A DNA stretch of 64,000 nucleotides. Source: Marisa cornuarietis. Taxonomy: Eukaryota > Mollusca > Gastropoda > Architaenioglossa > Ampullariidae. This document shows positions 1 to 64,000 of the stretch, piece by piece; position 1 is the first letter of the stretch; every line of letters starts with the position of its first letter. The position numbers and the translations under genes are program-made. Below the pieces are notes generated by a model. The model saw nothing but the letters and a program-made list of their open reading frames with translations. It was not told the DNA's origin and made no database searches. Location: positions 496,001 through 560,000 of the forward strand of contig SMMW01000126.1 in assembly GCA_004794655.1 (NCBI GenBank), read 5' to 3'.

Positions 1-1628
1 TCTGCGCTGTGATGACATTACATTTACAGGCGAACAATAATAAGGTATGTTAACACAATCAGCCACAGTGAAGAAAGTTATAGTGTTCAAAGAGTTCAGG
101 TATTATCTGTTTATCTTCTTCCTTTCTCCTGCAGCACATAATGACATAGCAATTATTTTGACCAATGCTCCATGCTTCATAAATTCTCTTTCTGCACCAG
201 AATTTATCATAAATCAGAAAATAAATTGCACTCACTTAATGACTTGTGCAGGCGATTTGGATGCACAGGCCATAATGAATCTGGATTTTAGCTCTAATAA
301 TGAAGCTTGTCGTGAACTTTGGGGAAAGAGCACACAAAGATGGTCAGAGATTGTGATTGCCGTCGCCTCGGGCTAATCACACTCTCGACACCTCGACCAA
401 CTCACGCCGACTTGTAGGTGTACGCACACACTTATACTAAAGTGGTAATAAAGATTTAACTGACTCGAGCCCCCAGGCGTACGTCCCCAAGAACAACACA
501 AGGCAATTTAATATATTAAAAAAATTATTAATAATCGAGAGTTTTGACCAATTGAGCATAAAAAATACAATACTTCAAATTTCAACATTAGCTCGCTCTC
601 TAGGCGCCCCGGTATAATCTCTACTTCTAATCCAGATAACGTGAGTCACTGACTAATTAGCTTAACTACTACACACAACACACTGCACTCGACTGACACA
701 CTCTCGCCACTTATCTCTACACCAGGTTGTCTCTTTCCACGTGGAGGGCCCTCCGATGTTTGATGTCCAGGAATCTGTTGCTGTGACGTCGTCTATCGTT
801 GCTGCCTCTCCCACGAGCACTGAGACTCTGGCACCACCGCGTGCCACCACGTGTCTCTTCCTCTAGGCCAGACTGCAATCAGAGCTTAACCGCGCCTAAC
901 GAGGGACCAACGTTTATCAACCAGCTTCTACCTCTACTGTTTGCGACCAAATAACCACTGGAATAAAAACGCTGCGCACTCTATGACAAGAGTGGGTTCT
1001 TACGGTCGCATCCTGGCTGTGAACACTGCCAGTCTCTCCCCTCCTGGAAGAACCCCTGCCGTGATAACTGCTGTTCCCCGCTTCCGTCCTGCTCTAGTGC
1101 TGACGTAAGAGGCCGTCCACCCCCAACCCCCGACACTAGCTGATCCTAAAGAGATAGGCGTCGAGAAAACATACCTGGTCCTTTTGCCCGCCGCCTGATC
1201 GCATCAAAGGCGATTGTTGCCGTACCACCACGTTCCCTTAACTATCTATTCTACCTACTACCCTGTTTGACAGCGCGTTTGCACGAATCGAGTATAAAGC
1301 ATAAGTTCGACACCAATACTATAGCCCTATCATCTAGTTATCATATGACAGAGTTTTCATCTGCTTCAACAGATTTTGGTGGCCAGTTGCACATACTGCG
1401 ACCACTGGTATCTTCAAGGAATTCTCACCTCAAAATACAAACTTTTGTTATTTGTTTAAGTGTTGAATAAAGACCCTAAATATATCGGACATTCAAGCCA
1501 CATCGGGCTTTTTCAAATGTCATTCGTTAAAGGCGATAAAATGTGCTGGTTTCCGAAGATTAACGAGCACTCGACGAAGCAGCCCAAGCACGGAATTCCC
1601 GTAGTGTGAGTCTTTAGTGTCAATAACA
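1..1628. other. No recognised gene; mixed noncoding sequence
   Basis: I recognise no gene here. A 109-codon open frame at 47-376 has no domain or splice pattern I can identify. From about 400 to 1250 the sequence is C-rich on the plus strand with only short unrelated open frames. It could be part of an old LTR or another repeat, but no boundary pair is visible inside the window. Confidence 0.4.
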
Positions 1629-1670
1629 ATGGCAGACTTGCAAGCTGTGGATAGCGCCACAGAATCAGCT

Positions 1671-1781
1671 AAAAAGGACGCAAGAGCCTTGATTTCGATT
1701 TGCGAGGGGTTTCCCCGGCTGATGCTGCTGCTTTGTGAGTGTTAGGTTCACAAATCTAACTCGAGGCTCTTGCGCCCTTTT
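1671..1781. repeat. Short inverted repeat (hairpin arms 1672-1692 and 1761-1781)
   Basis: The arm at 1672-1692 and the reverse complement of 1761-1781 match at 19 of 21 positions around the shared core GGACGCAAGAGCC / GGGCGCAAGAGCC. The 68-base spacer lies just downstream of a short ATG-initiated frame (1629-1745, 38 codons) that runs through the left arm. The function is unknown; it may be a MITE end or a folded-back duplication. Confidence 0.6.
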
Positions 1782-2269
1782 CAGTAAGCGACACAGACGT
1801 TACGCATTTCAAAGTTTTCGGATAGATGCACATCAGCAAAAGCGAAATAACAGCAGAAGTCGTGAAACGTAGTAGTACTGTTGTCGTAAATAATGGCACT
1901 TTTGAGTCTGAATATATGGGTGAGAATCCCTTTAAAATGCCAGTAGCTAGCTGTCTGGAATAAACCTTCTTCTGATTCTTCAAAAAACTCCACAACATGG
2001 AATAAGGCCACCTAAACAAAGACAGCTTATAAGCTTTCTTCAGCAACAATGCATCCCCTACAAGGTCATACGTCACTGTCCTCAGGCACTTAGTCACTGG
2101 CATTTAGACTACAGTAGAGACAAATACCTAATCCCCAGACACCAAGGACAGAAGAACAGCTAGACTAAAATAGGAACCTATACCTAATCCCCAAGACACT
2201 GTGGCTAGGACAATATTTCTGATAGGCAGCTAGTCGCACTTGGCTTGCTGTAGTCACTTCCCACCAAAC

Positions 2270-2450
2270 ACTCAATATTGGCCCAAGCTAGGCGTTAGCT
2301 AGGTTCTTTATCGGCGCAATATGGGATTAGATATTGGGCCTAGAATGGCCCGACATTGGAAAAAGACTGGCCGAATCTCGGTATTTCATAAGCGCCGACG
2401 TTTCGCCTAGCTTGGGTCTAGTAATGGACCATTCAATATACCTAAGCATA
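2270..2450. repeat. Dispersed palindrome-rich repeat (GCCCAAGCTAGGC family)
   Basis: The block begins with GGCCCAAGCTAGGC and ends with GCCTAGCTTGGGT, which are near-inverted copies. In between are several ATTGGGCC/TTGGCC-type half-palindromes. Related blocks lie near 7800-7962, 16360-16520, 17400-17630 and 26600-26745, so this is a dispersed family, probably non-autonomous DNA. No coding sequence is present. Confidence 0.55.
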
Positions 2451-3699
2451 TTCATCATGTAGCACTATGGCTCTTTTATTTTTATCCAATACAGTAAGCC
2501 GAATGCTGTCAGTTGAAATCAAGTGGGAACTAGACTAACATTAGTTGTTCACCCTTTAAGTGCAGAATCCAGATTAGATCACACCAGCAACCACACAAGT
2601 CTTGCATTCCTGTCTTAATCCATTGCCTTTGCTAGGCTGAGAGGCCGTTACAACCATAGTTGTTAGCATAAATTTACCCCTTTTTCAAAAAATTATATAA
2701 AATTAGTGAAAAGAGGTAAAAGAACAATTAAAATTGATAATGATAGATCAAAACGTGTAGAAAAGAATCAGCTTACCTTGTGTTTGCTTAAAAACACACT
2801 TTTATAGTATTCCCAACAGAAACTGCAATGGTAATAAGTAAAAATAAAATTGTTACAGAAGTTTCAAGAGCCTAAAAAATAAAAAAATAAAAGTAACATA
2901 AGGGAGGAAACTACTACAACCGTTGGGAAATCGTCTAACATGATTCCCTCCCTTGAAATGACAGGAAGTCAAAAGATTCTGCTTTAAACAAAGGAAAGTT
3001 TGAGAATTGAAGCACGTTGTGTCTTACTTTGACATGGATGTTTACTTCAACAACCACAAAGGAGACGAAAATAGTAAATAATATTAACATTCTAATGTAT
3101 ATTCTAATAAAACATATGTTTGTTTGGTACTTTATGTCTGTATATATTGTGTAAATAATTTTTTTTTTGTTAATTTCCGAGAGCTGGTCTTCAAATGTTC
3201 TAAAATGCGTACAGTCGTAATCTTTCATTTGATTTCAATACTCGAAGACAAAACCTATGTATCTTAAAATTTACACCAAGTGAATGTTTCAAAAATGCTC
3301 TTTAAAAAGGTGTATTACTGATGGTTCTCTTTACTGTAGGTTAATAAATATAAATTTTCAAATCTGCGGGTCGAAATATCAATACAGGGTATTTGGTAGC
3401 CATTTTCCACACAGAAAGAAAGGTACCCTGGGAAAACGCAGAAAATTACTGTCAAACATAAAAACTACGTCATAAAAAGATTATCAATCGATAGAAAAAT
3501 GAATCAACTATCGAATTCATTAATTTTTTTATCCGTAACAACGAATTTTGAAACGTTAAAAAATAGAAAAAAGCTCAGGGTTAATTCAGCGAAAGGATTA
3601 AACAGAATAAAATGATAAATATAAATATTCAAAATTTTATTCTTGAATGAACCACTCAAGGTGGTTATGTTTCATAAATGCATATATTTAACATCTCTC

Positions 3700-4445
3700 C
3701 TGAAAAAAAGGGGCTGTATAAGCACATTAAATGCAAACATATTGCTACAACAATATCATTTATACAAAACACCCCTCAGAATAATGTAAAGAAGTGGATA
3801 AGATTATCAAATACATACAGAGATCAATATATCAAAAGTAATTGTAAAGATCTTTATTTTTCTAAGATATTCATTGTGTAGATGCTAATAATTTTTAAAG
3901 ATACTATTCAGATACTAACACTCCTCACAAAAAGTCACAAGCTTCTCAAATGCATATTATATATATATATATATTTGCAGAGCTATCCATTGCACTGAAT
4001 ATTTAGATGTTTCCTGCATATCTTGAAAAAACATTATTTATATACAAACAATCCTGACAAAAGATAAGTGCACAACCTTATCAACGTATCAGCATTTATT
4101 GTAAGTGTAAAGATAATTTTAACTGCTTTTTCTTTCAGAGCTATCCATCGTTCAGACACTACTACATTTATTTAGTCACAAATACCCCTCACAAAAAGAT
4201 GTCAAGTCCACTACCCTATCAAATTGATAAATATCAATATATCAGCCTAAAGATAATCTTGTTTCAGGACTATCCATTGCATTGATTATTCAAATGTTGT
4301 CTAAATATTTTAAAGACATTATTTATATTGTACCATTCCAACACAAACAATCTTATCAATATATCAGCATGTTCATATGCTACCAACTTGTTTTTAAAAG
4401 TTATTTATACAAAAAATCCCTCCCAAAAGAATTCAGTCCACAAAA
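3700..4445. repeat. Degenerate tandem repeat, roughly 130-150 bp units, AT-rich
   Basis: The phrase GCTATCCATTGCA or a close variant recurs near 3983, 4140 and 4270. Each time it is followed by a run ending in CTTATCAA...TATCAGC and a CCCCTCACAAAAAG-like stretch. The units are diverged by substitutions and indels. The block sits just 3' of the last DUF4806 exon (minus strand) and may overlap its 3' UTR. No open frame longer than about 67 codons is present. Confidence 0.45.
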
Positions 4446-4522
4446 ATGAATGAACACAAAATAAACCAATATCCCCTTAAATATTCCATTTAAATAATAC
4501 CAAAAGGAAGAACAGACGAAAA

Positions 4523-6970
4523 TCAAACAGAAGTGTCCAGAGAAAGTCGCTTCTTCTTCTCTTCCTCCCTCTTTCTGCGGCCTCCAGCACGGTCACTTGA
4601 CATGGCCAGCCAATCTTCCATGTATTTATCTAGTATGTCCACATTCAAGTCTTCAAATTGCCTCTGCACAAAAAAACAAAACAAATCTATTTAAGTGAAA
4701 ATGAAATAAATTAGTGTGAGCTACAAAAGAAAATGAAAAAGTATATCTTGGCAATAATGTTAGCTTAACATCTTTTGTCAAGGAGAAAATCATTATGTTC
4801 TTTAAAACCCGTGATTTATTTTTACATATGTTATAGTGAAAATGTGACTGTATCTGCGTTAACCAATGCTTAAGGTTTCAGAAGTTGCAGAAAAAAATGG
4901 CACCAGGTTCAGGGTAGCATAATGGCATAAAAAGTGCTCGGCTTTGTGGGTTAGGGAGGTGGGAAAAGTCCATGCAGACAGTTAATATTGACATTCTTGT
5001 TTCCTCAGTATCTTTTTTGTGGGGCGAGTATCCCCTTGCCCCTGCTGGCATATCAAAATAGTGATCAAAAACGTGGTGATAGTCTGTTTGTGACTGTAAA
5101 GGTAAACCAATCTCCTTAGAACTACAGCTTTCAATCCCCACAACTTGAATGTTGTAAATGTTACACTTACCATATATGGTGTTATTCGGGTGCTTATTCA
5201 ACCACAGCTTTCCCTTTCGCCCTTCCATACTGTAGAGTATGGACAACTGCAGTTCAAAAACTTGTTTCGATGTTGGATATAAGGCATCTTTGGCTGTCTG
5301 ACCACCCAAATTGCTCAGATACAAAACCTGAAACCAACAATGTTTCAACAATCAACAGCCTCATATATTAATAAGGATCTCATATGCAAACTCCTTATTC
5401 CTTTAAACTCTTCGAAGTTTGAGCCAGTATTCTAAGAAAAGGCTTAACAAATGTGAAAATAGTGAACGCTATGAAGTAACATACACTTAGCCATTTTTTT
5501 GCTTCATTCCATTTATAAATATCTTTCCAATGTTGGTATGATTTACTTACCATCCTCTGCTTTGTGAATTCCTTTGCCAGTGCATGATCAAGTTGCAGGA
5601 GCTGAGTTACTTAGCTCAGTGGAAAGAGAAAGCCTTCTGGAAGGGCAGGAGTTTCTTGACTGGAAGCCACATTGCTTTGCCCCCTCCTGGCTTCCAGACG
5701 TTCTATCCTTCGCTGCAGACTCAAAATTTTTGAAAGTTCTCTCAAAAGATGTCGGTAACATCTTAATGATTAGGTCATTGGATAACTCTGAAAAACAATA
5801 AATATTATCTTAAAAGTTATATATATTTAAGAAGTATAGGCAAAAAGTAAGTACATTTAAGATAAATAAAACTCCTTGTACACACAAAATAAACAAACTT
5901 TTAATTCTCTCAATATACAAATAGTTTATATGGAACTTACGGTCATTAGAAGACGCCACTGACAAAGGTGGCAGTGATATTGTAGGTCTAATAGTGATTG
6001 CTGAAAAGTTAAAAGAAAAAAGTTCTTCATGTTTATTTATTAAGTGTAGGTACAAAGGGACGAAATCTTCCTTAGAAAAACTGGCATTGAAAGGGCTCTT
6101 AATATACTATCTAGAAGTTAATGTAAAATCTTACAGTCAGTAAAAGCTGTGGTGTAGTAGATGGTGATGATGCCATCTGTCTGATGCTGGCCCCTTAACA
6201 TTAAAAAAATCTGAATGATATATTTATGATGTTAGGTACAAGGTGCATAAAGCAAACTGAAAGTGGTACTTTTCATTCATTTTCATGCCGTATTTACTAA
6301 CTAGAATTCCAAGAACCCTAGAGTTGGTAACAGCAGATGGTCCTAATTCTGTGGACTGGAGATCACGCAAAACAGGCCTGACAGGAGATGGTGTCCTTGG
6401 GATTCTCAGAGGTTTTGGTGGGGTTGGGGGAGCTGGAGGTTACCCTTCTCGGGAACGTGACCTCGCTCGTTTTCTCGATTCTGCAGAGAAAGATGGGTAG
6501 AAAAGTAGCAAGAGCAGAAGGGGAGAGTAAGAAGGACTAGCATTGTGTGGACTGTCTTAGGAGTAATGCTATAAAATACAACAATCATATTTTCTTTTAA
6601 ATTGGACATGTAGGAGTACAACACTAGATACATGATCAGAGTTATCAGACACTTGAATCTTGATAGCAACCTAGACCTCAGAAATAAAAATCTAAGGCCT
6701 TACTGCTCAATTGTGAGGTTGTTGGCCTCGGTGGCGATATGCTGTTTTAATCAGAGCTAGAGCTCCTAAAAAAAGTAAATTTTTTATGGAATCACAACAT
6801 CTTATGTTCCTTTCACTATCATAATTTCTTGTGAGTAGCAAAAATAAAAAAAATCAGAAGCACTAACCAGATCCTTCTTGGGACTGATTTCCGTTTGCTA
6901 GCATTGTCAGAAGCATCTGACAGGCAGCCTCTTCTGCCTTTTGAAGGAGGCAGACGGTTCTCTAGTATGT
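4523..6970 (-). pseudogene. DUF4806-type multi-exon gene, disrupted
   Basis: Function is unknown; DUF4806 proteins are common in invertebrates and some are repeat-associated. Four exons are supported on the minus strand: 6000-5941 (residues AITIRPTISLPPLSVASSND), 5787-5551, 5327-5171 and a terminal exon 4663-4523 ending in TGA. Donors read gtaag; acceptors are tttttcag, ggtttcag and ttgtgcag. The DUF4806 core is recognisable from FLFPLS through LLQLDHALAKEF, VLYLSNLGGQTAKDAL, SMEGRKGKLWL and a C-terminal DILDKYMEDWLAM with a basic tail. Possible upstream exons lie at 6136-6177, about 6290-6500 and 6885-6969 (NILENRLPPSKGRRG). Defects: an in-frame TAA at 5611-5613 inside the core; a one-base frame change between QLSNDLIIKML and the coiled-coil segment RRIERLEARR in exon 5787-5551; and a phase mismatch before the last exon, meaning a missed small exon or an indel. 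The first exon was not found. Confidence 0.75.
6482..6546 (-). mobile_element. 3'-end fragment of the L2/CR1-like LINE
   Basis: Read on the minus strand, this stretch matches the 3' UTR of the LINE at 36905-38785 (its positions about 38508-38595). Both contain the order CTCCTAA, CACAATGCT, CTGCTCTTGCTAC and ACCCATCTTTCTCTGCAG. The fragment ends exactly where a possible exon of the DUF4806 gene begins, so the acceptor CTTTCTCTGCAG would be LINE-derived. Confidence 0.7.
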
Positions 6971-7579
6971 TTCTGCTAAAATGTCATAAAATAAAATACA
7001 CAGACATGTCATTACACTATATTCAGCATAAATTTAACATCAAATACTAAAGTAATGTATGGCTTCACAATGAAATGCAGGTTCATTCGTATTTAATTAA
7101 CTTTGCATGCATTCAGGTTAAATGATTGAAAAAAATCTATATATACACACACACCAGTATTATTACAATTAATATGTAAATTGTTAATCAAATTCTGCTG
7201 TAAAAAAATGAATAGACTTGATGAAAGTGCGGGGCTTAACAAAAAGATGTGCTAATGAACCTAGTAAACAACTTTTGTGACAAACCCACCACAGGTAAAA
7301 GAATGAAATGAAAAAAGAGAATAAAGTTAAGTCTGAAGATTTCAGTGGATGTTAAAAAAAGTCACAAGTTCTGATAAAGCGCTCAATTACAAGAACAGGA
7401 TCCGAAACATACTTCATGACAAAAATTTTGCGAATTAAATGGATGTGATTTTTTTATTTTAACACAATTGTTCCCTTTTGTAACTGAAATCTGATTAGTT
7501 TTACTTTGAACGCTTCCGATGAAATGTGATGATCTTAAAGTGAAAACCAGAGAAAATCAGAGAAGAGAAACTTTAAAAT

Positions 7580-7962
7580 ATAGGTCCAGAAACAGGCCGA
7601 AACACGTGCGAATGTTTGCGCGAGTGACTGTTCTTGATAAATTATATATACTTTTTTGTTGTTGTTGAAATTTTGTTAACCATGAAGTATAAAATATAGT
7701 TTTAAGTTACTTAAAGATCTATAAAATAATAACTATTTCATCTTTAAATGTACGACGACTTAATAGTCATGAATATTCATGCCAACGTGACAGGCTCAGT
7801 CCCCGCGCGGCGATCTCCCGATCCCACATAGCATTGCGCGAATGCCGGCGTTTGGTCGGGTAATGCCCGGCAATGGGCAAACCGACGTTGCAAGATTCAC
7901 CCTAGCTAGGTTCAATCTAGGTCCAATCTTACGTGTTTGCTGGGTTATCATAACCCAAAAAA
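7580..7962. repeat. Dispersed non-autonomous repeat, copy 1
   Basis: This stretch has an AT-rich part (about 7580-7780, containing AGTCATGAATATTCATG) followed by a GC-rich part (7800-7962) that ends CTAGCTAGGTTCAATCTAGG...TGTTTGCTGGG. The whole block reappears inverted at about 16360-16760, and the GC-rich part reappears directly at 26600-26745. No coding sequence is present. It is likely a MITE-like or Helitron-like non-autonomous element; the superfamily is not determinable by eye. Confidence 0.65.
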
Positions 7963-8304
7963 CACCTCTCTATCATACCCTCCCCATTCTTGCCTGTGTG
8001 GTCTCTGGGTTGTCAACAAGCAGCACAAGACTTTTAATTGTGGGGGATGTTATGTTCCTTCCACAGTTGCCGCATTACATAATGTATGACCTGACATAGT
8101 AGACGAATACTACCTAAATCAACACCGACATCAAACTGAGGTGTCTACCGTCGGTATAGGGCGAAGGTCACATGACAGCATAATTCTCAACAATGGCTCG
8201 TTTTCACGTGACGTCATCAGTTTTTGCGGGCTGCTTTGGCGACCATGTTTATACCCCAGTTAAAGGAGTGGTTACACAAGCTTGCTAGCAACTCATCAAT
8301 TATC

Positions 8305-9157
8305 ATGGTCATCTGCGATATAAAAGGATGAGGAAACAAGCCCGGCAGTAAAAGAAATGTTCCTCTAAATGTATCTTTTCATAAAATCCCCAAAATTATT
8401 TTGAACCAAGGTGACGATACAAAAATACTTACAGAAGAACGACGTCGTCTATGGAAGGCAGTCGTTTACAGAAAGGATATTACAATGGAAGAGAAGTGGA
8501 ACAAAACATTAGTCTGTTCGAAACACTTTGTTGACGGTAAGAAACCAGACGTTTTCCAAATTACTAAAGTATGTTGTGTTATGTGTTTTACACATTGCGA
8601 AAAATATTTTCTTCATTGTTGGTTAGTGACGGTATCTTAAGTGAATGTCAAAACAAGGCTTGCATTATGTCTGACCATGTCAAATAAAGTATAGATATAG
8701 AGAGAGCATGAAAAACGCTATTTATGTTTTATCATTCTTATTTTTAGACATTGTATCTCGTATATTTTGTTTCAGTGCTATTTTTTATAATCAGTGTCAC
8801 TAAGATGTAATTCATGGGTTGTTTTGTTTTCTTATGTCTAGGAAAGCCATCCTATTTTAATTTCTGGAATGGTCCTTCCTGGCTTCCCACTCTTCATTTG
8901 GGACATGAGCGATCAAGTACTTGTTCAGAAGCTGAGATTTCGAAAGACAGATATTTGAGGCTTGTGTGTCGCAAAGAGGTAATATTGCATCTATCACTAC
9001 TCCACATGCTGCCAGCAAGCAGCAGTGAGACAAGTCAGGAAGAAAATTTGTGTGAAAATGATTTTGGCCACTCAAGTGCTTGTGAAGAAAGTCTCTATCA
9101 GGATGGTAACATGGCAGCGAAGAAAGTGTACATCAAGGTAATGAACATGGCTGCATA
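8305..9157 (+). pseudogene. THAP zinc-finger transposase N-terminus, nonsense-mutated
   Basis: THAP domains are C2CH zinc fingers that bind transposon ends. Frame 8305 starts ATG and reads MVICDIKG, then TGA at 8329-8331, then GNKPGSKRNVPLNVSFHKIP and on to LVCSKHFVDGKKPD. The first Cys (codon 4) and the C-x2-H pair (CSKH) are present. The TGA lies where the second zinc-binding Cys should be, so a TGC-to-TGA change is likely. An intron (donor near 8570, acceptor near 8840) leads to a second exon with GKPSYFNFWNGPSWLPTLHL, the usual post-THAP segment. The frame then runs out at 9157 without a DDE domain. No intact start restores the finger. Confidence 0.8.
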
Positions 9158-10071
9158 GAAGATTAATGTTCAAATGATTAGGACGCTCAGACAGATTTGA
9201 CTGGACAAAATATAGATGGAATCAGGTAAGACTGTGAGACCAGACTTCTTGATTTAGTTAAAAACAGAAAGCATTATTCTATTTATGAAAGACGGGTGTA
9301 TGTTGAAGATGAGTTCCATTTCACACAGGACTTCCTTCATTGGCGGTAATGGACCTTATTTTCAGAATGGTTGAGCCGTGCATGTCTAATCAAACACAGT
9401 CACTATCTAAAGAGCAAGAGTTTTTGTTGTGTTTAATTAAGATAAGGCTGAATTGTATTTGTTTTCTTTTTTGCACTTTATTGATCATAGCATGATCATG
9501 TCAAACTGAGTCTGTAAATTACTTGGTAAGTTGATGTGAAACAGTCTGAACAGCACAGAATTTGTTCATTGGTGAAGATGTTATTGTTAATATTTTTGTT
9601 ATTGGTAGGACATACAGATATGCATAGTTACATCAAATGTTATTGTCATTTGAATGCAAATGCCATTTGCTTGCTCGGAAGCTAATTCAGAGCAATGCTG
9701 ATGCCAGAACTTCTTTGTGGATTTTAGATTACCTGACTAATAGACCTCTTTAGTAATCCATATCAGCCATGTTATTTAAATTTGGGATTTCGACATGTAC
9801 CTTCTTAGTCTGTAATGATTTTTTAATGTACAGTTATGTTCTGTCAGCAGGCAGTAATTTCCTGAAAAGGGTTAAAATGTATTTCAACATGAAGAATTTT
9901 ATAAAAGAATAAAACCAATTATTTACAAAACCTTGGTATTGTCTTTATGCTCAGCATACAGATTTATACATGTCATTATATACTATTAATATGTAACATA
10001 CAGCAATTGCAACATTTGTCTCTTCAATCATGTATACAAGCACATTACAACAAGCGTGTATATAAACTTCA

Positions 10072-12304
10072 TTTCCTGCAGTGGTGACACAACCAACTTT
10101 TTTTTGGTACACGTTTCAGTTTGATACATTCCAGGTGAAACCACTGGTTGTACGGACAGTTTTCACTGATGCAGTGAATCATATGTCGTCCATCATCAGC
10201 TCCCCCCACACACAGAAGCTCTTTTGTGTGGATGATGATGATGTTGGCTTGTTGCATGTCGCCAAAGACTTTCTCATAGTTGAGAAATAGTGCGCCAGGA
10301 CCTCAGGCATAACACATCCCTTATGAAATAATGCAGGCTGCAAAGATTTTTCCTCCCAGAATTCCTGATCAGGCAAAATTCTTATTCTGAGAAATGGCAG
10401 GTGTGGTGACCATTTTTCTCCTGGAGTCTTACTGGCTGCCGATTGTTGTCCAGTTGCAAAAGGTCTAGGTCTTGATATGCTGCATCTTTAGATTTCAGTC
10501 TGGATGGACACTTAATCTCCACACATCCAGCACCACAGCACTCACATGACACCATGGCATCTGGTGAGGCCCCAAAAACAGGATACTCAGGGTTCATGCA
10601 GACTCCTGACTCCTTCATCATAAAACCATGATGCTCCCCTTGCATTTTACTAAAATATTCTTGCTTGGCCTTGCCCCCATTTCAGAGGTGCAGGCACTTG
10701 CATAATTAAATGAAATTTAGCAGGTGTTATCAAATCTTTTAAAAGTGAGGCACTTGGTGCAGTTCTGCTGGTCTGGCATGCAGCTTTAAAGTTTGATGCA
10801 GTTATTTTGCCAGTCCTCATTCTGGCCTACAATGCAGACTTTCTCTGAATTCTAGTTGATGTCTCTACAAATTCTGCCTGTTCATGTGTGAAGAGCAAGG
10901 AAAAGTTATCTGCCACCCTACTGATACTCCCATAATCTTTGTCCGCCAGATCTGGCAGGAAAGCTATTGACATGTCCGGTGGAAGCCCAACCGTGATGGC
11001 CTTTGGCACAAAATTAACAGCATAATCATCAACAACAGATAAAATAAATGCATTTGAATGAATGGAGTGCAAATCTTTGAAGAAATCTTCCACTTCTTTC
11101 TTCGTTGGTGGTGGATTTTTTTTTTGCCAACCTGCTGTTGATCGTCTTCTATGGCTCTCTTTCGTTTCTTAGCAGCAGACTCCAAGTTCATATCCTTCAG
11201 CTTGGAATACTGTACTTCGTGGGGACCGGTTGTTGGAAACAGCCAATAAGCTGGCAATTCGGTGGGGTAGCCTCCTTCCGTACACGGGAACATGACTCAA
11301 GGCAAAAAAGAACTGCAGCAATATGACTGCAGGCTTCTGACAAACCTGCCATGCAAATGCAGTGTGCACTCTCAATATATCCATCCTGATTTATTATCAC
11401 CCAGGGTTTCAGTGGTTTTTCTGCTACCCGCATGGAGTGTGTCACCTGAATAAAGAAATAAAGAATGCATTTAAAAAAATAAAATCCTAAAGCTTCAGGA
11501 TGATTGGTACTTCATAAAGAAAAAAACAATTTTTTCATTACAACTTGAAAATTCACAATAGGCATCTGAAATGTATCAAACGGAAACATGTACTGAAAAA
11601 AATTGGTTGTGTTACCACTGCAGGAAATGATAAAGTTTATATTTTCTACAGACTTCATAATTATATTAATATGTATGCTTGTTGTGATGTGCTTGTATAC
11701 ATTACCTTTGCTTTTAAGACATGTGATGTCCCAATCAGTTTATAAAGAACCTCCTTGATCCAGCCATCCTGGAAGAGTTTGTAACCATCCAGAGCCTTAT
11801 AATGCTTCCTCTGCTCTTTGGTGTAGGCATTGGAACTGGTGATAAGCAAATCACCAAAACAAGTGTTATGCAAGTGAAATGTAAACAAATGCTTCTACCA
11901 ACTGTTCTCATCTTAATCACAATCGACTGCAAACAAATGTTAAATTACTTAATTTGTTTTTCTAGAAGAGAATATTGCACACCAAGAAAATTATTAATCA
12001 CATTTTACTGCTCAACAAACTCACCTGCAGACAAGATAGCTGTACACGTCAATGTAGGTCACATCTGGCCATGCCATTCTGTCTCTTCCATACTCTTTTT
12101 TTCGATAATGTACGGATCTAAGCCGCTGATCACTTTTGTTTTGGACTCATATCTAAGTCTCATGTCGGGTGACAGTGAGAACTTGTAGTTACTTTGTAAA
12201 TCGTACATGGAAATAAACCGACGATAGTCGCGGAGAACACGCAAACGCCGACCGCTAGGGCTTCGATATGGCGGACAGTGCCTCGTTGCTAACGTGTGTA
12301 TCAC
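10072..12304 (-). pseudogene. SWIM-YqaJ nuclease-PHD protein of copy 1, frameshifted
   Basis: This is the accessory protein of the transposon. N-terminal exon 12304-12026 ends VTYIDVYSYLVCR before gtgagt. Exon about 11880-11706 carries AYTKEQRKHYKALDGYKLF before gtaatg. From 11447 (acceptor ttattcag) come a SWIM finger CICMAGLSEACSHIAAVLF, a lysine/arginine-rich linker, a segment ending near 10650 with RTGKITASNF, the YqaJ core GVCMNPEYPVFGASPDAMV with D and VEIKCP (D...ExK nuclease motif), a segment FWEEKSLQPALFHKGCVMPE, and a C-terminal PHD finger (CISENCPYNQWFHLEC...WLCHHC, stop near 10072). Frame changes occur near 12075 (before PDVTYID), in 11090-11170, near 10650-10830 and after the ExK motif near 10390. 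The role of YqaJ proteins in these elements is not established. Confidence 0.8.
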
Positions 12305-12677
12305 ATGACTGAAAACGACCCATTGTCCATACAGGCCGCGGGCAGCTGATGAGAAGCATACGTGTCTGTCACATCATGTACTTAGTTTGTGTCCTGTCTC
12401 TTCCGCAATGGACGTTTCCCGTTTGTTGATCAAAATTTAAGTTATTGATATGATTCACTTAATATCAATTTGTATTGCTAAAAAACTCCCTAAATCTACG
12501 GTTGCCTTGGCGGGCCGGTTCAAATCTTTTCTTCCTGACATGAAAGACAGATTTAATTTGTGCAACCTCAATTCATTGTCATTACAATGAGCTAAAGGTT
12601 ATTTGCTACTAAACGAATATCAAATAATCTTGTAACAAACCTCTTCTTATGATCCGGTATACAGTTCCTACACAAAC

Positions 12678-13265
12678 ATGAGTCAGAGTCAGACTGAAAG
12701 GTGTCGTGAGGTTTATCTGAGTCTCACTGAGCAACAGGCTGCCTGCCTTGATACAGGTAGGATACACGTCTCACTGATACAAGTATTACAAACATCAGTG
12801 TACTTTAGTATTTGTGTTTGCTTATTAAATCACGCGGTAATACACAAGGTATAAATATCATACCAGGAGGCCGATTAGGACTGGAAACTTTCTCTCTAAT
12901 TCTATTACTCTGTCTATATTTTCTTTTTCTTTCTTTCCGTTGTACTCTTACGTCAATCTTTCTCAGCTGTTTTCCGAGTCGATCGTGTCCTTGTTAGTTA
13001 GGATCCAAAAGATTGACAAAAAAGGAAAAAAGGAAAGGAACATAACTAGAAGAAACGTGTAACAAAATACTAATGTTTATTCATGATAAAACAATAAAAA
13101 ATAAATTGGCTTCGTACAGGAGACATTAAGAAAAAGACCGGCGCTGATGTAGACATGGGCCATCACGCCTCACCTGTATCAGGTAGAAGGATTGTCATCG
13201 TTCGTGGTCATCAAACACAGATTGAGAAGGCAGTAAGTCTCATCGATCACAAGACAGGCGCTCAG
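12678..13265 (+). CDS. Exons 1-2: start and KH-like RNA-binding fold
   Basis: Exon 1 (12678-12756) starts [20 protein letters not shown] and ends in phase 1 before gtagga. Exon 2 (13120-13265, acceptor ttcgtacag, donor gtgagt) reads [13 protein letters not shown] followed by [21 protein letters not shown]. The helix-strand-strand-helix order, with IKKKTGA, a basic RxIVIxG strand and a final AxxLI helix, is that of a type I KH domain. The usual GxxG loop would be TGGD or a degenerate version, and the first strand is short. Together they give 75 residues and end in phase 0, which fits exon 3. They could belong to a separate short gene instead. Confidence 0.6.
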
Positions 13266-13957
13266 GTGAGTGTAGCGGTGATTAGCAGAAAGGAGCACTT
13301 AAAAGATGATACTAATATTGAATATCAATGTGATTAGCAGAAAATAACACTGAACAGTTGGTACTAACATTAAATATCAATGTGATTAGTAGAAAATAGC
13401 ACTGACCACTTGATGTTAGCATTGAATATCAATGTGCTTAGTAGAAAGTAGCTCTGAAAGTTGATACTAACATTGAATAATAACCTCACCAATCTGAAGT
13501 CAAACCCAACACCGGAAACCACACAGCTGTCAAAACATGGACAGTCTATGAAATAAGAACACCATGTGGTGACCACACACTTTGTCGTTGAGTGAGACGT
13601 GGTCCATTAAACACAACTTTTATCAAGCCTTTGATGTGCAGAAAATAACGGAATCTTCTGAAGACGATACTCGCCTGTCCACAAAACCCATCATGTAGCG
13701 CCTGTCTGCAGAAAAAGTCAACTATGGCTAGTATGTATCAAGTAGCACGAATATACTGCTCTGACTAGAGTCTAGTCACTAGACTGTATAAGCTGGTATT
13801 TCTTTGTTTCTCCTGTTATAGAGTTTTGTGTCTAGGTCAGGGATAGCCAACGTCCGGCCTGCGAATTTGCTTTTCCCGAATCATTGTTGTATAGCGACCT
13901 TATCCGAGCCTTCAGATTGGCCGCTAGCTCATGTGACTTACTCTTTAATCCATACAG

Positions 13958-14050
<93 letters not shown>

Positions 14051-17000
14051 GCATTGTTCTGGGCTGTCGTCTGCTCATAAAAGAGTCTCTGATGGTGACG
14101 AACGACTGCTGTGTTTAAATAAAGGTGATATTACAATTCACTGGGGTGTAGCTGTGTATGAAACACGCAGGCTAATAAACTTTACGGAAGACGTCAATGT
14201 TCGTGCGGTGTAGATTGTCGTAGTTAACAATAAACATCGATGTTTTCATGTCAGTCGATTGTTTCAAGCTCTCAGTCTCCATTTTTGTTGTATTCACATA
14301 CGAATAGACCAAGCCATTGTTGGATCGTAGTTGTTTATTCACAATTTTTCTTTTGAACATTTAAAGTTTCGTCATTGAATACCCGATGACAGAAAGTTGG
14401 AGCTGAGTTGTCAATGTATAAGAAAACAATAGGCATCGACGCTTTCATATAATCCCATTATGTGACATTTTGGAAAATCGTAACAGGACGATCATTGATT
14501 TTATGTTGTGACTGGAAGACTGCGCATTATTTGTCATATAAATCTTTAAGATTATCTGATATGTAATTAAATGTGAAATCATAGGTCCCTGTATATGTTG
14601 TTAGAAGAATGGAGTGTGCAGATGTATTGTTATCTCACCTCCTGGTCCAAGTAACGTACTGAGTGAAAATATTGAATTTTAGGGATACTTGCAAATCTTA
14701 CTATATCCAAATGTATCGTGTTTTTAGGAGGATACTGTTATTAATAAAAACATTAAATCATTAACATTGTAGGGTACTGTAACTGTAATCATATACCAAA
14801 ACATAGAAAAAATAATGGCGAAAAAATCCTCTTATCTCAAATGAGACTAGTGAGCCCCAATATTTCAGACTCAGCTTTCGCCCTTGACTCCGCATACTGT
14901 TGCTGGTCATCAATGTTGAATTTTCTGTGTTGATTTCCATACCATACACTGTTGATGCTTTTTCAATACACTTAATATGAGCAACAAGTTCTTGTTCTTC
15001 ATATGTTAACCTATGTACTTCAGAGTTTTTGATAACTGTTTGTGCTCTTAAAATAACATCCCATCCCGCATAGGAAATATTAAATAACAATATGTACTTC
15101 AACGTGCATGTTAAGAGTTTCTCTCCATCCCCGCCTTCACCCTAGAAGAAGTCTGGCAGGTTTTCAAGGTCTAGTGTGGTCAATAATGACCTGTTCTGAT
15201 GAACAATGTAACAGTTAGTGGCTGCCAAGAGCTATTTTGTTTTTGAATCTTTTTCAAAAGAAACAAACTTTTGTAGTCTATATTGCAGTGGCGTAGGAAG
15301 ATGTTCCGGGAGAAGGGGGGGGGAACTCCCTGCTGACAGTGAACGGCGTTTGCACTCGCACATTATGTAAAAAAGGATCGGGGGTTACGTGCACGCACGC
15401 ATGTACATGGTGGTAGCATTACAGCACACACTGTTTAATTAAGGCAAAGCAGCATTAAACCAGAAAAAACAAATTGAACCATGACTCCCCGGCTAACACA
15501 ATCACAAGAAATGCAATAAAAGTTATAATAATAATTTTAAGCATATTAATCAAGGTTTGTAGGTCAGTGTGCCAAAATTACGTAATCGGTGATTTCTATG
15601 GCCATCTGACAAAACACAGACACATATATACAGACCAAACAGTATAACACAGATAACTTATGTTGAGCATAATACATAATCTTAATAAGGAATACGAATA
15701 AGCTGCATCGTAAAATAAAACTGATATGAGAGATATTATGTAACACACAAAGAGGGATAGTGTTGTGTGCGTATTATTTGGCTCGGATGGCTACAATAAA
15801 TTGAGATTTTACTTAACTACATGGCTCCACCTTCACATGGAACACTTACAGATGTCTCCAGCTGCTCCCTGAATGGTCGAAGGGGAAGGTGAATTCACAG
15901 TTAATCACGGATTACCTCCACAGCAAATGTCCAAACTTTATGTGTACAATAAAATTCTCACATATATCCAATGTAATGTATGTTACCAGCCACAGTCATT
16001 CATGATAAAAGAGCGCCTTGTGTTGTTTTACTTAGGCACTTCCCGCTGAGTTGTAAATAGCAATAATGCCAGTCTCTCTAAACAACAAGTATGATGTGAC
16101 ACTCTTGAAGATCTTCTTTCAGATTTGAGCAACTCAAAAAATACCAATATAGGGACTCTGAGAGTCTCTGCCTTACTTAGTTGTAGTCAAAGCCGCCCAA
16201 TCGCACTAAAATGTTGGTGACTAGTAAGATAGACGGACGTCCTCGTGCTTTGCTAAATTTTCACAAAGTGGAAGGTTTCTCGTCTGATTGGCAAGACTGG
16301 GGTATTGATATGCATTTAGTTCGTTACTAGCTTTCTCTGTTCACGATGGCCAGTGAGATTCGGCCTAGCTTGGGCCATTCTTGGTGGAAACTTGTAACAC
16401 TGCTTTGTCCATTGCCAATCACCCACCAAGCACGCGCCTGCGTTTGTCAGCGTTCGCGGTGCGCGCGCAACACGATCTGCGGTTGGAATATTGGCAACCC
16501 ACTTACCGGCCAATATTCGCGACTGAACAGTGGCCGCCTACATCGAGCCAATACGTGTCGCTGACATGAATATTCATGACTACCAAGTCGTCGTTCACTA
16601 AAAATATATTATATTGCGTGTGTTTGTAACTATAATGATTTTGTAGATTGTTAAATAACGTATAAATATATTTGATACTTTATGGTTATCAGTCTCACAA
16701 ACTATCAAAAACGCACGCTCACTCTCGCGCAAACCTTCCCATGTGTTGCTGTACGTGCCATGTAAATATCGTGAAATAAAGTTGCTCGATGTTTGAGTTC
16801 GATACTGGTCTTCAGTTACAGAGCTTCGTCACAAGTTTTCAAGGTACTGAAATCGAGATGTTGAATATTCATCGGTCAATATCTGAATTTTAGAAAAGAT
16901 GAGCGATTCCTACTTAGCCAACTGCAGACGCATCGACAGAAATGACACCAGAGACATGGCTGTGTTAGTCTGAAGCAAGATCTAGACTTTTTAAAGAAAA

Positions 17001-20000
17001 GTAGAAAACAACAATTTAATTGTCTTTTTAAATTATGGAGAGGTAGATGTGTCTCTGATTAAGTCAACATTTCCTAGAAAGAAATTGAAAGGTGGAAAGC
17101 AACTGATGTCAGGCAGTTCCTGCTTTATAGTGGTACTGTGTCCATTGCTTCAGTTGATCTTACTCTTTTCAAATGCATATGACTTCATTTACTGTCTAAA
17201 TAAGTACAGATGAATCAAGATTCTTAATGTTTTGTAGAGTATTCTCTTAAAGCACTTGTCATACTTTAAAATATGCTAAGCTGTTCAAACTATACATGCT
17301 GAGTTTACTTCTTTTAAAACATAATATTCCTCTTTAACCTGTAGCATTTAAGGGATATTTTCCTTGTTCTTTGTAAAAATAAGAATTGGGTATGCTTGAA
17401 TTAATCTTGGACAATGCATGTTTGGCCCTAGATTGACCTAATGCTACATAGGCTGGTCGAATATTGGGATAAGATGGGTGAAACATTGGTGCCACAATTC
17501 AACCAATCTTGGACCAAGTGTGGGCCAAATTTCATTCTCATCTAGGGCCAATCTTTCGACCAAGGAAGAGCCGATATTGGTGCCAATGAGGCACCACGCT
17601 TGGGCCGATCTAGGTGTGTTTGCTGGGTAGTAGCTTTCATACTGCGGACAGCTAGTCGGAAGTCGGGTACACGCGTAGCGGTCTTTTGAGTAGTTTCACT
17701 GTAAGCATCAGCCATGGCTAAAGAGAGTTTTGAAGCTTTAACGGGTGCTGGATATGGGAGGCTTAAAATGGCGGGTGGAGTGTTTATCTTCATCATCAAC
17801 AATCAAGGCTGTTTCCTAAATAATAACTCTTTATTACAACGGGCGTGCATAGGAAGAAAACAACAACCCCAAAAAACTGTTCCCCTGCAAGTCAACAAAC
17901 AAAAGCATACAATACACATTCAAAATCTTAAACCTTCTAAACATATTCTATTACGTCTTAGCTACCCCCACATTTTATAATAAAAAGTCCCTAACAAAAC
18001 AACCCACACTACAATAACATTCTACACAACATTCCCCTATACTTCACATTTATACTTCAACACTCCTGGAAAGCATGTGCGATCACCTATTCTCATTAAA
18101 CCATCTTACAAAATAAATCATATTACCCCATCAACGTTTTCCCCTCAAAATATCATACCACAAATTGAAGATCCCACAATAAAACGCATTAAAACAATAA
18201 TATTAAACATAATTCCCACATCAATATCCTCACATCCTCTTTTCCTTATTACTGCTACATGAGGATAAATGATCCCCTCTCCTCATACAAAATCTACAAA
18301 CATCCTGCACCTGCAAAACTATAAAATATACAAAAAGACAATGCCCTCTTAGAGCAGGGTCTTAAGTATCCAACAACATGAGTATTTTGCCACTAACCTG
18401 ATTTAGGACAACACTAAGGACGAGAGCTTCGTCCCCACCCGATCGACTGTCTATCGCTTATCAAAAAGGATGTAACAAGAGTAAGGGAGGGTTACTTCCC
18501 TTCTCGTACTCTCGCGATCTCGTTTTCAGACCCCAAGACAACATATAAACTAATAATTAAAAAAATATTTAACCAAAAATTACCTTTAAAAATATGTAAA
18601 TACACATGGCAAAATGTCATGGGTGTTACAAATCAAAAATAAGTTCCGAGTGGACAAAATCACTTATTCTGCTACCAGTTGTTGGCAATGTAACCACTAT
18701 TTTACATGAGGAGCAGAAAAACAGCAAAACCAGAAAAGCGATCAAGTTTGTACGCGATGGCCATGTACAGCAAGTGTTCGTTGCTTCCAGCAGCCAGGAA
18801 ACTTTCCTGATTAAATGCAATTAAAGTTCTTGCTTTCATGAAGCATTTTTATATGGTTTATGTAGAACTGTCTGCCAATGGATCGATGAAGGTAGCTTAC
18901 TGCGAATGCGTTGCAGGGTGAGTAAATTCTATTTATTAGTTTTTCCAAAAGCTAAGATACTAAAAATCCATTCTCTTCATTTCTGATCAAAGGGTGACAA
19001 TATTTTTCCTCTCCTCAAACACATTAAATAGGTTTACATTATTTCAACAGCTGAGTTATCCAAATTAGTTCTGCATTTGTGGTTATTGGACTTAATGTGC
19101 AGTATACAGTACATTTGGGGTAAAAGAAGAAAGCAGTGTACTTTATTTTTAAAACTATGTATTATAAATGTCCATTTTTTTGCATTTTATCTACTGTACT
19201 AGGCAAACAGGTCAGTGAAAATTTAGGACTTATAAAAAAAGACCAACGTGCTTGCTCCTTAATGTGTACATGTATTTTATGTTGCAGGAAAGACATCATG
19301 CAATCATATTGCTGCTTTACTCTTTTTTGTCAAAGAGGCACAAGCTGAGGGAGTTGAAAATATTACAGATGTTCCTATTGTGACCAGCACTGATGTCCCA
19401 TGTAGCTGGAAAGGGAATGCTCAGAAAAAAATGTACCAACCCCTCTCAATGAAATTAACATTGTAAGGTAAAGTAGATTACCATGTCTGGTATAATAATA
19501 TTTATGTTTTCACTTACTACAGCATCTCACACTTTCCACATGCACATACCAGACACAATGCAAATAAAAGGATGCAAGCACTTTACTGCAAAAAAATATT
19601 TTCTGTATTCTAACTGGGACAATACAATCATTTAGTATAGAAAATTTCTTTGTCATGAATACATGGCAAGCATGATAAAGAGAATGTATTTTTGTAACCT
19701 GTTACATTACTTAGTAATTAATCACAACAGTGCAGCAAAACTCTTACTTTCTATCTTTTGAAGTAGCAGCTTTTTTCAATGATGGAATATCTATCAAAAA
19801 AGTTGTTAACACATATTCATGTTATATATGACAGGCATGAAAGTTTTCCAGTTATGACATGATTTTACTGAAGTAATTTACTTTGGCAAAAAATGAAAGA
19901 GCTAGTTGCACAACAATTAAAATAGAATAACACTGTTGAGAATGTTATGCCATTACCATGGATGCCATCTAAATTTGTATTTATTTTGAGAGTAACCCGT

Positions 20001-23000
20001 ACTAGTCTCAAAATTTGAGATGCCACTGTAGGTTGTAATCATATAGATGGTAGCATACCTCATGAAACAAAGAAAACTTCTAACATAATTGTACATATGT
20101 AAAAATTATGAAATTCAAAAAAAATGTTCTTCTGTTGCAGGCACAAAGAAGGGAAAGAAACCCATGACAAAAAGCAAACATGACAAAGTCTTAACTTTGA
20201 CACATGGCATCCTGATAACCGGGCTGTAGATCCAGAAGCATTCAGAAAGCTTTATGATGGGATGAAGAAAATCCACCCACTGCTTGGATTTTGCAAGTAC
20301 TGGTCTTTTAATTTGATTTCTTCGGATTCACCTATGTATAAAACTACAAGTCATCCGCAGACACGCGCATTCGTTAACTCAACACAATCAACAAATGACC
20401 ACTCTGGTGTAGAACGTCCCTCAAAGAGACAAATACTTATTGACCACAAAATTCACAATTTAAATACACAAAGAAATATGCTCAGTACTGCTCTATACAA
20501 GGCAAAGCATCAATAGTTAACACGAGCAGTTAGTCAAACATGATATTTAGCATTTCTTTAAACTCTCACGGCTAGACGTAGCCTGAAAATCCCTCTCTTT
20601 CTGTAATTATTACGCCGCTCAAGCTGACGTAAACAATAAATATGCATACACAAGGAGCAATTGTTGACAAACAATAGTGTCTAACAGGTATATCAAAACA
20701 AAAATATGAAGAAATGTCTTTCAGCGACAGTGCCCTCGGCACCAACACACAAATACTTGGTTCTAACAACAGAGTCAGAATGGGTAGCACACCCTAGGCC
20801 TTATCACCTCCTCAGTAAGGATAACCTATCCGTCTTCCTACTCGTGCTTAATTTCTTCCCACTCTGGACCCGAAGCGCAAACACAAAGTTCCCCACTTGA
20901 CCCTTTTTCTTTTAAAGTTCAAGTTATTTCTTTTTACAAATATTTTAGCAACTCCTCACGTATGAGTTATACAGGGAGGACATCTGGTGCGTCACTCTAC
21001 CTTAATCAAAGTCTTACTTCGTTGGGGATGTTCTTCTGGTGTTAGATCATCGGAAGCTCATGCCTCTGCCTCACGTCAGTGGACGTCCGGAAACTTCGGA
21101 TATCGTCTGTAGGATATCGCCCCCCACGCAAGTCAGTCATTCAGCCTCTCTGTATCGGATGCTCCTCCCCACCTTGGAGATACGCGGACACCCTTTCACT
21201 CGTCTTTGCCGAACCACAGGCCCGTCTATGCGCCAGCTCCAGCCGTCAACACCCGTAGTTTCCCACAGCCTTCCACGCTCTCGGCGGAGTCCCTCTTGTT
21301 TACGTCAGATAAGTTCTCAGACGCCTGTATCCAGATTTCAGCAAAAGTTCTTTCTGTACTGTACCGGTAGTAGAATCACAGCCCTCGGCTTGAATACCAG
21401 TAAGTACGGTGACAACTCTTGTCACTAACCAGCGCTCTCTCTAGCGCCTCACGTCGACAGACACTATGACGACTGGTAGGCCTGAATGAAGACTGCACCC
21501 CCGTCAGTGACAGCACACAGCAGCAACACACCAGGATTGCCGGAATATCCATCGTCCAAATCGAGCATTATCCTACTTGCTAAATGTCGGGTCTAATATA
21601 CCCACCCTTGTTTACATCGCCACAAGGTGAGCTAAGCCCGCCCCACACATAAAATTTTAAAAAATCTAAAACCTCAATTTTCTCATGCAACTCGCATGAC
21701 AGCGACAGAAAAACAAGACACCCTAACCACCTGGACGGATGGAGCTCTGCTCTGCTCGCACGTGAAATAAGGTAAAAACCGAGACTTTCAAGTTCTCGTG
21801 ACTTCCAGCGTGGCAGTGTCAAACCAAGGCACACCTGTGTGTCGAACAAAACAATACTCAACTGCTGTACCCCCTTGTACGCTACAAGGCTCTACATCAC
21901 AGCTTGAACATAGAGTTGTTTATAGGTGAGCAGTTAGTAAACAAGGAACAAGGAGGTTAAAGGATCAAACTTGCAGCACTCTGCTCTATAGAAAACAATC
22001 CCCAGAGTGAGGAATGTAATGTCAACTGCCTTCAAAAGAAAAGGAAAATGAGGAGGGAAAAAATCCGCCGACTAAAGCCGGGCTCCCCTTTACAGCATTG
22101 GGCCTGAGTACACCAGACCCCCTGCCCCCCCTTCTCATCAGGCCTGGACATGACCAAAAAGACAATTGATACAGCACATGCTGTATGCAGCACATCAAAA
22201 ACAGTATTTTGTAGAGTGATCAGATAAGCAAATGAAGTGTGCCTGTTACATGTAGCTCTCTGCAAAAGATGAAGCTACTCAATCACTACTCATAATCAAC
22301 AAGGGTGGGGGTTGGATTATGCTGTAATAAGGGATATATATATATATATATATATGAATGAAGCAGAAACATTCTAGATTAAGTTACAAGTTTTTTATTT
22401 TAAATTTATTCCAAATGTTTTACTAACAGTGTGTATATATATATATAAACATAAATTTGTCAGACTGTTTGCTGCTACAATGTTAGCAACTGGTGACAGT
22501 ATTGCTGAATTATGTTACGTTAAGGAAGGATATAATTTTTTTCAAAAATGAGTATGTGGTACCATCTTCAATTGCTTTTACTTTACATGTTTTCAGATAT
22601 GCTGTGCCTCTTCCACCACTTCCTGCTCCTGATCCCACAAATGATACTAAGAATGAATCATGTATTCTTCAGCATCCAGCAAGTCTTCATGACATCAAAA
22701 CAGCCTGTGATAGCATGAAAGCTTCAGTGCAACTCACTGCACAGGAAACTGAAGACCTAGAACAAAAAACAAGAGAACAGAACATGTTAGAAATGTGGCA
22801 TGAAAGTTGCAGAATCAGGATTACAGCTTCCAAGTTTCATCAAGTGATAAACATGCGAAGAACAACATGTCCTACTGGATTTCTGAAATTACACCTATAT
22901 TCTGACAACTGATGGAAAAGGAAAGCTATGAAACTTGGTCTAGAAAGAGAAGACCCTGCGGCCCATCGCTACTAGCTTCACAAACAGATTGAAGGTGAGC

Positions 23001-26000
23001 ATCTCACCTTATCAAAGGCTGAATTGTGCATTTCAAGTGTTAAGGGATTCCTTGGGGCATCAGTTGACAGGATCGCCACAGATATCACTAGAAATATAAT
23101 TCTGGTGGAACTGAAAAATCCAGACAACACTTGGAATGTAGGTTACATCATGGAGCTACCTATCAAGCAAAAATACCTTACCAAAATGACCAATGATGAT
23201 GTGTCCATATCCATAAGAATTAATAGGAATCATTCATACTATACACAAATTCAAGGACAGATGTTTGTATATGATTATGACGTGTGTGATTTTGTCATGT
23301 GTACAAAATATGTTATATTTATTAAGCATGTTCAGAGAGATAACGATTTTATTAATCAAATGTTAAATAAGATTGAAGCTTTCTATGATAATATATTATT
23401 GCCAGAAATTGTGTATCCACGTGTTAAATATGGACTCTCTCCACTCAATCTTCATAACATGTAAAGAATATAATACCTGTGCAGAGACTGGACTCTGTAA
23501 CTTGGTAAGATGTGCACAGGTGTGAATTATATCCTCAGCCATGCTGGTCAGTCAGTGGGAGAGTTTCAGATAAAATATGATAATTTTTTTATGCACCCAA
23601 TCGGGCTTTCCACTCGTATCCTTGCTTGAGCAATGGATCTGGTTTGCTCAACCTGAAATTATGATCATGATCATAATCAGATACACATTTCAAAACAGTT
23701 TTTGTTGCATAGTTAAAATAGGATTGGTTTTTGGTTTCTTTAAAAATGGTTACCTTTCAAATGTACACAGTTTTCAAGTTTGCAGTTGAGAATTAATTGA
23801 AAATCACCATACTAATTGTAATTGTAAACTTGTAATACTGAAGATGATTTTCACTATATTCTAGTCTGTGAGTGTGACAGGAAAATTGCTGTGTTCTCAC
23901 TGCTGTAGCAACGAGTCTTCCCTTTCTAAGTTTCATCGCTTTGGTTTTGCATCTGCTGTCTGGATGTAACTGTAGTGTTAGAAATCCAGTTGGAAATATT
24001 GTTCCTTGCTTGTTTACCAATTTGTGGAATTTTGAACCTGTATTCCTGATTTAACGAATATCGTTCTACACATTTCTGACATTCTATGTTCTCTTGGGGT
24101 TTTTTATTGTTGTTCTAGGCATTCAAAAGTGTATACTGAGGGAAAAAAATTCAATGTTTTTTTTAAACTGCGTTATGTTTGATAAGTTATGTCATTGGTT
24201 TAACATTAACATTATTGTTGTATGTATCTTTAGTAATGTTACATTTTCTTGATCTTTAACACTGTTTTATATTTACTTCTTGTTCATTCATTTAATCTCT
24301 ATATCGGGAAATTGGGTGAGTAAATAAAATTAACATCTAATGCAATAGACAACCTATTTTTATGTTTGTCGTCTACACAGGACATTGGTTACATAGATTT
24401 AAAAAAAAAATCCTCTAAACGAATGGGGATAATGATTTCAGCACATGAAATATCTTATGAAGGCATGCTCGTTTGTGAGATTAGAACATTATTCGAATAA
24501 TACCTTATCCTTGGAAAGCTGTGGTTGTCCGGGGATGCGGAAAGGTAGAAGATTCACAAAGGCTTGTTTCTGCCTGACTAGATCACCAATATTAAAACTT
24601 TTGTCGGCCACTATATGCTGTTGCCTGGTTCCAGCTGTTCTAGGAAGCCAGAGCCAGTGGTCACAAATCTATCTGAGGCTGCACCTCCATACACGCGTGA
24701 TATGTAGGAGAGTGTACCATCAGGTGTGCGTGCAATGAGAACCTGAAAACACTTTTTTATGAAGAGTGCACAAAATAGAAAGAAGCTACATTTGACTTAA
24801 AATTAATATTCAGTCCATTTATATCGACCTTCTATTATTTGTTTTCCACTTATTTACCCACCTAAATGCTAAGAATAAAGTATTCCCTTGACAGAAAACA
24901 AGTGTTGTCATGTTTTGTATGTAACTGTTGTTCAGGTTTCATTGTTATATGTTTGGCATACTTCATTCTGTCCAGCCTGTGTGCAGAACATATCAGCGAC
25001 GCAACTTAATAACTGCACACTTCATATGAACAGCTATAAATCTTACCAGTAAATGCCCTCTCAGATTAATAAATGTATTTCTTACCATGTTACAGCAAGC
25101 AGTGTCTTTAAATTTACATGTTCATCTTTATATCTGTGCATACATTAGTTACTTTTTTGTTCATTTTTTTAAATTAGTGGCTAAATATGGTACAGGCATA
25201 CTTCTGCCTGCTTTGCAAGGTAAACAGTGTGCGGAAAGAACTCCTACCAAGCATTAAAATAAATATTAACACACATCAAAGTAAATACAGCTGCTATGAA
25301 TACATCCCTGTAAATGTAAACAAAATTAAGTCTAGAGAACGTACCTTGAGAGTGTTATGGCTTTTATCTGCAGACCATGTCTCTCGCTGTGCAGTCAAAG
25401 ATGATGGTGTTTCTATGAGAAATTCAGTGCAGTCAATGATTGCCCTGAGATTTGTACTGTATATTCAATACAGTCCGATGGCATAAAATGTTGTACCTCC
25501 TCACGTGATGGAAATCGATGAATTGCCTCCAGTTCAAGGCGTAAAAATCTAATCCAAGTAGTAAACATGCGACTGAACTGGGATGGGCTTATCCCAATCC
25601 GCGCTGCAAGATTATGGGCATACAGCCCAACCTTTAGTCTCGTCAATGTAGCTAAAAATTGAACTTCTATTGATAGCCGCCTTGGATGAGGTATAGATCT
25701 GGACTTTTCATAATCAGTCTTTTGACCAATCCAAAAAAGAAGTTTATCAGTTTTCTTTTGTATATAGTTCAAAAATAAATCATGAGTAGCTCTGTCTCGT
25801 GACCCGTGTAAAACTGCACAGCTTCATCACTGTCTAAAATTTTGTCAGGATGAAAATGCTTTTGGCACAAAGTTCTCCCTTCGGATCATTTGCAGCCACA
25901 GTTTTCTTCTTTTTGAGCTTTTAGGCTTTTACCCATCGGGATACTAGAAAATATTAAGATACGTGTTAAGTAAGGGGAACAGATAGCTTAATGGTTACTA

Positions 26001-29000
26001 GAACTTAATCCAAACGCAAAGACGCGCATGCTCCCTGTTTCTGTATCAGTGACCATAAAAGGTAGGAGATGGTCATCACCGTCACAACAGCTGGCCCTGA
26101 GGTAAGTGGAGGCTCTAACACCTCATTCACCTCCGACTATCAGATCAGGGACAGTCCTTTGGTATTGTTTGCCATACTAATTGCAGGCTGTGTTGAAGCC
26201 TGCGCGAAGAAAGACCAGACGGACAGGATATCGGTACATCCAGTGTGGTCTTCCTCCCCCTCCCCCATATTGCTACCCCTTTACTTTGGCTAGGTCGTTT
26301 CACCAACATAAAGCATCCCCACCCACTCGCTGCCGCCACCTTTCCTTCCTAAAGCCCATTAGAGGTATTTCGTCAATTATTCAGCGCATGCACAGTACAA
26401 ACTCGTCGGTGGTCGAAGAAGAAGTCGGGTTCAGCCATTAGTGTTTACTACAGATCGAGATGGGTAAGCATGATCCCTGTTGTGTTATTAACTGTCACAA
26501 TCGTAGATCAAAATACAGAGAGGGAGGACGAACGGCTGGTCTGTCTTCGCTCAGGCTTCAACAGGCCTGGCCGCGCGCAAATCGTGGCGAGTAAACGGCT
26601 AACCGATCTTAGGCGATCTCCCGATCCCACATCGCATTAGCGTTTGTTTTGGGTACTGCCTGGCAATGGGCAAACTGATGTTGCAAGTTTCACCCTAGCT
26701 AGGCCCAACCTAGGTCCAATCTTGTGTGTTTGCTGGGGATAAGGTCCCTATGCAGCAATGATTCGGGAAAAGCAAATTCGAGTCCGGCCCGAGACATCAT
26801 TTGTATGGCAAACCCTGGCGGAACGCAAAATTCAGTGAACCCAAAATTTTTTTAAAATATAGAAACATACATTTATGTTGTAGCGAGACTTATCCGCTTC
26901 TTATATTACTTCTTTTGTTTCTGCGTTTTTTTTAAGCTACCATGTAACAACCTTACTTATTAAGTACGTGGTATTGTTGTGAATCGGCACAATTACAAGT
27001 CTGTGAAACTTGGATGAATTACAAATGGCTTCACGAAAAAGCTTAACTGATACAAAGTACTACGGCTTAATGTAGTGCTTGTAGAGTAAAAGAATAAATG
27101 AATAAGATAAAGAAAAAAGTATGAATTTAATTTTCAAAGTTTTTGGCACAGGCAAACACAGCACAAACACAGCTATTCTGGCTCCAGTGGGTTGAGGCCG
27201 CGTTCCCTGATCTCGACTCTCGCGCATACTTCCTGCCTCCTGTCTACTTCAACCGCGTGCCGATGACATGTCAGTCGGTTGCTGGTCAGGATGTTCTGGT
27301 CCTTCAGTCGGCACCTGGACAGGCCGGTCAATCCAGCCGACCAACCACGAGTCCATCCACTGCTGGACAGACTTCTATTCCTCAGCCTCCTCGTGTTCAG
27401 GACAGTGATGTCAGAGACGACGCAACCATACAGAGGCTACTCGTCTGTCTGCAGGAAATGACTAAACAGAAGAGAGAAGTGTTGGTTGGAATGAGTAATC
27501 TACAGTTTGGACAGTACCTGGGTGAACCTTGCTACTCTGCTGCAGCTGCCCAACTTCCACTACCCGACAACCTTCCTTCTGCTCTGCCTCGGAACTGGAA
27601 ACAGGGAGACTTTGATGTGCTGCTTATTCACCGAGATCATGGTCTTGTCGTCTGTGAGGTGAAGGCGTTTGGTGACAACACACAGACACTGAATATGTCA
27701 CAGCAGGATATAGACAACAACATTAGAAAGAAACTACAACAGGCCGTGTCACAGCTGGACAAGGCGGAGGCCATGTTGTCCCACCTGGTGTCCGACATCG
27801 CTCCCGGTCTGCGCATCACTAAGACCATCGCTTTCCCCAACCTCACGGCTCATCAAGTTCAACAGGCCATCTCCGGCGACACCCAGCTAACTCAGGTTTA
27901 GTAGCATTCTGTCCTCTTTACATAAAACACCACCAGTAATAATAACTGCTTTTTAAAATTGACATCTGCTTTCTGTCGGTGGAAGATAAGTGTTGGCTTG
28001 CGATGTTTTTAGATTTCGGTCAACATGTTTTGAGTAAGTCCGTCTGGGGACAACTGAGCAACATGTCTGAACCTCCAAACCCTCTGTGAAAATTAAGAAT
28101 TTAAATAAATGACTTAGCTCTTAAGAAGTCTTGCACAAGTGTTTAAGAAGAAAACATGCTAGACTGAATTTTTGTGATGATTCAATGTCGCATGTTTCTT
28201 TTGATTAAAGAGAAGGGGGGCATGTCTACAAGCTTGAAGAGTTCATGAGAGCGAAGGCCGCCATTTTATGTTACTCTGTACACGTCCCCAGCCTGCAAGA
28301 GATTCGGGATTTGTAAGGGACCCGTATGGGAGGATGGGTGAAAATGTGGGCTATGGGCTGTGGCGCTCATTTATGGCCATACATCCCAACGGGCGTAACC
28401 GTTACGCGCTTTACACTGACCCGTATGTCGGACATTTCGCTCGCCGTGTGACCCCGCGCCCGCATTAGCTGACCAGCTGCAGGATTGCGTACTCGCCTCC
28501 GGCTGGGATTCCACCGTCAACAACCAGCGCGTCATCGCGTCTCGCTACTCGCTCTTTTCCGACTGACAGTTACACGGCTTTGTCCATTACATCACATCAC
28601 AGGAGCGCACCACACGTCTTGAAATATTAAGTGAGTTTAAAAGTTCAAGTTAAACTAAGCTCTAATATTATAGTATTAATTATTTACAAAAGTTGAGACT
28701 TGTTTATCTAGTGTAGTGCTTTGTTGTATTTGTTCAACTTTTAGTTTGTATAAACCAGTCCGATCGAGCTATCGCAGTGAGTTTACAAATTAGTAAGAAT
28801 TAAGTGTGCCCTCTTCTTTCTTCTTCTTATTCCTGTACGCTCCCAGTGGAGCATAGGGCCGCAACCACACCCCGCCAACGGACCCAGTTCTGGGCACTCC
28901 TTTCTAGTTGGGACCATGTCATGCCAGCTGTCTCTGCCTCTCTGTGAACTGATCTCCACGTCTCTCTGGGTCTCCCAACCCTGTGCCTCCCTTGTGGGTT

Positions 29001-30781
29001 CCAGCCCAGAGCTTGTCTTGTTAAGTTGTCGGCTGGCTTTCGTAAGGTGTGACCAATCCAGCCCCACTTCCGCTTCCTGATGTCGTGGCTGGCAGGTTTT
29101 TGATTGGTTCTCTCCCACAGGTCTGTATTGGAGATCTTATCAGGCCATCTGATGTTGAGGATGTGGCGCAGAGATCTGTTGACGAATGTCTGTATCTTGT
29201 TAGTAATGGCATTTGTCACCCGCCATGTCTCGGATCCATAAAGAAGTATTGCCTTTACATTTGTGTTAAAGATGCGGATTTTGGTGTGTAAAGATAGAGC
29301 TTTGGAGTTCCAGATAGGTCGTAGGGTGTGGAATGCAAGCCTGGCTTTGTTTGTTCGGCTTCTTACATCCTCATCTGAACCTCCATCTTTGCTGCCAAGG
29401 TAGGTGAAACGGTCAGACTCTGTAATGCATTCCCCATGCAGTTGTAGTGGGGCTTCTTGCTTGTTGTTGACCCGCATTACTTCCGTCTTCTTGATGTTGA
29501 TGGTCAGGCCCGTCATCGCTGCTTCTTCTGCGAGCCGAGTGAGCTTTGTTTGTGCGTGTTGTTGTTTGTGGGACAGCAGGCTGATGTCGTCTGCAAAGTC
29601 GAGGTCTTCAAGTTGCCTGGCGAAGGTCCACTGAATGCCCGTGTTACTGTTAGAGGTTGTTCTTCTCATGATCCAGTCTAGGACGACCAGGAAGATTGTT
29701 GGTGAGAGCATACAACCTTGCCTCACTCCAGTCCTCACTGCGAAGGGGTCAGTCAGCTTTCCGTTGTGGATCACCTGGCATTCTCATACAGGTGTTGGAT
29801 GATGGCAATAAAGTTTGGTGGAAATCCGTAGTGCTGCATCAGTTTCCAGATGGTTTCCCTGTCTACGGAGTCAAAGGCTTTCTCAAAATCCACAAAGGTT
29901 ATGTATAGTGGTGCCTGCCATTCAATGGACTGTTCAATAATATTTCGTAGTGTAGCGATTTGGTCTATGCATGATTTTCCCTACCAAAAGCCTGCCTGTT
30001 CTTGCTCAGTCTCTTGTCTAGGGCATTTTTAGTCTCTCCAGGATGATTCTGGTAGGCACCTTGCTTGGAGTGGACAACAGCATAATCCCACGCCAATTGC
30101 TGCATTGTGTCAGGTCGCCTTTTTGGGTAGCTTTACTAGGTAGCTAAGCTTCCAGTCTGCTGGAACTTGTTCCTGTTCCCAAATTTTCTTCAGCAGTGGG
30201 TGTAACATCTCTGCTGCGGCTGTTGGATCTGCCTTTAGTGCTTCTGCAGGAATGCCATCTGGGACTGCCGCCTTGCCAGACTTCAAGGACTTGATGGCTT
30301 TGATGATTTCTGCCTTGGTTGGTGGGCTGTTGTTTACTTGAAGCTGTTCGGGGGCTGGGGGAATGTCCAAGGTGACGTCTCGGGAAACTCTGTATGCGAC
30401 ACTGTCAGTCAATCGTCGCTTTTCAGGCACTTGGCGTTGGGTGTAGTCGCGGCAGCTGACAGGACTGCCACTCTATCGTATTGTGGGCAATAGTCAGCAC
30501 GTCTATCCAGTCTTTGACCTTTGTAACCCATTTCTTCCTCTGATCACCGCGGATACGTCATATGTGTCACATGATCGAACTACTCCGGTTACAACAATAC
30601 AATACAATACGACTTTATACCCAACGGCAATTCCAGATAGTGCTCGCACTAGCAGTAATACATACATGATATAAAATAGATAATACATATACATGATATA
30701 AGAGGAGATGATACAGACATATACACGATATAAAAAGATAATGTATACATGTTAAAATAATCTATTTCTCCCTCGCGCGCA

Positions 30782-30824
<43 letters not shown>

Positions 30825-33800
30825 AAGCAGCAGTCTTGAGGGGAACCTGTACAGGTGACAACAGGGTCTGAGAGAAGACCATTAACAGAAACTCTCTACT
30901 GTCTGTTTATTAAAAAGTTCAGAATCCAGAGAGTTAGTTAGAGGGAGAGATGGAAGTCTGAGACTAGACTCTCTGCTAAGAAGTGAGGTTGCACAGTGTT
31001 AAAAGCAGAAGAGAAATCAGCAAAGAGAAGCCTGGCATGAGCTTTAGGTTTCTCCAGATGTTTGTACAGTGTATTTAGTATAAACAGCTTAGCATCATCG
31101 ACACTTATTCCAGGTCTGTAGGCAAACTACAGCGGGTCAAGATGTTTATCAACAGCAGTCATAACCGCGCTTGTTACGATTTTCTCAAGTGATAATATGA
31201 TGAGTGAGGTAAGAACCACTGGTCTGAAGTCGTTGGGTTGACTGGGCCTAGTAATGTTTGGGACAGGCACAATGTGCGAAAGTTTCCAGATATCAGGAAT
31301 GTGACCAGAATCTACAGACAGCTGGAATGGAATAGATGTTGAAAAACTCCGCTAAGTTGTTCGGTGCAGTGATGGAGGGTGCGTCCGCAGATCCCGTCTG
31401 GATCCGGAGCCTTGTTAACATTTACTCGCCTCAAGAGATCTTTGACAGATGACTGGGCAATCAGCAACCCATGCTCAGGGACCAGAGACTGTTTTAGTGT
31501 GGAAACATTGATAGAGAAGTCGTGTTTCTCAAAGCGGGCATAATAAGAATTAAGCACGTTGGGAAGATCACACTCATCAACGCCTGCAAGTGCCACTTGA
31601 GATTATTAACCGAGGACATATTCTTAATACCATTCCATGCTGCCGTTAGGTCACCACTACTGAATTGTAGCTCAACTTTATCCTTGTACCTTATCTTAGC
31701 CTCCATAATGGCATCCCGCATCTCCCTGTCATGAGCAGTACCAGTGTAAAATACACACTTCCTGTTATTTATTACAGATTTCAGTTCCTTTGTCAAACCC
31801 CTCTACTTTCCAACTAAAACAACAATTAGGTCTTATGGCTGAGGTTCATCTGATGGTTATCCTCTTGATGTAGGTCATGGGACGAGGTCGGCCTACATGG
31901 GCTCACGAAGATCGATCTCTTTAGGGAGGAGCGGCGCAAGGTTCATATATCTCCTACCAGTAGGGCATGGCGGGCTTAGCTCTCGTTTAGGGCACGCTGT
32001 CTTTTTCACTCATGGCATCTGTTAACAGGGCTGGCTACCTTGCCGTGATCAAGCGTTAGTTGCTGCATGCTCGGCGTAAAACGCCATCTCATCTCAGTGA
32101 GCATATTAAATGTCACATAACAAACTTTTGTTTAACCTCTCTGGGTGAGAAAATTTGTTAAATGGTTTGATACGGAAGCGGATGGCCGAGTGGTTAGAGC
32201 GCTGGCGTCCGAACCAAGATCGCGCTGGTTCAATTCCCGATAAGCGCAGCAAACTTCCCCCAGTCGACCCAGCTGATGGGAATGGGTACCTGACTCCATA
32301 GAGGGTTGGGGAAGGTAAGGCAGCGAGGGAGAGGAGATTGGCACCACCCTCATGTAAAAGCTGGCCCCGAGAAAAGTGGGGTCTCTAACACCTCACTCCC
32401 CATCGACCTGAAAAGGTTATGGGATGACCTTTACATTAACCTTTACCTAACTATTAAATGTTTGAAAAAATGTTTTAAAAGGTTTTTAAAAGGTCGACAA
32501 AAAGTTGGAATTGAAACATTAATAACACATTACTTTGATGTGCATGATAAGCATTTGAAAAACATTTCCTGCGAATATTATTTGAATATTTCGCGAGAAC
32601 CATTTGTAAACGATTATAAGATGTTTAAATGCTATCTGGGTGCACCTGTGAATTAGACAAAATTGTGAACTTTCGGTTTTTGTTGTGTCTCACGTCATTC
32701 CGGGCAGAGTTCACCTTCTGTCCACCTGAACAGAAGGTGGGTATATAGACCGCCCGTAACCAGCCAGGGGGGCTGCTTTCTACCGTCTGTAGCGGATAAG
32801 AGTGTAGAGTGGGGATGGGGGTAGTAGGTTCGCACCTGTTGTTGAGTCTCTTGTATTTGAACAATTTTACTTGACGTTTTGTGTAATAAGCATTTGTCCG
32901 GAAAGGGACGTCCTGAACTGAAGCGATCTCGTGTTGTTTTTTTAGAAAGAGTGAACATGTCCGCGAGAAGTTCGTGACACCTTCATTCGAGCTACCTGTC
33001 GTCGTGTGGTGTCGACGTGTGCGCTGTACTTGCGCCATAGATATCGCTGTGACTGTGACGTTGGTTGTCGCAGTGGTGCTGTTACGGTGGCTGAGGGCTG
33101 TTGTAACTGCAACCAGTACTGCTGGAGGGGCTATTGTTGGGACTTGGAGACAGGCATCAGGGAAATTCTCTAACTGGTGCTCAAAGGAATACGCCGAGCT
33201 CACGGAACGTTGTAGTCAGAAAACTGGGGTTTTGACAGCTGGAGGTGGTGTGAGAAGAGACGACAAGACGGGTGATAGGTTCACCACCATCTTACAAGCC
33301 GTACCAGAGGGGGGTCGTGTCCGATTATCTCCGAGGTGTAGGGACCGTTACAGCGATGCGGAACGACTTAACCAGTGCTGTGATATTTTGCTGCCGATAT
33401 CTTTGTCGTCCTGACGACCGAAGACGTGAGGCAGACGCGTGGGCTTCATAGGACTAAACACCGAGGCAAACAGCAAGACTAAAGTAAGACTTTTCTAATT
33501 TTAACAGAAGATTAAGCGGGGGAAGGGGGCAAGTGTCCGCTCCTTCTAGAGTGGTTAGAATTTGAGTACTCGCTGGAAGTATTGCGGAGAACTCTGTGTG
33601 TGTGTGTGTGTGTGTGTGTTTAAACCTTCCACAGGTTGTGCTAGTGCATAGCGGTGTGCTGCCCTTTCTGACTCTGTTTTTTTTTTTTTTGGTTATGTGT
33701 GTGCTGGGTGCACATAGAGACATTTGTATTTCTTGCATATATTGTATTCCTTGTAAATCTTTTATATGTTGAGCTTGTGCAGCTTGTAAACATATTTGAG

Positions 33801-36800
33801 TAGGTATTATTTCCCGATAGTCAAGATCTGTTGTAAAAATAATTGTGACATTAGCTTAACTACCTTGCTGTAAGGATACTGTTTTATTGCTTTGTTTGGA
33901 GAATTTTCTTGTGTATTCTTTGCTTGTTTAACTCGACATTGAGTTTAATAATAATTACTCGTGTCTCTGGGAGGGACGCCCTACAGTCTACACCAAAGTG
34001 ATCTCTTTTTGTTAATCTTTTAGAAAGAAGACTTTTAGAATGTCAGCTGCTAGTGCGTGACACCCCGAGAAAAGTGAGTCTCTGACACCTCGCTTCACAA
34101 TTACCTTAAAAATGGTTACAGGACGACCTTTACTGTTATTCTCATTTCAAGACATCCTGCTCAACTTGTCGGTTGCATGGTATCCTATGAGGTCAAGGAT
34201 CAAAGCTTGAGTCATTTTATGTCAGACATAACAAAGCGATTACTTTGCTGCATGAAAATTACAGAAAATGTACCTGACATGTCAAATTACTCCTCACAAT
34301 CAATATTTTGATGCTTTTCATGACAGTAAGCAGTTTGTGAAAAAGACAAACCGAACTCTTAAATTTAATTAAAATATCTAAGAGATGTTGGTTCTGCATA
34401 CTAGTTTATCCATATGTTCATATTGAATTGTTTTTGTGAAGTTATTATTAACTGCTGGCCAAGTTAAGTAAAAGAATTATCTTTGTAGTGGCACCGTATC
34501 TGTGCAAGTTTTTGTTTCCTCACTACTTTACTGACAGTCAAAGCGAGGTGTTTGTCTATAGGACTAGAGACAGAAATAAGTAGTGACTAGACACTATGCA
34601 TACTCTGAGCATGCGCAGTGACAACACTTACATGTATCCTCTCTCTGCCCTGCATGCTTAAAGTGTCCACTCTGAAAATTAAAGTTGATTTGTTTTCTAT
34701 TTTCTGTTATTAGAAGGTATTATTGCAATATTAAAAAAACCCAACATTTGTAATTGTATTCTAATTTTGTTCTAGGAAAAGATGTGTTAAACGGCTTGTA
34801 GCAATTATAAACTGGCTTACACATGTTTAAAAGCGGTTATAGTAGTAAGATTGAGAGGAGATGTTGACAAGCAAACAACAAAACATGGAATAAAATAATA
34901 ACAACTAATTGTTCAACGGTTTGGATTTCAACAAACTGCTATCTCCAAAATAATTGAACAGATCGCAATAAATATGTCAACAGTTGAAACAATTAGTTGG
35001 TCTTCCTTTAACTCGCTTGCGTTCATTTTTCACCTATGGTAGACAATATAATTAACTGTCGCCGGGAGACACGACAAGTGGAGGGACACTATGTGTTGGG
35101 GAAGTGGAGGCTGAATGTTCCTAGAAAGGTGCGTTGTATAAGTGGATTTGTGTCTTGCATGTTTATATTAATTTGTTTTTTTTTTTGTAATTGTCAATAG
35201 GCGCAGTCTAGGGCCGGGAGTATGTGGCCATGAGTCTTTGGGCCTGGCTAATGCCAGGAAATAAATGGAGTGTTTTTACTCTGAAGAATTTATCCTGGAG
35301 TATTTGGATAGTTTTTACCCTGAACTATTTATCCTGTAGTATTTAGAGAGTTTTTACCCTGAACTATTTATCCTGTAGTATTTGGAGGAGTTTTACCCAG
35401 AACTATTTATCCTGCAGTATTTGGAGAGATTGTACTCTGAAGTATTTATCCTGTAGTATTTGGAGAGTTTGTACCCTGAAATATTTATCCTGTAGTGTTT
35501 TGACCCAAGAAAGTTGCCATCGCCTGTCCCCAAAAGTCAACATCGAGGTGTTTTAACGTCTGTACTCCTAGTGAAGGCCTCAGTGATTTTTAAGATATTC
35601 GTGGAAATAATATATAATTTAGTTTCTTGGATTAGTGTAACATCAGACTGAAGTTAATGTAATTAGTAGTGTTGTGAAAAACAGTATCAAGTGTGAACGG
35701 TATAAAAGTGTCCTTGTGACGAACTATTAAACGCTAGTATTCTTCTGTTGACAATCAAAATGATAAAAAGAAACTTTCTATTGTAATAATTGAGTTGTTG
35801 AATAATGAGTAGCTTTTTGGATGTGCAGTAAGAATTAGTTTTTTTTTAACAATTTTATTAATTCCGGTACAACATTATTGTTAATATAATTAAATGTACA
35901 CAGGGCCAGCAAAGAGGCAGATTTAGTTTTATTGCTAACAACTAAAGAAGAAAACGAGCAAATGTCCAGGCGAGTACGTGAGTGTCAGTGTCTGTGACAG
36001 CCATGTATTCACATTTCTTTCTATTTTCCACGGGAGCCGCCATTTTCACATGACATGTGCTGATGAGGGCGAATATTCGGTTTAAACAGTTTTATCGTCT
36101 TTAAACCAGTTTTAGAAAAAGTTCTGAATCTGTGCTGTTTAACGCTTTTGCAAAAATTCTATAAATTGCTTAAACTAATTAAATTTAAGGTGACAAAGTC
36201 TTTGAAATAAGACATGTGTTGTACGACAAATACATGGGCTCTCAGTCATAAGATCATAGGTTTAACATATCTAGCCTTCTTGAGATGTTCATTATTGTCC
36301 TCCTTACATGGCACAGAGCCTGGTCTACACGCAAGTATAAAGTTATTATTTTTTGAAAATATATCTATCCTGTTACCATACTGAGCTACAGACCCCTGTT
36401 TAAATTGCATGTAGTGTTTATGCTGAGGTCTTTCAGTGTACACATCATTACATCTGTCGGCTGAGAACATCTTTATATTTGGGTCGTTTACTGTTTACAC
36501 CATGGGCTTCTCTTTCAGGATCTGCGTCGAAGGTTGGGAACAACAGGCCCCGCCGACATCACTGGCCTGTGCCTGTGCTCTGATCAGTTGTCTGACCCCA
36601 AGACCCCGTGTGACGTCAGTAGTCACGTGCTGAGGGAACTCGGACACTGGTGGCAGCGACGTGTGGCTGGGGCTGGACCTGATAGTCACATGACACCTAA
36701 CGTGTACAGGACTCTGGTGGCCAGGTAAGTGGTAGAAGTGTAGGTGATATGATAATACAGCGACGTGTGGCTGGGGCTGACAGTCAGAACACCACCTTGA

Positions 36801-39800
36801 ACATCTACAAGAGTCTGGTAGTCAGGTGAGTCTTTGGGAGTAACAGCCATGTTAGCGCTTTTCAAAATTTTATAAAATGCTTCAGTGCTATCTGGGTAGA
36901 TATTTTACTTCCTTTCATCACACACAATGTAAATGTCAGCCTGTCGTCAGGTGTTTTCCTATCTTTGTTAAAAAATGTGCTGGTGAGGCCACTTCTAAAG
37001 AAATCCACGCTTGATGTCAATGTGCTAAACAACTACCGTCCAGGTTCTAACTTGTCTTTTCTCTCTAAGATCATAGAGAAAATAGTTTTGACAAAGCTCT
37101 GGGCCTACTTACAAGAGCACCATCTTATCCCACAAGCTCAGTCGGCATATAGACCTTTCCACAGCACTGAGACCACTCTTATTAAAGTAACGACAGACTT
37201 ATTATCTGCCCTTGACAGTGGTGATGTTTCTCCCTTAATTCTAGTGGACCTGTCTGCTGAATTAGACACAATAGACCACTCTCTGCTCCTTCATAGGCTT
37301 CACACCCTCTACGGGATTTCTGGACCTGCCCTCTCATGGTTCAACTCCTATCTCCCAGTCTGTGTTAGTTGACGGTCAGACATCTCGCCCTCCTCCAATT
37401 CTCTGTGGTGTTCCCCAAGGCTCAGTACTTGGCCCAGTTCTGTTCATCCTGTACACTAAACCACTTTCATCGTGCATCCGGTCTCACCAGGTTTCTCATC
37501 AATCCTATGCTGACGACACGCAGCTTTACTGTTCTACTCCACTGGCTGTCTTACTCTGCTATTAGCTCTATAGATGGTTGTATCAGCGATGTCAAGGACT
37601 GGACGGTAAAAAACAAGCTTTAACTAAATGATGATAAAACGGAAGCCCTCTTGTGCCATAGAAGAAGACATCAACCTCCACTCGTCAGTCTGCCCAATCA
37701 CATCAAGGTGGGCGACAGCAACATCACCTTCACGTCATCCGTTAGGAATCTGGGATTTATTGTCACTGATGACATGACACTCGATAGACATGTAGCAGCT
37801 GTCTGTCAGCCTGTCTATTATGATAAACATGTTGCAACTGTCTGTCAGTCTGCCTATTATGATAAACATGTTACAGCTGTCTGTCAGTCTGCCTATTATG
37901 ATAAACATGTTACAGATGTCTGTCAGTCTGCCTATTATGATAAACATTACAGCTGTCTGTCAGTCTGCCTATTATCAGATCCGTAAGATCAGTACCATCC
38001 GTCATTTTCTCTCTACACGCGCTACCAACACTCTTGTCTGTGTTTTTGTTCTTTCTCGACTTGACTACTGCAACTCCTTGCTGGCAGGCTGCCCTTCATC
38101 CCTCATTCAGAGACTCCAGAGAGTACAGAACTCCGCTGCACGTCTGGTGCTTAGAGCCACGAAACGGGACCATGTCACTCCTCTCCTTCGTTTTCTACGC
38201 TGGCTACCCATCTGTTTTCACATCCAGTACAAAATGTCTGTGCTGTGTTTTAATTTCTTTGCAGGCTCCTGTCGTGATTATTTCTATGAACTTCCCTTCC
38301 CTTACATCCCGGCCCTAATTCTACGCTGTTCCTCTAATGACCGTATCCTAACTGTTCCTGTCACCAGAACAACAACATATGGTCACAGGATTTTTGGCTA
38401 CTGTGCAGCAAAACAAAGGAACTCTCTCCCTTTCCATATCCGCCACCTTCCTACAACTGATTGCTTTAAATCTGCACTGAAAACACACCTCTTCCTTGAG
38501 CATTACTCCTAACACAGTCCTCACAATGCTCGTCTTGCTGACCCCCCCCCCCCTCTGCTCTTGCTACCTGTGTACCCATCTTTCTCTGCAGAATCACTAT
38601 ATTCCATATTCTGTTACTTGCTGCCTTTTTGTGTTTTCCGTCTTTGTTTTGTTTGTCATCAGTATTGTCGTTTATTCTTCCGCCCCTTGTGTTCTATCCA
38701 TTTAGTCCATGTCTCTTCCTCGTTTTAAGCGCTGAGCATGCTCTCTATGAGTGTGAATATGCGCTATACAAATCTTGAGAGTTGTTCACAGGGATCTTAT
38801 TTAAATGTTCGACGCTAAGGTCTCGTCTTCGTATGGTTGAGCCATATTGTTGTGTGTAAGAGATGACAGAACGCGTGGCGCACAAGGCCGAAAGCAGATT
38901 GGAGGTAAACACTAAAATCCTTCTGAGGATAACGTCACGAGAAGTAGTTCCGGTCAATAAGTTGCGCACTCTCTCGTATTTGCTTGGTGGCCTCTCCACG
39001 CAGAGAAAGTACCGATTCAACTTTCTTTTAGTGCATTAAACACACTTCTAGTGACAATCATTTACTAATTCGTCTTCGTAAGAAAAGTAAACAGTTCAAA
39101 TTGTATCATGACATTGATTATTGTGTGTAGTTCACTGTTAATACCGAGTACAAGACGATTTTGCATTCAAAGCGAGCTCTCATATGACCTTTAACATTTA
39201 TATATAAAAAATCTACAATTCATTTCTTATTGATTTGAGTAGATTCTGTGGTCCGGCTACAACAGTGAGTGTGCCATGTATATGTCCTCCACGTGTGAGT
39301 GTCAAGACCCTGGGTCAGGCCGTGTGGTGTACAGGAGAGTGCTATACTGCTGTAATAACACTCTTCCCGGAGCAACTTCACCTGCTCAACACGGCGCCTC
39401 CCAGACTCTTAGTCACCGGACCGCCCGGTACAGGTAAAACTGTGGTGCTGCTGCTGATGGGCATAGAATGGCTGCGATGGGATCACCCCGTCTACATTGT
39501 GAGTACTTGGAGTGAGAGTCTTGCAGCGTGCATCATGTTGTATCACCTGTTGCTGCAGACAGTAAACACACAACAGTCAGCAGGTGTATCACCCGGTCAG
39601 CCTCACCTCCTGCAGTATGATCATTATGATGATAAAGACATCGAGAAAGCTGTCAACGACTTGTCACAGGCGGCGATTGGAGGGTCGTTGTACGTCATCG
39701 CTGATGAAATAATGTGTGATTACAAGTAAGTTGTACAACTTGTGATGTGATGTTAACAGTGAGCGCCGTCTACCTCTCTATCTTATTATCACCACCAGGG

Positions 39801-42800
39801 CTGAGTTGCACAACACGTTTCTAAATTGAAAAATTTTTAGGGCTGTAATATATTTAGTTGAAAGCGTTTTATAAAATGGCTTTAAGTAAGTTGCACAACG
39901 TGCTACTAAAATTTTTTACAAACGTTTTAGTTTAATCCGTTAAACATCAAATATTCGTGACTTCCGTCACACGCGCGTTCTGTCACCAAAGAAAATGGCG
40001 GACAAATTTTAGAAACAGAGACAAGAAATTTTTTAAAACCCGTAGAGGTGGCGACTGGATAAGTTCTTTAAGCAAGAAAGACATTTTCCTTGCAAAATTT
40101 AAGAGAGAAATAACACATCGGAATAAAAAAGTGTGAGCCGACGTTGTTTGTGCGGTGAATGTTGTGGGAAATGCACATGGAACCATTGTTCACTGTTATG
40201 CGAAGGTAAGTAAAAACTTGTACAGATCGTAAAAAAATATGTGTTATATCTTACATCACAGTAATAAACATTCCTCAATCAGTTTGAAACTTTCTTCTAA
40301 TCTTCTTTTTTTACTTTCCTGTTGTTTTATTTCTTTTCTTCTCTTCTGCAATGAGCATTCTTTTGAATGTATACCTGTGCATCATCATCATCATCAATCA
40401 TCAATCATCAATCATCATCATCATCATATCAATCAATCAATCAATCAATCCCAGAGTCCATTGTCATTAACCTTCTTGCCCTCCTCTACTCAATTCCTCA
40501 GTATCTTTTCTCTTGTGTCATATTATCGCCCTTTGTTTAAATGCGTGTGATATAATCTCACTTGTTAAATTGGTGTAAAAACACCATTGTCCTACCCTCA
40601 CTGTGTCACTAAATATAGGAATAATGCAGATATTAAGAATAACCAAGTCCTGTAGTTCTTTTAGGCATGTTCTTTCTGTTTCAATATGTTTTCTGTGAAA
40701 GAGTTATTATGGTAATTTTTCCATGTACTGTTGCAGTGGCAGCGCTTAGCTTTGGATACAAAAAAGATGAAACATCCCAAACAGGTGGAGGGCCTCTTAA
40801 TCCTGAACCACTGTGCGTGAACATGGTGCTGGATATGTTAGGAAGCAATTCCATCCTCATAGCTGGTGTGGCTTGATGGATGGACAGTGGAGACAAAGGT
40901 AAAGGAGAGCAATGTTAATATTTTTTTTTTCGTTGTGTTTTTATCTGATGCTGTTATATAGTCATGACCAGGGAACATTTCAGATGCACAATGACCTGAG
41001 ATGACAAGATGGAGATCTTGTGGAGATAATGTGACTGAATTTTAGTTCTTCCTTTTTTTTCAATGAAACATCTTTGGAAAATGCATATTAGCAAGTTGTT
41101 TTTTTTCTATAAGACCGTCTGCCCGCATAACTTAGAAATATGCACTATTCATATCACTGACTCGATCCAGTTATATCCTTCATGTGGGAACAGATTATCT
41201 GTCAGTTAAGTTGCAATCCAAAATAAATATTATCACGTGCATTCTATAGTGACTTTCAGACAAGATCATAACACAACAACAGTTAAATTTAAAGATAAAT
41301 GTAATTTGAAAGAAGAAATAATAATTAACAAAAAACTAACAATCTAAATTGCAGGCAAACACATAAACCCAGTTCCCTTTCCAGTCAGGAATTCGATATG
41401 TTCATTCACAGTTCCATCTCCAGTCAAGAGTCCAATGTTCCTTCACTCCTGAAGGCGAAGTTCTTCGCATAACCAGTGTCTCCAGAAGAAAAGAAAACAC
41501 AAAGCACACACAACTGTCTCTGGTCCTGGCGCTGTCTTTTCCTACTCTAGGTTCGTTCCAACACCACGACAGCCGACGGACACGCAGTAGATGTCCAGAA
41601 GAACGAATAAAACAATCCCCCCAAAAAACCTAGGCAGAAAATAACCATCTTTAACAAGTGGTATATCAATTTCAAAAACATTTTCCCCCAAACAATAACA
41701 TACCTTCAGCTTTTTATCTCATGCAAAAATATGTAAACACTCTCTCAAACACCACCACTTAAATTTACAACTTAAAAATATCAACAGGCGTTTAAACAAA
41801 AAAAAATTGACGGTGACACACACTCACCTCAACAGGTTCAATATGACAAATTTTACTCTTAAGTCTGGTCAGGATTTGTTACACAAATCAATTCTGGTCA
41901 GGACTTGTACCCAAAGTCTGGTCAGGACTTATTACACAAATAAAAGTCGGGTCAAGACTTGTACTTAAACTCTGGTCAAGACTTGTTACACAAAATAAAA
42001 TCTGGTTGTCATCGCTGAAGATCTGACCCTGTTATTAAATATACAAAGACTCATTCGCATCAAACAACATGATGGAGTGGTGTCAAGAACGCACGGGACG
42101 TGTGGACAGGTCACCTACAACACACACTGACCTCACAGCGTTCTTCACGTGTCCTTTCACACAACAAAGTACAAAGACCTGCACGTGGGTTCCTATATCT
42201 CTATAATTAAAAAAAAATTAAATATTTTCCCACACTCAACGAATTTCAAATAAAAGTTACATCAACATATATCGCAGCTAAATTAATGATTACATAAACC
42301 CTTCTAATATTCTAAATATCCTTTCAACAACGTCAATGTCTTCTTTCAACCTTCCACTCAAACGTCGCTCACCGTCTCTTCTCTATATCAGCTTCATTTT
42401 CTTTCAATGTTCAACAGTTTCTCAAAACGTACCTGACCACTTCACACTGTCAACGTCTGATCACAACTCACGCACCCACAGATGTACACTTGCCTGTAAT
42501 ACTGCTTGAAACTATACAGAAATACACACCACTCCGAATCTCCAAAAGCACAGCAATTACTCCAATATAGAATCCACTGGCAGAAACACAGCAACTGACG
42601 AAACTGTTCACACACACAGCAATACTCCAATTTTCTGACTAAACCAGTAGAAACACAACAACTGGCGGAACACTAACCTATATACTCCCAGCAATACTTC
42701 AACTGCCGACCTTTACTTTCCTCGAAAAGTCACACAGATACACCGGTACATTCCACTCAAACCATCTTTTGTTCTCTCTCTCTCGAAACTTCTGCGCTCT

Positions 42801-43388
42801 TGCAGACAACACGCCACGTCATACTCCTCTTTTACGTCACGCTTTACAACCATAGCAAACGTATTCCCCAAGGGCCAGTAACCCTGCTGTACAAAACAAA
42901 CAAGGGAGCTAACTCCATTTCTGTCATTCATTAATTTCACGGGTCGATCCGTGACAAGTGGTAAACCCATGGTCAGCAGCAGGGGGAAGGTTATTCGCTA
43001 AACTATTGGACTTGTCTGTCATAGAGATTAAAAAGTGCGACACTAGCCACATTGACAAAAAACTGCTTAGAATAAATACCGAAGATCAAAGAAGTCAACA
43101 CCGAAAGAGGAGAGAGGGCAACCCTCAACATTCCTCCCATGGTAGGCCTTAGTGGAAACATACTCACCCGCCGCAACTCCATCAACCAAATCTTCAGAAC
43201 AAGGAAAGAGCTCTGCAGGGACTGGCAACACCTCACTCCCAGTTTGCTCCATCCATACATTCCACCCCAACAGAGCGGACACCCACATCAGCTGCGGAAG
43301 TAGTCTCCCCTCAGCTATATGTTAACAAACAGACAATAAACAGAAATGGACGGTGTCTGCAGGGGCGGGGTGAGTGTGCAAAAACGAA

Positions 43389-43433
<45 letters not shown>

Positions 43434-45496
43434 CTCCACCTTTAGTTGGCGCACACACATGGAATTACATATACACATAAAGATACAGGTTGGGGATTGA
43501 AAACTTCCACCACCAGTGCTAGTGTAAATGATCACTGCTGCTTGCTTGTTTAGTTGTTTATATTTTTTACTTTTTGGGATCTCTAATTCTAGTTTTTTTT
43601 CTCTTATTTTGTTTTTGCTGGGCTCGTTTCTGTCTACAATAACTTAATTTAATGCATTTGCTACTATTCGACAGGCGACTTTGCTGGGATGTCAACACCC
43701 AAGCTGTCGTGAAGAAAGCTCAGCAGCGCCTCTTCCTTCTCCGGAAGCTGAAGTCTTTCTCTGTCTCCCACTAATTTCTTCAGCTTTTTTACAGATCGCA
43801 CATAGAGAGCATGCTGTCCTTCTCGTTTATCTGTTTCTACAACAGTTTATCGGTGAAGGACAAGAGCAGCTTACATCTTGTAGTATCTACCTGCTCAAAA
43901 GTCATTGGGACAGCTCAGAGTTCTCTTTACACTCTATATAATAGGCCGACATTTCTGAAAGTGCCTGCAATCCTTCGTGATTATAGGCATATCCTGTCGA
44001 GAGAGTTTGTCCAGCTCCCATCAGCCCACCGATGTTGTGTACCTGTATGTAGGACTAACAGACTGCGGCTGTCATTCGTTGTTTCGGCCGTGCGACTTTT
44101 GAATGGTGCTGAGTGAATGAATGAAACATGAATGTGGAAGTCTGTTTGGTGTATACGAATGTGTTTGTTTTTTTTTTTTGTTTTTGTCATCGAGCTTCCA
44201 CTAAATTGCCCTCCGGGACAAATAAAGTATTATCTTATCTTATGTTGATATCATCCCTGTCGATACGGCCAACATAATTGAGGAATCCTGCTTTAACGTG
44301 AAATAACAGCTTCTGGCGATTGGCCTCTTCGCTGTGGGGAAATCTAACGTAAAATTAAGTAGGCACGGCGAGCAAGCACATTCAACACGTGATGACTCAC
44401 TTGCTAAACGGTAGATTTGTGTCAATTTGTGAAGGGTTACTCTGTCCCGCACCATAATCTGCAGACTTCCAGTCGCACAAAACATGTCTTAATGATGACC
44501 GCAGCTCTTGACAAAGATTTGTAGAGGCCAGTACATGCACTACTGAGTGCAAACCTATGTCCAACAAAAATAAAAATTCTTATCGGTCGTCCAAGCTTGT
44601 ATGCGCACATAGTCTTACATATACCTAACACCACCCACGTCAGTGCCACCACTGATTGCGTGCATAGACCAGCTGACACAAACACATTCATGCACGAACA
44701 CAAACACTGCACATTCTGCTGATAGAAACCAAGGAGATGCGTTGAAAATTGGTCAGCTCACTACCACAACACATATTTTGTGCCTACAACTGAGAGTATG
44801 TACGGTGCTGAGGTAATTTGTCTTCAGAAATTTTCTTCCAAATGACTTAGTAATAGAAACCTTACACACTTATTTTAAGAAGAACTGCACCTTTCAGATA
44901 TTCTTATAAGGAAATGTTCGCAATTTTCTAAAGAGATTTGTAGGAATGAAGATCTATTAGATTTCATAATAATGAAATATCAACTTTCTACAGTCACATA
45001 GTTCTGAAACTGACCTGAAAATGCTATGGGATGACCTTTACCTTACCTTAATCTAAACTGACTATATGTGGTGTTGATGTACTAACTTTTTTCCTGGTAA
45101 TGATTTCATAATGGAAACCTCATACACTTTTTAAAATGAGCCATCCAAGAAGAACCGCACCTTTCCACTATTATAATAAAGAAACATTAGCTACTTTCAA
45201 AAAGAGATTTATAAGAATACAAATTTAACTGTTTCTACTTTCACATAGTTCTGCTATTGTGAACTGAACAGAAAAATATAAAACTATGATATATTTACAA
45301 GAAAAATCTAGTTAGAAACTGGTTCCTAGCAGCTTGGCCTGTTGGGCCTACATGTAAACTATGTCTATTGTTGATGTACTAAAGTTGTTATCAAAATCGT
45401 TCTGATATTATGAACTGGTCGGGAAAGACGATTCATCGTCGAGCATGTCGCAGTAGCGCATTGCTTACTTTCTTCACGAAATTTCGACCAAATCGC

Positions 45497-45556
<60 letters not shown>

Positions 45557-48500
45557 CGTTGCATAAAAGTGAAGTGCGACGCACTCTTGTATGCTTCAGG
45601 ACGTTTTTTCCTCGATTCTATATTTCCAGTTCACTTTCTACCTCTTCCACACTAGACATTACATCAACTTCCCGAAATCCAAATTTCTTGTACAATTCTA
45701 CATCTTCGTAAAAAGATCATTGTAACTAAATATCCTGTTTTTTCAAAGATTTGGAGTATATTGTAACAGCATAGCCACGACGGCCGCCATTTTACCTGCG
45801 CTAATAGGCGCCTATTGGCGGCTCTCCCCTGCCCGTAATCTATTAGTCAATAGGGCCGACCAAAGGGCTGATAACTTCGACCTGAAGTCCAAAGTAGCGC
45901 GCGTAATAGGTGGTAAGCGAGCTATTGGCTGATAAGCGGGATAAAGGCGCAACATGAAATCCACACCAGTACCCTTAGCCCGGACAATAGTGTTTGCTTT
46001 CATTGCTGCAGACTGGTCGTCGGCGATGAGCGGTGAAAGCAGACGGGTGGTGCGACACCGTCGCGCCGGGAAGTGGTTATCTCGGTTAAAAGATTGGTAG
46101 GTTACGCAAGGGCAAGGAGGGAGTGTGTAACGACACCACGTGGACATTGCGTTTTAACCGTTGCACGATTGGCTAGTTAAAGAAACGCAGGTATTGTGAG
46201 AGAATACGAGACCTAACGAGCCAATGAGAGACCACTGACGCACCTGACGAAGTGAGAAGGAAGGAGACACAGAACATTGCTTTTCGGGAGTTGGAGTTTG
46301 GACTATCTCTATCTGCGAGTGATCCGTAGTTCCACCAGCTAGCACCACTCGGGTCTAGGGGTGAAATAATCGGATCACAGATGACAGCCTGACAGGGAGA
46401 GGAAGATCGCCCGCATTGAGCCAATAGCGTATGTCACAACGTGAGTGAAGGCGACTCGTCTCGAGGGACGGAACTACACCTGCAGTACGGTTCTAGCGGT
46501 CTGGGGACAGGGTTCCCGAGGTAGCAGACCTAAGAGACAGCCAAAACCCTGGCGGAGAGGACGGCACGAGTTCGTCAAGTATACTGTGTGTGTTCTTCAG
46601 GACGGAATACTGTGTGTGTTCCGTAAACCACCCCAAAGAGAATGGCTGAAGCAGTTCGAGAATCATCTTCGAGGAATGGTGGTCGGGAACGGACTGCGTG
46701 TCCGATCGTATGTATGTTTGCAAACATCTAATGTGGTTCACTTATGAACGGCAGTAGCTTAATTTTTGATTGATCGTTATATATATATATATATATATTC
46801 AATTTCATTATATGATCCTGTAATGTGCTCAACTAATTTTACTTTTTGTGTAATTACAAGTTTATATGATTTACAACTGTGTTGTCAGTTGTGTGTGCAC
46901 ACGCGGGTGATCGTGATCGCCAGTGGGTAAGCGTGTGAACGTGCGAATCGTGGGTGATTAGGTGTGAGGGGCCAAAAGTGGGTAAAGCGAGTCCCAGTCT
47001 TGCTGATTAGTCCAGATCCTTCTTACCCGTTATGATATCGTCACAAACACATCATCACCAGTCGTATCTTTATCCAGCATAATGCTCAAAACAACTGACA
47101 GTGTGAAGGGACCATTGATGTGCGTGATCGAGACAACTAAAACAGGAATAAAAAAAGGTTTGAGGATAATAAAAATATTATAAGGAGCTTAAACGGGAAC
47201 ACGTGCGATCGAGTATCAGTAAGTAAACAGAAAATTTTGCATGCAGCTAAATGAGGAAAAAATAAGTTTTTACATCGATAAACATGTTTCAAACTATCAT
47301 TATATTATTAATAGTAAAAAAAAAAATCATTATCAGCAGTCAGTTGTAACTATCTATTGTTGCCCATTAAATTTTGATCTGATTGACTTACCAGTCTGTT
47401 GAATGAATTCAGTTTGCAACCATTTAATTATTTTAACTCCTTTTGAAGCTTCTAAATAAAGTTCCAATCTGTAGGGCTGTATCCCAAATTCAGCTGTTTC
47501 ATTTTTTTGGGCAAAAAAAAAATCGCTTCTTAAACACGACAACCTGAGTGATGTTTCTTCATTTGACTTGAAGACACGCACACTCGCTGTTATAAATACT
47601 TCGATCCCTTCCTAGTTGCAGGTGAGAATGCCGATGTTTGAAGGCTTATATCTTAAAATTAAGGATCATTATGTACTCATATTTTGGGAATTATTATTTT
47701 GAAACGAACTTAACCTGATTATAAACAAATAATGCTGCACTCTCTTAGAACTTTAGGATTTAGAAACGTGTCGTGCAACTCAGCCCAAGTGTTTTGCAGG
47801 TGATAATTCCTCAATGGCTTTGACACCTGATGGAGGTGCTGCGATGTGAAAGTAGATTTGTTGTTACATCGGCTGTTACACAGATCGTTTAGCAACACGT
47901 GCCATTATTGTGACGTCATTTAATTGATGAGTTTATTAATTGAAGTTGTCATAGATGATACAGAAATACACATATTAGTGACAGTACACAGTGTAAGACG
48001 TGTAGCCACATCCTTTGTTACAGATCTGTCAACAGATCCAACTACTTCCAGAACTTCTATAACGAGCTGCTGAAACGAGTTCCTCGTCTCCATCTTTGGG
48101 TGGCAAGTAGTTTCCATAGAGACGCACTCGCCGACTGTAAAGTGGAACATTTAACCAGACCCCTCCGCTCGCCACCAGCTGTCGTCAGGCAAGTCGAGCA
48201 GGACGAGAGGATCACTAGAGAACGTCTTGTCCACCCGTACAGTGAGCGTGGTGTACCCGACCACACAGACGGCCCGCCAATCACACGACTGCATCACAGA
48301 GGTCAGGGTCACTCAGGTGACAGGCCAGGTGACTGTGTCACGTGCGGTCGTGAGGTGGCCAGCTTCCTACACAGTCTCCGTGTTGGTGTTTCACGTATGT
48401 GTGGGTATTGTGTAGTGTAATTGTCGCGTATAGCAACGAATCCGATCGCTCTCCAGTGTAAAACAAACGACACGCACACGTGAGAACAATACAAATACAC

Positions 48501-49812
48501 GTTTAATGGCGGGGGGAGGGACCAAACGAAATAAGAGAAACAAGGGAGAGAACAAAGAACACAATGGGTCACAGAGAAAAGTGGACGCCTTCGTCTGCCT
48601 AGTGCCACCCCCTCCCCGTCTGTACCATGAAATATCGCCCCTCTACGGGAAAGAACTAGAGACGAAAGTTACTCTGCCCGGACCACAGACTTCTAACGGA
48701 CGAATGTCACTTCGCTCGCATAACGGACTTCCCACAGTTGAAGGCTAGATCTTACTCTGTTCGCTCAACGGATTTCTAACAGATGATGAGATGAATGTTA
48801 TTCCGTTCAGCAACGGCCTTCTAGCAGATGAATGTTATTCCGTTCATACAACTGTCTCCTCACAGATGAATGTTACTCCGCTCAGCACCGGACTCTCCAC
48901 AAATGAATGTTACTCCGTTTACACAACGGATTTCTAACAGTTGATCTATTCTGGTGACAGCTCCTCTGTCTCCCAGCTTCTTTATCTTCCAGCTCCTCTG
49001 TCTTTCAGTTCCTCTGCTTTTTCTACTTTTCTGTCTTCCAGCTCCTCTGTCCTCCTTAACCGCTCTCTCTCTCTCTCTCTTCCCATCACCCCACGCGCCA
49101 GTTACGTAAAGACCAAAAATAAAAATTGCGTCATATTATAGTGATGCAGCAACTCCCCCTTCGTCCAGAAGTAAGGCTCGGGCTGAGCCAGCATGCAACA
49201 CGCGACAGTAATGTTGTTTACAGGTGAACACCTACCTGTGTAATAATCAGACAGGTGAGAAACAGTTTTGTGAAGAAGACAGTGTGTCAGTGATGTGTGT
49301 CTGTCAGTTTAAATCACGTGATGATGTCATTGTTTATATCCACGTGTCTGTCAGTCTGTACGCTGTATCTGTGACACGTGACTTACAGAATAAACAAACT
49401 GTGAATGTTGACAGAGAGTGGCACAACAACATCTACAACAGTCACCTGCACCAGCGGCGGCACAACACCATGTCTACAGTGGAGAGACGTGCTGGTGTTG
49501 TACTGTCGTGACGTTAGTGACAACTCGGGTATGGTGACGGAACTGAAAGAAGCGGGTATCCCAGTGCGGGTGATGAAGGATGAGGACATCGAGGACGTGG
49601 CCACGGCCCGCAGTGACGTGGTGTGGGTGACGGGTGCACATCGTGTTCGTGGTCTGGAGAGAAAAGTTGTCGTCTGTGTGAACGAAGCTGGTAATGACTT
49701 GATTAGATCTCGTATAAGTCAGACAACCCCCCTGTGCTCCTTGACCTCTCCCCGACTTGACTTCATGTCCCGCTGTACATCACAACTTGTCATTGTCTCC
49801 TCTGACCACTAA
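12678..49812 (+). CDS. KH-like / NERD-like nuclease / SF1-like helicase protein, 7 exons, predicted 808 aa
   Basis: Proposed join: 12678-12756, 13120-13265, 27152-27895, 36519-36724, 39243-39725, 48024-48394, 49415-49812. The phases agree at every junction, there is no internal stop, and the total is 2,427 nt. Domains: KH-like at residues 25-75; NERD-like PD-(D/E)XK nuclease with D230 and E244-V-K246; P-loop NTPase with Walker A GPPGTGKT at 451-458, Walker B acidic pair D546-E547, a late helicase-type motif [10 protein letters not shown] at 755-764 and a final [10 protein letters not shown] at 795-804. No signal peptide or membrane span is seen, so it is probably intracellular. Inference: a nucleic-acid-binding nuclease-helicase, possibly in defence or nucleic-acid surveillance. 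Doubts: the KH exons are joined to the rest only by phase across a 13.9 kb intron, the exon 3 donor (gtttag) is weak, and the exon 6/7 join has an alternative. No poly(A) signal was recognised close after the stop. Confidence 0.7.
13963..14049. repeat. (CA)n microsatellite
   Basis: Near-perfect CA dinucleotide repeat of about 87 bp with one G interruption near 14004. Open frames here in several phases are repeat artefacts. Confidence 0.95.
14214..16300. other. No gene seen (part of the 13.9 kb intron)
   Basis: AT-rich sequence with only short open frames (113 codons or fewer) lacking recognisable motifs or paired splice sites. A G-homopolymer tract lies near 15318-15328, next to GCAGTGGCGTAGGAAG, a phrase often met at repeat ends. 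I see nothing else. Confidence 0.5.
16360..16760. repeat. Dispersed non-autonomous repeat, inverted copy of 7580-7962
   Basis: Read on the reverse strand, this block follows the same order as 7580-7962. It has the CGCGCGAGxGTG region, an AT-rich stretch with a TATACTTCATGGT-like string, TGAATATTCATGACT, then the GC-rich portion with GGCAATGGxCAAA and CCTAGCTTGGGCC. The two copies are about 8.8 kb apart, inverted and clearly diverged. Confidence 0.65.
17400..17632. repeat. GGGCC palindrome-rich repeat block
   Basis: Multiple TTGGxCCAA-like half-sites (TTGGACCAAG, TTGGGCCGAT and others) precede the terminal phrase GTGTTTGCTGGG shared with the copies at 7962 and 26739. It is the same family as 2270-2450. 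Confidence 0.55.
17830..18345. other. Strongly G-depleted plus-strand segment
   Basis: About 500 bases contain very few G on the plus strand but abundant C, A and T. The flanks are normal. Such strand asymmetry is uncommon in this window; the only comparable stretch is 41640-42700. No coding frame is recognisable. It may be an LTR or UTR of an element read from the minus strand. Confidence 0.5.
18606..23464 (+). pseudogene. SWIM-YqaJ protein of copy 2, interrupted
   Basis: The first exon region reads [15 protein letters not shown] and ends VAYCECVAG. The next segment after ttgcag gives [20 protein letters not shown], completing the SWIM finger, with [20 protein letters not shown] to about 19466. 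A later segment (about 20175-20320) reads [20 protein letters not shown]. After the LTR insertion, acceptor gttttcag at 22597 opens [20 protein letters not shown] through [15 protein letters not shown]. The YqaJ core at 23024-23464 has LGASVDRI and ILVELKNP (D...ExK) and [20 protein letters not shown]. Defects: an out-of-phase SWIM junction, a frame change near 22900, an in-frame TAG near 22970, and the 1.5 kb insertion. No PHD finger was found after 23464. Confidence 0.75.
20351..21886 (-). mobile_element. Solo-LTR-like element, family A copy 1 (minus)
   Basis: The reverse complement begins TGTAGCGTACAAGGGGGTA and contains ACACAGGTGTGC, GGTTTTTAC, GAGCTCACC and GGGTGGGTATATTAGACCCG (a TATA-like element). 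It ends near AACGAATGCGCGTGTCTGCGG. The same order of blocks occurs at 53064-54572 on the plus strand. No gag, pol or integrase frame is adjacent, so this looks like a solo LTR or a non-autonomous copy that inserted into the YqaJ gene of copy 2. Target duplication was not resolved. Confidence 0.7.
23880..24015 (-). pseudogene. Inverted fragment of a YqaJ-protein segment
   Basis: Read on the minus strand, [13 protein letters not shown] and KTKAMKL parallel [13 protein letters not shown] and KGKAMKL of the plus-strand gene at 22868-22945. The piece lies between the two convergent genes of copy 2. It is about 130 bp, out of frame with anything else, and probably a remnant of a second, inverted element or a rearrangement. 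Confidence 0.6.
24430..25930 (-). pseudogene. DDE transposase with HTH_Tnp_4-like and DDE_Tnp_4-like domains
   Basis: The minus strand shows [12 protein letters not shown] near 25810, then a long open stretch 25772-25413 with [20 protein letters not shown] and [20 protein letters not shown], the helix-turn-helix that precedes DDE_4 transposases. After a noncoding gap, 24740-24430 reads [20 protein letters not shown] with a catalytic-type Asp in SDRF, EPGNSI, then a stop. In a shifted frame [11 protein letters not shown] carries the next Asp, followed by VNLPPF. The final Glu block was not recognised. The noncoding gap (about 24745-25410) may contain an intron or a deletion. It is inactive as read. 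The N-terminal THAP finger expected upstream is missing or degraded. Confidence 0.75.
26058..26140 (+). mobile_element. SINE 3'-tail fragment
   Basis: GGAGATGGTCATCACCGTCA then CAGCTGGCCCTGAGGTAAGT and GGCTCTAACACCTCATTCAC follow the same order as the body of the tRNA-derived SINE at 32173-32455. The tRNA-like head is absent. Confidence 0.6.
26460..26580 (+). pseudogene. THAP-like N-terminal fragment
   Basis: ATG at 26460 opens [20 protein letters not shown]. The CxxxxC spacing and following basic residues match the start of a THAP zinc finger. The fragment breaks off into the repeat that follows at about 26590, before any C-x2-H pair. It may be the displaced 5' exon of a transposon or a host gene first exon with its donor near 26470 (GGTAAGCA). 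The latter cannot be excluded. Confidence 0.45.
26600..26745. repeat. Dispersed non-autonomous repeat, GC-rich part only
   Basis: GGCGATCTCCCGATCCCACA, GGCAATGGGCAAAC, CACCCTAGCTAGGC and TGTGTTTGCTGGGG match the 7808-7962 block in the same orientation. The AT-rich half of that repeat is missing. Confidence 0.7.
27152..27895 (+). CDS. Exon 3: NERD-like PD-(D/E)XK nuclease domain
   Basis: The acceptor is tttttggcacag and the donor CAG|gtttag. The frame is open throughout for 248 codons (protein residues 76-323). After a Ser/Thr/Pro/Gln-rich linker comes a helical segment ([20 protein letters not shown]), then GDFDVLLI followed 14 residues after the second Asp by EVK in VVCEVKAFG. This is the D...ExK arrangement of restriction-like nucleases, as in NERD domains. 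A later helix [17 protein letters not shown] places a Gln where NERD families often keep one. The GC-rich coding composition stands out against the AT-rich flanks. Cleavage activity is inferred from the motif only. Confidence 0.75.
27896..28826. other. Intronic sequence, no gene seen
   Basis: No recognisable exon or element. The segment 28250-28560 is more GC-rich and holds a 66-codon open frame without known motifs. Confidence 0.4.
28827..30560 (-). mobile_element. RTE-like LINE fragment (reverse transcriptase, no endonuclease)
   Basis: The longest frame, 29774-28827 (315 codons), carries the RT palm [20 protein letters not shown] and [11 protein letters not shown] with the FADD catalytic box. 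A maturase-like C-terminus follows with [38 protein letters not shown] and [10 protein letters not shown]. Upstream in the same orientation, 30430-30110 reads [20 protein letters not shown], the N-terminal RT block. The two are separated by frame breaks near 29780-30110. No endonuclease domain is present, so the copy is 5'-truncated. It lies inside intron 3 of the nuclease-helicase gene. Clade assignment by eye is tentative. Confidence 0.85.
30786..30823. repeat. (CA)n microsatellite
   Basis: Uninterrupted CA repeat of about 38 bp. Confidence 0.95.
30890..31800 (-). mobile_element. Rex1-like LINE fragment (central RT)
   Basis: The minus strand reads [37 protein letters not shown], a [10 protein letters not shown] block and [17 protein letters not shown], then further down (about 31310-30890, with breaks) the RT core beginning near [10 protein letters not shown] and continuing to an FAYRPG...DDA...[14 protein letters not shown] stretch. 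This order is typical of Rex1/Babar-type LINE RTs. The YADD box and C-terminus are missing here, but a plus-strand fragment of that C-terminal part lies at 43670-44245. Confidence 0.75.
32173..32455 (+). mobile_element. tRNA-derived SINE
   Basis: The head contains an RNA polymerase III A box TGGCCGAGTGG (32183-32193) and B box GGTTCAATTCC (32227-32237) at normal spacing. The body follows with CAGTCGACCCAGCTGATGGG, GGCACCACCCTCATG, GGCCCCGAGAAAAGTGGGGT and a tail near GGGATGACCTTTAC. The tRNA-like part no longer forms a clean acceptor stem, so it is a SINE rather than a tRNA gene. Body or tail fragments recur near 26058, 34067 and 45005. Confidence 0.85.
32660..34066 (+). mobile_element. Solo-LTR-like element, family A copy 3 (diverged)
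   Basis: Blocks shared in order with 53064-54572 are CGGTTTTT, GAGTTCACCTTCTGTCCA, a TATA-like GGGTATATAGACCGC, CCTTCCACAGG then GTGTGCTGCCC and TCTGACTCTGTT, GTGTGCTGGGTGCAC, GACATTTG, and GAGGGACGCCC near the 3' end. It ends AGTGCGTGACA. The 146-192-codon open frames inside it are not recognisable proteins. The left boundary is approximate. Confidence 0.6.
34067..34145 (+). mobile_element. SINE body/tail fragment abutting an LTR end
   Basis: CCCCGAGAAAAGTGAGTCTC then TGACACCTCGCTTCACA and GGACGACCTTTAC match the SINE at 32173-32455 from its GGCCCCGAG block onward. The join to GTGACA of the preceding LTR is immediate. Confidence 0.65.
34146..35030. other. Intronic sequence, no gene seen
   Basis: AT-rich sequence without open frames of note or recognisable repeats. 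Confidence 0.45.
35037..35997 (+). mobile_element. Solo-LTR-like element, family B copy 1
   Basis: It shares AGACAATATAATTAACTGTC near the left end, GAGACACGACAAGTGG, TGTGTTGGGGAAGTG, AAATGTACACAGGGCC with CAAAGAGGCAGA, and GAGCAAATGTCCAGGCG with the block at 50905-51749. Both end in TGTGACA. The two copies have the same orientation but lie on opposite sides of coding exons, so they are not the LTRs of a single element. A tandem repeat has expanded inside this copy. Confidence 0.6.
35266..35500. repeat. 39-bp tandem repeat, about 6 copies
   Basis: The unit reads GTTTTTACCCTGAACTATTT followed by ATCCTGTAGTATTTAGAGA, with small changes between copies. It lies inside the family B LTR-like copy and is absent from the copy at 50905-51749. 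Confidence 0.85.
36519..36724 (+). CDS. Exon 4: helical segment before the P-loop domain
   Basis: The acceptor is ttctctttcag and the donor CCAG|gtaagt. The 206-nt frame is open and enters in phase 0, leaving in phase 2. It encodes [20 protein letters not shown] through [17 protein letters not shown] to VYRTLVA, ending in an Arg codon completed by exon 5. I recognise no named domain. Its position suggests a linker or part of the helicase N-terminal fold. A truncated near-copy lies 36 bp downstream at 36761-36825. Confidence 0.7.
36761..36825 (+). pseudogene. Truncated duplicate of exon 4 with its own splice sites
   Basis: CAGCGACGTGTGGCTGGGGC repeats the 3' part of exon 4. The encoded RRVAGADSQ...IYKSLVVR parallels RRVAGAGPD...VYRTLVAR. 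It is followed by GTCAG|gtgagt and leaves in the same phase 2 as exon 4. Its own start would need phase 0 input (acceptor aatacag), so it could only replace exon 4, not follow it. A decayed duplicate or a rare alternative exon are both possible. Confidence 0.6.
36905..38785 (+). mobile_element. L2/CR1-like LINE, 5'-truncated
   Basis: The frame opens [20 protein letters not shown] with [15 protein letters not shown], then [51 protein letters not shown] and the catalytic YADDTQLY. After the palm, [13 protein letters not shown] leads into a tandem-expanded segment and then [53 protein letters not shown] and KTHLFL before the stop at 38510-38512. A 3' UTR ends near GCTATACAAATC. Frame breaks occur near 37372 and 37560-37650. 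It lies in intron 4 of the nuclease-helicase gene in the same orientation. Confidence 0.9.
37789..37977 (+). repeat. In-frame 39-bp (13-codon) tandem expansion inside a LINE RT
   Basis: Five consecutive copies of a 39-bp unit encode [13 protein letters not shown] or close variants. Related LINEs normally carry this segment once between the palm and [11 protein letters not shown]. The last copy is shortened. The frame is preserved throughout. Confidence 0.9.
39243..39725 (+). CDS. Exon 5: P-loop NTPase core (Walker A and B)
   Basis: The acceptor is ttgatttgagtag and the donor ACAA|gtaagt; phase 2 in and phase 2 out. It encodes [20 protein letters not shown] with PPGTGKT, the typical Q-motif plus Walker A arrangement of superfamily-1 helicases and DUF2075/Schlafen-like NTPases. 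[20 protein letters not shown] (a motif Ia-like strand and helix) follows, then a His/Asp-rich stretch, and [13 protein letters not shown] with the Walker B acidic pair DE. ATP binding is well supported. Unwinding activity is inference. Confidence 0.8.
40020..40900 (+). pseudogene. Myb/SANT-like accessory protein remnant
   Basis: A degraded first part (about 40130-40200) reads [20 protein letters not shown], resembling the W-x-x-I...AVN...RT helices of Myb-like proteins in Harbinger elements. After gttgcag near 40736 comes [20 protein letters not shown] then [16 protein letters not shown], a stop, and DSGDK, matching the conserved TGGGP...L...ML...G(I)xGGxD tail of that family. It has stops and an unclear splice pattern, so it is nonfunctional as read. 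Confidence 0.5.
41200..42956. mobile_element. Candidate LTR-like element with palindromic end
   Basis: The right end is TCACGGGTCGATCCGTGACA, a perfect short palindrome-type terminus matching the GATCCGTGACA string that follows family A copy 2 near 54588. The interior is G-poor on the plus strand and holds a TCTGGTCAGGACTTG tandem array. No coding frame is recognised. The left boundary and the orientation are uncertain. Confidence 0.35.
41848..42010. repeat. Short tandem array with TCTGGTCAGGACTTG units
   Basis: Five units start TCTGGTCAGGA or TCGGGTCAAGA and alternate between about 24-bp and 29-30-bp lengths, the longer ones ending TTACACAAAT. Confidence 0.8.
43391..43430. repeat. (TG)n microsatellite
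   Basis: Uninterrupted TG repeat of about 40 bp. Confidence 0.95.
43670..44245 (+). mobile_element. Rex1-like LINE 3' end
   Basis: The plus strand reads [20 protein letters not shown] then KSFSVS, a stop or frame break near 43771, then [56 protein letters not shown] and [12 protein letters not shown]. This is the typical post-palm end of a Rex1-type LINE. The 3' tail GGGACAAATAAAGTATTATC ends in TTATCTTAT repeats, the short-repeat tail expected of this group. The 5' part is missing. Confidence 0.85.
44840..45390. repeat. Diverged tandem duplication, unit about 280 bp
   Basis: Two copies share the order TAATAGAAACCTTACACACT (or TAATGGAAACCTCATACACT), AAGAAGAAC(T/C)GCACCTTTC, AAAGAGATTT and TTTCACATAGTTCTG. 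Each is followed by a TGTTGATGTACTAA phrase (about 45075 and 45370). A SINE-tail-like GGGATGACCTTTACC lies between them. Confidence 0.6.
45500..45552. repeat. (CGCA)n/(CA)n microsatellite
   Basis: A CGCA run passes into a pure CA run. Confidence 0.95.
45780..46990. other. GC-richer noncoding block, no gene recognised
   Basis: It begins with an imperfect palindrome around TAATAGGCGCCTATTGGCGG and contains several 80-110-codon open frames on both strands without known motifs or paired splice sites. It may be part of an LTR or of the Harbinger-like block that contains it. A short AT repeat lies near 46777-46799. Confidence 0.35.
48024..48394 (+). CDS. Exon 6: second helicase segment
   Basis: The acceptor is cctttgttacag and the best donor CAC|gtatgtg, entering with one base that completes a Lys codon and leaving in phase 1. 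It encodes [20 protein letters not shown] then ASSFHRDAL, where LHLWVASS sits at the motif III position of SF1 helicases. A charged segment follows, then [20 protein letters not shown]. The frame is open to a TAA at 48418-48420, so an unspliced form would end with about eight extra residues. Confidence 0.7.
48655..48945. repeat. Degenerate minisatellite (AGATGAATGTTACTCCGTTC units)
   Basis: About six units of 40-50 bp repeat GATGAATGTTA(C/T)TCCG, then a short variable stretch, then CAACGGA and TTCTAACAG. It lies in intron 6 of the nuclease-helicase gene. Confidence 0.75.
49415..49812 (+). CDS. Exon 7: helicase C-terminal motifs and stop
   Basis: The acceptor is aatgttgacag, entering in phase 1. 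A Thr/Ser-rich linker leads to [20 protein letters not shown], then [20 protein letters not shown] and [10 protein letters not shown], ending in SSDH and TAA. The GLExxVVV and SRCTSxLVI strings sit where motifs V and VI lie in SF1 helicases. An alternative exon beginning at 49224 ([14 protein letters not shown], acceptor tgtttacag) is open for 95 codons in another frame. Using it would require a one-base frame change near 49478, so I prefer the 49415 start. Transcript evidence would settle this. Confidence 0.65.
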
Positions 49813-50040
49813 TAACTAATTAAGTTGTAGTGATGGAGAAAGAAGAGTGTTTACAAAGTGTAAGAAATATCAACAATGTCTGATGTTTATAAAAGTTGTT
49901 GCTGATGTCTTCACTCCACACAAGTAGAAACGTTTACAAGTAAAACTGTTGTCTGTCTTGTCAAATGTTGGAGAATGAATATGGTGATGACCCCTACAAC
50001 TCTTTTCTCTCTTCTCATTTATTCACTCACTCACACACAT
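49813..50040. other. 3' flank of the nuclease-helicase gene
   Basis: No clear AATAAA within 200 bp of the stop. The nearest A-rich string is TTTATAAAAG near 49889. No other feature is seen. Confidence 0.4.
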
Positions 50041-50046
50041 ACATAG

Positions 50047-50077
<31 letters not shown>

Positions 50078-50665
50078 CAGGAACTGACACACACAGTCAC
50101 ACACATTCACTGACAGACTCATACGCGCTCACACACAGTAACACACACTAACACTCAGATATATGCACACACTGATACACTTTCAAACACACTTGCCACA
50201 CACACACACACTTTCAAACAAAATAACAGATACATTTACCACACACGCACTTTCAAACACACACACACTTTTAAACACATACACAGATACACTTACCACA
50301 CACACAGTTTCAAACACACACACACACACACTTTTAAGCACACACACACAGATACACTTACCACACACATGCTTTCAAACACACACACTTTCAAACACCC
50401 ACACACACACTTTAAAACACACACAGATGCACTTACCACACACACACTTTTAAACACACACAGATGCACTTACCACACACACACTTTTAAACACACACAG
50501 ATGCACTTACCACACACACACTTTTAAACACACACAGATGCACTTACCACACACACACTTTTAAACACACACAGATGCACTTACCACACACACACTTTTA
50601 AACACACACAGATGCACTTACCACACACACACTTTTAAACACACACAGATGCACTTACCACACAC
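50040..50665. repeat. CA-rich minisatellite ending in a perfect 37-bp array
   Basis: An irregular CA-rich stretch contains repeated TTACCACACAC and CTTTCAAACAC motifs. It resolves from about 50424 into roughly 6.5 nearly identical 37-bp units (CAGATGCACTTACCACACAC, then ACACTTTTAAACACACA). The near-identity of the last units suggests recent unequal exchange or replication slippage. Confidence 0.9.
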
Positions 50666-50904
50666 ACACACTCTTGGAGGTCAAACTTAGACAGTCAAGA
50701 AGTACCCCTTCATTTTCTTTTATCTTGTGACTGTGTGTGTGTGTGTGTGACTAATTTAAGTGCAGAAAACCTAAATTAAATCACTTGATGATAAGGTCAC
50801 AGAGGGGTGACATGGAAGTTAACAGTCAGTGCAGCGCGAGTGGCTGAGTCGCACATGGCCTGACTAATAGGTGTTTTTTTTAAAGAGAGTGGAAAGAGAA
50901 AGGG

Positions 50905-51749
50905 GAAGACAATATAATTAACTGTCGGCGGGCCAGCGCTTGACTTCTCAGAGAGACACGGCAAGTGGCGAGACACTGCGTGTGGGGGAGTGAAGGCTGC
51001 GTCTTCCGAGAAACGTGCGTTGTTATATTTTTTAGTATCTCGGATGTTTTTTATAACAGTTGAATGTTTCCTGTATTTCTTTTAATGACATATATTTATG
51101 TATTATTTGTTTTTGTTCGGACTGTTATAGGAGCAGTTAGCTGAAACTATTTGTACCTAGGAGAATATTTGGCCAGGAGTATTGTTGTCGCTCGTCCCTA
51201 GAGGCAGCGCCATTTGTGTAACGCCTGGCCCCGAGAGGCAGCGTTTATGATTAAAAGGTTGGATTGCTCGTCCCGGAGACAGCACCACTTTGTGTAAGCG
51301 TTTGGTAACGAGAGACAGCGTTTATGGTTTCGTTTATTTGTTTGTTTGGAAGATATATATATATATATTTTTTTTAAATTCCAGGATTTTTAGTCCCCAG
51401 TGACTGTTAGAATTTAGTGTCTGCAGTGAATCGTCAGGTTTTCTCAGTGACTGAAATTAAGAACCGATTTTAAGAAAGAACCGTGATAAGTGACTCTGTG
51501 CTGGACTTTGAAATTTTGAGTACTTTATTTTATATTTGTTAATTATATTGATTATTTATTTAGTAACTTTTGGGATTATATTAAGAAATTAGTTCTGGTA
51601 TCGTAATTATATATTGATTTTTTAAGTCTTTTAACAGATTTTGCTCATGAAATTAAATGTATACAGGCCTGAAAAAGAGGCAGAGTTGTTTTGTATGAGG
51701 AGAAAGAACGCGCAGATGTCCACGCGTTTAGGTGAACGCGAGTGGATGT
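50905..51749 (+). mobile_element. Solo-LTR-like element, family B copy 2
   Basis: This is the counterpart of 35037-35997, with AGACAATATAATTAACTGTC on the left, AGACACGGCAAGTGGCGAGA, AAATGTATACAGGCCTG with AAAAAGAGGCAGAG, CGCGCAGATGTCCACGCG, and the end GGATGTGACA. It lacks the internal 39-bp array of the other copy. Internal phrases such as CGTCCCTAGAGGCAGCG and CCCCGAGAGGCAGCG form a small degenerate repeat of their own (51190-51320). No gag-pol frame is adjacent. Confidence 0.6.
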
Positions 51750-51753
51750 GACA

Positions 51754-51808
<55 letters not shown>
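51747..51808. repeat. (GAT)n microsatellite
   Basis: About 19 consecutive GAT triplets directly at the end of the LTR-like block. Confidence 0.95.
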
Positions 51809-51809
<1 letters not shown>

Positions 51810-52683
51810 CTTGGTTGACGCTTGAGAACAGATTGAAATTCTTAGACTAGAAGACTGGCCCATGTGATATTAGCTACAGGCAAAGTCTTTTGGAGGGGGA
51901 TGGTAGTGTGGATGGAAGTAGTTCCACCTTCACACTGAAGCTACACGCGAAGTCTTCTTCTCTCCGTCACTGGCACTGTTTTGTCTCTGTTTATTCTGTG
52001 TGAACCTCGTCACATAACTCTGTCATCATTTGTCTCCCTTACGCCCCTTATTTTCACGAGAATTCTCATCAGGAGTTTCTCACAGCAATTGTTATAGCAG
52101 TCTATCATAGAGACCATATGAACCGCGAACGTAACTGATTGCTTTGACGAAAAACCATTATTAGAAGTTATTAGAATTTGCTTTACACGTGGGATGCCAG
52201 GTCATAAGTTTCTTAATAGATCCATCGTCATGTTTGTAAACCACATGCATACAGTTAGGACAACATTCACCTGTGAATATTCTCAGTTGTACACAATTCT
52301 CTTGTCAATGTTGGCAGATTTACAGCATTCTCCTACAACACCGACATATAAGAAGCTTAAGTAAGCCCCATGGAGGCAATCTGATCATTCTAGGAACGTA
52401 GCCGTATAAGAATCAAATACTTAAGGATTAGAAGAAAAAAACTTCGAAATGCCTAGACAGTGATGCTGTTGTTGATGTTTAGAAGGGAAAGGAATCGTAT
52501 CCTGTGGAGGTGTTTGTCAATGTGTAATAACAAAAGGATTTACACAAGTTTCCCAAGATAAGCTCGATGAACATTTAAGGAGAGCAATAAGGACTAAGCT
52601 TTTTGAAAGAGACGGACATCACAATCAAGTACACAACATACATAAAAAACACTGGCAGCCAGTGTTGATCGCGCAGAAATAGA

Positions 52684-52725
<42 letters not shown>

Positions 52726-53060
52726 TATTTTTGTATCTGTATGTGCATTTGTGTGTGTTGTTGCTTGTAGTTGTGTGTATAGGTGTGTATATGCGTGTGT
52801 GTATATATATATATATATGGCCTGACGAGAGAGGGTGAGAGGGCTGGGGGGGTCTGGTGTACCTGGGCCCGCGGCTCTGAAGGGGGTCTGGCCTTGCTCA
52901 GTGGATTTGTTTCTTCTTTTCCTTCTCTTTTTCGTAGCATTCCTCAATCTGGGGATTTTTCTATGGAGTGGGGTACTACAAGTTTGATCCCTTAACATTT
53001 TTTTTCCTCATTTACTAACCACTCACGTGTAAGCAACTCTACGTTCAAGTAGTGATCAAC
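51809..53060. other. No gene seen; one TG microsatellite
   Basis: Noncoding sequence with a (TG)n run at about 52687-52725 and a TATA run near 52803-52818. The 121-134-codon open frames across these repeats are artefacts of the repeats. Confidence 0.5.
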
Positions 53061-53063
53061 ATC

Positions 53064-54572
53064 TGTAGCGTACAAGGGGGTATGGCAGTAGGGTATTGTA
53101 TTGTATTTTTTTTTTGACACACAGGTGTGCTTTGGTTTGACACTGCTACGCTGGAAATCACGAGAAATTGAAAGTATCGGTTTTTACTTTATTTCACGTG
53201 CGATCCGAGTAGAGCTCACCATCTGTCCAGGTGGTTAGGGTGTCTTGTTTTTTTAGTCGCTGTCACGCGAGGATCACGAGAAATTTGAAGTTTCAGGTTA
53301 TTGAGTATTTTATGTGCGGTGCGGGCTGAGCTCACCTTGTGGCGACGTAAACAAGGGTGGGTATATTAGACCCGACCATAGCAAGTGGGAGAATTTTCGA
53401 TTTGGTTATTCGATATTCCAGTAATCTTGGTGTGTTGCTGCTAGCTGGATGCTGTCACTGACGGGTGTTCAGTCAACATTCAAGCTTACTAGTCGCCATA
53501 CTGTATGTCGACGTGAGGCGCTAGAGAGAGCGCTGTTTAGTGACAAGAGTTGTCACAGTACTTACTGGTATTCAAGCCGAGGGCTCTGGTTCTACTACCA
53601 GCACAGTACAGGGAGAACATTTGCTGAATTAGGAGGCAGGCGTCTGAGAAATTTCCTGACGTAGACTGAGGGACTACGCCGAGAGCGAGGAAGGCTGTGG
53701 GAAAGTACGGGTGTTGACGGCTGGAGCTGACTATAGACGGCCTGGGGTTCGGCAAAGACGAGTGAAAGGGTGTCCGCGTATCTCCACGGTGGGGAGGATC
53801 ATCCGATACAGCGAGGCTGAATGAGTGACTTGCGTGGTGCGATATCCTACAGACGATATCCATACATTCCGGAGGACCATTGACTTGAGGCTGAGGCATG
53901 GGCTTCCAATGATTTTACACCAAGACGAACAACCCAAACGAAGTAAGACCTTTCTTAAGGTAGAGTGAAGCACCGGGTGACCTTCTTTTCAACCTTCTAC
54001 GGGAGGAATTGTTAAAAATTAATAACCAGAACTTTAAGAAGGTTAAGTGAAGGACTTTATGTTTGAACCTCAATTTTAGAGTGGGTAGAATTTAAGCACG
54101 CGCTGGTGGACTGAGCGTTTTAACCTTCCACAGGCGGTGTTAGGACCTAGTGGTGTGCTACCCATTCTGACTCTGTTATTAGATTATCGTATTTATACGT
54201 ATGTGTGCTGAGCGCACCGAATTCAAGGACATTTGCTCATTTTGTATACTTGATACATTTCTTGCTTCAAAGACATTTGCTCATGGTGTATACCTGTTAC
54301 ATTTCTTGTATGTTCTTTACGTGACCTTGTCCTGCATGTTAATATATTCGAGTGAGGTATTTTCCTGCTAAGCCTACCAGTGACCGTTATGATGTAATGA
54401 TAATTATCATATTACCCTATCCACCTGTTGAGAGACGTATTTTGTGTATTCATTGTGTAATTGATTTGTGACATTGAGTTTAATAAGTATTTGTCTCGCG
54501 GAGGGACGTTCTCACAAGAGTGGTCATTTGTTGCTGTGTTGATTTAACGAATGCGCGTGTCAGCGGGTGACT
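53064..54572 (+). mobile_element. Solo-LTR-like element, family A copy 2
   Basis: It starts TGTAGCGTACAAGGGGGTAT and carries ACACAGGTGTGCTTTGGTTT, GAGCTCACC twice, a TATA-like GGGTGGGTATATTAGACCCG, CCTTCCACAGGCGG with GTGTGCTACCC, TTTGTGACATTGAGTTTAAT and GAGGGACGTTC. Homology to the minus-strand copy ends near AACGAATGCGCGTGTCAGCG. About 20 bp further is GATCCGTGACA, a possible true LTR terminus. No internal coding region of a retroelement is found nearby. Confidence 0.7.
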
Positions 54573-54598
54573 CTTGGTGTGTATGCGGGTGATCCGTG

Positions 54599-54662
54599 AC
54601 ACACACACACGCACGCACGCACGCACGCACGCACGCACAGAGCCACACACAGACACACACAA
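54599..54662. repeat. (CA)n and (CGCA)n microsatellite
   Basis: ACACACAC passes into seven CGCA units, then irregular CA. Confidence 0.9.
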
Positions 54663-55039
54663 GCACACAAACATTATGTGACTTTCGACCTGTCTCACTG
54701 TAAGCTCTGTGTTATAAGGCTAGTCAGTAACATCAGTTCAAACTGTAACTAGCGACATCAGCAACACGACGAAGGCAGCGATGAAAAACAGGATGAGGGC
54801 CCGATGTCCGATATAGGCTAAAAAAATGAACGATTTGTCAGTAAAAAAAGCCTATTTGGAGATCCCCATAAAGACAGGTCTACACAAGACCTTAGTTATG
54901 AAGGCAGCATTAGGAAATGTATCACACAGCACAAGAAGAGTGAGGCACACAAAGATTACCTTATGTGGTATGAGGTCACAGCGTAACCTTTTGTAATGTA
55001 TGTTTGACATGTATGCCTACCGTGATATACATTCAATGA

Positions 55040-57500
55040 TATGCATGTGTCATACTCCCTTAGCTAAAAGAGGGAACATCCATTGGCATGTGGAACGTGC
55101 GCACGTTATACCAGTGCGGAAACGTGCAACAACCCACCCACAAGCTAAAACGGTATCAGTGGGACATTGTGGGACTGGCGGAGGTAAGATGAACAGGATT
55201 TGGGGGAAAGAACAATGGACGACGGCCACAAAGTGTGGTACAGTGGGGAGAACGGCATCCCCGTATCCAGCCGGCTGATCTCCATTCGTGTCTCAGCTAA
55301 GCCACACAATGTCACCATTGTCCAAGTATACGCTCCAACTTCCACACATGGAGACAACGAAGTGGAAGAGTTTTACCAACAACTGGACAAGATTGTCAAG
55401 GCAGTTTCGAAAAAGGACATCTTGGTTGTACTCGGAGACTGGAACGCAAAGATTGGTCCAGACGCCTACCAGCAATGGGCAGGAACGGTGGGAAAATTTG
55501 GCCTTGGTGAAACCAACGACAGGGGCATCAGACTCCTAGAGTTCGCACAGAGCCAGAGACTTACCTTAGCCAACACATTATCAAGGATGGCCACGTGGCA
55601 CTCATCAAACGGATTGGTCCATAATCAGATCGACTACATCCTACTGCCGAGACGCTTCGAATCCAGCATCAACAAGGCCATGAGTAATGCAAGGACCTGT
55701 ACAACTACCAGCTGAAGACCGACGCCAATATTCTCCAAAACAACCAGCCTAGAGACAGAGAACCTGCAGACCTGCCAGTCCTACGGGAAGAGGTCGAAAG
55801 AGCTGTACATAGTTTGAAGGGAGGAAATTCACCTGGCTTTGATAACAGATAGTTTGAGCTCCACGACGCGTAGGGAGACGTGTGCGGCAACGAGAACGGC
55901 GAGCCTCTAAGCCTACCCGTTGTGAGAAAGCGATTGGTTGGATTTTGTGGATGTGATGATGTAGGGCGCAAATTCCCGTGACGCTACAGGTTGCCGCTCC
56001 CGCACGCGTCGTGCGAGCGCTGAATCTCAAACTCTCTAATGTACCAGCTGAGCTGCTCAAGCAGGGTGGGGAAGAAACAACAAAGGCCCTAACTGTCCTG
56101 TGCCAAAGAGTCTGGGAGCGCAAGGAATGGCCCAGAGAATGGACGAAGTTGCTAATCATACCCCTCCCAAGGAAAGGAAACAGCGAACAGTGTCAGAACT
56201 ACAGAACCATAAGTCTTATCAGTCACCCAAGCAAAGTCATGTTGAAGGTCGTACAGAACCGCATCAGAACCACCGCAGAAGAGCTGCTAGCAGAAGAACA
56301 TGCTGGCTTCAGACCACGTAGAAGCACAGTTTAGCAGATCTTCGAATGTCGTCTTCTTATAGAAAAGCATGTTCATCATCAGCGGGACCTTTACCACAAC
56401 TTCATTGACTTCAAAAAGGCATTTGACAGAGTCTGGCACGAGTGGCTATGGCATGTGATGCAAAAATTCAATATCAAAGAAGCCCTCGTCCAAGTTGTTG
56501 AAGCGCTGTATAACAGCTGAACAACCAAATAGGAGCTAACCTTCGCACCACAGTAGGGGTACGTCAAGGATGTCCCCTATTACCCGTGCTGTTCAATACA
56601 TTTTTGGAGAACATCATGCTCGAAGCTCTTCATGACCATCATACTTTCATCTCAATCGGTGGAAGACGAATCTGCAACCTACGCTTTGCAGATGACATAG
56701 ATCTGTTAGCAGGTTAGAACAAGGAACTGATTGACGACAGCTCAAATGCATATGGAATGGAGACCAGCTCTGAAAAGAGCAAAGTTCTGATCAATGGCAA
56801 CAGCAAAGCAGAGATCTTTATGAACGGAGTACAGCTCTAAGAGGTAAACAGCTTCAAGTACTTGGGAGCCACCTTCTCCAAGGACGGCAGCTCAAGGCAA
56901 AATATCCGCATCAGGATCGCAACAACAACAGCAGCAATGGCTAGGATAGATAGGATCTGGCATAGGCACACGATAAGGTTCACTACCAAGTACAGGCTGT
57001 ACAAATCTCTGGTAGTGCCGGTCCTGTTCTACGGATGCGACACGTGGCCTATGCTCGCCGAAACAGAAAGGAGAATCCAGGCATTCGAGAACAAGTGTCT
57101 GAGGAGGCTGCTCCGGATCTCATACAAAGAACATAAACCAACGACTTTGTAAGAAAGAAAATTGCCACACTCGTAGGACACCAGGAACCTCTACTATGAA
57201 CAGTCAAGCGACGGAAGCTGGTCTTCTTTGGCCATGTGACCCGGCACGACACCTTGTCGAAGACTATCCTTTAAGGCAACTTGGAGGGTGGCCAACACCG
57301 CGGTGGTCAGAGAAAGAACTGGCTTACGAACATCAAAGACTGGACTGGTCGTCCTGCACAGGACCTGCTGACTATCCCCCACAATAGGCAAGAGTGGCGG
57401 CCCCCGTCAGCTGCCGCGTCTATCCATGTTTTCCCCCAACGCCAGGTGCCAGGCAAGGCACGACTGACTGACTCCCATAGTCATCGAAATGTGACAAGAG
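55040..57500 (+). mobile_element. RTE-like LINE with endonuclease and RT, multiply broken
   Basis: The endonuclease begins near 55085 (WNVRTL-like start) with QWDIVGLAEVR. It then shifts frame into 55200-55715, with ISIRVSAKPHNVTIVQVYAP, LVVLGDWNAKIG and QIDYILLPRRF. After an apparent deletion near 55690 the pre-RT segment KTDANILQNNQPRDREPADL continues to NSPGFDN, where a MITE is inserted. RT resumes with VPAELLKQGGEETTKALTVL, WTKLLIIPLPRKGN, HAGFRPRRSTV, FIDFKKAFDRVWHEWLW, GVRQGCP, LRFADDIDLLAG and FKYLGATFSKDGSS to LFYGCDTWPMLAETERRIQA. Stops and frame changes are frequent. It differs from the RTE-like fragment at 28827-30560, so at least two such families are present. Confidence 0.85.
55846..56036. 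mobile_element. 191-bp MITE inserted in the LINE, TAA target duplication
   Basis: TAA occurs at 55843-55845 and 56037-56039. The enclosed segment has inverted ends AGATAGTTTGAG / AGAGAGTTTGAG and subterminal CACGACGCGT/GCACGACGCGT arms. Removing the segment with one TAA restores a continuous LINE reading frame across Gly-Phe-Asp-Asn-Val-Pro. A 3-bp TAA duplication is the habit of PIF/Harbinger-type elements. Noncoding. Confidence 0.85.
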
Positions 57501-57745
57501 TTTGAAATTTGGAATTTTAGCGCTCATGAGCGAAATTCTGTGAACTAGAGAGGATGCAACCCACATCTGATTCATCTGACTGCTTATTTAACCCTCTAAC
57601 GGCCGTGAAATTTTTTATAGCGTTAACCACCCTTTGGCCATTCATTTTCACGATGAAAACGCACACACTGTGGAAAATGCAATACTTATATTATTAAACA
57701 CCACAATCAGTGTAATTAACATGTACCACAAATTACAATAACAAA

Positions 57746-60700
57746 GACAAAGACAAAGACAAACTTTATTGTTTAGGCCATCGGCCCATAACAGGAGGGT
57801 GACATGATGACTTTGCACATTTCTAATGCATTACGCAAAATATACTGCAACATATGTAATATATAGAGCATACAGTTATATAATGTAATATATTGTTGCC
57901 TCTCAGGCAGATCTATGTGGGTGCTAAGATACTACTTGCTTAAACATCAGATAAAGATGTAGGGAAGAACAAATTTTTGCTTAGGCCATCGGCCCGTACT
58001 ACAAGGGGTGGTAATCACATTATAATCTTTACACTGCGTGCAAAAAATAGGCATAGTAAATTCATAGACTTCATAGAGTTATAGAGCATCGTTTCGGGAT
58101 TATAATGCCTTTAAGATGTAAAGTGCAGTGTTACATATTATCTTCCTACTATTGCTGCTAAGTAGCAATGTTAACTTAAACATTGAAGGATTTCTATAAA
58201 ATTTTGCAGGTATATAATTATCTCGAAAAACAGCATACCTGGGACACATAAACATAAAATGAAGTTCAGTTTCCTCCATATCTGTACAAAATGGACAGTT
58301 GAAATCAGATAACGCCTTGCGTGTGTGCCTAAAGGTGTGAACTTTTATTGAAGAAACACCTGTTCTAAATCTGATGAAAGCACTTCTAATTTTGGCATTT
58401 CTTAGGTAGTACAGATGATGACTATCATTAAAAGAAGATCTAAACGAATTATAGAAATGATACCGTTCGTTGGAAGATATGGTAGAATGCCATTCTTGTT
58501 GATAACAGTCTTGGAGTCTCCTCTTAAAAATTGTAACAAATAATTCAAGGTCTCCAACGCTTTGGTTTTGCCAGACATGCCCAAAGCCATAGCGATACAA
58601 CAAAAAACATATAGAAGAAGCCCATGTTATCTTGTTTTGGTCATGTATGTTTAACAACATTTTGTAGGCTTTATGTGGCAGTCTGCTTGGAGACATGCTC
58701 AGAATATGTAGCCAATATTTAATACTTTTTACATATACAGTCACATGTAAGGGGTATCTTGATGTTTCTCCATAAACTAGGGCATTAGGGGTTTGTAGTG
58801 GGACTCCCAGAAATCTTTTTAAAGCGAAAGTGTGAACTGTTTCTACTGATTTGAGATTGGCAACAACTCCCCATACCTCTGCTGCATACGTCATCATAGG
58901 AAGAATCTGACAGTCAGTTTTAGGAAAACATCAGGAGCATGTTCCCCAATAGACCATAGCGCCCTAAGGATTCCAACTACACCCTTTTTGGCTCGACTAG
59001 CCATATCATTTAAAGCATGGGAAAAGGACAAACGGGTGGACATGTAGATACCCAAATATTTATACATGTTTAAAACTGATATATTTTGGACTCCAAATAC
59101 CCATTTCTCATGGTAAAAAATGAAACCGCCATTTCTAAATACTACAATGTTAGACTTATCTAAATTAACTACTAAACCTAATTTACATGATGTATCTCTC
59201 AGAACATTAAGCTGGTTCTGCAGACCAGTAACAGTATCCGAAATTAATGCCACGTCATCTGCAAAAAGCAAAATAAATATTTCTAAGATATCTGGATTTA
59301 GCTGTATTCCATGTTTACCCCTGTCAATTACATCTTTTGCTAACTCATTAATAAATAGTGAAAACAAAACAGGGCTACAAATTTCTCCCTGCTTTAAACC
59401 CCTGGGACATAGAAAAGATTCTGTTACATCACCTCCTACTTTTACCTTAGCTTTGACGCTATTATACATTCCTTTTATAGCTTTATACATTCTTCCTCTC
59501 AACTTGTTCTTATTCAGTAGTCTCCAGAGTTTTTCCCGTATAACTGAGTCAAATGCTTTTTGAAAGTCAATAAATGCCACATACAATTTCTTTCGGCTAA
59601 CAAGTTGCTTCTGGGCTAACGCAAATAAGGTAAAAATGTGGTCAACAGTGCTATAATTTCTTCGAAAGCCTGCCTGTACATCGTTGATTTTTTCGTTTTT
59701 ATCTATCCATTTACTTAGTCTTTTATTTAGAATGTAACTATAAATCTTGCTGCAAATATTTAAAAGTGAAATTCCTCTGTAATTATCGGGCTTATCTACC
59801 TCTCATTTTTTGTAAAGTGGTTGAATTAAATAAAGCTTCTGTCCATGAAGTTGGGTATACACCATTACTAAATATCTTGTTAAAATACTTTGTCAGAAAT
59901 GGTACTACTAGGGCTGACAAGTTCTTAAAAAACTCGCCTATTAATCCATCCGGCCCAGCTGCTTTACCATTCTTCAGGGCATTAATGGCATCTGCAATTT
60001 CACTTGTTAAAATGTCCGAGTCAAGCTCTGAGAGTGAACTATCATCTTCGTCCTCCTCAACTCCTTCGTTAACAAATAAAACCGACAAATCGCGATCATG
60101 GGTAACGAGATCAGGCTGTAGGTCTTTATCCTGGTCTACACCCGGGAGATCGTTAAACACCTTAAAAAAATGGTTGAACCATTCGTCTTTACTAATTTTA
60201 TTTTGAGTTGTCTTTTTCGAGAGGAATTTTTTAATTGTCCCCCAAAAAGCTTTAGGATCTTTATTGTGGTTCTTGAGGGTTTCTACGGTACTATTTTTAT
60301 ATTTTTCCTTCTTCATTTTTATAAACGTATTGTAGAGCTTTCTTTTTGTTGTATAATGGAGATTAGTGACCGCTGTTTTTTTTCTTCTAAACGTCCGCAA
60401 GCAATGACGCACCTGTTTCCTTTTTTCCCTTCATTCGTTATCGAACCATGGTTGGCTTTTTTCATTACCTGCTATGATAACTTTTTTCATGCACTGGCCC
60501 ATTATTAGAAGTCCCTCGTTGAACTTGCTAATAGCTGCATCAATATCCGAGTCAATGAGGTGAGTAGCATCATTAACCTTTTGATTAACATGTTCCGACT
60601 GGGTAAGTGTAAGAAACTCTTCACGTCTATTTTCATCCCAAATATACTTTCTGGTTCTATAACTACAAGGAACTGCGTAGGGAGGCACGTGAACTTTGCT

Positions 60701-61380
60701 AGATGCCCACATCATCATTTCGACTGGCATGTGTTTTGATTCATGTCTACTAACCACTTTAAGAGAAAAGCAAAGTTTTTGGAGTTCACTTGAACCAATA
60801 AAATAGTCAATGACACTACAGCCAGTGGCTGATATGTAAGTAAATTCTCCACAAGAGTCCCCGTTAAGAGAACCGTTTAAGATCGACAGATTAAACTGTT
60901 CGCATATACTCAATAAATATCTACCAAACACATTGACAGTTTCGTCTTTAGAAAAACGCCTACCAAAAGACATAGTACTGTTATCGAAGATTTCGTCTAT
61001 TACATCACAAGGGAGGCAATCCCCAACAGGACATTCTTTTCCTATCCTTGCATTAAGGTCTCCAAGTATGATCAGAAAATGGTCACCAAAACGTTCAAAT
61101 AAATCAAGCAGGCACATTTCTAACAGGGACACTCCATTAGTGATTTCTGTGTCATTATAGTAAGGAGAATCAATAGGTGGCAAGTAAGCACCTAACACCA
61201 TGATATCTCTAGATACACCGAAGAGATGTCTAGATATTTTAAGTACGACTATATTATCATATTTAGTACTAATTTGTTCAACGTAGGTACTTAGTTCCTT
61301 TCTGACAAGAAATACAACACCACCAGAGAGCCGCGCGTTATTAGTAGGTGACAGCTTTATGCCGGGAGCTATGTATGCGT
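57746..61380 (-). mobile_element. 5'-truncated LINE with 18-bp target-site duplication
   Basis: The same 18 bp, ACAAATTACAATAACAAA, lies at 57728-57745 and 61381-61398. The 3' end abuts the left copy with a (GACAAA)n-type tail. On the minus strand are an endonuclease part (GIKLSPTNNARLSGGVVFLV, IILGDLNARIGKE, VIDYFIGSSEL; the N-terminus is lost at the truncation), a pre-RT region KKEKYKNSTVETLKNHNKDP with INALKNGKAAGPDGL, RT with FIDFQKAFDSV, GLKQGEICSPVLFSLFINEL and LLFADDVALIS, and a C-terminal zinc knuckle CPFCTDMEETELHFMFMCP. Four open pieces are separated by only a few lesions: a TGA near 60431, a frame change and TGA near 59800-59825, and a one- or two-base shift near 58895. The clade is uncertain; an I/Nimb-like group is possible. 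Confidence 0.9.
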
Positions 61381-61549
61381 ACAAATTACAATAACAAAAC
61401 ATAGTAATGTTACACGAAGAGTTTGTATCGTAAGATTTGATTAGACTTTTCTTCCTAAATCTGAAAAAAACTGAGAACATGTTGTTTGCTTAGGCCTACA
61501 TTTTGCTATTGTCACAAAAGTCAAAATTATTCAGGCTGAAAAAATCTGG

Positions 61550-62540
61550 TTACTGCCGAGCACATAAGTCACATACAAGCTTTGTATGAACTCCACACAA
61601 AAATCTCCCACAACAACCACAATTGTCTCTAACTTTCTTGTCGTTCGATCTCGGGGGACAAAAGAAACAACGCTGTCGCTTTATTGGCAGTGGAGTTGTA
61701 TTTTGTGCAGCTGTTGAAGGCTGGGAACATGATGGAGCTTGTGTATATGTATAGTGTATAATGTGCCTTATTCTCCACGTAATATTCTTCTTCCATAGAT
61801 TCCATAGAAGTCCAACAAGTTCCTCGCCAGTTTCATCAGAGAGATTCGCCGTTTGTGACTTTAGCCGCGTTGCCACTCGAGATTGAGGAAACAATGTAGG
61901 CATTCAAGGCGCTGATATCCACCATGTTGTAGAAGATTACCAATGGCCATCTTCTTGTCTTCCCTTTCGTGGTGTAGTAGCGAACCAGTTGGCCAATTGT
62001 GTCGACGCCACCTCTTGTTTTGCTGTAATCCAAAATCAACTGAGTCTTTTTCTCATCCGTGGTGTTGGAAACATCCGGTTGATCATGAGAAGTGCTTAAA
62101 GTAACTACTACCTTGTCTTTCTGTGGGAAATAAGAATCCAGCATCCCATGATCATGAAAAGCGAAGAATGTAGTATTTGTTTCCTTCTCCTTTGTTTCTG
62201 TAAGAGCGCGTGGAATCTCTTTTCTGGTTTTATGAATGGTCCCCAGCAAGGTAAGCTTTTAGCAAGAAGTTTCCCTCAGAGATCATGTCTAACACAACTC
62301 TTTCGCCCTGGTTCTGTTCTTTTGGTCGATCAGGTCTTCTTCCCGTGTATACGTATATATTCAAATCAAGACATTGTGCTGTCACAGCAGACCCAGATTT
62401 GTATACCTTATTTCTTTGGCTTGTTGGGAATGTATTCTTCCTCATCTTTATTCCTAGAGTCATGATCGCTACTACAATCACCGTAAAATTAGGAAGAAAG
62501 TTTTGTAGGGTCCACCACTACGCGAAGAATTTTCTTGACT
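61550..62540 (-). pseudogene. piggyBac transposase, C-terminal half
   Basis: On the minus strand, 62481-62230 reads KVYKSGSAVTAQCLDLNIYV and DRPKEQNQGERVVLDMI. In a shifted frame, 62249-61836 reads LGTIHKTRKEIPRAL, KVVVTLSTSHDQPD, DYSKTRGGVDTIGQLVRYYT, GKTRRWPLVIFYNMVDISAL and NAYIV, the end of the DDE_Tnp_1_7 fold including the GGVD region with its Asp. A further shift (61903-61550) gives LLWNLWKKNITWRIRHII and the cysteine-rich C-terminus RCFFCPPRSNDKKVRDNCGC...LCGVHTKLVCDLC. The N-terminal half with the first catalytic Asp residues is absent, and there are two frame changes, so it is not a functional transposase. Confidence 0.85.
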
Positions 62541-62935
62541 GAAGAAAGAGGGGAAGTGGAGACCAAAGTAGGTTCTAAAAGGACCCTCTGAGTAATTCAA
62601 CTCAGAGATAAGGAGTTCTGTTAGGTCATGCACAGACAGGGAAGGCGAAGGAAATCATTTGAATGACACGAAATTTATTTCTTGGAATTTATCCCTAAGC
62701 ATATGGCGTTTATACCTGGGGGTCCATGCAGACTCCACAGGTGTTTAACAATAGAATTTCAATTTTCGCTACGACTTTTTCAGATATTTGAAAACTCATT
62801 TCATCTATGATGAGTCGATCACTAAAGTGTAAATGTCAAACAATTTCAAGATGTTGAGATGAATGGTTCGCGTTTTATAAATAGCGAAACTTCGGTTGGG
62901 GTTCGTATGGACCCCAGCGGCCAATAGAGGATTAA

Positions 62936-64000
62936 ATGGGGGAAGGGGGTGACAAAGACAAACATACAAATATGCAATACGGTTTAGAAACATCACCGGC
63001 AAAAATGTTCTATTACACTTTGTCATAGAACGTTGTAGCACTTCGTCTTACACATTGAATAATACACTAAGAAATGATTTTTGAATGAGTATTATCGCAC
63101 CAGCAAAATTAAGACCTGGTTTTGATAACTTGATATCTGGGAAGTGTAGGGTTATCATTCTTTGTTGATATTCGCAATCGAAGTACACAAATGCACACAC
63201 AGTTATCTTCCTTCCGCGTGTCACATGCAGGTTGCAGGTGAACACATATCTGTAGACAAAGATATTTTCTGGTATCCTCGAGAATTACTTATTCTTTAAA
63301 CTGACCGAGCGCAGGTATGGCTTGTTTTTTCAACTTCCGTGCATTATAAGGCCTACGTAGATTTTAACCTTAAATTTGATTATCTGAAATGAATGCGTAG
63401 TCATGGTATTTTGCTTATATTTGGAATATGCGGGAGTGTGGGTAAAGGCCAAACCTGTGTGTATATCACCCACCGAGATTGTGAAAGTGTGCTGTGCAAG
63501 TTCCTGTGTGGATGGTGTAAGCTTATCTTTGCAGCTTTAAGTTTCTTGCTCTACTGCTGAGTAAATGAAGCTCGTTGACTGTAAATATTCAACTGAACTA
63601 TTAAAACTTAACAGATTAATTTATATCATAATGCACAGGGTGGAGGCATGGGTAAGATGGTCGCTTGATGACTTTCCAGAACGATCCAGGTCATACTACT
63701 GCGTGCAGCCGTACAATTACTGTACGCATGCATTAGGAAAAGCGAGAGAACACTGCACAGGTGTATACCACAGGTGTTAATCCACAACTACAGAAAGACG
63801 CCTTACATTGAGTTTTTCTAGTGCTCCTTCACGGCAAAGACTTACTTTAGCATTATAACTACAGCTTTTGGAGTTTACGATGTGTAGAGTCTGTCACATT
63901 ATGTTAAAAATATGGCGACAAACGGATCCACTTTAGTCTGTGACCAACATTAAGAGATCGGTTTCCTATCCCCAGCTAACTTTGCGCTGTTGATGAAAGG
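62936..64000. other. No gene seen
   Basis: AT-rich flank of the piggyBac insertion. The longest open frames (65-71 codons) have no recognisable motifs or splice context. Confidence 0.45.

Follow-up and report, generated by a model that had tools for sequence, protein, structure and literature searches.

A Marisa cornuarietis gene that joins a NERD-type nuclease to an SF1A helicase belongs to a large caenogastropod family

The window, i.e. the full 64,000-nt stretch of Marisa cornuarietis DNA analysed here, contains a seven-exon gene on its forward strand; residue numbers refer to the 808-aa predicted product. Exon 1 (12678..12756) carries the start codon, the N-terminus and the first part of a KH-like fold, whose second half is encoded by exon 2 (13120..13265; residues 29-68). 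Exon 3 (27152..27895) contributes a linker helix and the NERD nuclease core with the codons of the putative catalytic residues D230 (27614..27616) and E244-V-K246 (27656..27664) and of a fourth conserved nuclease residue, Q276 (27752..27754). The end of the NERD region and a conserved WW segment follow in exon 4 (36519..36724). Exon 5 (39243..39725) encodes a GPATTV segment and the first lobe of the helicase, including Walker A (39418-39441) and DE (39703-39708); exon 6 (48024..48394) encodes a PLRSPP motif (48160-48177) and a putative H-x4-H-x7-C-x2-C metal site (48295-48345), and exon 7 (49415..49812) the second helicase lobe with GLERK of motif V (49651-49665), SRC of motif VI (49768-49776) and the stop codon. 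Just as originally predicted, the exons join in phase to 2427 nt, that is 808 residues plus stop with zero internal stops, and D230, E244, K246, Walker A, DE, GLER and SRC lie where that prediction had placed them. All six introns have GT-AG ends, which led us to reject the idea that the window copy comes from a prokaryote or a virus. The GC content is 53.2% in the coding sequence versus 40.6% in the window. At this composition, the chance of a random open frame of 808 codons is about 1e-15, a figure which is rough because the exons had been picked to fit; this low probability and the homology of the product rule out a chance chain of open reading frames.

A tblastn comparison of family proteins (the best 120 of 171 matches, see below) with the window gave matches at E≤1e-3 in exons 2 to 7 and nowhere else. 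For the 79 nt of exon 1 no match was obtained at this threshold, and a relaxed search returned noise only. Exon 1 is supported by a start codon, a donor site and 26 encoded residues that resemble the N-termini of relatives; judged from these signals, it is the least secure of the seven exons. An alignment of homologues spans all six junctions: junctions 2, 3 and 4 are unbroken, and junctions 1, 5 and 6 are located in stretches of variable length. At junction 1, a shortened loop is common to the window copy and P0017, which is close to it in the tree. The product aligns lengthwise with many uncharacterized snail proteins, least firmly in exon 1. The proposal of one animal gene with the order KH-like fold, NERD nuclease, SF1 helicase holds.

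NERD (PF08378) scored 21.6 bits with exon 3 alone and 19.1 bits with the whole chain (cut-off 22.1), and the helicase model of group III Schlafens (SLFN-g3, PF09848) scored 13.8 bits (cut-off 24); the window copy thus stays below both thresholds, and its relative P0001 passes both with 30.1 and 34.5 bits. The bacterial protein P0134 reaches 39.2 bits for NERD. Among the 51 relatives of alignment A2, which were selected from the first 120 proteins by length and spread, 13 match NERD and nine match PF09848 at E≤0.01. The assignment of exon 3 also draws on a model (m693e356b9d0d) with a pLDDT of 84.2 and on matches in structure comparison. The residues D230, E244, K246 and Q276 are all present in the window copy. 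In the best 120 of 171 matches, which include several isoforms per locus and underlie all residue counts over relatives, the equivalent position is D in 113/116, E in 102/116, K in 104/116 and Q in 111/115 of the proteins having a residue there; in some family copies catalytic residues are gone. The pattern D...E-x-K...Q is invariant in 19/19 chosen rows of gastropod and bacterial NERD proteins, and the nuclease exon is 71% identical to P0009 (68% in a larger alignment). On the basis of these residues, the NERD-type nuclease of the window copy is apparently intact.

The C-terminal part is an SF1A (UvrD-like) helicase with intact motifs I, II, V and VI and predicted tandem RecA lobes. Conservation among the best 120 of 171 matches is high for the Walker A lysine K457 (99/100), E547 (93/98), E758 of motif V (91/95) and R796 of motif VI (93/97). 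The same sample contains H644 in 99/100, H649 in 98/104, C657 in 103/103 and C660 in 101/101 proteins; this near-invariant H-x4-H-x7-C-x2-C pattern of the snail family represents a possible metal site. P0001 from Pomacea canaliculata has 1318 residues and contains a P-loop region near residue 384 and another near 1084; perhaps two copies of the family were fused in tandem, or two genes were merged in annotation.

For the N-terminus, the prediction of a KH-like fold needs qualification: a KH-type match is present, and the nucleic-acid-binding GxxG loop is missing from the window copy when aligned with its relatives. Residues 29-68 match KH_1 (E 0.0011, 19.1 bits, cut-off 21.5), and because the loop is gone the match is restricted to positions 25-64 of the 66 in the model. 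In relative P0034, positions 5-66 are matched (E 2.1e-13), and residues 22-91 of the P0009 model, which is that of a relative and not of the window copy, adopt the beta-alpha-alpha-beta-beta-alpha order of KH type I. A pattern scan of 134 proteins found GxxG upstream of NERD in P0031, P0034 and P0048 (GTGD in the latter); for ten of the 134, in which a NERD core could not be located, the scan was confined to residues 1-400. The KH fold was probably gained together with its GxxG loop in the ampullariid branch, and the loop was lost later. This loss makes RNA binding by the KH part of the window copy doubtful; rather than reading RNA, the fold more likely acts as a scaffold or in protein contacts.

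A comparison of the product with 5.8 billion proteins gave 171 matches at E≤0.01. The best 120 of these comprise 118 gastropod proteins; the nearest are uncharacterized proteins of P. canaliculata, followed by those of Littorina, Babylonia and Batillaria, and they represent at least 62 distinct P. canaliculata loci on contigs of many differing sizes. By homology, the window gene does not stand alone: it is one copy of a large, fast-diversifying caenogastropod family. A second protein search added four matches, all gastropod, and a third gave 17, including 14 caenogastropod proteins and P0134; such word-based searches may miss diverged relatives in other phyla. Phylogeny was assessed with 114 rows by a quick maximum-likelihood method, giving a midpoint-rooted tree without bootstrap, in which some isoforms were kept and from which 21 of the 134 retrieved proteins were left out (P0001, P0002, P0063, P0134 and all those below 560 aa). 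It unites the window gene and 48 Pomacea rows in one clade (SH-aLRT 100) and contains a separate Littorina-only clade of 36 rows (SH-aLRT 100). Pomacea P0058/P0062, P0127 and P0130 are placed outside, among rows of Batillaria, Babylonia, Nucella or Littorina; hence, part of the paralogues would seem to be older than these lineages. Among the retrieved proteins, the closest shares 74% identity with the product over 626 columns, so that a clear orthologue was not found. Some family protein models are short or contain unrelated domains. P0099, P0113 and P0128 are long frames of 701-813 residues on contigs of 2.5-3.5 kb, which is compatible with, but does not prove, an origin from spliced transcripts.

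The statement that transposons fill all large introns was borne out only in part. Introns 3 and 4 contain reverse transcriptase domains at 28830-29783 (reverse strand) and 36830-37369 (forward strand). In intron 2, the domain check, which comprised ten chosen frames and among the large introns covered introns 2 to 4, gave only matches below cut-off, namely an exonuclease domain and a YqaJ-like match (22976-23461, forward strand). A third reverse transcriptase domain lies outside the gene (58897-59802, reverse strand), and all three probably belong to LINE-type elements. The window further contains a DDE_Tnp_1_7 transposase fragment (61839-62258, reverse strand) and a frame with a THAP domain (8332-8637, forward strand).

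Bacterial relatives surfaced only via P0134, a NERD-UvrD protein of 566 residues that was a distant match (E 1.8e-3) of the third protein search; when the family alignment was used to scan viral contigs and the genomes of prokaryotes, no relatives were found. PADLOC assigned P0134 to RTasNERD-Hel (E 1.9e-65) and to NERD+UvrD (E 7.8e-26). Its relatives were located at 13 prokaryote loci, ten of which read as alphaproteobacterial. From P0134 and the ten complete relatives (the other three loci are partial matches) a bacterial profile was built, which is collinear with the gastropod profile over 471 columns at E 1.1e-12, a value for which the shuffle control covers the NERD cores only; the cores alone gave E 1.6e-7, above 60 shuffled controls. 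This match substantiates the suggested kinship to prokaryotic defence nuclease-helicases. Like the snail protein, the bacterial ones (RTasNERD-Hel / C3a187 in PADLOC) combine NERD and a following SF1A helicase in a single chain, with an identical D-x4-H-x3-G-x4-E-h-K register. They differ in length (about 566 versus 808 aa), and P0134 matched no KH model and is without the H-x4-H-x7-C-x2-C site.

The bacterial genes also adjoin a specific neighbor: in 10/10 loci with a complete gene (L001-L010), a TmtA-like frame identified by PADLOC lies upstream of position 5001, directly 5' of the NERD-UvrD helicase gene. Three loci showed this match, and so did seven more in a scan limited to the final 225-400 residues of the frame. 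The frame has 1619-1666 residues in six loci and is shorter in L001, L002, L005 and L004 (225, 684, 1049 and 1223), which means that part of them may be disrupted or divided; in L003 and L006 it comprises sacsin and NOV_C domains. The arrangement suggests a two-gene form of the anti-phage system of TmtA, named Tiamat. Nhi is a single nuclease-helicase protein, whose PADLOC model weakly matches the snail-family protein P0113 (E 2.2e-5), in the P-loop region only. Table 1 of PMC10952713 lists NERD for Nhi-like anti-phage systems, an entry of the same paper lists it for Mokosh type I, and a passage of PMC12839542 names it as a nuclease domain of the type 2 BREX protein PglW. As the nearest microbial relatives found sit in bacterial anti-virus gene pairs, the snail protein may contribute to a so far unrecognised way in which snails defend themselves against foreign genetic material. 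Expansion and divergence of the family fit an immune role without proving it.

With respect to novelty, the original prediction knew of no described animal family with this architecture. No description of the gastropod family was found among the matches listed for open-licence PubMed Central papers, a set that leaves most subscription papers outside, and a term search in the main text of the P. canaliculata genome paper (PMC6129957) found neither "helicase" nor "nuclease". Single-chain nuclease-helicases as such are already known. DNA2, whose domains are of other subfamilies, unites a nuclease and an SF1 helicase in one animal protein; its nuclease is of the RecB/Cas4 type with an Fe-S cluster and its helicase a UPF1-like SF1B enzyme, in contrast to the NERD and SF1A domains of the snail protein.

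The pairing in DNA2 raises the question of whether the snail proteins are nuclease-helicases of DNA repair or replication stress that act on damaged self DNA, their expansion being unrelated to immunity. The Dna2 structure occupies rank 16 among the Foldseek matches of the predicted model, and the top VIA match of the model is UvrD, a repair helicase. A Dna2 model was absent from the 13 Pfam families of the window protein and from the best 25 of 28 for the 51 relatives. At least 62 loci in one snail and separate radiations in different lineages are unlike single-copy repair enzymes, and the closest prokaryotic relatives found are associated with defence; we therefore regard a repair function as unlikely.

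In agreement with the proposed likeness to Schlafens, SLFN11/14 are the top Foldseek matches, aligned from about residue 104 to 798 of the model. In the group III Schlafens (such as SLFN5, 11 and 14), a linker and an SF1 helicase take the positions of the snail NERD and helicase domains, and an N-terminal Slfn core RNase stands where the snail protein has its KH-like N-terminus; the Slfn core was not among the 13 Pfam families matched by the window protein at E≤10. The linker carries the Pfam name SLFN_GTPase-like (PF21026). By structure comparison, and without sequence support, it resembles the PD-(D/E)XK nuclease fold. In the linkers of SLFN11, 5 and 12, the nuclease register has T in place of E and L/F/H in place of K. 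At the sequence level, a link of NERD to the linker was rejected (score 10.6 versus up to 18.2 in 100 shuffles), as was a match of the bacterial NERD profile to it (E 0.65, one aligned column). In sequence searches of the PDB, the matches of the gastropod profile by itself were to P-loops (best E 1.9e-4), and the best match of the bacterial relatives was SLFN11 (E 3.2e-9), with UvrD1 second (8.5e-8). A mixed gastropod-bacterial profile matched SLFN5 (1.4e-8) and SLFN11 (4.9e-8); the scores of arsenite ATPases (7.1e-12) and CDC48 (2.9e-8) surpassed or equalled these, which makes this match a weak one. According to a passage of PMC9482658, ssDNA is bound between the two helicase lobes of SLFN11, for which ATPase activity was not detected. 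The snail proteins might likewise be sensors or fork blockers whose motor is a clamp and whose nuclease is a minor or signalling output; given that the Slfn core is not matched and that most relatives retain nuclease residues needless for a pure sensor, this seems rather improbable to us. We tentatively consider, with more doubt than conviction, that the snail family preserves in living form what the C-terminal half of Schlafens arose from: a defence protein of the bacterial NERD-helicase type would have entered animals, snails would have kept the nuclease active and multiplied it into a large immune repertoire, and the vertebrate linker would be the same nuclease minus its catalytic E and K.

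That the copies are mostly drifting products of segmental or transposon-driven duplication, the window copy being recent and possibly silent, would accord with the lost catalytic residues, the aberrant models, the intronic reverse transcriptase fragments and the lack of a clear orthologue among the retrieved proteins, but is very improbable in view of 808 stop-free codons, six canonical introns, retained catalytic and helicase motifs and a nuclease exon conserved in P0009.

The explanation that we hold to be somewhat probable as a whole is that the window gene is one intact member of a NERD and SF1A family expanded by lineage, which is akin to bacterial NERD-UvrD proteins and acts as a motor-licensed nuclease against foreign nucleic acid. 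The snail family would descend from, or share an ancestor with, the bacterial single-chain defence proteins. Its SF1A motor would engage single-stranded or end-bearing foreign or aberrant nucleic acid, such as that of viruses or the replication intermediates of transposons; the conformation would be altered by the binding or hydrolysis of ATP together with the H2C2 module, and ATP-driven movement of the motor or closure of a clamp would bring the neighboring NERD site into position. The nuclease could then cut what is bound or, in an abortive response, nucleic acid of the cell itself. In this sense we infer, along with the original prediction, that the protein senses or destroys foreign nucleic acid.

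If this is true, caenogastropods, including invasive apple snails, would hold a large unnamed repertoire of nuclease-helicases akin to anti-phage proteins, and the short list of defence systems common to bacteria and animals would grow by one family. The unexplained linker domain of human Schlafens would gain a testable origin, and the two separate snail radiations would offer a place to seek pathogen-driven selection.
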